Assembly (NCBI GenBank): GCA_945834475.1
Contig: CAMAHK010000014.1
Coordinates: 1 to 33,921, forward strand
Length of the DNA stretch: 33,921 nucleotides
Direction: 5' to 3'
Source of the DNA: an uncultured Verrucomicrobiota bacterium
GTDB lineage: Bacteria; Verrucomicrobiota; Kiritimatiellia; RFP12; UBA1067
How positions within the stretch are numbered: the first letter of the stretch is position 1; each line of letters starts with the position of its first letter. Positions 1-33,921 of this stretch are shown here, one piece after another. Under the pieces are notes generated by a model. That model did not search any database and was not told the DNA's origin. It worked only from the letters and a program-made list of their open reading frames with translations. Position numbers and translations under genes: made by a program.

Positions 1-235
1 AAGGCGAATCCGCGCAAAAGAAGACTTCGGCAAGCGGGGGCGGGGCGAGCCGACACTCGCACGAGAGGAAGCGAAGGTGTCGTAGGCGTAGGAGAGTCAC
101 TGTACGCAACCAGACGTTTCGCTCAGGCACGACCGACTAAGCGAAGCTTATTGTCTAGGCGCGAGAGCCGTAACGACCACCGTAGCGTACGGGTCGGGCG
201 ACGTGTCGGGCGCCCCGCCACCGCTTGCGCGTCGA
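1..235. repeat. Left arm of 235-bp long inverted repeat
   Basis: The reverse complement of this stretch matches 17720-17954 without gaps. I count seven substitutions, about 97% identity. Identity reaches the first base of the window, so the repeat probably continues outside it. The arm carries a short imperfect hairpin (TAAGC, TTC, GCTTA) and a CTACGCC-type hexamer patch. It also supplies the stop codon and last 29 or so codons of the glycosyltransferase ending at 148. No transposase lies between the arms. Confidence 0.95.
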
Positions 236-1251
236 TAAACCTCGGACATCTGTTGCGCCACCGCCGCCCACGTGTACTTCGCCTCGACCAGCTTCCGTCC
301 GTTCGCCCCGATCTCGGTCCGCCGCGCGTTGTCCATCGCCATCAGCTCGTAGATCGCCTGCGCAAGACTCGCCGGATCGTTGTCGACCCACCAGCCCGCG
401 CCGCAGTCCGCCACCTCCTGCCACGGCGTGTTTGTGGACGTGACGACCGGCTTGCCGTGCGCCATGGCGTCGACAACCGTCGCGCCGAAATTCTCCGTGT
501 GGCTCACCAGCGCGAGCGCATCGCACCCCACATACTCCGCCGCGAGCTCCGCCCCGTACTTCGGTCCGACGAAGACGACCTGCGTCAACGAAAGCGATTC
601 GCACAGCCGCATCAGCTCGGCCCTGTGCCCGGCCTGATCCGGCCCCACGATGCGGAGCTGCCAGTTTTCCCGTTCACCTTCGCCTTTGCTCTTCGCCTCA
701 TCCGTTGCGCTCGCAAACGCAGCAATCAGCCGGTCAATCGCCTTCACCGGGTACACCCGACCTACAAAGAGTAGGACTTTACCGTTCTGCCGTTCGACCT
801 TCACCTCCTTCACCTCAGGCAAATGCGTCCCGAGAGACACCTCCGCAATCTGCTGCCGGAACCCGAGCCGCCGAATCCAGCCGACTTCCTTCCCGCTCGT
901 CGCATGCAGGATCTCGGCGGACTTGAGATCGCGCCACTGATAGGCCAGCCACACAGGGAGCTTCTTCCACCACTTGTGGCGGAGACTCCACGGCGCGAGC
1001 ATGCCATGCGCCGACCAGACGATCTTAATACCCTTCGCCTTCGCCCACTTCACCGCCTGATGATAGACGGGCTTCCACATGCCGTGAATATGCAGGACGG
1101 TCTCCGCCTCCGGCGCATCCGGAAGCTCCCGAGGATCCAGCACGATCCGGCTCTCGACACCCTCGTCCCCGAGCGCGGCATCCAACTCTCTCACGAACGT
1201 CGCGACCCCGCTCGCCTGAGGCAACTCGTGCGTAAAATGAAAAACCCGCAT
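148..1251 (-). CDS. GT4-family glycosyltransferase
   Basis: A 367-residue GT-B fold glycosyltransferase, expected to add a sugar to a lipid-linked repeat unit at the cytoplasmic membrane face. It has an N-terminal Rossmann start (MRVFHFTHELPQASGV), then a second domain from LLFVGRVYPVKAIDRL near residue 160 and the nucleotide-sugar signature ENFGATVVDAMAHGKPVV near residue 250. The second glutamate of the usual E-x7-E motif is Asp here. Two micro-repeat patches interrupt it, near residues 145-153 and 184-193. The C-terminal 29 or so residues are encoded by the long inverted repeat, so the native C-terminus has been replaced or extended. The start lies 4 bp after the stop of the acetyltransferase/GT2 fusion gene. 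Last gene of the polysaccharide unit visible here. Substrate not predictable. Confidence 0.9.
   Translation of the reverse strand: MRVFHFTHELPQASGVATFVRELDAALGDEGVESRIVLDPRELPDAPEAETVLHIHGMWKPVYHQAVKWAKAKGIKIVWSAHGMLAPWSLRHKWWKKLPVWLAYQWRDLKSAEILHATSGKEVGWIRRLGFRQQIAEVSLGTHLPEVKEVKVERQNGKVLLFVGRVYPVKAIDRLIAAFASATDEAKSKGEGERENWQLRIVGPDQAGHRAELMRLCESLSLTQVVFVGPKYGAELAAEYVGCDALALVSHTENFGATVVDAMAHGKPVVTSTNTPWQEVADCGAGWWVDNDPASLAQAIYELMAMDNARRTEIGANGRKLVEAKYTWAAVAQQMSEVYRRASGGGAPDTSPDPYATVVVTALAPRQ
672..700. repeat. In-frame micro-repeat patch, TTCACC type (p1)
   Basis: Degenerate hexamers GTTCACCTTCGCC and CTCTTCGCCTCA flank a short spacer inside the GT4 gene. On the coding strand the patch reads EAKSKGEGE, just before the beta strand WQLRIVGP. 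Family members normally have a short turn here. Confidence 0.6.
792..817. repeat. In-frame micro-repeat patch, TTCACC type (p2)
   Basis: CGACCTTCACCTCCTTCACCTCA on the plus strand, read as EVKEVKVER on the coding strand. It lies between the two GT-B domains, directly before the strand KVLLFVGRV. Confidence 0.6.
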
Positions 1252-1255
1252 ACGC

Positions 1256-2650
1256 CTACCCCCTACGGCTGCACCAACACCTCTTCATTCGCTTCAGCCG
1301 CCCGATCTCCCGATCACACTGCCAGCGGTACCAGAATCCCTGCCAGAAGTGCCACCGCCACCCCGTCACGCCGTCCAGGAATCCGCCCTTCAGCACATAG
1401 CGCACCAAGAAATACGCGACGACACGAAAATACGGCGGCATGCGGTAATACTGCGCCTTGCGCCGATCCTCCAAACATCCTTCGAGGGCCTGCCGCGCCT
1501 CGCGCACTGCATACCCAAGATGCTTGACCTTCCACCACGGCAACGGCTGGAGATTGTCATCGTAAAACACGACCGGCGTCTGCTGCGTCTCGCCGTCAAT
1601 CTTCAGCCGTTCGTCCATCAACGTTTCGCCGTACCGTCCCTTCCCGCGCCGGAAGAGTCGCACCATCCGAATGCCGTTCGTGCCGTGGCGAATCTCCCCG
1701 CCCATGAACTTACGTTCGAGAATGAAATCAAGGGCCGCGATCCGCTCCGGCACAAACGCCAGATTCGCCCTCAGCCACTCAATTCCTTCCGCTGTCAGAT
1801 ATTCATCCGCATCGAGTCGCAGGATCCAATTGCCCACGTCACGCGCCCCGTCCCCAACGATTTCATCAAGCACCCAGTTGAACTGACTCGCCTGTGTGCC
1901 CGGCCAATCGTGATGCACACAAGAAACGCGTCCGCGCCATTCTTCGCCCTCACCGATTTTCTCCACCAGCTCGACCGTACCATCCTCAGATCCACAATCC
2001 ACCACAATCACATTCCGCGGCATAAGCGGCACAAGCCGTTCCAGACATCTACCGACATGCAACTTCTCGTCCTTCGTCATGATGACAACGCTGATATCGG
2101 CCTGCGGATTCTTGATCTCCCGCGTCTTGATGACGCGCGCTGGGTTTCCGGCGACAACCGTCCACGGTGCCACATCCTTCGTCACCACCGCACCCGCCGC
2201 GACAACCGCTCCCTCCCCGACTGTGCGACCGGGCAACACGATCGCTCGGCTCCCGACCCAAGCATTGTCGCCTATCGTAATCGGCGCCGTCTTCAGCTCG
2301 AACCGTGGATCAGAGATGTCGTGTTCCGCCGTACAGAGAAACGCCGCCTCGCTCACGACCGCATGCGCTCCAATCCGAATCGGCGCGACGCAATAGATGT
2401 TCGCGAGATCCCCGACCCAGCTATGCTCGCCGATCTCGAGATTGTGCGGCAGCCAGATCCGCGCCCCACCATGGACGGACACCCCCCTCCCGACCTTCGC
2501 GCCGAAGAACCGCAACAACCGGCAGCGCCAGCCCTGCAACATCCACCGTGGCGTCGTCGCGCCGAAGAGTCGCCAGCAAACGTCCCAGAGAAGACGTTTC
2601 TTCTTCCCCTCGTTGCGATTCACGTATTTATCAAGTCTAACCTTAATCAC
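1256..2650 (-). CDS. Fused WcaF-like acetyltransferase and GT2 glycosyltransferase
   Basis: A 464-residue two-domain protein. The first 180 or so residues form a left-handed beta-helix acetyltransferase like colanic-acid WcaF: hexapeptide runs such as IGEHSWVGD, the probable catalytic His in TAEHDISDP, and a closing AGNPARVIK. From about residue 187 a GT2 domain follows (ADISVVIMTKDEKLHVGRC, VVDCGSEDGT, and DXD-type LRLDADEYL), resembling WaaE/KdtX-like transferases. The GTG start at 2650 is chosen because it overlaps the upstream TGA by 4 bp (GTGA) and has GAGGGAG 7 bp upstream; a longer ATG version reaching 2713 would overlap more. Such domains are usually separate genes, so one polypeptide may transfer and acetylate a sugar in succession (inference). 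Confidence 0.88.
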   Translation of the reverse strand: MIKVRLDKYVNRNEGKKKRLLWDVCWRLFGATTPRWMLQGWRCRLLRFFGAKVGRGVSVHGGARIWLPHNLEIGEHSWVGDLANIYCVAPIRIGAHAVVSEAAFLCTAEHDISDPRFELKTAPITIGDNAWVGSRAIVLPGRTVGEGAVVAAGAVVTKDVAPWTVVAGNPARVIKTREIKNPQADISVVIMTKDEKLHVGRCLERLVPLMPRNVIVVDCGSEDGTVELVEKIGEGEEWRGRVSCVHHDWPGTQASQFNWVLDEIVGDGARDVGNWILRLDADEYLTAEGIEWLRANLAFVPERIAALDFILERKFMGGEIRHGTNGIRMVRLFRRGKGRYGETLMDERLKIDGETQQTPVVFYDDNLQPLPWWKVKHLGYAVREARQALEGCLEDRRKAQYYRMPPYFRVVAYFLVRYVLKGGFLDGVTGWRWHFWQGFWYRWQCDREIGRLKRMKRCWCSRRG

Positions 2651-3705
2651 GAACACGCTCCCTCTGCTCGATTCAGATACAACCCTGTCAACCGTTCGGC
2701 GACACGACGCCAATCATAGGTCCCGGCGAGTGCGCGTGCACGAGCGCCCATCTCCCCCAGCTTTTCATCCGAAGCCTCAAGCGCGTCCTTCAAGGCCCGC
2801 ACAAAGCTCTCGCGCGTATAATCAATCCACCAGCCGCAATCCTGCTCGGCAATGCCCTTCCACGGCGTCCCCTTCGTGCAGATGACCGGTGCGCCATACG
2901 CAAGGGCCTCCAACACGACTAGCGAGAAGTTTTCCATCGGACTCGACAGGACGAAGACATCCGCCGCCCGATAAAGACGATCCTTCATCGCCTCGTCCGC
3001 CGGCCCCGCGAACTCCACCCCCCCTATTTTCTCCACCTCGACCTTTTCTCTCAGCTTCTCCCCATACCCCTGCCAGCTCGGCCCGGCGAGGACAAGCTTC
3101 CCGCTTGTTGTCTGAATCTCCTTCCAGGCCTCCAGCAACAGCTCCAGCCCCTTCTCCTCTCCCAGCCGACCAAGGAAGAGAACCATCCTCTGTTCACCTT
3201 CACCCTTCACCTTCACCTCACTTCCCACAGGCAGCCGACACCCGAGCGGCACAGTAAACGTCCGTGTGCGAATCCCCAGTGCCTCGACCGCCGTACGCTC
3301 GCCCTCGCCCGTACAATGGAGCACCGCAGCCTTCTTGAGCGCCGGCTTCACGAAAACCCAAAAGAAAAGATGTTTCTTCAGCCAACCCTTCCGCAGCACA
3401 CGCGGCATCAGTCCCCCGTGCGGGGAGACGACATACGGCACGCCATGCTGACGGCACCAGCGCATCGCGCGAACCTGACACAGCGACCAGAACGCGTGCA
3501 TGTGAACGATATCGGGACGATACCCGAGCTCATCAAGCGACTCCACCCGGCGAATCCGCACCCCCGAATCCGCGCAGTCGTTGAAGGTGAAGTGAACGAT
3601 CTCGACCTCATGACCCAAGGCGAGCTGCTCACGCGCCACTTCAATCGGGAACACCGTCGTCCCCGCCGTCCGTGGCAAGCCCTCAATGACATGTACAACG
3701 CGCAT
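2647..3705 (-). CDS. GT4-family glycosyltransferase
   Basis: A 352-residue GT-B transferase. It begins MRVVHVIEGLPRTAGTTVF, continues with VLFLGRLGEEKGLELLLEAW near residue 173, and has the intact E-x7-E signature MENFSLVVLEALAYGAPV. A micro-repeat patch (EVKVKGEGEQ) occupies the interdomain loop at residues 162-171. The ATG is preceded by an extended -10 box (TGATATAAT) only 6 bp upstream, so a leaderless transcript from this gene is possible in addition to read-through from the gene 17 bp upstream. Likely cytoplasmic, peripheral to the membrane, in repeat-unit assembly. Sugar specificity unknown. Confidence 0.9.
   Translation of the reverse strand: MRVVHVIEGLPRTAGTTVFPIEVAREQLALGHEVEIVHFTFNDCADSGVRIRRVESLDELGYRPDIVHMHAFWSLCQVRAMRWCRQHGVPYVVSPHGGLMPRVLRKGWLKKHLFFWVFVKPALKKAAVLHCTGEGERTAVEALGIRTRTFTVPLGCRLPVGSEVKVKGEGEQRMVLFLGRLGEEKGLELLLEAWKEIQTTSGKLVLAGPSWQGYGEKLREKVEVEKIGGVEFAGPADEAMKDRLYRAADVFVLSSPMENFSLVVLEALAYGAPVICTKGTPWKGIAEQDCGWWIDYTRESFVRALKDALEASDEKLGEMGARARALAGTYDWRRVAERLTGLYLNRAEGACS
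3192..3220. repeat. In-frame micro-repeat patch, TTCACC type (p3)
   Basis: Two tandem TTCACC hexamers, a spacer base, then two more and CTCA. The coding strand reads EVKVKGEGE. It lies in the same interdomain loop as patch p2 of the neighbouring GT4 gene, before MVLFLGRL. Confidence 0.75.
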
Positions 3706-3711
3706 GCACCT

Positions 3712-3720
3712 ATTATATCA
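3712..3720 (-). promoter_or_regulatory. Extended -10 box upstream of GT4 gene
   Basis: TGATATAAT on the minus strand, with its last base 6 bp before the ATG at 3705. Initiation 7 bp downstream would fall on the A of ATG, giving a leaderless internal transcript. No good -35 hexamer is visible. Confidence 0.4.
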
Positions 3721-3722
3721 AA

Positions 3723-4796
3723 TTATCCCTGGCGAACTAACGCCACCAACCTCTCCGCCGCCCATTTCGCCGTCCACTCCCCAATCGAACACGCCGGTAA
3801 CCGCCCCGTACCGTCGCTGTCCTCAGCGACAGGCGCTGACCAGCCCCCCTCACCAAGCCCCCTACTTTCTACTTCCTCCCACTCCAACTCCAGCAATCTT
3901 GCCAGCTCTCTCACATCCCCGCAATGATACAGCCGCTCCTTCGGCAACAGCGTCGGACACGCCCCGCACTCCCAGGTCCCAACGACATCCATCCCCTCTT
4001 CCAGCGCCTCGCTAACAACCGCCCCCCAACCCTCGTACCCATTCGATGCCATCACAAAAACGTCATGCTCCCGCATCGCCGCCCGAACCTCCGCCGGAGT
4101 CACCCCCGTGAGTTTAGTAAAAGTAATGGGCTCCCTACCGTCCATTCTACAACTACAACTTTCATCTACAACTATCTTAGCATTCGCAAGGGCCACCGCT
4201 CGCTCAATATCCTTCACATGTTTGAGCGGAATATCCCGCCCCGCCCACAGGACGCGCAGTGCACTGCGCGAGGTTGAGGTGGAAGGTTGAGGTGGAGGAA
4301 GAACGGATGGGGCCACGAAATATCCCCAGTCAACTATCTTCTCGGGCGTGATGCCCATTTTCAAGAAATCCCCCTTCGCCCACGGCCCGATCGCCAGGAA
4401 CTTCACGCAGTCGTTCTCATTGACGACCTTCACAAACCGCTTAACCATCCGTCGATAACTCGGCACAAGCAGACGAAGGCGCCCGAGCCGCGGCTTAAAC
4501 CATCGCTCGGATTGATAAAACGTCTTCAGCCCCTTCGCCGCCCTGCGCTCCATCAGATCGATGGGACGTATCCCGCCGATGAGGACGACATCCGCCGTCT
4601 CCAACCAGTCCCGTCCCTCCGCCGAGCGGTCCTCGAACACGTCGACGCCAACCTCGCCCCGCGCCATCTGATACGCCTGTCCCGCCTCACCCGCATGGAC
4701 ATACCGGAAATTCGACGTCCCCACCAGCGCCGCCACCGCCCGGGCCAGCGGCAGCTGATGCGTCGACACGCAATTCATGTAGAAAGCGACTTTCAT
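3723..4796 (-). CDS. Glycosyltransferase, GT-B/GT4-like
   Basis: A 357-residue protein starting MKVAFYMNCVSTHQLPLARA; the ATG overlaps the upstream stop as ATGA. A longer in-frame reading to 4997 is only a shadow of the upstream gene. The second domain starts near residue 180 (LRVLWAGRDIPLKHV), and EGWGAVVSEALEEGMDVV matches the GT4 donor-site signature. Two micro-repeat patches lie at residues 166-175 (PPQPSTSTS) and 207-217 (IVVDESCSC). A low-complexity stretch near 3865-3895 (ELEWEEVESRG) may be a third. Probably another repeat-unit transferase. The N-terminal half is divergent, so the family call is less secure than for its neighbours. Confidence 0.82.
   Translation of the reverse strand: MKVAFYMNCVSTHQLPLARAVAALVGTSNFRYVHAGEAGQAYQMARGEVGVDVFEDRSAEGRDWLETADVVLIGGIRPIDLMERRAAKGLKTFYQSERWFKPRLGRLRLLVPSYRRMVKRFVKVVNENDCVKFLAIGPWAKGDFLKMGITPEKIVDWGYFVAPSVLPPPQPSTSTSRSALRVLWAGRDIPLKHVKDIERAVALANAKIVVDESCSCRMDGREPITFTKLTGVTPAEVRAAMREHDVFVMASNGYEGWGAVVSEALEEGMDVVGTWECGACPTLLPKERLYHCGDVRELARLLELEWEEVESRGLGEGGWSAPVAEDSDGTGRLPACSIGEWTAKWAAERLVALVRQG
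4146..4175. repeat. In-frame micro-repeat patch, CTACAAC type (p4)
   Basis: TCTACAACTACAAC, a spacer, then CTACAACTA on the plus strand. The host gene is on the minus strand, so this copy is antisense relative to those at 21961 and 24391. It is still open, reading VVDESCSCR. Confidence 0.8.
4270..4298. repeat. In-frame micro-repeat patch, CAACCT type (p5)
   Basis: On the coding strand, CCACCTCAACCTT then CCACCTCAACCTC, read PPQPSTSTS. It sits in the interdomain loop before LRVLWAGRD. It is nearly the same element as the one at 21248 in the decarboxylase gene. Confidence 0.8.
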
Positions 4797-5707
4797 GTTG
4801 AGAACCCCAACTTTCTCACCCGCTTTCCCCAATACACTCCCCACACCCGCGCCGCCAGCAGCGCCGGCACCTTCCCCGCGATCCGCCGGTACAACTCCCT
4901 CACGTTCGCCAGGCGTTCCCGCCAGCTGCCGCACGGCGCGTATGATGCCCGCCGCATGTGCGTGCGCAGGTTCAGCGCAATCCACGCCGCAAAGCACGGA
5001 TCTCCCTCCGCCACGCCGTACTCCGGCAAGAACTTCCGGCGGAAGCGGATCGCCTCCTCGAAATCGTCGATATAGGACCTCTTGAACTGCGCAACGCTAC
5101 TCCCCGAATTGACCTCGTAATGATACAGGCCCTCCCGCAAAAAGCCCATCCGCGTCACGCGGCGAAACGCCTGCAGATTGATCGCGAAATCATCGTACAT
5201 CATCAGCGTCGACGGCTCGAAGCTCTCTCCAAAACACGTCTCGCGCCGATAGAGCTTCCCCCAGGCCGTTGCCGCGCCCTGGCCGTCCACGAGGACGGGA
5301 CGCACATAGCGGCGGAGAACCTCCTCCCGTCCCGCCAAGATCTCCACCCCGCCCGGCGGCTCCGCGTCGCTGTGCCATGTCTCGCATTGGACGACGTCCA
5401 GCCGCTCCGCCTCTGCGAGTTTCACCATCTTCTCGCACAGCGTCGGCTCGATGACATCGTCCGCATCCACGAACACGACATACGGCGCCGTCGTCTCGGC
5501 AACGCCCCTCAACCGCGCCGCATACCCGCCCGCATTCGCCTGGCGGATGATGCGTACGCCGTCCATCGGCGGCACGGGTTCGGGACTCCCATCGTCCACG
5601 ACCACGATCTCGACCGGCACAGTCTGCGCCTTCACGCTCGCCACCGTCTGCGGCAGCGTCGCATTCGCCCGATAAGCCGGAATAATAACCACAACCAAAT
5701 TCACCAA
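4793..5707 (-). CDS. GT2-family glycosyltransferase
   Basis: A 304-residue GT-A fold transferase. It opens VVVIIPAYRANATLPQTVAS, then VVDDGSPEPVP, NAGGYAARLRGV and the metal-binding FVDADDVIEP near residue 85. The C-terminal half carries acceptor-side residues typical of O-antigen and capsule GT2 enzymes. Start is the ATG at 5707, 9 bp after the acyltransferase stop; its own stop overlaps the next ATG. No micro-repeat patch is visible, unlike the two GT2 genes at 8815-10682. Donor and acceptor unknown. Confidence 0.9.
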   Translation of the reverse strand: MVNLVVVIIPAYRANATLPQTVASVKAQTVPVEIVVVDDGSPEPVPPMDGVRIIRQANAGGYAARLRGVAETTAPYVVFVDADDVIEPTLCEKMVKLAEAERLDVVQCETWHSDAEPPGGVEILAGREEVLRRYVRPVLVDGQGAATAWGKLYRRETCFGESFEPSTLMMYDDFAINLQAFRRVTRMGFLREGLYHYEVNSGSSVAQFKRSYIDDFEEAIRFRRKFLPEYGVAEGDPCFAAWIALNLRTHMRRASYAPCGSWRERLANVRELYRRIAGKVPALLAARVWGVYWGKRVRKLGFST

Positions 5708-5716
5708 AACCTCCCC

Positions 5717-6781
5717 CTACACCACTCCCGGCAAAATCCGCCGCACGCCGCGCGACAGTGCGCCGCATGCCCCGGCGACGCCCACCGCCAGCACGACCGC
5801 CGCCACGACCATCACCGCATCCGGCACCTGCCCGCGCACCTGCCGACAGCCGACCTGACACGCCAACACAAAGAACTTGTGCAAAACCATAATGCCCAGG
5901 CTCTCCGCGCCCAGCCACTCTAGCCAGCCGCACCGCCACCCGCGCACCCCGACGACACATACCCAGCTGCCGAGCGCCGCCACGCCGAGATGCGCCGCGT
6001 ACCAGGCGATGCTCCGCCACCCAAGCCCCAGGTCGGACCACCAACAGCAGATCCCGATCAGCGCCGCCGCGCCGAACGCCACGACCCCACGACCGGCCCC
6101 GTCCACCCGACGTCCCGCGAGCCCGCCCAGAACCATGAACCCGAGATACCACGGCACGACCGCGAGTCCCCACGGAAGTCCATCGACATACGCGAGCCGA
6201 AGCACACCTGCGAGCGCAAAGCAACCAAGCGCCGCCGCGCACGGAAGAATCCCATTGCCCCAGCCTCGCACCCGCGTCAGCGCCTCGTGAAAGATGCTCG
6301 TCACGAACATCGCCGGTAGGAACCAGAGGACGCTATTGCACCGGAAGCCTTCTCCCCGAGGCCACCCGCCCGCGTGAAGAAGCGAGACGAACGGCTGCCA
6401 CCCGCTCACCGCCTCGCTCCCCCGTGCCTCGTAATAGCCGACGCCACCCGTCACCAGCCCGAGCGCGGACCCGAGCGCCACGAAGACCACCGCGCTCGCC
6501 ACCCCCCAGAAGACATACGGCACCAGCAACCGCCGCGCCTTGCCCGCGACAAACGCACCAAAGGTCCGACCGTGCTCGTTCCGCGTCCGCCAAAAGCCGG
6601 CCAGAAAAAAGAATGCCGCCATGTGAAAGAGGTTGATGCCGATGTACGCCTGGTCGAGGATGGCAAAACCCGACTCCCCGAGCGTGAACCGCACGCCGCC
6701 CGCCATGTGTCCCAAGACAACCAGCAGGATCAGCAGTCCCTTCGCGCGATCGATGCCCGCATCTCTCTGTGCGACGGACAT
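5717..6781 (-). CDS. Acyltransferase 3 family membrane protein
   Basis: A 354-residue polytopic membrane protein of the acyltransferase-3 family (PF01757), which O-acylates sugars of surface glycans. The opening GIDRAKGLLILLVVLGHM carries the conserved Arg and His of the first helix. Further hydrophobic segments run to the C-terminus, about ten in all, with LFHMAAFFFLAGFW as the second. The ATG at 6781 is chosen because it lies 2 bp after the upstream TAA; a longer reading to 6934 is a shadow. With the two hexapeptide acetyltransferases it suggests a heavily O-acetylated polymer. Confidence 0.88.
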   Translation of the reverse strand: MSVAQRDAGIDRAKGLLILLVVLGHMAGGVRFTLGESGFAILDQAYIGINLFHMAAFFFLAGFWRTRNEHGRTFGAFVAGKARRLLVPYVFWGVASAVVFVALGSALGLVTGGVGYYEARGSEAVSGWQPFVSLLHAGGWPRGEGFRCNSVLWFLPAMFVTSIFHEALTRVRGWGNGILPCAAALGCFALAGVLRLAYVDGLPWGLAVVPWYLGFMVLGGLAGRRVDGAGRGVVAFGAAALIGICCWWSDLGLGWRSIAWYAAHLGVAALGSWVCVVGVRGWRCGWLEWLGAESLGIMVLHKFFVLACQVGCRQVRGQVPDAVMVVAAVVLAVGVAGACGALSRGVRRILPGVV

Positions 6782-6783
6782 AA

Positions 6784-7290
6784 TTAGGCGTAGACCTTCT
6801 TCAGAACGGCCGGCACGCCGGCGATGAGGCACGTGCCATGGTCCGGACTTTTCGTCACCACGCTCCCCGCGGCAACGACCGTCTTGGGCCTGAGCGTCAC
6901 GCCGCCGAGAACCGTCGAACACGCGCCGACCCAACAGCCGTTTTCGATGACGATTTTCTGCGCCTTGCCCCGCCCGGCGACATGCTCCCCCTGGACATCG
7001 ATCTCATGCCCGCCGGCCAACAGCGTCACCCTGGGACCGATGTCGACGTGGCTGCCGATCGCGATCTTCGCGTCCTTGTTAGCGTACACGAGGACCTCGG
7101 GACCCAAATGAACGTCATCGCCGATCTCCACCTCGCCATTCCCGAGAATCCGTGCGCTCGAGTAAAGGCGCACGTTCTTTCCGATCTTCACGCCCGCCCA
7201 ACGATAGAGCGCACGCTTGAGGGAAAGTCCGCTCGACTCGGGCAGGAGTCGACTGATGGCAGACGCAACGAACAAGAGTTTCGAATTCAT
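6784..7290 (-). CDS. Hexapeptide-repeat acetyltransferase
   Basis: A 168-residue left-handed beta-helix acetyltransferase. It has successive hexapeptide turns (VKIGKNVRLYSSARI, VEIGDDVHLGPEV, IAIGSHVDIGPRVTLL), the probable catalytic His in AGGHEIDV, a second block (IENGCWVGACSTVLGG) and a closing IAGVPAVLKKVYA. It likely transfers acetyl from acetyl-CoA to a sugar of the repeat unit in the cytosol. The ATG at 7290 overlaps the upstream TGA as ATGA; a longer reading adds only six residues. Confidence 0.9.
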   Translation of the reverse strand: MNSKLLFVASAISRLLPESSGLSLKRALYRWAGVKIGKNVRLYSSARILGNGEVEIGDDVHLGPEVLVYANKDAKIAIGSHVDIGPRVTLLAGGHEIDVQGEHVAGRGKAQKIVIENGCWVGACSTVLGGVTLRPKTVVAAGSVVTKSPDHGTCLIAGVPAVLKKVYA

Positions 7291-7994
7291 TTTCCTGTCA
7301 CTTTCCAAAGAAGATGGTCAAGGGGTTTGCCCACCAGGCGCCCGAGCTTGCGCCAGAAAAATTTCATGGAAAGCCGACGCTCGTCCCGACGGCCCTCGCT
7401 TGTCGTCCCGACGAACGTCACCTGATCCTGCCGGGCCACGGTCGGGAGCGCATGATAAAGCTCAATGAGTCCGCACTCGACCCAGCGCCGCCAGTGGTCG
7501 CAGGGGACGATCAACGGACGGTTCGCCCGCAGAATCGCCTCCGCCGCCGGCGGCGTAATCACATAGGCGTCCGTGCACATGGCGTCAGGCGACCGCACGA
7601 TCCCGACGCCGTCGCGCGGCTGACCGTGACTCGAGAGCATCACGACCTGAGGCTTCGCCGCGTCCACGAAGCGCTCGACCTCTTTCAGCCGCGCCACAAA
7701 CGCCGCATCGAGAACGACATCGTCCTCGAGAATGCAGACGGCCTCCCCCACCTTCATGCGCGCGTAAATCCCGAAATGCGAAGACGCACAGCCGACTTCA
7801 GCCGGAACGATCGGACGCCCCACCGCGCACCACCAGCGGAATGGACGATACATCTTTTTGAGTTCGGACGCGGCCATCGCCTTGCCGTAAACCGCCGGCA
7901 CGCGCGTGTACTGAATCCCCAGCGCCTCCAGCTGCCGCATCATGAACGCGAGCTTCTCCGCATCTTTGTCGAGATTGATCAGGTAGATCTTCAT
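7287..7994 (-). CDS. GT25-family glycosyltransferase
   Basis: A 235-residue protein of the LPS/procollagen-type GT25 family. Diagnostic blocks are MKIYLINLDKDAEKLAFMM at the start, EVGCASSHFGIYARM near residue 68, ILEDDVVLDAAF with the acidic metal site, and TDAYVITPPAAEAIL. In Gram-negatives this family typically adds galactose or glucose to lipooligosaccharide. The ATG at 7994 overlaps the upstream stop (ATGA); the longer reading to 8123 is a shadow of the fucosyltransferase gene. Confidence 0.9.
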   Translation of the reverse strand: MKIYLINLDKDAEKLAFMMRQLEALGIQYTRVPAVYGKAMAASELKKMYRPFRWWCAVGRPIVPAEVGCASSHFGIYARMKVGEAVCILEDDVVLDAAFVARLKEVERFVDAAKPQVVMLSSHGQPRDGVGIVRSPDAMCTDAYVITPPAAEAILRANRPLIVPCDHWRRWVECGLIELYHALPTVARQDQVTFVGTTSEGRRDERRLSMKFFWRKLGRLVGKPLDHLLWKVTGK

Positions 7995-8818
7995 CGCAAG
8001 CCGCCTTTCCTCAAGAGGTCCCCGATTCGCGTCTTGCACATCAGCAACACGGCATGGATCCACATGACGAGCGTGTAACGATTTTCGACCAACTCGCACC
8101 CTTCGTAGATCAAGCCGCTCCAATCCTCATTCTTCAGCGCAAGTCCATACCACCTGCTCGGCACTAGAACGCGCTTCCCCTTGTTTCCATTCAGATACGC
8201 GCCCCACCAACTGAAAGAGGAATTACTGCAAATGTTGTGATGACACAACGTGTGAATGTAAAGCTGCGTCAGTACGTCTTCATTTTCGATAAAGACAAAC
8301 TGACGTTCGGGACACATCTTCGGCAAGTTCGCCTTGCACCAGGGTATGTCATCACTGCAAACGACATAGATTGCCTTTGCATCGAACGACCGTATCGCCC
8401 GCTTGAGGTACGACTTCCCGACAAACGGATGTCTGTGCGGCAGAGCCAGATAGTCTCCGCGCCTGACGCTTACACCGACAACCAACTCCTTGTTCAGTAT
8501 CCCGGCAGAACGTTCGCGAAGACGGGCCCTAACTCTTTCAGGCATGCGAAGCAACTCGCGCACCAGCCCCTCGTCCATGACTCGGACATCCTGATAAAGT
8601 CCCGTCCGCAAGAGCGACTTGTCGTCCGGCTCTTCGTCCGTAATCGTCACCTCCGGGAAGAGCTCGCGGTACTTCTCGACCGCCGGCCAGTCGTTCCGGT
8701 CCTGAATGACGAAGACAACCTCACCCTCCGGCGCAGCCGACTTGGCCGCAGCGTATTGAAACAGCCAGTTCCCCAGCCGCGTCACCTTCGGACGTATCTC
8801 GACGAACACCTTCTTCAT
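7991..8818 (-). CDS. GT11 alpha-1,2-fucosyltransferase-like protein
   Basis: A 275-residue GT11 family member. The start MKKVFVEIRPKVTRLGNWLF matches the family N-terminus (G-x-L-GNQLFQ-like). VGVSVRRGDYLA near residue 130 is the GDP-fucose-binding R-R-G-D-Y motif. ICSNSSFSWWGAYLN is the conserved C-terminal SxSSFSWW block. Predicted to move L-fucose from GDP-fucose onto the repeat unit. No GDP-fucose synthesis genes lie in the window. The ATG at 8818 overlaps the upstream stop; the longer ATG reading to 8950 is rejected as a shadow. Confidence 0.92.
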   Translation of the reverse strand: MKKVFVEIRPKVTRLGNWLFQYAAAKSAAPEGEVVFVIQDRNDWPAVEKYRELFPEVTITDEEPDDKSLLRTGLYQDVRVMDEGLVRELLRMPERVRARLRERSAGILNKELVVGVSVRRGDYLALPHRHPFVGKSYLKRAIRSFDAKAIYVVCSDDIPWCKANLPKMCPERQFVFIENEDVLTQLYIHTLCHHNICSNSSFSWWGAYLNGNKGKRVLVPSRWYGLALKNEDWSGLIYEGCELVENRYTLVMWIHAVLLMCKTRIGDLLRKGGLR

Positions 8819-9654
8819 CGCGGCCTCCGTAAGATTTCCAGGAATCGCACGAGGGATGCCTTCGCGTACCTGAGGCGAATCCGAATGCCGGCCTCGCGCG
8901 TCGCCAGAAGAATCGCGAGCACATGAACTGTATACCGAAAGGCATCCCAACGCTTCTTCAACGAACGCGGCGCATGTTGGGCAGAGGCCCCATGAACGCG
9001 ATACCGGTAGCCGATGCGATCAGACAGGACAACCTTCTCCGCACGGCGGGCCAAGCGCGCGACAAAGACACGGTCGGCGCCGATCGCATACGACGGAAAG
9101 CGCAGTCCCGCAAGGATCTCGCGGCGGATGAACATCTGCGCAAAGCTCGTCATCTCCAGCTTAAGCGGAAGCGAATCCGCGCGCCCGTAGACACGAACGC
9201 CACTCGACGCCGTTCCGCCGGAACACCCCAGCTCCTCGAGTCCCAAGGCCACCAACGACGCATCCGGATGCGCGGCCACGAGCTCCATCGCCCCCGAGAT
9301 CATCTCGGGCGCATAGACATCATCCGCATCCAGAAACCCAACCCAGTTCCCCGTCGCAGCCTCCAAACCTGCATTCCGAGCCGCCCCCTCACCACGATTT
9401 TTCTGATGCAAAACCCTAACCCCGTACCGCGGTGCGTCCTCGCCCGCGGCGCCTCCAAGCCTCCATCCCATCGCCGACCACTCGTCCAAGATCTCCCCCG
9501 ACCCGTCCGTCGACCCGTCATCCACGCAAATAATCTCAATCGCCCATTTATCACTCATCATTCTAAGTTTATCACTCGCAGCGACAACGCTGCGTAGGCA
9601 CTCGTGCAAATACGGTGCCACATTGTAGACGGGAATGACAATTGAGAACTTCAT
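8815..9654 (-). CDS. GT2-family glycosyltransferase
   Basis: A 279-residue GT2 enzyme: FSIVIPVYNVAPYLHECLRS, ICVDDGSTDGSGEILDEW, NRGEGAARNAGLEAATGNW and FLDADDVYAPEM (DXD). Its start overlaps the upstream stop (ATGA), so the first 100 or so residues of the longer reading to 9957 are discarded. It is a close paralogue of the next gene upstream. Both carry low-complexity insertions between helix 1 and strand 2 and between helix 2 and strand 3, but with different sequence. Here the first is a TTTATCACTC direct repeat (residues 26-36) and the second a G-rich stretch (RLGGAAGEDAPRYG). Confidence 0.9.
   Translation of the reverse strand: MKFSIVIPVYNVAPYLHECLRSVVAASDKLRMMSDKWAIEIICVDDGSTDGSGEILDEWSAMGWRLGGAAGEDAPRYGVRVLHQKNRGEGAARNAGLEAATGNWVGFLDADDVYAPEMISGAMELVAAHPDASLVALGLEELGCSGGTASSGVRVYGRADSLPLKLEMTSFAQMFIRREILAGLRFPSYAIGADRVFVARLARRAEKVVLSDRIGYRYRVHGASAQHAPRSLKKRWDAFRYTVHVLAILLATREAGIRIRLRYAKASLVRFLEILRRPR
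9547..9577. repeat. In-frame micro-repeat patch, TTTATCACTC type (p6)
   Basis: Two perfect copies of TTTATCACTC (9547-9556 and 9568-9577) separated by 11 bp. The coding strand reads SDKLRMMSDKW, immediately before the GT2 strand IEIICVDDGS. Same word-spacer-word layout as the hexamer patches but a different word. Confidence 0.65.
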
Positions 9655-10682
9655 CGATGAATGCCGTGGCGTTTCAGCCACTGCGGCACATAGAATAGCA
9701 AAAACGCAGTTCCTTTGCACGGCCAAACGGCAAAGAGCCTCAGGACGAACCGTTGATATGTCGAGAGTTCCCCGACCTGCCGCAAATCCAGCAACGCCTT
9801 CCGCCAGTCGGACCAGACACGCTTCTGCAGATCCCCGCGACACGAGAAGAACCGCTCCGCATACCACTCGGTCAGATCCTGCCCAAGCCGCCGCCACATC
9901 GCGCGCGGATAGCTTCGCGCCGAGTTCCGCCACAGCAGGACCTGCTCGGACGGCCATAGCTCCGAGCGGAGTTTCTCGATTGTATACGACGAGTTCATCG
10001 CCGACCCCGAACGTTGCCGATAGCCGTAGAGTTCGGCTTCAAGACGGCAGACGACGCGCACGCGATCCATGAACGAGAGGAAGAAGAGCCGATCCTCGCC
10101 GCGCACGTAGGACGGGAATCGAATGCCCTTCAGCGCTTTCCGCGAATAGGCCATACAATAGAACGCCGTGCGCCAAAGCTTGGGTTCGATTTCGCGCACA
10201 AGCTCATGACGCGTCGCCGCCGACCCCATTTCGCCAGACCACGCCGGGAGCTGATCATCCTCAAACATCCGCATCCCGAACTGCACGGCCTCTACGTCCG
10301 GATGCGCCGCAAGAGCTTCCTCAACGACCGAGAGCCACCCGGAACGCATCACGTCATCCCCGTCCACAAACAACACCCAATCCCCAGAAGCCTCATCCAT
10401 TCCCCGGTTCCGCGCCGCGCTGACCCCAAGATTTTGCTGATGTAAAATCTTGTAGGTGTAGAGAGAAGGTGTAGGTGTAGAATGGTGGAAGAACTCGTCC
10501 AAGATCTCGCCCGACCCATCCGTCGACCCATCATCGACGCAAATAACCTCAACCCTCCACTCTACACCTACACCTTCACCTATCCTCTTCACCTCCTGTG
10601 CAGCGTCCATCACGCTGCGCAGGCACGCACGCAAATACGGCGCAACGTTGTAGACGGGGATTACAATTGAGATCTTAGCCAT
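9651..10682 (-). CDS. GT2-family glycosyltransferase
   Basis: A 343-residue GT2 enzyme: ISIVIPVYNVAPYLRACLRS, VICVDDGSTDGSGEILDE, NLGVSAARNRGMDEASGDW and FVDGDDVMRSG. The metal site reads DGD rather than the usual DAD/DSD. The C-terminal 120 residues are rich in Trp, Arg and aromatic residues and may associate with the membrane. It carries two hexamer patches of the same class in opposite orientations (residues 29-40 and 66-77). The ATG at 10682 overlaps the 3' end of the pyruvyl-transferase gene by 22 bp. Confidence 0.9.
   Translation of the reverse strand: MAKISIVIPVYNVAPYLRACLRSVMDAAQEVKRIGEGVGVEWRVEVICVDDGSTDGSGEILDEFFHHSTPTPSLYTYKILHQQNLGVSAARNRGMDEASGDWVLFVDGDDVMRSGWLSVVEEALAAHPDVEAVQFGMRMFEDDQLPAWSGEMGSAATRHELVREIEPKLWRTAFYCMAYSRKALKGIRFPSYVRGEDRLFFLSFMDRVRVVCRLEAELYGYRQRSGSAMNSSYTIEKLRSELWPSEQVLLWRNSARSYPRAMWRRLGQDLTEWYAERFFSCRGDLQKRVWSDWRKALLDLRQVGELSTYQRFVLRLFAVWPCKGTAFLLFYVPQWLKRHGIHR
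10451..10485. repeat. In-frame micro-repeat patch, CTACACC type (p7)
   Basis: Coding strand: TCTACACCTACACC, spacer, CTACACCTA, translated STPTPSLYTY before the strand KILHQQN. Same orientation and frame as the patches in the decarboxylase (21961) and hydrolase (24391) genes. Confidence 0.85.
10561..10594. repeat. In-frame micro-repeat patch, CTACACC type, inverted copy (p8)
   Basis: TCTACACCTACACC followed by TTCACCTATCCTCTTCACC, on the plus strand, so it is antisense in its gene and opposite to p7 only 75 bp away. Read as EVKRIGEGVGVEW before the strand VEVICVDDGS. Confidence 0.8.
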
Positions 10683-11770
10683 GTCAACGACTCCTCTCTC
10701 AACGATTCAAGTTTCTGCTCAACATCCGGTGCGCCCAGGCGCAACAAGCGTTCCATCTCGTCGATTGACACCTGCGGATTCACCAGTCGCTCCGGACAGC
10801 CCAGCTTTCGCAAAAGCGCGGCCGGACGCGAATCGTGTTCGTCAACCTGCTCCCTGAGGGACAGGAACGGCTTCCCGAAGACGACGCCCATGACCGTGCC
10901 GTGAAAGGATCCGGCGAGAACATACCTTGCCTGGCGCGCATATTGGACAAGCCGATCCGGCGAAACCAAAAACTCAAAGTCTTCCGGTGCACCGAGTTTT
11001 GAATAGGCGTAGCACGGTGCAATCACGCAGCGCACCCCGAGCCGTGCAGCTAGCGCACGAGCCGTCTCGACAAAGAACGCATTCGTGTCCAACGCATACA
11101 ACAAGAGGTAGGGTTCCCGAGGGACCTCCCCGCCGGCAATTTCATCATAATCCGATGCGCTCACCAACAGCGTCGGATCAAGCGTCTCCGCGACAGGCCT
11201 TTCGGCAAATGCCGACAGTTGCTCCCGCGCAAGCGACTCGCGCACGGAGACGGCCTTGAAGTTGGCGAGCGCCCTCCCGAGCCTCTCGAGGCATTCGCCC
11301 GCAAGGGGACTGTCCCCGTAACTCGCGGCATATGCAATCGCCGGCACAGTCTTCGGCTTGCTCTCGCACAAGAAGAGCGCAGCCTCCTCGGACGTGTGAT
11401 GGATGCTGAAAACCTGGTCGCTCCCAACGACCAGAATGTCGTAGCAAGATGCGAAGTCGGCTGGCGCAATGCGACGCTCCGGCAAATGACGACGACGAAA
11501 GACTCGATAGCGATGGCGCAGGATGTCGTAATTCGGAATCGAGCACGCGTTCACAACGAATCGGCCGAGAACAGACCGGATCTTTGCAACCACGCCTTTC
11601 TTATCAGGGTTGATCCAGCCATACTGCCAACGCCCTGACTCGCCGACATGATTGCACGCCGGAAACTCAGCACGATGCCCCATCCGCTCCAGCGTCTTCT
11701 TCAGCGCCCACGCCTGAAGCATGGCACCGCAGTTATAGGCCCGATGAAATGTCAAAATGCCGATGCGCAT
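10661..11770 (-). CDS. Polysaccharide pyruvyl transferase family protein
   Basis: A 369-residue member of PF04230. MRIGILTFHRAYNCGAMLQA is the typical start, VVGSDQVFSIHH the GSDQ block near residue 105, and LAGSFHGTVMGVVFGKPFLS the C-terminal SxxHG block. Characterised members add ketal pyruvate from phosphoenolpyruvate to a sugar, making the polymer acidic. The gene lies 1 bp after the nitroreductase-like gene, a pairing common in bacterial polysaccharide clusters. No insertion patch seen. Confidence 0.9.
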   Translation of the reverse strand: MRIGILTFHRAYNCGAMLQAWALKKTLERMGHRAEFPACNHVGESGRWQYGWINPDKKGVVAKIRSVLGRFVVNACSIPNYDILRHRYRVFRRRHLPERRIAPADFASCYDILVVGSDQVFSIHHTSEEAALFLCESKPKTVPAIAYAASYGDSPLAGECLERLGRALANFKAVSVRESLAREQLSAFAERPVAETLDPTLLVSASDYDEIAGGEVPREPYLLLYALDTNAFFVETARALAARLGVRCVIAPCYAYSKLGAPEDFEFLVSPDRLVQYARQARYVLAGSFHGTVMGVVFGKPFLSLREQVDEHDSRPAALLRKLGCPERLVNPQVSIDEMERLLRLGAPDVEQKLESLREESLTWLRSQL

Positions 11771-11771
11771 A

Positions 11772-12758
11772 TCAGATCACCTTGAAAATGTCTTCGAGCG
11801 GACGGCGCGGCGACGCGCACATCTCCACCTCATCCGGCGTCTCTCCGCACGTCAAGACAGCGACAATCGTCTCGGACGGCTTAATGGGAATAAGCCGACG
11901 TGCGGCAAGATCTTCCTCCGGCGTTCGGGACCAGTTGAGGATGCAGTGTGCGATTTTATGATAGTAAAGCGCATAGCAAAGGTTCATCAGGAAAAGGCCG
12001 CCGTTCGTAAAACCGTCGTCGCGCTCGAGCGGACTTGCAATTCCCTCCAAATCGGAAACAAGAACAAGGAGCTTGCTCGCCAGATGGCCGAATCCGCGAT
12101 TCCCGTGTTGAATCTCGAGAATCTTTTCGATCGTCTCCTTGTCGCTCACACAATACACGCGGCAATACTGCCGATTGCAGGCCGTCGGGGTCGTCCGGCA
12201 AAGTTCCACCGCCGACCGCAGTCTCTCGATCGTCAGTTCTTTGGGCGCATAATGGCGAAGCGTGTGACGCGCACGGGCGAATTCGGGGAACGGGCCTTCG
12301 CATCCCCGATAGAATGCTTCTCGCGTGAGATGGGGCTCTTCAACGGACGGAACATCCGGATAGTTCCCAAGAAAGTCCTTCGCCTCGTCAAGGATTGGAT
12401 CTCCCGGTTGGTTCGCATTCCGTTCGACATACGTCTTCACGACGCCGATGGCGTGTGTCACTTGCGTATCGTCCAGTCCGAAGCATGTGACATACTGGTT
12501 AATGCTGCCCAGAAGTTCCTTAAGCGCCTCGCGACCGAAGACATCTCGCCGATTCGGCATCGTGAGCCCTTTCTCGATCACGTGATAGTGGAGAATGACA
12601 TTCGCCAGCTGCTGCTCGCGGGCCTGCGGACGGCCATAACCCGAAACCGAGAAAAATCGTCGCGCATCATAGCGAAAGACCTTCGCCGCGCACCAACGTC
12701 GCCACGCATCGCGAACAGGTCTCAAAACGGCTTTGACGATGGCCCAAAGGCACTTCAT
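11772..12758 (-). CDS. Nitroreductase-family protein
   Basis: A 328-residue protein. The first 150 or so residues are an Arg-rich extension; the C-terminal part resembles FMN-dependent nitroreductases: ARHTLRHYAPKELTIERL, TPTACNRQYCRVYCV (equivalent of the APSxxNxQPW block) and a glycine-rich GFTNGGLFLMNLCYAL. Such proteins recur beside pyruvyl-transferase-family genes in glycan loci, where their role is unknown; redox modification of a sugar or partner is only a guess. Its ATG overlaps the flippase stop as ATGA, so the two are probably translationally coupled. Confidence 0.82.
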   Translation of the reverse strand: MKCLWAIVKAVLRPVRDAWRRWCAAKVFRYDARRFFSVSGYGRPQAREQQLANVILHYHVIEKGLTMPNRRDVFGREALKELLGSINQYVTCFGLDDTQVTHAIGVVKTYVERNANQPGDPILDEAKDFLGNYPDVPSVEEPHLTREAFYRGCEGPFPEFARARHTLRHYAPKELTIERLRSAVELCRTTPTACNRQYCRVYCVSDKETIEKILEIQHGNRGFGHLASKLLVLVSDLEGIASPLERDDGFTNGGLFLMNLCYALYYHKIAHCILNWSRTPEEDLAARRLIPIKPSETIVAVLTCGETPDEVEMCASPRRPLEDIFKVI

Positions 12759-14305
12759 TTTTCCATCCTTCCCTTCAATCGGCGAAACTTCTCGGCAACG
12801 AACTCCCGCTCGTTCGCATCAAAGACAAGCCACCAGGCCGAGAGACACAACACGGTTTCAACGAAAAGTGCCGTCAGGCACATGCGTCCCAATGACGGCG
12901 CAATCCAAAGTCGCGGCAAAACGCCGCACGCAAAGGAACCTGCCGTCAGCACGAGAATCGGCAGCAAAACATGCCGTGCCCAATGGCCTGCCGAAAGACC
13001 TGCAAGGGTCCGGGCGAACCACACGCGTCCCCACGCACAGGCGACCATTGAAATGACAAGGGCCCAACCGATCGCAGGTACGCCCCATCCGAACCAGAGG
13101 AAAAGTCCGGCAATCGGCAATGCCGCGATAAGCGCGCTGCCGAGAACCGTCTGGTAAACCGCAATCTTTCCGACCGCATTGACGGCAATCATATGTCCAA
13201 TGGCCGTCTTGTCGACAATCGCGGAAACCAGAAAAGCGATGCAAAGCGATCCTGCGAAAGCCGGCGGCTCCTTAAGCCATAAGGCGAGCACTTCGTCGAC
13301 CTCGAGCATCAGCGGAATCGCAAACATCAACAGGAAAATCGTTGCAAGCTTGCACGCGCGATAGGCGAGCTTTCGCATGCCTTCGAAATCACCGGCGCCG
13401 TAGGCGTTCATGATCGCCGGGGAAAACGCACCGACGAGACTCCCGGACAGACTGTCACAATGAATTGACAGCGTGTGGCCGATCGTCATCGAAGCGTTAA
13501 GCGCCGGACCAAACGCCTTGTTGACAAGAATGGCCATGCCTTGACTCCGGACGAGTCCGCCCAAGAAACCAAACGTCAGCCACCCCGAATAACCAAGCAG
13601 ATCCCGGATGCGTCCGAGACAACCACTGACGGCGCTGCGCACAAAGCGACATTCGTCGTAGAGCCGCCACGCCCGCATCGCAATAAGAAGCTGCGGCACA
13701 ACACCCATCAGGCAGAGCCACGCAGCATACTTGGCGAGCCACACACCGGGATGCGTAACCATGTAATAGAGGAACAGCGCATTGAGCGTCGAAGTCACAA
13801 AGGCATAGATTGTCAGCTCGGCGATCTCCTGCTTCGCCGTGTACATCGCCTGAAACGGCACACTCGCCATGCTGACGAAGCACGACAGCAATGCGAACCG
13901 CCAGACCCACACGCAAAGCACAATGCGATCCGCCGGAATCGTCAGATAATGTTCGACCACCCAGACGCCGAGCGGATATCCAACCAGAACGAGTCCGCTC
14001 GCGAGACACGAGTGCACGACAACCGCCGTCGTGAACCAGTGATGACATTCGCGCAGGCCGACATCCCGATCCTGGGACATCTTCCCGACGCTAATCGCAT
14101 AAAAGCGTGCGACACCGGTCGCCAGAAGACTATTCAAGATTGCGACAAAGGCCGTCAGCCCCCCGACGACGCCGTAGAGTCCGTAATCGACCTGTCCGAG
14201 CGCCTGCAAGGCCCACCGCGCGGTGAAGAGTCCCAAGACCATCGCATACAGCGATCGTCCGTAGGTCGCGACAACATTCAGCGCGATTCTCCTGTTCGCA
14301 GTCAT
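12755..14305 (-). CDS. Wzx-type polysaccharide flippase (MOP superfamily), first copy
   Basis: A 516-residue polytopic membrane protein. The opening ALNVVATYGRSLYAMVLGLF and ALGQVDYGLYGVVGGLTAF match the Wzx/RfbX N-terminus, and twelve to fourteen hydrophobic segments can be followed. It should move the lipid-linked repeat unit to the outer face of the inner membrane. It overlaps its neighbours at both ends by 4 bp. A second flippase gene lies at 18031-19545 on the other side of the inverted repeat; the two differ throughout, so they are not a recent duplication. Confidence 0.9.
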   Translation of the reverse strand: MTANRRIALNVVATYGRSLYAMVLGLFTARWALQALGQVDYGLYGVVGGLTAFVAILNSLLATGVARFYAISVGKMSQDRDVGLRECHHWFTTAVVVHSCLASGLVLVGYPLGVWVVEHYLTIPADRIVLCVWVWRFALLSCFVSMASVPFQAMYTAKQEIAELTIYAFVTSTLNALFLYYMVTHPGVWLAKYAAWLCLMGVVPQLLIAMRAWRLYDECRFVRSAVSGCLGRIRDLLGYSGWLTFGFLGGLVRSQGMAILVNKAFGPALNASMTIGHTLSIHCDSLSGSLVGAFSPAIMNAYGAGDFEGMRKLAYRACKLATIFLLMFAIPLMLEVDEVLALWLKEPPAFAGSLCIAFLVSAIVDKTAIGHMIAVNAVGKIAVYQTVLGSALIAALPIAGLFLWFGWGVPAIGWALVISMVACAWGRVWFARTLAGLSAGHWARHVLLPILVLTAGSFACGVLPRLWIAPSLGRMCLTALFVETVLCLSAWWLVFDANEREFVAEKFRRLKGRMEK

Positions 14306-15735
14306 CTCTCCAGCAGTCTCTCAACGGGAATGAGCTTGTCCACGGCATCGCTCGTCTGCAACCCCGCACTGGCCTCTCCCGCATAGACGAGCGCCGTCCG
14401 CACTGAGATGCCTTTGCGTACCGGAAGCCGCGCGACTTTCTGGCGCAACTCCGACGCCACGTCGAGTCCCAGCTCCTGACGACGCTTGATCTCGACAATT
14501 GTCGCCATCGCCGCCGTCTGCACCAGCAAGTCGATTTGTACGCCGCCCCCGCGATCCGTCCGCACACACCGATAGGGCGCCGCTGAAAGGATCGGACGTC
14601 CGGCAAGGCCCAGCGCCGACAGGACCGACGGCAGATTGTTGAGAACCAGGTTCTCGAACTGCAACCCCATCATCGTCTCCCACGCCGGCAGCAGCGAGAG
14701 CGTGGCGAACGAATACGCCCCCGACTCGATTTCCGGCAAGCGAGGCGCGACGTACTTCAGAAAGAACCGCGTGTAATTGTCCCGCAGGCGGTACTGGTCG
14801 ACACGCGCCCGCCGGCCGGTCGCCGGATTGAGCCCGTTCGCCTTGACGATGAAACCCGCCGTCTCCAGCTCGTCCAAGAGGTCGCTCATCCGCCCGTTCC
14901 GCGCAATCGACAGTTTTTCCGCGAGCTCCGTTCCGCTGAGAGGACCCTCCGCCAGCGCCTCCAGAACCCGCTTCTTGGTCGGTGCCGCACGCGAAACGAT
15001 GTCATTGAAAAGCTCGTTGAATTCGCGAAACAGATAGCCGTCAGGCGAGAAACACATCCGCCGGATGTTTTCGTCCGCCGAAAGCGTCGGATCGACTTCT
15101 TCCAGATACCGCGGTACGCCACCCGTCACCGAGAGGACGTCGAGAATCTCCTTGCTGTCTAGCCGCTTCGCGCGAGGCCCCCAGAACTTGACGCATTCGG
15201 ACAACGGCAACTCCGTCACCACCGTATCCAACGAGATGCGCCCGACAAATCCCTTGCTCAGGAGGATGTTCCTGTGAATCCAGGTCGAGACCGACCCGCA
15301 GACGAAGACGATCAGATCCGAATGACGGCTAAAGAGGTTGTCCCACGCCACCTTGAGTTTGGCAGGATACGTCTTGTCATATCCGCCCATCCACGAGACC
15401 TCGTCCAGCAAAACGACCTTACGCCCATCTGTCCTCTTCAGTGCATCGTTCAACGCCTGCCAGGCCGCCGTCCAACTCTGAAGCCGCGGCACGGAAACCC
15501 CCGTCGCCGCCGCCAACTGCTCGCGAAAGGCCGTCAGCTGCTTCGCGTTCGTCATGTGTTCGTCGGGAGCAAGCCCCTCGAGCTTGAGAAAACACCCACC
15601 GCTCCGTCGCGCAAACTCCTGCACAAGCGTCGATTTCCCGATTCGTCGACGACCGCGACAGACGACGAATGACGGCACGCTCTTCCGCCAGAGTGCGTCA
15701 AATCGCTCTAACTGATATTCTCGACCGTAAAACAT
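14302..15735 (-). CDS. AAA ATPase of the ATPase_2/DUF234 type
   Basis: A 477-residue ATPase heading the distal polysaccharide unit. Walker A is GRRRIGKSTLV at residues 29-39; the Walker B-like VVLLDEVSWMGG is near residue 105. A winged-helix-like part follows (GPLSGTELAEKLSIARNGRM), then the C-terminal DUF234 region, which has restriction-endonuclease-like character (QIDLLVQTAAMATIVEIKRR contains D-x(n)-E-x-K spacing). Family members are common in archaea and anaerobic bacteria and are mostly uncharacterised; they are often stand-alone. Here the stop overlaps the flippase ATG and a strong promoter precedes it, so it is cotranscribed with glycan genes. Whether it regulates them or is a passenger defence gene cannot be told. 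Confidence 0.88.
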   Translation of the reverse strand: MFYGREYQLERFDALWRKSVPSFVVCRGRRRIGKSTLVQEFARRSGGCFLKLEGLAPDEHMTNAKQLTAFREQLAAATGVSVPRLQSWTAAWQALNDALKRTDGRKVVLLDEVSWMGGYDKTYPAKLKVAWDNLFSRHSDLIVFVCGSVSTWIHRNILLSKGFVGRISLDTVVTELPLSECVKFWGPRAKRLDSKEILDVLSVTGGVPRYLEEVDPTLSADENIRRMCFSPDGYLFREFNELFNDIVSRAAPTKKRVLEALAEGPLSGTELAEKLSIARNGRMSDLLDELETAGFIVKANGLNPATGRRARVDQYRLRDNYTRFFLKYVAPRLPEIESGAYSFATLSLLPAWETMMGLQFENLVLNNLPSVLSALGLAGRPILSAAPYRCVRTDRGGGVQIDLLVQTAAMATIVEIKRRQELGLDVASELRQKVARLPVRKGISVRTALVYAGEASAGLQTSDAVDKLIPVERLLER

Positions 15736-15761
15736 GACAACTCTGCCTCTTTCAATCCCGA

Positions 15762-15791
15762 ATTATAGCATAGCCCGTCTCCGCAGGTCAA
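15762..15791 (-). promoter_or_regulatory. Sigma70-type promoter of ATPase-led operon
   Basis: Minus strand: TTGACC, 18 bp, TATAAT with an upstream TG (TGCTATAAT). The -10 ends 27 bp before the ATG at 15735, leaving a leader of about 20 nt. This is one of the two best promoters in the window and marks the start of the distal transcription unit. Confidence 0.75.
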
Positions 15792-15794
15792 CCG

Positions 15795-15839
15795 AAAACG
15801 GTCTTGAAATTTCGGAATTCAAAATCTCAAGACCGTTTT
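15795..15839 (-). terminator. Hairpin terminator between GT2 gene and ATPase operon
   Basis: A perfect 13-bp inverted repeat, AAAACGGTCTTGA and TCAAGACCGTTTT, with a 19-nt loop. The minus-strand arm contains the TGA stop of the GT2 gene and the distal arm ends in TTTT. Because the T run is part of the stem, efficiency is uncertain and it could work in both directions. It precedes the -35 box of the ATPase promoter. Confidence 0.55.
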
Positions 15840-16717
15840 AGACGCCGTCGCGCGTACCGCCGCGAGCCTTTCGCCCACTTGCACAAGAGCGCCTTGTACC
15901 CTTCCATCCCGCGCTGCCGCTTGAGCGCCCGATACTCGACGACATACGCGGCAACCTGCCGCGCCAGCATCAGCCGCTCGGCGGCGTGAAACCCCTTCTG
16001 ACGAAAGTAGAGCCGCTGCTGACGGTAGGCTTCCATCAGGTCGAGCCGCCGGGGTTCCCAGACCCGCGCCTTGCGGCCCATGATGCTGTCGGCACGCTGC
16101 AGATAATAGTAAAGCCCGTCTTCACAGACCGCGATCCGTGGCGTCGCGAACAACACCCGGTACGTCGTGAACTCGTCCTCGTTGATCCGTCCCTCGGGAA
16201 ACCGCACGCCCTCCCAAAGCCGCCGCGCAAAGAGCTTGCACGTCGCCACCGTCGCCCGCACCTGGTCGGCGCACCAGAACGCCTCCGGTGTCCGCGCTGC
16301 AAAGCGTGGCGAGACCGGCGCACCCCCGAGCTTCGGCTTCCACACCTTCTTGAATGCAACCGCCGCGATTTCCGCCCCGCAGGCCGTCGCCCCGTCGACC
16401 AGCACCCGCACGAAGTCGGGATGCACCGTGTCGTCGCTGTCGACGAACGTGATCCACTTCACGTCCGGCTGCGTCGCCACCCAGTCGAGCCCCGTATTCC
16501 GCGCCGCGCTGAGTCCGCCGTTGACGCGATGCAACGCGACGACGCGCGGGTCCTCCCGCGCATACGCCTCGCACATCTCGCCGCATCGGTCGGGACTCCC
16601 ATCGTCCACAAGGACGATCCTGACGTTCGCGTACGTCTGCGTCAGCAAGGACCTGACGCACGCATCGAGATACGCCTCGACCCGATAGATCGGTACGATG
16701 ACGGCTACTTGATCCAT
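15827..16717 (-). CDS. GT2-family glycosyltransferase
   Basis: About 296 residues. Starts MDQVAVIVPIYRVEAYLDAC, then VLVDDGSPDRCGEMCEAY, NGGLSAARNTGLDW and FVDSDDTVHPDFV near residue 95, all canonical for GT2 polysaccharide transferases. The C-terminus is strongly basic (GSRRYARRRLKRS) and may contact the membrane. Start chosen at the ATG at 16717; a GTG at 16729 is possible and neither has a clear ribosome site. It overlaps the 3' end of the second pyruvyl-transferase gene by 13 bp. The stop codon lies inside the terminator hairpin. Confidence 0.88.
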   Translation of the reverse strand: MDQVAVIVPIYRVEAYLDACVRSLLTQTYANVRIVLVDDGSPDRCGEMCEAYAREDPRVVALHRVNGGLSAARNTGLDWVATQPDVKWITFVDSDDTVHPDFVRVLVDGATACGAEIAAVAFKKVWKPKLGGAPVSPRFAARTPEAFWCADQVRATVATCKLFARRLWEGVRFPEGRINEDEFTTYRVLFATPRIAVCEDGLYYYLQRADSIMGRKARVWEPRRLDLMEAYRQQRLYFRQKGFHAAERLMLARQVAAYVVEYRALKRQRGMEGYKALLCKWAKGSRRYARRRLKRS

Positions 16718-17625
16718 AAATCGTAACACCCGCTGACTTTCCGATAACTGTTGTCAAGCACGTGAATCTCCTTGTCGAGGAGCGCCGCCAGGATCATCGC
16801 GTGCAGCCGCGTCGTGTGCACTTCGCGGTAGACGCTCAAGAAGCGCACCGCCGTGCGCAGGACGTGGCGTCGATGAAAGACGCGGTACGCGAACGCCTCG
16901 AAGCGGCGTCCGAGCCGCTCGGGCAGCCGGCGGCGGATGCCCGCGATGATCCAGTGGTAGTTCCGCCAGAAGGGACCCGCTTCGCCCGACATCTGCGGCC
17001 AGTCGCGGCAGTCGACGTCGTCCCCCGTGAGGTCGACGAGCCCCGGCGGCAATTCCTTGTCCCGGCGCTTCAAGTAGAGGCGCCGCCCGTTTTCGGGGAG
17101 CGCCCAACGCCGGAGCTTCGCAACGTCCACGTAAAATGCGAGATCGGGCACGAGGCGCACGGGCGCGGCGAAATGCGCCTTCGCGTAATCGTACGATGCT
17201 CGGTCGCGCGTGCAGATCGTCAGATGCTTCAGCGTCGCGAGCCGCCGCGCGTCGTCCGCCGCGAGCACCGCGTCTTCGTAGAAGACGGACTGCGGCAGGA
17301 TGATGATCGGATTTTCAGGATACCACGCGACCGCGTCCATCACGGCATCCCAGGCGCGTCGCCAGACATCGCCGAAGAAGCCGCCGCCAATGATCAGGAT
17401 GACCGTCTCCTTGGCGAGCGGGATCTTCCGATACCCCTGCCAACCGCAGGTATCGAGACAGCGATGAGGGGACCTCTTCAAAAGCTCGAGCGCACCCTCC
17501 CAAATGAGCGTATCCCCGGGATTCTCATAATAGGGAAGCCCCCAGAAGACATAGTCGGAGGTGATCAGGGGCAGAATTTCCGCCTCGATCTTCGCCCGCA
17601 ACCCCGAAATCCGCTCAGCCTCCAT
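16705..17625 (-). CDS. Polysaccharide pyruvyl transferase family protein, second copy
   Basis: About 306 residues, the EpsO-like branch of PF04230. YVFWGLPYYENPGDTLIWEG is the start block, VILIIGGGFFGDVWRRAW the glycine-rich block near residue 87, LVPDLAFYVD the middle block and VHTTRLHAMILAALLDKEIH the conserved R-L-H near the end. Likely ketal pyruvylation of a sugar, but donor use is not proven for many members. The ATG at 17625 follows GGAG by 5 bp; a TTG at 17655 is less likely. First gene left of the right inverted-repeat arm, with its own probable promoter. Confidence 0.88.
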   Translation of the reverse strand: MEAERISGLRAKIEAEILPLITSDYVFWGLPYYENPGDTLIWEGALELLKRSPHRCLDTCGWQGYRKIPLAKETVILIIGGGFFGDVWRRAWDAVMDAVAWYPENPIIILPQSVFYEDAVLAADDARRLATLKHLTICTRDRASYDYAKAHFAAPVRLVPDLAFYVDVAKLRRWALPENGRRLYLKRRDKELPPGLVDLTGDDVDCRDWPQMSGEAGPFWRNYHWIIAGIRRRLPERLGRRFEAFAYRVFHRRHVLRTAVRFLSVYREVHTTRLHAMILAALLDKEIHVLDNSYRKVSGCYDLWIK

Positions 17626-17655
17626 CTCAACTCCAAAATCTTTCCCAGCCCCCAA

Positions 17656-17684
17656 ATAATATCAAATCCCACCCCTATGAGCAA
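17656..17684 (-). promoter_or_regulatory. Probable promoter of pyruvyl-transferase/GT2 pair
   Basis: Minus strand: TTGCTC, 17 bp, TATTAT, with TG one base before the -10 (TGATATTAT). Initiation would fall about 20 bp before the ATG at 17625. The -35 matches only the first three consensus positions. Confidence 0.45.
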
Positions 17685-17719
17685 GCAGGCAAATCTGCGT
17701 GGCGTACTGGACTATTCAG

Positions 17720-17954
17720 TCGACGCGCAAGCGGTGGCGGGGCGCCCGACACATCGCCCGACCCGTACGCTACGGTGGTCGTTACGGCTCTCGCGCCTAG
17801 ACTATAAGCTTCGCTTAGTCGGTCGTGCCTGGGCGAGACGTCTGGTTGCGTACAGTGACTCTCCTACGCCTACGACACCTACGCTTCCTCTCGTGCGAGT
17901 GTCGGCTCGCCCCGACCCCGCTTGCCGAAGTCTTCTTTTGCGCGGCTTCGCCTT
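17720..17954. repeat. Right arm of 235-bp long inverted repeat
   Basis: Matches the reverse complement of 1-235 with seven substitutions. It occupies most of the only large gap (17626-18030) inside the polysaccharide locus, between the second flippase and the pyruvyl-transferase promoter. Plus-strand reading frames through it, one starting at 17677, are compositionally unlike proteins, so I treat it as non-coding. The 76 bp from 17955 to 18030 may also belong to the repeat, but its partner would be outside the window. Confidence 0.95.
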
Positions 17955-18030
17955 GAGGGCGAACCGCTTACTGAAACAGCACGACTTGTTGGGCGTGTTA
18001 ACCCGCGTGGAATCGCGAAGCACACCCCCT

Positions 18031-19545
18031 TCACCGCCGCCCTCGCACCTTCGCCCAGACCCCCTCGCGCTCCTCCTTCGTCAACACCACCGCCATGTTC
18101 ACCCCCAGCGCCACCACCATCGCCATCCCAGCCATCGCCGCCAACCCACACCATCCCCCAAGGTCCAGCTGCAGAATGCCCCATGACACCCCGCCCGTCA
18201 GCCCCGCGCAAACGAGCGACAGCCCCACGTCCTTGAAAAACTCGTACCACTTCAACCCCAGCAAATGCGCCGTGTACGGCAAAACGACCACGGCATTGCG
18301 CACAAGCGAGACCACCGCGCTGATCCCGACGATGAAGTAGAGGCCATAGCGCGAGCCGGACTTCAAAGCCGCGAACACCACCACGAAATTGACCGCCCCG
18401 CCGATCAGGAACGAAATCGAATTCACCTTCAGCTTGTTCGTCGCCGTGAAGACGTTGTACAGGGTCTGCGTTCCCGCGACCGGAATGAACTGCACCAGTC
18501 CAAGCACAGAAAGAACCGTCAGCGTCGTCGCATCAAGCGTCGGCTGCCAGAGCGAATAGAAGCGATGTCCGAACACGCAGAAGACGACGATTGGAATCGT
18601 CACCAGCACGCTCGAGATCTTCATGCACCCGCGTAGCTCCCGCAAGATCGCCGCGCGGTCGCCCGTCGCCCAGGTCTGAATGATCGAAGGCGCACAGTTC
18701 TGGTTCAGCGTGCTCGCGAGCGTGATGATCCCCGTCGGCACCGTCTTCGAGATGGCGACCAGTCCCATCGCGAACGGACTCACGAAAAGATTCGCAAGCA
18801 GCACGTCCAGCCCCGTGTTGAGGAGATGCCCGCACTGGTTGACCGTGTTCCAGATCCCCGAAAGGAAGAGTCGCTTCACCGCCCCGAGCGAAAAGTCCGC
18901 GGGACGGAATGAGACCTCCGGCAGCAGCCGGCGCTGAAGCGCGACAGCAACCGGCACGAGCGCGAACGTCCACGCCGCGGCTAGCGCCGTCACATAGAAG
19001 ATGCGTGCCGGCAAGAGCGAAAAGACCGCGAAGAGGGCGAGCGCGTTCAGTACGGTCCGCACGGCCCCGATCACGTTGCCGATGTAAATCTTGTTCTTCA
19101 CGAAGAGCGCGAGCGAATAAAGCGAACTCACGAGCGACAGGAAGAAGTTCAGGAAGACGCACGCGAAGAGAATCCGCACATCGAGGAGGTCCGCCGTCTC
19201 GATCGCCACGAGACGCGGCAGAAACGTAACGACACCGACAGCCGGCGGCAAGAAAATGAGAATCATCACGAGATTCGCGACGAAGACCGACGAATAATAC
19301 TGCCGCGCCGCGGTGAGATCGCCGCGATGATACGCAACCGTCACAAACCGCGACGCCATCGAATTGAACGCAACCGTCACGAGCGTCGCATACATCACAA
19401 AGTTGTTCGCCAGCTGCGCAAAGCCATTCGCCTCCGCGCCGAGATGACGGACGATGAACGGCGACAAAAAGAAGCTGACGGCGAATCCGACCACCGTCGC
19501 GCCCAGTCCCGTCACGATATTGACCCATGTCCGCCTCATGCGCAC
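18031..19545 (-). CDS. Wzx-type polysaccharide flippase, second copy
   Basis: A 504-residue polytopic membrane protein of the MOP/Wzx type. N-terminus VNIVTGLGATVVGFAVSFFL then SPFIVRHLGAEANGFAQLA is the classic O-antigen flippase start, followed by about twelve to fourteen hydrophobic segments and a basic tail. It lies 9 bp after the Wzy-like gene, so it belongs to the rarA-proximal unit. With the flippase at 12755 it makes two Wzx genes but only one polymerase in the window. Confidence 0.9.
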   Translation of the reverse strand: MRMRRTWVNIVTGLGATVVGFAVSFFLSPFIVRHLGAEANGFAQLANNFVMYATLVTVAFNSMASRFVTVAYHRGDLTAARQYYSSVFVANLVMILIFLPPAVGVVTFLPRLVAIETADLLDVRILFACVFLNFFLSLVSSLYSLALFVKNKIYIGNVIGAVRTVLNALALFAVFSLLPARIFYVTALAAAWTFALVPVAVALQRRLLPEVSFRPADFSLGAVKRLFLSGIWNTVNQCGHLLNTGLDVLLANLFVSPFAMGLVAISKTVPTGIITLASTLNQNCAPSIIQTWATGDRAAILRELRGCMKISSVLVTIPIVVFCVFGHRFYSLWQPTLDATTLTVLSVLGLVQFIPVAGTQTLYNVFTATNKLKVNSISFLIGGAVNFVVVFAALKSGSRYGLYFIVGISAVVSLVRNAVVVLPYTAHLLGLKWYEFFKDVGLSLVCAGLTGGVSWGILQLDLGGWCGLAAMAGMAMVVALGVNMAVVLTKEEREGVWAKVRGRR

Positions 19546-19554
19546 CCGTCTCCG

Positions 19555-21063
19555 CTAGCCGAGTCGCCGCGTCCACGCGTCCAGCCCCTCTTCCGCTGTC
19601 ACCTCCGCAATCACCCGCTCAATCGGCACCCAGAAGACCTGCATGCCGGCCGTCTTCATCCGTTGCACATCAAAGCAGATCGCCGCGAACGTGAGCGCCC
19701 AGAAAAAGCCGCCCGTATACGACATCGCAAACAGACAGAACTCGCCCATGTTCGCGACAAGAAACGTGAAGAAGACACTCGCGCCCATGTACGCGTGCCG
19801 CTTCGCGAGAGTCACGATCAGAAAGATCGCCCATCCCGTAAAGAGAATCATCCCGATCGCGCCGCCTTCCTCAATGACCGCAAAGATCCACGTCCCCTTC
19901 TCGACCGGTGCCGTCAGGTACGATGCAAAACCCTCGTACCGTTGATACTGCATCTCTTCCGAAACCTGAAACCCGTGACCCTGCACCGGTTTCTCCTTGA
20001 TATGGGCGAACATCTCGTCGAACTTGCCCTGTCGGGACGCCAACACGTCCTCGGTCGTCATGTGCGCCGTGTCGCTGCCGTATTTCAGCACGTACTTCAT
20101 CACGCCCTCGCGCAGTTGCGGCACGGCCACGACGGCAAGGCCCAGGACAACCGTCCCGCAGATGACAAGATTCGTCAGCTTCTGCTTCCAACCCCGTCCG
20201 AGTCCCTTCGCACCAAAGGCAAACATCATGACCATCCCGCAACCGGCGATCCACGTGCCCATGCCCGTGCGGGACGACGTCCAGAAGACGAGCAACGGAC
20301 AGCAGAGGCACAGCGCGACATAGAGCTTGTCAAACCGCTTGATCGAAAAGACGAGGTCCGCGAAGAGAAAGACGCCGAGCATCGCGCCGAGCGGCCCCAA
20401 CACCTGCGAGTGGCACGTCATTCCCGTAAAAAGACTGACCGTCTCACCCGACAGAACCGCCTGTAGCGCCTCCTCGCCCTGCAGCTGCGCAAGACCCGAT
20501 CGGCGGAGCAGCACCGACCCGAAGATGATGACGATGCAAAGGCCCAGGAACGCCGAGCGCAAGATCTTCGCATTGAGGCGCGTCGAGCGGTTGACGCGGT
20601 TCGTGCAGCAGACGAGCGCGAAGAAGATGACGAAAAAGAGCGTCAGCTTGAGGTATGAGACAACTGGCTGCCAGCCCTGCACCGACACGACGCATTCCCA
20701 ACCGATATAGGCGAGAATCCCCCAGAATGGCGTCACCATCCGCGCCGCCTGCTTGTTGCGCGAAATAAGGTTCATCGACAAAATGCCCGCCATCAGCATG
20801 AGCGTGATGCGCACGGTCAGAATGGCAATGACATTGTTGGCGAAGAGCTTGCGGTTGGCCATTGAGAAGAAGAGCATGAACACCGTCCAAAACAACAGCT
20901 CGACCGGCCGGTCGCGCATGATGGCACCCAGAACGAGAAGTGGCACCACCGCCATAATGGCAATACCGCCGGTGGCCTTACCCAGAACCATCGTCGCCAA
21001 GACGATCGCCGCATACTTGGCAATCGTCTTCCATTCATACTGCCGCTCGACAATCTCGACCAT
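19555..21063 (-). CDS. O-antigen polymerase/ligase-like membrane protein (Wzy-like)
   Basis: A 502-residue protein with eleven to twelve hydrophobic segments and a large periplasmic loop between the late helices (from about KYVLKYGSDTAHMTTEDVLA, near residue 325, into the region around HIKEKPVQGHGFQ). This is the Wzy_C/O-antigen ligase layout, where the pattern SRxGxxxxxxAHIKEKPxxGxG recurs; here ASRQGKFDEMFAHIKEKPVQ fits. It would join flipped repeat units in the periplasm. Placement next to Wzx favours polymerase over WaaL ligase, but sequence alone cannot separate the two. Confidence 0.87.
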   Translation of the reverse strand: MVEIVERQYEWKTIAKYAAIVLATMVLGKATGGIAIMAVVPLLVLGAIMRDRPVELLFWTVFMLFFSMANRKLFANNVIAILTVRITLMLMAGILSMNLISRNKQAARMVTPFWGILAYIGWECVVSVQGWQPVVSYLKLTLFFVIFFALVCCTNRVNRSTRLNAKILRSAFLGLCIVIIFGSVLLRRSGLAQLQGEEALQAVLSGETVSLFTGMTCHSQVLGPLGAMLGVFLFADLVFSIKRFDKLYVALCLCCPLLVFWTSSRTGMGTWIAGCGMVMMFAFGAKGLGRGWKQKLTNLVICGTVVLGLAVVAVPQLREGVMKYVLKYGSDTAHMTTEDVLASRQGKFDEMFAHIKEKPVQGHGFQVSEEMQYQRYEGFASYLTAPVEKGTWIFAVIEEGGAIGMILFTGWAIFLIVTLAKRHAYMGASVFFTFLVANMGEFCLFAMSYTGGFFWALTFAAICFDVQRMKTAGMQVFWVPIERVIAEVTAEEGLDAWTRRLG

Positions 21064-21072
21064 ACTGCGCTA

Positions 21073-22143
21073 TTACACCATTTTACCCGCGCTGGCTGAC
21101 GCGAATTGACGAAAGTAGGCGATCGTCTTCACGAGGCCTTCGGCCAGCGAAACCTTCGGCTCCCAGCCGAGCAGTTCCTTCGCGAGCGTGATGTCGGGCT
21201 TGCGCTTCTTCGGATCATCTCCCGGGAGTGGCTCGTAGACGAGACGAGAGGTTGAGGTTGGAAGGTTGAGGTTGACGTTGGACGCGTTAACGAGTTCTAT
21301 TACCTTTTCGGCCAACTCCAGCATCGTGAACTCACCGGGATTTCCCGTGTTGATGACCGGCACAGCCGGCCGACACGCCTTCCCCGTAAAGAAACCGTCC
21401 ACGGTTTCGCGGGGAAGCTCCATATAAAGACGAATCGCGTCGATCAGGTCATCGCAATACTGAAAGGAGCGCGTCTGCGAGCCATCGCCGTAGATCGTGA
21501 TGTTCTCGTTCGTGAGGGCCTGCATCACGAAGTTGGTGATGACACGTCCGTCCTGAGGATGCATGTAGGGTCCGTACGTGTTGAAGATGCGGACCATCCG
21601 CACGTCGACGCCGTGGCAGCGACGATACTCCGCCGCCATCGTCTCCGCGACGCGCTTGCCCTCGTCGTAGCAGCTACGGATGCCGATCGTGTTGACGTTC
21701 CCCCAATACGACTCGACCTGCGGATGCACAAGCGGGTCGCCGTAGACTTCCGAAGTCGACGTGTGCAGAACTTTCGCGCCCGTATCCCGCGCGAGATTGA
21801 GCACATTGCGCAAGCCGTCGATCGAGGTCCACAGCGTCTCCAGCGGATTCTTCTGGTAATGCGGCGGTGAAGCCGGACAGGCGAGATTGTAGATCTCGTC
21901 GAACTGCCCGCGGTACGGCTGCGTAATGTCGTGCTGGACGAACGTGAAGCGAGGGTGATAGTTGTAGTTCTGAGTTGTAGTTGTAGAGCGGATGATTGCT
22001 TCTACATTGCGAGAAGAGCCGGTATAGAGGTTGTCGAGACAGGTGACCTCATAGCCATCCTCTAGGAGACGTTTGCAAAGATGCGTCCCCAGGAAGCCCG
22101 CGCCTCCGGTCACCAAAGCCTTTTTAGGAAGTTGAATCTTCAT
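21073..22143 (-). CDS. uxs: UDP-glucuronate decarboxylase (UDP-xylose synthase)
   Basis: A 356-residue extended SDR enzyme that converts UDP-glucuronate to UDP-xylose with bound NAD. The Rossmann motif is [12 protein letters not shown] at residues 11-22. The substrate region reads [20 protein letters not shown], and the catalytic Ser and Tyr-x3-Lys lie in STSEVYGDP and [29 protein letters not shown] is the typical C-terminal block. Two micro-repeat patches expand loops at residues 51-61 ([10 protein letters not shown]) and 289-298 ([10 protein letters not shown]); ordinary homologues have short turns there. The ATG at 22143 is used since the longer reading to 22254 runs back through rarA. Gap to the rarA stop is 7 bp. 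Confidence 0.93.
21248..21276. repeat. In-frame micro-repeat patch, CAACCT type (p9)
   Basis: Coding strand: CAACCTCAACCTT then CCAACCTCAACCTC, read [10 protein letters not shown]. It lies before [12 protein letters not shown] of the decarboxylase, where homologues have only two or three residues. Near-identical to p5 at 4270. Confidence 0.85.
21961..21989. repeat. In-frame micro-repeat patch, CTACAAC type (p10)
   Basis: Coding strand: TCTACAACTACAACTCAG followed by AACTACAACTA, read [10 protein letters not shown], inserted between the helix after [14 protein letters not shown] and the strand RFTFVQHDI. Closely matches p11 (STPTPQNYTS) in an unrelated gene. Confidence 0.88.
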
Positions 22144-22150
22144 GGCAATT

Positions 22151-23533
22151 TTACTTTCGTCCAATATACGCTTCACTCGAGAACGGCGGAGTCTCGGTCT
22201 TGCCCTCGCGCCAGTCGCGGATCGCCTTCGCCCGCGCCTTGAGATTCGCCTCACGACCGAGGCCGGCGGGCGTGTAGTAGCGGCGGCCCTGTAGCGCTTC
22301 GGGGAGACAACTCATCCGCGCGATCTTCTCGTCGGTGTCGTGCGCGTACGTATAGCCCTTGCCGTAGTCGAGCTCCTTCATAAGACGCGTGGGGGCATTG
22401 CGGATGTGGAGCGGCACCGGCTCGGCCATCATCGTCTGCGCGTCGCGCGCCGCCCTCAGGTACGTCTCCTCCATCGCGTTCGACTTCGGCGCGAGCGCAA
22501 GATAGACGACAATCTGAGTCAGGTGCACGTTGCACTCGGGAATGCCGAGATTGTGACACGAGTCCCAGACGGCGTTCGCCAGAAGAAGCGCGTTCGGATC
22601 GGCGAGGCCGACGTCTTCGGACGCGAACCTGACGCACCGCCGCGCGATGTAGAGCGGATCCTCGCCGCCTTCCAGCATTCGCGCGAGCCAGTAGACCGCC
22701 GCGTCGGGATCGGAATTACGCATCGACTTGTGGAGCGCGGAAATGATGTTGTAGTGCTCCTCGCCCGACTTGTCGTACATCAGCGCCTTGCGCGAGATGA
22801 TCTGCGAGAGGACGTCCTCCGTAATCGCGGGCTTGCCGTTCGCGTCGAAGACCGCGTTCGCGACGGCCGTCTCCAAAGTGCCGAGCGCATGGCGTGCGTC
22901 GCCGTTCGAGAAGATCGCGATCTTCTTGAGCGTGTCGTCCGTCGCCTGCACGTCGAGCTTCGCGTACCCGCGCTCGCTCGTGAGCGCACGGCGGAGGAGC
23001 ACGACGAGATCGTCGGCGGTGAGCCCCTTGAGCGTGAAGACCTTGCAGCGCGAGAGCAAGGCCGAGTTGCACTCGAACGAGGGATTCTCCGTCGTCGCGC
23101 CGATGAGGATGATCGACCCCTGCTCGACATACGGGAGGAACGCGTCCTGCTGCGCCTTGTTGAAGCGGTGGATCTCGTCCACAAAAAGCACCGTGCGGAT
23201 CCCGACGCGGCGACCAGTCTCGGCACGCGCCATGATCTCCTTGATTTCCTTGATGCCGCTCGTCACGGCCGAGTAGGTCACGAATTCGGCCTTGGTGAGA
23301 TTCGCGATCACGTTGGCGAGCGTCGTCTTGCCGACGCCCGGCGGTCCCCAGAGGATCATCGAGGGGATCTGGTCGCGCTCGATCATCTGCCGGAGAAGCT
23401 TCCCCTCGCCGACGAGATGCTCCTGCCCGACAAACTCCGAGAGATCCCGCGGACGCATCCGCGCCGCGAGAGGTTCGGGGGCGGCCAAGGCGGAGTCGCC
23501 CGCCAGGCCTTCGATAAGGGACATCTGTCGCAT
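22151..23533 (-). CDS. rarA: Replication-associated recombination protein A (RarA/MgsA)
   Basis: About 460 residues, an AAA+ clamp-loader-like ATPase acting at stalled replication forks. The start block is [20 protein letters not shown]; Walker A is [18 protein letters not shown] near residue 53; Walker B is [18 protein letters not shown]; sensor 1 is [12 protein letters not shown]. The C-terminal tetramerisation region includes [20 protein letters not shown] and [19 protein letters not shown]. The start at 23533 is preferred because an extended -10 lies just upstream, which would make the mRNA leaderless; ATGs at 23539, 23551 and 23524 are alternatives. It is a chromosomal housekeeping gene next to the glycan locus. 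Confidence 0.95.
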
Positions 23534-23539
23534 GGGCAT

Positions 23540-23548
23540 ATTATACCA
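23540..23548 (-). promoter_or_regulatory. Extended -10 box for rarA
   Basis: TGGTATAAT on the minus strand. Seven bases beyond the -10 is the A of the ATG at 23533, suggesting a leaderless transcript. No -35 match is evident, as is usual for TGn promoters. Confidence 0.55.
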
Positions 23549-23564
23549 CAATGACTGAAAATTA

Positions 23565-23573
23565 TGGTATAAT
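23565..23573 (+). promoter_or_regulatory. Extended -10 box for tRNA-Lys
   Basis: TGGTATAAT on the plus strand, ending 21 bp before the tRNA 5' end. It is the mirror copy of the rarA box. Confidence 0.6.
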
Positions 23574-23594
23574 ATGCCCCACTTAAACCCTGAT

Positions 23595-23670
23595 CGGATT
23601 GTAGCTCAGTTGGTAGAGCACGACACTTTTAATGTTGGGGTCGCGGGTTCGACCCCCGCCAGTCCGACCA
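23595..23670 (+). tRNA. tRNA-Lys (anticodon TTT)
   Basis: A 76-nt cloverleaf with CCA encoded. Acceptor stem CGGATTG/CAGTCCG (one G-T pair), D arm TAGCTCAGTTGGTAGAGCA, anticodon stem CGACA/TGTTG around CTTTTAA (anticodon TTT), and T arm GCGGG TTCGACC CCCGC. It is the only RNA gene seen and the only clear plus-strand gene in the window. Confidence 0.97.
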
Positions 23671-23673
23671 CTT

Positions 23674-23847
23674 TCAAATCGCCAGCGCCTTGCGGGTTGC
23701 TGTCGTCAGGGGGACGCTCAGCGGATGATGACCACCTTCTGCCGCCGGGTTAAAGTCGCCCGGAATCTGGACGGCCTGAATTGCAGGAGCCAATCGTTCG
23801 GCGAGCCGTTCGCGTGCCGACAGCTTTGAGAAGTCATCGTCCATCAT
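23674..23847 (-). CDS. Hypothetical 57-residue protein downstream of DUF2235 hydrolase
   Basis: A short frame starting MMDDDFSKLSARERLAERLA and ending PLTTATRKALAI, stop TGA at 23674-23676. It is in the same frame as the hydrolase gene, beginning 24 bp after its TAG, so it could be a separate cistron or a stop-codon read-through tail. The acidic start and helical SARERLAERLAPAIQA look protein-like, and codon use suits the region. No strong ribosome site is seen. Function unknown; a small partner or immunity-like protein is possible. It ends 3 bp from the convergent tRNA. Confidence 0.55.
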   Translation of the reverse strand: MMDDDFSKLSARERLAERLAPAIQAVQIPGDFNPAAEGGHHPLSVPLTTATRKALAI

Positions 23848-23871
23848 CCAAAATCGCGCAAACGTACGATC

Positions 23872-24645
23872 CTAAAACGACAGATCTCCATGCCGCTTCA
23901 TCCCCACTTGGAACCTGCGCGAGACCGGCCTGAGAAGTCCGAAAAGGTTTGAGACAAGACGTTGTGAATCGTGGCGGATTGCCGTCAGCGGATTGATTCG
24001 GTCGCCGCAGTCAAGTTCCTGCGCGAAGCGGAGTCCGGCGACAAGCGCCGGACGCACCACCCACGCGCAGGCCACGTCGGCGTACTCATGGTTGTCGTCA
24101 TAGAGTCCGCCGACATCGGAGTGGACGCCCGGGAAAAGCTCTTCTTCAACCTGCTTGCCCGTGAGCGGCACATACGAGAAGAAGCGCCGCGCCTCGTGTT
24201 CCGCAACGGCGTGACGGGCACGCTTCACGTTCGGGGGACACACCTCGCTCACGGTAAGTCCCGGCGTCGCGTCGACCGTATCCCAGAGGCCCAAGTACTC
24301 GACCGCAATGACGAGCTTGTCGAGCCACGCGGCGAAGTGTCGCGCCAAAAGCGCCCCGCGCGAGAAGCCGAAGAGGAACACCTTTGGGGAGGTGTAGTTT
24401 TGAGGTGTAGGTGTAGACTGGATTGCGTACTCCGACTCGAACCACCTTCGCGCGCTCTGAAAGATCTTTTGCCAGTCACGGCCCGCGACCTTGCCGCGCA
24501 AGTAATACCAGGGATGCGTTCCCGGTCCCGTCTCGAGATGCAGCCGCTGCCCTTCCCGCGCACACGCCTCGTAGACGCGCGACACGTTCGTCCGCTTGCC
24601 GTGGACGCCCTGTCCCGTTCCCTCGAAGAAGATCGCGAGATTCAC
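23872..24645 (-). CDS. DUF2235 alpha/beta hydrolase (Tle1-like)
   Basis: About 257 residues of the DUF2235 family (PF09994), which includes the type VI lipase effectors Tle1. VNLAIFFEGTGQG is the start block (family C-x-DGTGN), VFLFGFSRGALLARHFA near residue 88 holds the nucleophile serine in G-F-S-R-G, and LFPGVHSDVGGLYDDN holds the catalytic Asp and adjacent conserved residues. Only a GTG at 24645 gives a sensible start, because frames further upstream are shadows. A micro-repeat patch (STPTPQNYTS, residues 75-85) replaces the usual short turn before the nucleophile strand. No secretion signal and no type VI genes are seen. It lies just downstream of the 185-residue gene. Confidence 0.85.
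   Translation of the reverse strand: MNLAIFFEGTGQGVHGKRTNVSRVYEACAREGQRLHLETGPGTHPWYYLRGKVAGRDWQKIFQSARRWFESEYAIQSTPTPQNYTSPKVFLFGFSRGALLARHFAAWLDKLVIAVEYLGLWDTVDATPGLTVSEVCPPNVKRARHAVAEHEARRFFSYVPLTGKQVEEELFPGVHSDVGGLYDDNHEYADVACAWVVRPALVAGLRFAQELDCGDRINPLTAIRHDSQRLVSNLFGLLRPVSRRFQVGMKRHGDLSF
24391..24421. repeat. In-frame micro-repeat patch, CTACACC type (p11)
   Basis: Coding strand: TCTACACCTACACCTCAA then AACTACACCTCC, read STPTPQNYTS immediately before KVFLFGFSRGA. It differs from p10 mainly by A-to-C changes at repeated positions. It shows the patches are not confined to the polysaccharide locus. Confidence 0.88.
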
Positions 24646-24671
24646 GGCGGCACAAGTCGCTGCGGCGCCGA

Positions 24672-25229
24672 TCAGACGGCGCTCACGAGGAGCGTGACGG
24701 AACCGACGGTCTTGCCCGTCAGCGGACGCGTGAGCGGGATCGTCAGCTCGACGCTTTCGCCGACGGACGGCAACGCAGCGAAGTCCACAACGCCCTGCGC
24801 AATCGACTTCGGCGCTTCGGACTCGCCGATCATCGTCGCGAGCGCGTCGATCGGCGCGGCGGCGATGTCGCCGTACCCGACCATCGCGCTCTGCACAATG
24901 TCGGCACCCTCCTTGATGATCACCTTCGCCGTGAGCTTCGCCCACTTGCGGAGCTTCTGCACCGTCACCGGCTCCGATATCGAGACCGCGACGCCGCACT
25001 TCCCCTCGATCTCCTCGCGAAAGAGGACGCGCTTCGCCCACGGTTCGGTCGTAAAGTCAACCTTCCCGCGCGCAAACGTCATCTGCCGTGCGGCCGACTT
25101 CTTCGCAATCCCCGTCCGCGGCCACACCAGGTCGACTGTCCCCAAGTTGCGGCTCTTCAGAAGCTTCTTCTCCGGAACGCCCGTCAGTTCGCCCCGCACC
25201 AACAAAATCTCAACAGCAGTCTTTTTCAT
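24672..25229 (-). CDS. Hypothetical 185-residue protein upstream of DUF2235 hydrolase
   Basis: A soluble, beta-rich-looking protein with no signal peptide or membrane segment. It starts MKKTAVEILLVRGELTGVPE and ends TGKTVGSVTLLVSAV; the N-terminal VEILLVRGELTGV and C-terminal strands suggest a C2- or jelly-roll-like beta sandwich, but I do not recognise a family. The middle (VGYGDIAAAPIDALATMIGE) is more helical. It precedes the hydrolase by 26 bp on the same strand, so the two should be coexpressed, perhaps as partner or adaptor. A TATACT box lies 11 bp before the ATG. Confidence 0.75.
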   Translation of the reverse strand: MKKTAVEILLVRGELTGVPEKKLLKSRNLGTVDLVWPRTGIAKKSAARQMTFARGKVDFTTEPWAKRVLFREEIEGKCGVAVSISEPVTVQKLRKWAKLTAKVIIKEGADIVQSAMVGYGDIAAAPIDALATMIGESEAPKSIAQGVVDFAALPSVGESVELTIPLTRPLTGKTVGSVTLLVSAV

Positions 25230-25239
25230 AGCGTTGCAC

Positions 25240-25266
25240 AGTATACCAAATTTTCACGCGTCTCAA
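25240..25266 (-). promoter_or_regulatory. Possible promoter for the 185-residue gene and hydrolase
   Basis: Minus strand: TTGAGA, 15 bp, TATACT with extended TGG. The spacing is short, but the extended -10 compensates. The predicted leader is only a few nucleotides. Confidence 0.4.
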
Positions 25267-25268
25267 GC

Positions 25269-25322
25269 GTACTCGGTCAGTCAACACCGCTGCGCTGACC
25301 GAGTACAACTTTTTTTATTTTT
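25269..25322 (+). terminator. Intrinsic terminator-like hairpin pointing into the MFS gene
   Basis: A perfect 12-bp stem, GTACTCGGTCAG and CTGACCGAGTAC, with a 14-nt loop. On the plus strand it is followed by AACTTTTTTTATTTTT. The orientation stops plus-strand (antisense) transcription, yet no plus-strand gene lies before it. On the minus strand it follows the MFS stop but lacks a T run. Confidence 0.6.
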
Positions 25323-26529
25323 CTTTCGGACGGGGGACCGTGAGGGCGAAGGCGCTGTTCAGGAGGGACATGACGGCGGCGGTTGTGAAGAGCGCGCCAG
25401 GGCCGAATTCTTCGAATATCCACCCTCCGAGGATGGCATAAAAGACAGTTATGACGTGATTGATCGAGATGCCAGTCGAGAGTGTCGCGGAGAGCTCATC
25501 CTGCGTGTCGGAGAGCGTGCGGGCGTAGAGATTGGTGGCGATTGAGCAGTTGGAGAGAATCGCGTCGAGGACATAGTTCACGCAGACGACCGCGAGCGCC
25601 ACGCGCGGCGGGAAGATTTCCTTGGCGAATCCGTAGAGCACGCAGACGACCGCAAGGACGACCGTATCCCAGATCATCACGTTGCGGTAGCCCCAGCGGT
25701 CTACGAGCCGTCCGACGAGCCGTCCGCCCCACAGGGCCGTCAGGAACGCGCTGAAGGCAAAGAGGAGAGCGACCTCCTTCGTCGCCATCCCGTAGTACGT
25801 GATGAGCACGAACGGGCCGAAGGTGAAGAAGACCTGCTTGCGCGCGCCGTAGAAGAGCTCGAGCGCATAGAAGGTCGAGTACTTGCGGTGGAAGTAGAAC
25901 TTCGGCCGCCGCGTCATGCGCGCGCCTGGCTCGGCCTTGCGCATCGAGAAGACGACGCTCGCGAGCAGGAGGACCGCCACAAGGACGAAGACCGTATCGT
26001 AGAGCGCCCGGAGCGGCACGCCGTCCATCAGCTTCGTACCGGCATAGAAGACGACCGCGACGATAAGGCTGCCCGCGACCGTCCCCGTGTTCATCATGCT
26101 CGTCATGAAGCCGAGGGACTCTCCGCCCTTCCCGTCCTTCGCCAGCATCAGCGCAAGCGACTGACGCACGGGCATGACGGTATGTTCGCCAAGGCTCCAA
26201 AACGTGATGAAGCCGACCGCGAGGGCCCAGGGCGCGGGAATGAGCATCAGCAGCACGGCCGCGACAGAGATGAGCGTACCGATGCGCAGCACGCGCCAGT
26301 CGGAGAAACGGCTCAGGAACGCCAGCACGGCGACCAGGAGGACGCCGGGCGTCTCGCGCATGAACTCGAGGACGCCGCGCTGGATGCCGCCGATGTGGTA
26401 GAAGTCGACCGTAAAGTTGTGGAAGACGGCATTGAAGCAACCCATGCCGACGCCCCAGACGAGAATGCCGGTGAAAAACGTCACCGCTCCGCTGTCGGGC
26501 TTACAGATCTGCAGACAAGTCTTTTTCAT
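25315..26529 (-). CDS. Major facilitator superfamily transporter
   Basis: A 404-residue protein with about twelve hydrophobic segments. GVLEFMRETPGVLLVAVLAF and LVGRLVDRWGYRNVMIWDTV carry MFS loop features (the D-R-x-G-x(n)-R type motif near residue 265). The short central loop with RKAEPGARMTRRPKFYFHRK separates the two six-helix halves. The start MKKTCLQICK at 26529 overlaps the tail of the pseudogene ahead of it by 29 bp. A TGTTATAAT box lies about 27 bp upstream. Substrate unknown; the neighbours give no clue. Confidence 0.9.
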   Translation of the reverse strand: MKKTCLQICKPDSGAVTFFTGILVWGVGMGCFNAVFHNFTVDFYHIGGIQRGVLEFMRETPGVLLVAVLAFLSRFSDWRVLRIGTLISVAAVLLMLIPAPWALAVGFITFWSLGEHTVMPVRQSLALMLAKDGKGGESLGFMTSMMNTGTVAGSLIVAVVFYAGTKLMDGVPLRALYDTVFVLVAVLLLASVVFSMRKAEPGARMTRRPKFYFHRKYSTFYALELFYGARKQVFFTFGPFVLITYYGMATKEVALLFAFSAFLTALWGGRLVGRLVDRWGYRNVMIWDTVVLAVVCVLYGFAKEIFPPRVALAVVCVNYVLDAILSNCSIATNLYARTLSDTQDELSATLSTGISINHVITVFYAILGGWIFEEFGPGALFTTAAVMSLLNSAFALTVPRPKEK

Positions 26530-27246
26530 TTCGGGGAACGATGATGGTCGGGGTGATTATAACACAAATTTCGTCCTCGAACGCATCGCATTTCTCGGTT
26601 CTAATACTTGTCCCTTGTGATCCTCGCACCTTGTAGATCGTCAGGAACTCGCCGGGGCGGTCGGTCCAGTCGGGATACGGGTTGCCGTTGCGGTCGCACT
26701 CTTCCTTGATGCGCTTGATGCCGCGTCCGTAATGCTCGATGACACCCATGTCGTAGAGGGCCTGGGCGATGAGACGGTTGCGCGGACGCGAGGCGTGCAT
26801 GGGGCTCAACAGCAGCTCCATCGGCATATCGAACGGGAGCTGACCGGGACTGGAGATGGCGACCGAATCGTCGTAGATGCGCAGCTGGATGTCGTGCGGG
26901 GAACCGTAGTCGCGATGGCAGACGGCGTTCGCGAGCGATTCGCGCAGGGCCTCGATGGGATAATCCCAGACGGAATCGTGATCCACCTTGCCGGGCGTGT
27001 TCACGATGGCACAGCGGATGTTACGCTTGATGAAGGTCACGGCCTCGTCGACCTGATCCTGGATGTTACCTTTGAAATCGTGCGCATCGAGAATCTCAAC
27101 TCCGCCCGCCTTGAACGCACCGGCGTGAATGATCGCCTGGGAGAACTTGCGCTGCGGATCCTTCGCGAAGAGCAGATGCCTTCCTTCAATTCCAGTCTCT
27201 GCATCTCATGCCGAGAGACGATCTTTTCAAGTTCTTCTGTCGTCAT
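26501..27246 (-). pseudogene. AlbA_2/Schlafen-type ATP-binding protein, internally deleted and frameshifted
   Basis: The first 22 codons from 27246 read MTTEELEKIVSRHEMQRLEL, the normal N-terminus of an AlbA_2 (PF04326) protein. The next sequence continues only in another frame, as LLFAKDPQRKFSQAIIHAGA and AVTFIKRNIRCAIVNTPGK. This is the linker and C-terminal half that belongs about 200 residues later in intact homologues. The rest (ALRESLANAVCHRDYGSP, YGRGIKRIKEECDRNG) keeps the HATPase_c_4 signature. So an internal deletion removed most of the AlbA_2 domain. The C-terminal part, 26501-27040, is still an open frame and might be expressed. The intact paralogue is the next gene upstream. Confidence 0.82.
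26556..26564 (-). promoter_or_regulatory. Extended -10 box for MFS gene
   Basis: TGTTATAAT on the minus strand inside the 3' end of the pseudogene, 27-35 bp before the MFS ATG. No clear -35. The transporter may therefore have its own promoter. Confidence 0.45.
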
Positions 27247-27360
27247 TCCTTTCTCCCGTGCACATTGTACCTAAAATTCTCCCCCTGCGTCTGGCCAAAC
27301 CAACTATTTTACGCGGCTTGAGCAAGGATAAGGTACGCTTGCAATTTGCCAGTCGAACTA

Positions 27361-28812
27361 TCAACTACCAACCTCCCAATGTCCACCCTTGGCGGGACCG
27401 ATCCGTTGAATAATCCTGCTGTCTTTAAGTCGCTTTATGGCCTTTCGCACACCTTCGCGGGAAAGCCCAATCCTCGTACTTATGGCAACCATTGAAATTC
27501 GACCGTCGGCGGCAAGCAACTCAACAATCTTCCGGTCCGTGGAGTTCAGGGTACTTTTCAGGGTACTTTTCAGGGTACTTTTCAGGGTACCATCCACTTT
27601 ATCGGTGCAAACACTCGGCGGATTCACCTCGCCAACCTTATTTTGCCATTCCTGCGCTGTGGGACGCGTGAAGACGGTGTAGATGAAACCGTGGTCTTCA
27701 TAGATCTTCGGAGCGGCGATACGAGCCTTTTCGCAGGCATTGACGATGAGACCGATGCCGCGCCCCCACATTTCGATGGACTTGCGCAAATAAAGCACCT
27801 TGGCGATAGTTGGATTGCGCGGGGTCGAAGCCATGCCGGGAAACGCTCCCTGGGCGGCGACTTCAGGATTGAAGTTTCCGGGATTTGAAATTTCGACACG
27901 ATCCTCATAGATCGCCAGCGAGACAGATCCGCTGCTTGTGTAGAGCCGATGCGCAAGCGCATTGATGATCGCCTCGCGAAGAGCATCGGCTGGAACCTCC
28001 AGTTCCTCCTCTCGGTAGAGTCCGCGAACGACGCCTGAGAGGTTAAGGTGCTTGAAGCAGAAAGCCATCGCCTCACTCTGGAGCTGAATGATGTTACCTT
28101 CGACCATGCGGTTGTCGAGGAAAATCGTCTTGTCTTTGCCCTTGAACCATGCCATTTTCAGGATGCACTGGGGATAGAACATCAGTCCCTTGCCGAACAG
28201 CGCAAGCGCACCGTTGAGCGGCTGATCGCCCTTAAGAAGTCCGAAACGCCGCAGGAGGTCTTTCGGATCGTTGGCATCCACATCCTGCGAAAGTCGTCCC
28301 TCGGCCACGGCAATCTTCGCCGTCCGCGTCACCTCATTGAGGTCTACATCATCAAGCGTCACTTGCGGATCGAACTGAAGTTCCCACTTGCTCTGGAACC
28401 CACCGCGACTGGCGGCCAGTGCGACGTATTGTTCCTGCGGCATCTTCACGGTCGTGGACTGAACACGTCGGTAGGGACGTCCATCGTAGGCATACGGTTT
28501 CTGCGTCCCGCCCGCAACACGGCACACGATAGCCTGATGGGATTCGTCGACATCCACATACTCGGTCGGAATCTCAATCCCTGGTTCAAAGTCGCAAAAC
28601 GCACGGGCGAGATCCTTCTTCGTCTCGTCGCTCACCAGCTGCCCCGTCAGCTTGCCCTTGCGCGACACGCCGAATATGACCGTGCCGCCGTCCCCGTTCA
28701 GGAACGCGCACAGCGTCCGACACGCCTCGACGCGCTGGCCTGTCGTTTCCTTGTACTCCAGACGTTCGCCCTCGCCGCCAGCAATCAGTTCGTTCAGTTT
28801 GTCAAATGTCAT
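27361..28812 (-). CDS. ATP-binding AlbA_2-domain protein with winged-helix C-terminus
   Basis: A 483-residue protein in three parts. Residues 1-130 are an AlbA_2/Schlafen-like domain (GEGERLEYKET, FLNGDGGTVIFGVSRKGKL, YRRVQSTTVKM). The middle is a GHKL-type HATPase_c_4 region (LREAIINALAHRLYTSSGSV, MWGRGIGLIVNACEKA). A C-terminal winged helix follows (LLAADGRISMVAISTRIGLS). A run of 4-residue TLKS repeats links the last two. COG2865-type proteins are treated as putative transcriptional regulators or helicase-like factors and are frequent in mobile and defence regions; biochemical role unsettled. It follows the SMEK gene by 37 bp and may be cotranscribed. Confidence 0.88.
   Translation of the reverse strand: MTFDKLNELIAGGEGERLEYKETTGQRVEACRTLCAFLNGDGGTVIFGVSRKGKLTGQLVSDETKKDLARAFCDFEPGIEIPTEYVDVDESHQAIVCRVAGGTQKPYAYDGRPYRRVQSTTVKMPQEQYVALAASRGGFQSKWELQFDPQVTLDDVDLNEVTRTAKIAVAEGRLSQDVDANDPKDLLRRFGLLKGDQPLNGALALFGKGLMFYPQCILKMAWFKGKDKTIFLDNRMVEGNIIQLQSEAMAFCFKHLNLSGVVRGLYREEELEVPADALREAIINALAHRLYTSSGSVSLAIYEDRVEISNPGNFNPEVAAQGAFPGMASTPRNPTIAKVLYLRKSIEMWGRGIGLIVNACEKARIAAPKIYEDHGFIYTVFTRPTAQEWQNKVGEVNPPSVCTDKVDGTLKSTLKSTLKSTLNSTDRKIVELLAADGRISMVAISTRIGLSREGVRKAIKRLKDSRIIQRIGPAKGGHWEVGS
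27547..27594. repeat. Four tandem 12-bp units inside the AlbA_2 gene
   Basis: The unit CAGGGTACTTTT is repeated almost perfectly on the plus strand, encoding TLKSTLKSTLKSTLNST on the minus strand between ATPase and winged-helix domains. Units of 12 bp keep frame when copy number changes. Comparable linker repeats are known in this protein family, so this patch is separate from the dispersed hexamer patches. Confidence 0.92.
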
Positions 28813-28849
28813 AACACTTATCTCTAACGATATGACTCAGTGGATTAAA

Positions 28850-29797
28850 TCAGCTGTTTACATATTGGAAAAACATTGCATTGGCACTGTCTTTTGTTAC
28901 AGAGTTCATCTGTGCGATTACTTCGAGGATTTCCAATATCAACTTACATCCCTGTGTTGATTCAGAATGTAACCTGTCCACGTCGGCTGATGTGGTAATC
29001 CTTGAAATCATAGCAAAATAATCGCAAATTGAACATAAGGCATCAATCGTTTTGACAAGAGTGTTATTGGACAGATATATTCCTTTTAATGTCAATAAAT
29101 CTGCAGACATATCCATGATCGACCAATTTGACATCACCTCTGGGCGAATCATAGCATCCAATTGAACAGCATCGTCACAATCACGAAAGGTGGAAAAACG
29201 TTTATATGCGTCGGACGATTGGACGATCCATTGTGTAATATTTTCCGTATTCTTGGGAACGGCCTTTGGCTGTGTGCCACGAACAAACGAAGACACAATC
29301 TCCCATACTGCATTCAAGTCATCGTCCGACAACTGTAGACATTGTTTTGCAATGTCTGGCAACGTTATCACATCATTTTTCACATTGAAAGTTTGATTGT
29401 TCCCGTACGTGAATTTTTGCGCTGCCCATTGTTTCACCGGAGGTGGAACAATATTAAAGCAAACAAAATAGAATTCTTGGGCCGTCGTTGGGATCCCGCT
29501 CAACGAATGAACCAACTTTGTTCTGCTACGTTCGGCGGTGACCTGGACGTAAATTCCTTTATTCTTATCTACCAAGTCGTATCCATTTTGATTAAGCGTC
29601 ATCAAATTTGCATTCTCCAATTTCCATCCTTTATTTTTGTGCAATGCATTCAGCAACTGGCAATATAAGTCCTCCGCATGATGATTGATATTGAAGAAGC
29701 CAACTCCGTTTTGCATCATAGTGCACACGGCAAAAATACTCAACATCAAATGGACATCATCGATTTTCGCTTGTCTTGTCAGTGAGATGGAGTACAT
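28850..29797 (-). CDS. SMEK-domain protein, probable defence or mobile-element gene
   Basis: A 315-residue protein, distinctly AT-rich compared with its neighbours. The N-terminal 120 or so residues resemble the SMEK domain found in conflict-system proteins: FFNINHHAEDLYCQLLNAL, NQNGYDLVDKNKGIYVQVTA. The Glu, Asp and Q-x-T placement recalls a restriction-endonuclease-like fold with the usual lysine position occupied by Thr/Gln, so nuclease activity is uncertain. The remainder is helical with no recognised domain. The ATG at 29797 has AAAGGA 9 bp upstream; a TTG at 29818 is an alternative. It lies 22 bp after the one-TM gene. Confidence 0.72.
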   Translation of the reverse strand: MYSISLTRQAKIDDVHLMLSIFAVCTMMQNGVGFFNINHHAEDLYCQLLNALHKNKGWKLENANLMTLNQNGYDLVDKNKGIYVQVTAERSRTKLVHSLSGIPTTAQEFYFVCFNIVPPPVKQWAAQKFTYGNNQTFNVKNDVITLPDIAKQCLQLSDDDLNAVWEIVSSFVRGTQPKAVPKNTENITQWIVQSSDAYKRFSTFRDCDDAVQLDAMIRPEVMSNWSIMDMSADLLTLKGIYLSNNTLVKTIDALCSICDYFAMISRITTSADVDRLHSESTQGCKLILEILEVIAQMNSVTKDSANAMFFQYVNS

Positions 29798-29819
29798 GAC
29801 AAATAATCCTTTCTTCAAA

Positions 29820-30167
29820 TCAAGATTGTTTGAGATAGGCAGTTAAGTCCCTGCGCATTTTTTGTTCATCAACAATACCTTGACAAATGGCGTTAGATTC
29901 CTCATATGGAATATCAATAATCTGTTGCCGGTCATGCTTGAATTCCGTATTTGTCATCGGTATGTCGAGAATGGGTTGATTAGTTCTGACAAACGTCTGC
30001 CCAGCGAATCCCTTGGACATGAAATATTGCGAGATTGAATGCCCCTTTGTAAACTGCCCTAATGTTTCAGCGTTCGAAGGAAGGGCCACTTGCCAAGCAA
30101 AATATGAATATGCCGCAAACGCAACGAATACCAGCCCAGCAAGAATACCTAAAAGAATTTTTTTCAT
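29820..30167 (-). CDS. Hypothetical 115-residue membrane-anchored protein
   Basis: Begins MKKILLGILAGLVFVAFAAY, a single N-terminal hydrophobic segment that could be an anchor or an uncleaved signal. The soluble remainder is polar and ends MRRDLTAYLKQS. No family recognised. AT-rich like the SMEK gene it precedes, 12 bp after the PIN-like gene. Position suggests a membrane partner of those two proteins; this is inference. Confidence 0.7.
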   Translation of the reverse strand: MKKILLGILAGLVFVAFAAYSYFAWQVALPSNAETLGQFTKGHSISQYFMSKGFAGQTFVRTNQPILDIPMTNTEFKHDRQQIIDIPYEESNAICQGIVDEQKMRRDLTAYLKQS

Positions 30168-30179
30168 ACGATCACTTTG

Positions 30180-30794
30180 CTAATTTAAGGTTGATCCCTC
30201 ATCCGCATACTCGATGCGCTTGCCATTCTCGCGAACACAGCCGCTCTTGAAGAGACCTTCGATCACCGTGGACATATCCTCTTCGGAGAGGGCTTTGAGG
30301 AACAGCGAGGCTATGTGACTGGTGAGAGTCTTGCGTGTGCGAGGGCGCGTAATCTTCGCCGACAAGAGTCGATCTTTTGCGAACGCGATTCGCTCGGCTG
30401 GCGATTTCGAGATCACCTTCGCTTGGATGATGGCCGGGATGTCTTCGATCTTCGTCACGCGGTCAGCGAAGATGTGCTCCTGCTTGAGATGGGCAATGAG
30501 CGGATCGAAACCTTGATCGTTTGAGATGATATGGAAATAGGCGTCCTTGTCCGCCGCCGAGATCCGGCCGATGTAGAAGGCAATATGAAAGTCGAGCGCA
30601 TTGTGCCCCGTGCCCATCATCTCAATGTACTGGGCGCGCGTACCGAGTTTCTGAACCACCTTGACCAAGGCGAAAGGCAGCTTGGTCTGGTTCTTTCCGA
30701 CGAACAACAGCACCTTGATCCACTCTTGATCAAGAAGTTCAAGATTGTCGGGTACGACATTCTCAAAGTCTATGAGAACATAGTTGTTTCGCAT
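30180..30794 (-). CDS. PIN/NYN-like nuclease-domain protein
   Basis: A 204-residue protein whose first 120 residues match PIN-like domains related to NYN. The acidic metal-site residues are visible in YVLIDFENVV, GTGHNALDFHIAFYIG and ISNDQGFDPLIAHL. The C-terminal 70 residues (FLKALSEEDMSTVIEGLFKS) look like a small helical or winged module. Such proteins cleave RNA in toxin and defence settings, though this group is poorly studied. The ATG at 30794 has GGGGA 6 bp upstream; the reading to 30830 is less likely. Apparent first gene of a PIN, membrane, SMEK, AlbA_2 series. Confidence 0.78.
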   Translation of the reverse strand: MRNNYVLIDFENVVPDNLELLDQEWIKVLLFVGKNQTKLPFALVKVVQKLGTRAQYIEMMGTGHNALDFHIAFYIGRISAADKDAYFHIISNDQGFDPLIAHLKQEHIFADRVTKIEDIPAIIQAKVISKSPAERIAFAKDRLLSAKITRPRTRKTLTSHIASLFLKALSEEDMSTVIEGLFKSGCVRENGKRIEYADEGSTLN

Positions 30795-30837
30795 GATGTA
30801 ATCCCCATACACTTGAGATTGACGCGACATGCAAGCG

Positions 30838-31053
30838 TCAAGCGTCGATTGTTTTGGCTCTCACGTAGTCACGAACATACGGAACAAGCACATCGTAGAT
30901 CTTCTTGCTCCAGACGGAGTGATATTCCGCCATTCGCTCCCAATCGCTTTCGTTGTTGATCGAGAGATCGTAATTACGCTGATAGGCAGGGATGATGAAG
31001 CGCTTGCCATTTGAGTTGAAGATGTCGAGGAGCTTCTCGTCTTTACCTCTCAT
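30838..31053 (-). pseudogene. DUF262-like remnant, N-terminus joined to a foreign or distal tail
   Basis: A 71-residue frame. The first 30 residues (KLLDIFNSNGKRFIIPAYQR) are the characteristic start of DUF262/GmrSD-type proteins, normally 500 residues or more. After NNESDWERMA the sequence no longer follows the family. The tail (WSKKIYDVLVPYVRDYVRAK) may be the far C-terminus after an internal deletion. It could still be translated as a small protein. It lies 43 bp upstream of the PIN-like gene start. Confidence 0.6.
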
Positions 31054-31511
31054 GTTGACTTTCTTTCGTCATTCGAATTGTTGCCACCTGTTGTGGCCCC
31101 TACGAAAGGCCCCAAAATCGCGGTAATGATATCAAATTTGCCCTTGTTTCTCAATGCTGGCGCAGACCTATTGCGAGTTGTATCGTATCAAAACGCAACC
31201 AATCTGTGGGTAAAAGGATCTGTTGGTAATAGATTGCGCGTTCCCCTGAAAGAGGAATAGTACCCGGGGTTGAAAGACTGCCGCGTATTGGAGTATGATA
31301 CGGAACAGCAGGCGGCTCGGCGGTATTCGAAAACCGGTCCGCCATGCCAATGAGCGCGCACATCGCCGCCGCACGTGGCCGCATGCACTTCACGCGCCTA
31401 GGCACAGGCCGATGTCGCGGCAAAAGCGAAAGCCGCCGCGACATCGGCCTGCATTCCGCACACACGCACCGGCTATGCCGCCGGTACCGTGCGGGAAGAA
31501 CGCTTTATTTA
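31054..31511. other. 458-bp intergenic region without a recognisable gene
   Basis: The right-hand 31054-31260 part is AT-richer, like the defence island; 31290-31511 returns to high GC. Frames on either strand here are short and not protein-like. The only clear structure is a 16-bp hairpin at 31406-31450. The switch of composition may mark the island border. Confidence 0.6.
31406..31450 (-). terminator. Strong hairpin downstream of rubrerythrin gene
   Basis: A perfect 16-bp stem AGGCCGATGTCGCGGC/GCCGCGACATCGGCCT with a 13-nt loop, 62 bp past the rubrerythrin stop on the minus strand. No T run follows on either strand, so it is either a factor-dependent terminator, an mRNA-stabilising hairpin or a protein site. 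Confidence 0.5.
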
Positions 31512-32216
31512 TCAATCATAATCGATGGCTTCACGGAAGAACGCCAGCGGCTTGCCGCACACCGGACAGAACTTCGGCGCCTGTTCGCCGACGGCGATAT
31601 ACCCGCACGCCATGCATTCCCATTCGGTCTCGTCGTCATCCGACGTGAAGAACCCTTTCGCAATCTTCTCGACAAAAAGGCGGTAGCGCTTCTCGTGGTT
31701 GACCTCGGCCTTGCCGATCATGCGGAAGAGCGTGGCAATCGACGCGAACCCTTCGGCTTCGGCGATCTTCGCAAATTCCGGATACATCTTTTCGTGTTCG
31801 TAGTTTTCGCCCGCGGCGGCCGCCAGCAAGTTCTCCTTCGTGGTGCCAATCTTGCCGGCCGGATAGGCCGCGTCGCCCAACGTCAGCTCTTCGCCCGAAT
31901 CGAGGCACGCGAAGAGGCGCGTCGCGTGCGCGCGCTCCTGCTCGGCCGTCTCGAGGAAGATGTCGCGAATCTGCACATACCCCTCCTCCTCGGCGCGCTG
32001 CGCGAAGATGGTGTAGCGCATGCGCGCCTGGCTCTCGCCCGCGAAGGCCTTGAGCAGACACTTCTCCGTCTGCGTTCCGCGCACGGACTTGCCTTTGTTG
32101 ATGGGCGACTTGTCGGCCGTTGTGGCCGTGGTGGGAATCGTCTCGGCGCGAGACGCCATGGCCAGACCCACGGAAGCCAAAGCGCCGATCGACAATACAT
32201 CTCTGCGGTTGATCAT
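31512..32216 (-). CDS. Rubrerythrin with twin-arginine-type signal peptide
   Basis: A 234-residue protein. The start INRRDVLSIGALASVGLAMA is a twin-arginine-like leader ending near ASRA. The diiron four-helix domain follows: KAFAGESQARMRYTIFAQRA, ETAEQERAHATRLF, AAGENYEHEKMYPEFA and GKAEVNHEKRYRLFVEKI give the E-x(n)-E-x2-H ligands. A C-terminal rubredoxin-type site (ECMACGYIAVGEQ, then CPVCGKPL) ends the protein. Rubrerythrins reduce hydrogen peroxide and are usually cytosolic in anaerobes, so export is notable. The ATG at 32216 has AGGAAAA upstream. The gap to the hydrogenase stop is 61 bp, so likely one operon. Confidence 0.93.
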   Translation of the reverse strand: MINRRDVLSIGALASVGLAMASRAETIPTTATTADKSPINKGKSVRGTQTEKCLLKAFAGESQARMRYTIFAQRAEEEGYVQIRDIFLETAEQERAHATRLFACLDSGEELTLGDAAYPAGKIGTTKENLLAAAAGENYEHEKMYPEFAKIAEAEGFASIATLFRMIGKAEVNHEKRYRLFVEKIAKGFFTSDDDETEWECMACGYIAVGEQAPKFCPVCGKPLAFFREAIDYD

Positions 32217-32277
32217 GTTGGTTTTCCTTTCTTGGATGGATAAATTAACGAATCCTGCGCGCGAGTTGCCCCGGGCT

Positions 32278-33753
32278 TCAGCCCAGATCCTTCGCGCGCG
32301 AGACATACTGCGTGTGCAACATCTTTTCGGCCTTGGCGCTCAGCGGCTTGCCGTAGAAATCGCGGTAGAGCGCTTGGATTTCGGGATTCTCATGCGAGAA
32401 GCGCAACGTGCCGCGCGCGTCATCGGCATAGAGCGCGTCGATGCGCGCCTGGCGCATGGCCCGGCTCACGTAGGGCGCCGTCTTCGCGCGCGGCTGGCCG
32501 CCGCCGCCGATGCACCCGCCTTCGCACGCCATCACCTCGATGAACGTGGCCTTGAGCTTGCCCGCCTTGATGCGCTCAATCACCTCGCGCACATGCGCAA
32601 GTCCATGCACGACCAGGACCGTCACGGGAAGCCCCGGCTTAAGCTCAAGCGTCGCCTGCTTGACGTAGGCGCGCTTCTTCTTCGAACCCATGCCGCGCAC
32701 GGGCCCGTAATTGAGAAGTTCCGCCGGCGGGTTCTTGCCGTTCACCATCCAGTAGGCCGTGCGCAACGCAGCCTCCATCACGCCGCCCGTATTGCCGAAA
32801 ATGATGCCCGCGCCGCTGGCCTCGCCCATGAGCGAATCGAATTTCGACGGCTTGAGCGCGGCGTAATCGACGCCTTCCGCCCGCATCCAGTCGGCCAATT
32901 CACGCGTCGTGATCACGGCATCCATGTCGCGGAAGCCGGAATCGTTCATCTCGGGGCGGCGGATCTCAAACTTCTTGGCCGTGCAGGGCGTGAGCGCCAC
33001 ATTGAAAATCTTCGCCGGATCCAGCCCCTTGCGCTGCGCAAAATACGTCTTGATCGTCGGCCCCTGCATACCGATGGGACTCTTCGCCGACGACACGTTC
33101 GGCAGCATCTCCGGGTACCATGTCTCGCAGAACTTCACCCACGCCGGACAGCAGCTCGTAAACTGCGGGAGCGGACGATCCGCTGTCGTCACGCGCCGCA
33201 CCAATTCCGCCGCTTCCTCCATAATCGTCAAGTCCGCCCCGAAACACGTATCCAGCACGTAATCGGCCCCCAGCGCCCGCAGGGCCGCCACCACTTCGCC
33301 CTCGCAGAACGTACCCGGCGCCGCTCCAAATTCCTCGGCCAGCCCCACGCGCACCGACGGCGAAACCGACACCACCACCGTCTTGCCGGCCGCCTTGGCC
33401 GCCTTCACCGCCTGCCATTCCGGACGGTTCACGAGCGCGAGCCCCTCGCACACCGACGTACATTGGCCACAGTTGACGCACACCGGCACATCGCCCGATT
33501 TCGCAAGGTCGTAGAACCCGCTCACCGACATCATCCGCTCGCAGACCGTTTTGCACTGGCCACACTGAACACACTTGGCCGCATCGAATAACACCGCCGG
33601 ATTGTCAGGTGCCATCGGCACGCGTATATCCGTGAGCTGATACTTCGAAGACGCCCCCCACAAACGCTGCGGACACAACGCCCCCAACGCCATCGTCGCG
33701 CCCATCGATCGAATCATATCGCGCCGACCGAACTTAATTGCTTCCTTTTTCAT
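32278..33753 (-). CDS. Exported [FeFe] hydrogenase, group B-like
   Basis: A 491-residue single-subunit enzyme. The leader FGRRDMIRSMGATMALGALC is twin-arginine-like. Two [4Fe-4S] motifs follow, CVQCGQCKTVC and CVNCGQCTSVC; the Pro usually after the fourth Cys is Glu in both. The H-cluster motifs are FTSCCPAWVKFCETWYP (L1, both cysteines), LTPCTAKKFEIRRPEM (L2, Thr-Pro-Cys instead of Met-Pro-Cys) and EVMACEGGCIGGGGQP (L3). TSCCPAW and TPCT are features I associate with the poorly characterised group B. The ATG at 33753 has GGGGAG 7 bp upstream; a start at 33822 would bury the signal. No maturases (HydEFG) lie in the window. Electron partner unknown; the adjacent rubrerythrin is a candidate. 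Confidence 0.93.
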   Translation of the reverse strand: MKKEAIKFGRRDMIRSMGATMALGALCPQRLWGASSKYQLTDIRVPMAPDNPAVLFDAAKCVQCGQCKTVCERMMSVSGFYDLAKSGDVPVCVNCGQCTSVCEGLALVNRPEWQAVKAAKAAGKTVVVSVSPSVRVGLAEEFGAAPGTFCEGEVVAALRALGADYVLDTCFGADLTIMEEAAELVRRVTTADRPLPQFTSCCPAWVKFCETWYPEMLPNVSSAKSPIGMQGPTIKTYFAQRKGLDPAKIFNVALTPCTAKKFEIRRPEMNDSGFRDMDAVITTRELADWMRAEGVDYAALKPSKFDSLMGEASGAGIIFGNTGGVMEAALRTAYWMVNGKNPPAELLNYGPVRGMGSKKKRAYVKQATLELKPGLPVTVLVVHGLAHVREVIERIKAGKLKATFIEVMACEGGCIGGGGQPRAKTAPYVSRAMRQARIDALYADDARGTLRFSHENPEIQALYRDFYGKPLSAKAEKMLHTQYVSRAKDLG

Positions 33754-33821
33754 AATGTTCTCCCCATGCGGCCTCGCCGACACCGGACGAAGCACAATTT
33801 TTCCAAACTCAATCTTGTTCA

Positions 33822-33850
33822 ATAATACAATTTATCAGGACGCAAGTCAA
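33822..33850 (-). promoter_or_regulatory. Sigma70-type promoter of hydrogenase/rubrerythrin operon
   Basis: Minus strand: TTGACT, 17 bp, TATTAT. The -10 lies about 68 bp before the hydrogenase ATG, giving a leader near 60 nt. One of the two best promoters in the window; the remaining 71 bp to the window end contain nothing I recognise. Confidence 0.7.
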
Positions 33851-33921
33851 GTGGCATCCGTGCGCAGGGCGCATCTCTAGATTTTAAAGGATCTTCTCGT
33901 CTCTGAATGTTAGCGGAGTAG

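Follow-up and report, generated by a model that had tools for sequence, protein, structure and literature searches.

The locus considered here raises the question of how several enzyme genes of one bacterium came to carry short, stuttering patches of repeated words. The window, by which is meant the whole stretch of 33,921 nucleotides that was analysed, holds a set of such patches (Table 1). The evidence gathered below suggests that these patches, found in enzymes of a gut bacterium, correspond to the repeat-built termini of very small mobile genes of the S23p type, and that such genes may be a source of the puzzling short repeats of many bacteria. The function of the cyanobacterial short tandem repeats was given as “still not known” (PMC2670836, 2009), “no mechanism is evident” was written of the horizontal spread of short repeats (PMC4679880, 2015), and S23p proteins were described as being without known function (PMC4990558, 2016). 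A link between repeats and S23p would give the scattered words and the S23p proteins each a testable partner. It would additionally offer a concrete route by which enzymes acquire preformed loops some 10 residues long, and a warning that such protein patches may be the remains of mobile DNA and not adaptive features.

Repeat patches in the enzyme genes

Nine of the eleven places named in a preliminary description of this DNA are listed by Tandem Repeats Finder (TRF), at 798, 3193, 4147, 4270, 10451, 10562, 21248, 21959 and 24390. The count of eleven stands for the most part, although the patch at 672, which like that at 9547 is absent from the TRF list, stays weak, and the patch at 792 rests on two 9-mers. 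The word at 9547 (G-strand AGTGATAAA) is similar to those of the genome's 7-mer class, and the strict 6-6-7-6 layout is present in seven window patches. That the patches occur in both orientations with frames that always stay open was confirmed; open frames are to be expected because of selection. Their placement in “seven unrelated genes” was overstated, as three of the genes encode GT4-type and two encode GT2 glycosyltransferases, the others being those for an epimerase-family decarboxylase and a DUF2235/Tle1-like protein.

Table 1. Repeat patches and two host genes of the window; patches read as single arms are entered as solo arms.
Position	Strand	Feature	Host gene and remarks
672..698	+	Weak patch TTCACCTTCGCC..CTTCGCC	Inside GT4 gene 148-1251(-); unlisted by TRF; weakest of the set
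792..817	+	Patch CCTTCACCTCCTTCACCT	Inside GT4 gene 148-1251(-); TRF, two 9-mers, score 38
3193..3218	+	Solo arm (TTCACC)2 C (TTCACC)2, head CCTCTG	GT4 gene 2647-3705(-); layout 24/24; TRF 50
4147..4175	+	Solo arm, word TACAAC, head TCCATTC (start-codon type)	ORF 3723-4997(-); layout 22/24
4270..4298	-	Solo arm CCACCTCAACCTT x2	ORF 3723-4997(-); layout 22/24; TRF score 52
9547..9580	+	7-mer-class patch TTTATCACTCATCATTC..TTTATCACTC	GT2 gene 8815-9957(-); unlisted by TRF; word like arms of S23p element G000:C6:56496
9651..10682	-	Host gene, GT2 glycosyltransferase, two patches	PF00535, E 7e-29
10451..10480	-	Solo arm, word CTACAC, head CCATTC	GT2 gene 9651-10682(-); layout 21/24
10561..10595	+	Solo arm, words TACACC/TTCACC, head CCACTC	GT2 gene 9651-10682(-); layout 21/24
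21073..22254	-	Host gene, UDP-glucuronate decarboxylase-like, two insertions	PF16363/PF01370; 2b69 match, E 1e-95
21248..21280	-	Solo arm (TCAACC)2..(CAACCT)2	Decarboxylase gene 21073-22254(-); 9-residue gap in 79/80 relatives
21957..21986	-	Solo arm, word TACAAC, head CCGCTC	Decarboxylase gene 21073-22254(-); 10-residue gap in 80/80 relatives; layout 22/24
24389..24416	-	Solo arm, word TACACC, head CCAGTC	DUF2235/Tle1-like gene 23872-25041(-); layout 21/24

Both decarboxylase patches are in-frame insertions, one of 10 residues (21957..21986) missing in 80/80 relatives and the other of 9 residues (21248..21280; 10 residues against human UXS1) missing in 79/80, where “relatives” means the top 80 loci out of 306, some of them from a single genome. 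The preliminary description would have given up its reading had relatives carried the same residues as ancient loops; this comparison was run in full for the decarboxylase only, and both patches came through it as insertions, sitting where the relatives vary. Between related genomes, a patch was present in only one of the two at 18/49 gaps and in both at just 1/49. Shared hotspots were dropped as a rule on this last count, though single sites with different words exist. The proposal of a micro-insertion family thus survives in that the patches are proliferating and apparently selfish, given the in-frame insertions and the sites occupied in one genome only, but not in the epithet “diversity-generating”, since the genome of the window, 85.5% complete, has no match to the reverse transcriptase family RVT_1.

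Across that genome the patches proved real and far above chance when checked against shuffled sequence, as had been proposed: a filter for low G content and periods of 6-9 picked out 130 patches of 6-9-nt words from 788,808 bases, whereas three order-2 Markov shuffles yielded 9, 7 and 11. Ten of these lie within the window, seven at the places named earlier and three elsewhere, one of which, at 23233, is ordinary in that relatives keep it. The 6-6-7-6 layout occurs 24 times in 434 kb, while two shuffles averaged 0.0; in the same scan the excess of a plain 6-6-6-6 tandem over shuffles is below 5. Words 1, 2 and 4 are identical in 74/84 hexamer copies (permutation mean 2.6, maximum 7), the copies for this test and for that of head and layout having been picked with word filters, in the former without any demand for equal words. 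The non-repeat head and the 6-6-7-6 layout are conserved across different words and species. An IUPAC pattern for the patches is unclean, its reversed control matching 35 times against 66 in the same genome; for this reason layout counts, layout scores and the word-identity test were relied upon.

Arrays and complete elements around S23p genes

PF05635 is the S23p family, the “23S rRNA intervening-sequence protein”, a four-helix bundle that forms a five-subunit ring. Among all 33 over-cut-off PF05635 matches in 13 genomes, a word array lies in the 150 nt upstream of 19/33 genes compared with 45/796 control ORFs (Fisher 2e-14), and downstream of 20/33 compared with 60/796 (Fisher 1e-13), the controls being non-overlapping (5.7% upstream and 7.5% downstream with an array). 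At the threshold used, 14/33 genes have no array upstream and 13/33 none downstream. In 26 of the 32 testable genes, and not in the other six, the complementarity of a gene's own 5′ and 3′ arms exceeds the cross-pair 95th percentile. The first 27 genes had given complementary arms in 22/27, and arrays upstream in 18 and downstream in 17, the arrays being measured against earlier control ORFs (4.3% and 6.8%) that included overlapping, partly spurious ORFs; the 33-gene test added six over-cut-off matches previously omitted for want of a locus.

Three S23p genes of the window's own genome carry word classes of its solo patches, three classes in all. The gene at C6:56496 has AGTGATA 7-mers, with its start codon within the last 5′ word and its 3′ arm running from the stop codon TAACCACCGCCACTTATC; that at C15:30944 has AATAATCG 8-mers; and that at C10:31686, a PF05635 match below cut-off, has 9-mers. 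The hexamer class dominates the window, and its link to S23p rests on relatives: the PF05635 matches of this 85.5% complete genome include none flanked by hexamer arms. In relatives, the class accompanies an S23p gene at G030:C125:7213, another at 10871 cut by the contig end, and a truncated S23p (22.9 and 20.9 bits) between inverted arms at G010:C21. Solo arms match S23p arms of the same genome in 20/130 cases for the window's genome (G000), 22/48 for G030, 5/17 for G013 and 2/10 for G033; none do so in G010 (0/22), G058 (0/96) or G012 (0/4), where some match the arms of other genomes.

At two sites where the window's genome has an S23p element, relatives lack it, and the first of these sites also occurs in empty and solo-array versions. 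There, the complete element of 533 nt stands against 5, 41, 25, 75, 45 and 32 nt in six relatives, and G033 has 136 nt with an array; at the second site, an element of 485 nt stands against 57 and 61 nt. Both mapped elements are located between protein genes. With the first-site region as query, the arms alone account for 81/87 matches in G033 and 31/35 in G058 (counted by eye), many matches being double-counted, owing to the complementarity of the two arms, or derived from the target genome's own S23p gene. A PF05635 ORF lies between the arms of the complete elements; the window patches are without one.

The patches had been called “non-palindromic”, which is incomplete: they correspond to a single arm of an element whose terminal inverted repeats enclose an S23p gene, and a few retain a head-to-head partner. 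An inverted partner (score of at least 13, within the upstream 90 nt) accompanies 5/63 hexamer patches, in four pairs, compared with 1/189 random draws. The other 58 have none at this threshold, and downstream no partner was found for any of the 63.

Origin of the patches

The window patches are probably dispersed single arms of small S23p mobile elements that resemble 23S rRNA intervening sequences (IVS) and are tolerated in protein loops. Behind this reading are the association of arms with the gene, the complementarity of arms, the three shared word classes, the presence or absence of whole elements and of solo arms between species, and the concerted variation of words, all of which were observed. 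A complete element spans about 0.4-0.5 kb and comprises a 5′ arm of tandem 6-9-nt words reaching to the start codon, the S23p gene and, behind it, a 3′ arm complementary to the first. Single arms measure about 25-40 nt and mostly consist of four to five words with a “head” that matches the start- or stop-codon end of the element. They are more numerous than complete elements and are found between genes as well as, in frame, within protein genes. S23p, or a partner recruited by it, may bind the arms and drive their copying, and the words of an arm may stay alike through one ring-shaped protein reading several of them consecutively. Selection would then retain only in-frame arms in tolerant loops.

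It is unlikely that the patches are instead regulatory or translation signals of the host, with S23p incidental and the arms spread by recombination and kept for their function, as proposed for the TAACTGA repeats. Arms do lie directly 5′ of S23p start codons, and a role in translational regulation was suggested for similar heptamers (MacGregor 2015, PMC4679880), but many arms lie within enzyme genes, in frame and in either orientation, the arms of S23p genes are complementary, and their presence varies among related species. Ordinary microsatellites, with no link to a mobile gene and expanded locally by replication slippage from chance seeds, would have short, tandem words and varying unit numbers, as is seen, and the decarboxylase insertions do occupy variable places of the relatives. 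Such an origin is nonetheless decidedly improbable, for one head and one layout are common to different words and species, the differences from relatives span the whole patch length, and the arrays bracket S23p genes; slippage alone was dropped on account of the head, the layout and the S23p link.

Movement of REP-like sites by Y1 tyrosine transposases (REP/RAYT) might be entertained given the ten PF01797 matches of the window's genome, seven of them over cut-off, several with flanking repeats, and one (L275) with a hexamer-like AGGTGGAGA array 321 nt away. The clearest RAYT (G000:C1:14092), however, has a GC-rich palindrome of another kind on its flanks, and L149 and L277 have AT-rich ones. 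As the word classes of the window are not regular neighbours of the ten genes, membership in this family was rejected from their flanks, and we consider it very improbable. Least credible is template-driven synthesis by a reverse transcriptase, whether of a diversity-generating retroelement (DGR) or of the DRT10/telomerase-like kind, in which the enzyme uses a non-coding RNA template (PMC12632851). Identical words within an arm look copied from a single template, and the Avd protein of DGRs resembles PF05635 (PMC10053308), yet the lack of RVT_1 matches in the 85.5% complete genome speaks against both kinds, which were set aside.

Within the S23p reading, a wider and more tentative proposal, which we think possible but would not favour, is that the five-subunit S23p ring is itself the mobility factor. 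About five tandem words would be read per ring, any repeated word would work, and single arms or whole elements would be moved without a transposase or reverse transcriptase of known kind. The cyanobacterial short tandem repeats (STRRs), the TAACTGA arrays and many other bacterial “microsatellites” might then be the debris of a single ancient family of protein-ring mobile elements, one that also writes new protein loops.

Comparison with known systems

Rickettsia palindromic elements are in-frame insertions in many unrelated protein genes, but are longer palindromes, whereas the patches here are mostly single arms of about 30 nt, and only the 5/63 head-to-head cases approach a palindrome. Miniature elements of the MITE type are short, non-autonomous repeats more numerous than the gene to which they belong. 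REPIN/RAYT systems show a similar excess of short, non-autonomous repeats over the associated gene; unlike either, the element here has no transposase and its arms are tandem words.

The 23S rRNA IVS is described as having tandem heptamers immediately 5′ of the start codon of an S23p-type ORF and, like the elements here, a PF05635-type ORF and terminal inverted repeats (PMC4990558). In the present elements, by contrast, arms are also dispersed alone and words range from 6 to 9 nt. They are termed IVS-like, and not 23S rRNA IVS, because the two mapped elements lie between other genes and not inside 23S rRNA. A further trait of the 23S rRNA IVS is that RNase III excises it from the transcript. 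The TAACTGA direct repeats of Beggiatoaceae are likewise short heptamer arrays, mostly just 5′ of start codons with some inside ORFs, for which mobility was considered; they differ in being of a single word, and the text of that paper is without the term “S23” (PMC4679880).

A survey of 16/24 plasmid records and 10/12 viral loci revealed a similar arm-gene-arm architecture on cyanobacterial plasmids and viral contigs; S23p had no match in phage records. Cyanobacterial STRRs, which are dispersed in the genomes of these bacteria, are usually 7-bp tandem repeats capable of forming hairpins. Some plasmid genes, L328 and L331 among them, lack an array or complementary arms, and the S23p genes of cyanobacterial plasmids have arrays upstream in 11/16 cases and downstream in 14/16, mostly of heptamers. 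The arms on these plasmids and viral contigs look like STRR repeats.

Word arrays in the window and the draft genome

The draft genome, which is close to herbivore-gut Kiritimatiellae, comprises 2.57 Mb at 85.5% completeness, and the window is one complete contig of 33.9 kb (C14). Of eleven patches (short word arrays within genes) in the preliminary description, nine were recovered as tandem repeats. The places at 672 and 792 are weak. Their hosts had been called seven unrelated protein genes; they are indeed seven genes, but five of them are glycosyltransferases. Seven window patches fit a strict layout with words at offsets 0, 6, 13 and 19, which occurs 24 times in 434 kb; two shuffles gave 0.0 on average. 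Low-G patches of period 6–9 number 130 in 789 kb of the genome, against 9, 7 and 11 in three shuffles. Both counts are far above those in shuffled sequence. The alignment of host proteins with homologues proposed in the preliminary description shows for the decarboxylase that both patches are insertions relative to all or all but one of the best 80 of 306 loci (see table), each of 10 residues when measured against human UXS1. One decarboxylase relative (L087) bears a 27-residue in-frame insert (SLCLCASVLKKT-like) elsewhere in the enzyme.

Collinear alignments of this genome with the related genome G058 contain 49 gaps, in which a patch is present here only (10), in G058 only (8), in both (1) or in neither (30), and at some sites the two genomes carry patches with different words.

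Coordinates of patches, other repeats and associated genes
Location	Feature	Observation
Window, 21248-21280	Decarboxylase patch	9-residue insertion; missing in 79/80 fetched relatives
Window, 21957-21986	Decarboxylase patch	10-residue insertion; missing in 80/80 fetched relatives
Window, 27545-27590	Perfect 12-nt repeat (TTCAGGGTACTT)	3.8 copies, within ORF 27361-28812
Locus L009 (contig C1, this genome), 14092-14778	RAYT-like Y1 transposase gene	Eight exact copies of one GC-rich palindrome (CGTACCGCGGTGCG, either strand) within 1.5 kb
Locus L013, 12587-12704	Palindromic element (GTACCCGGCGTGACCTCACGCC arms)	In gap between aligned blocks; inverted pair built of words at this place in G058
Locus L020, 14195-14330	Single 3' arms	Three or four repeats head to tail, spaced by about 50 nt
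Locus L308, downstream	Single 3' arms	As for L020

On the C-rich strand the words, whichever they are, follow a non-repeat head with the consensus TCC-A-Y-T-S, where the A occurs in only about half; this head is conserved in 61–63 copies of this genome and 41 copies from five other species. The word itself varies as a block. Among 84 hexamer copies collected without requiring equal words, 74 have the same sequence in all three copies of the word (permutation mean 2.6, maximum 7). The hexamers of this genome are TCAACC (19), TCCACC (9), TACACC (5), TACAAC (4), TTCAAC (3) and TTCACC (1), and those of relatives are TCCAAC in G030 (11), TTCACC in G010 (8), and TACACC (6) and TTCAAC (3) in G013. 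A head-to-head inverted partner lies within 90 nt upstream of 5 of 63 patches, in four pairs, and none was found downstream of the 63.

S23p genes between complementary arms

The S23p family (PF05635, 23S rRNA intervening-sequence protein), a four-helix bundle, is matched in 12 of 13 genomes searched, over the cut-off in 11. Word arrays enclose many of these genes; the upstream array is rich in G and the downstream one in C, and each element has its own word. Arrays lie upstream of 19/33 over-cut-off genes (45/796 control ORFs) and downstream of 20/33 (60/796 controls), and the 5' and 3' arms are complementary in 26 of the 32 that could be tested. A truncated S23p-like gene in G010, with weak PF05635 matches (22.9 and 20.9 bits), also lies between two inverted arms. 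In the element on contig C6 of this genome, the last 5' word contains the start codon, and the 3' arm begins with the stop codon; both of these ends reappear in solo 7-mer patches, as their heads. At L296 and L307, the S23p C-terminus is encoded by words of its own 3' arm.

The words of the 7-, 8- and 9-mer classes in this genome form the arms of S23p or S23p-like genes in the same genome. For the hexamer class, which includes most window patches, an S23p element was seen in G030 (word TCCAAC), and contig C50 of G013 holds one with plain TTCACC/TTCGCC hexamers; none with hexamer arms was found in this draft (85.5% complete). Solo arms match S23p arms of their own genome in 20/130 cases here, 22/48 in G030, 5/17 in G013 and 2/10 in G033, and in 0/22, 0/96 and 0/4 in G010, G058 and G012, respectively.

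Complete elements are present or absent between species. The C15 element site spans 533 nt between two genes here versus 5–75 nt in six relatives, and in G033 it is 136 nt long, including a word array of that class. The C6 site spans 485 nt versus 57 and 61 nt in the two placeable relatives (two more were unplaceable). With the C15 region as query, 81/87 matches in G033 (about 40 places) and 31/35 in G058 are arm-only, all by visual count; the complementarity of the arms means that a single place may count twice, and some matches come from the S23p genes of those genomes themselves. S23p genes precede the same downstream gene in G058 (L298) and G012 (L301), their arm words changed in concert (TTCGGGG versus TTCGTGG).

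Proposed mechanism and related systems

The window patches are probably solo arms of elements resembling 23S rRNA intervening sequences (IVSs), and are not classed as IVSs proper, since those elements that were mapped are located outside rRNA. S23p may bind the arms and drive copying, sometimes of a whole element but more often of one arm by itself, with only frame-keeping arms surviving within genes. The S23p structure 2gsc, with five chains, is a pentamer, and PMC4990558 terms S23p a “homopentamer”. Both the concerted word change and the 4–5 units mostly seen in arms of period 6–8 would follow if several like words are read by a ring of like subunits. The same paper describes a Coxiella rRNA IVS having terminal inverted repeats and tandem heptamers ahead of the S23p start codon, and sharing inverted ends and a 5' word array with the elements here (PMC4990558).

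An origin through the Y1 transposase of REP repeats (RAYT) is unlikely, as the regular neighbours of Y1 genes here are other repeats; the 12-mer GTACCGCGGTGC of the palindrome at the RAYT-like gene occurs 45 times in 434 kb. The reverse transcriptase domain RVT_1 has no match in this genome (85.5% complete).

Among plasmid relatives of S23p, which are mostly from cyanobacteria and of which 16 out of 24 records were used, arrays lie upstream in 11/16 and downstream in 14/16, with complementary arms in 10/16; on 10 viral contigs the counts are 7, 4 and 7. Control windows from the same loci contain an array in 3.4% of 297. The plasmid arrays, mostly heptamers, look similar to the short tandem repeats (STRRs) of cyanobacteria. 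By title or abstract opening, no paper tying S23p genes to STRR-like words appears among the open-licence literature matches listed, and “S23” is absent from the text of the TAACTGA-repeat paper (PMC4679880). On two of three cyanobacterial plasmids (L325, L328 and L333) the S23p gene is flanked by cas6 and cas4; on the other it separates cas10 from a cmr3-family gene.
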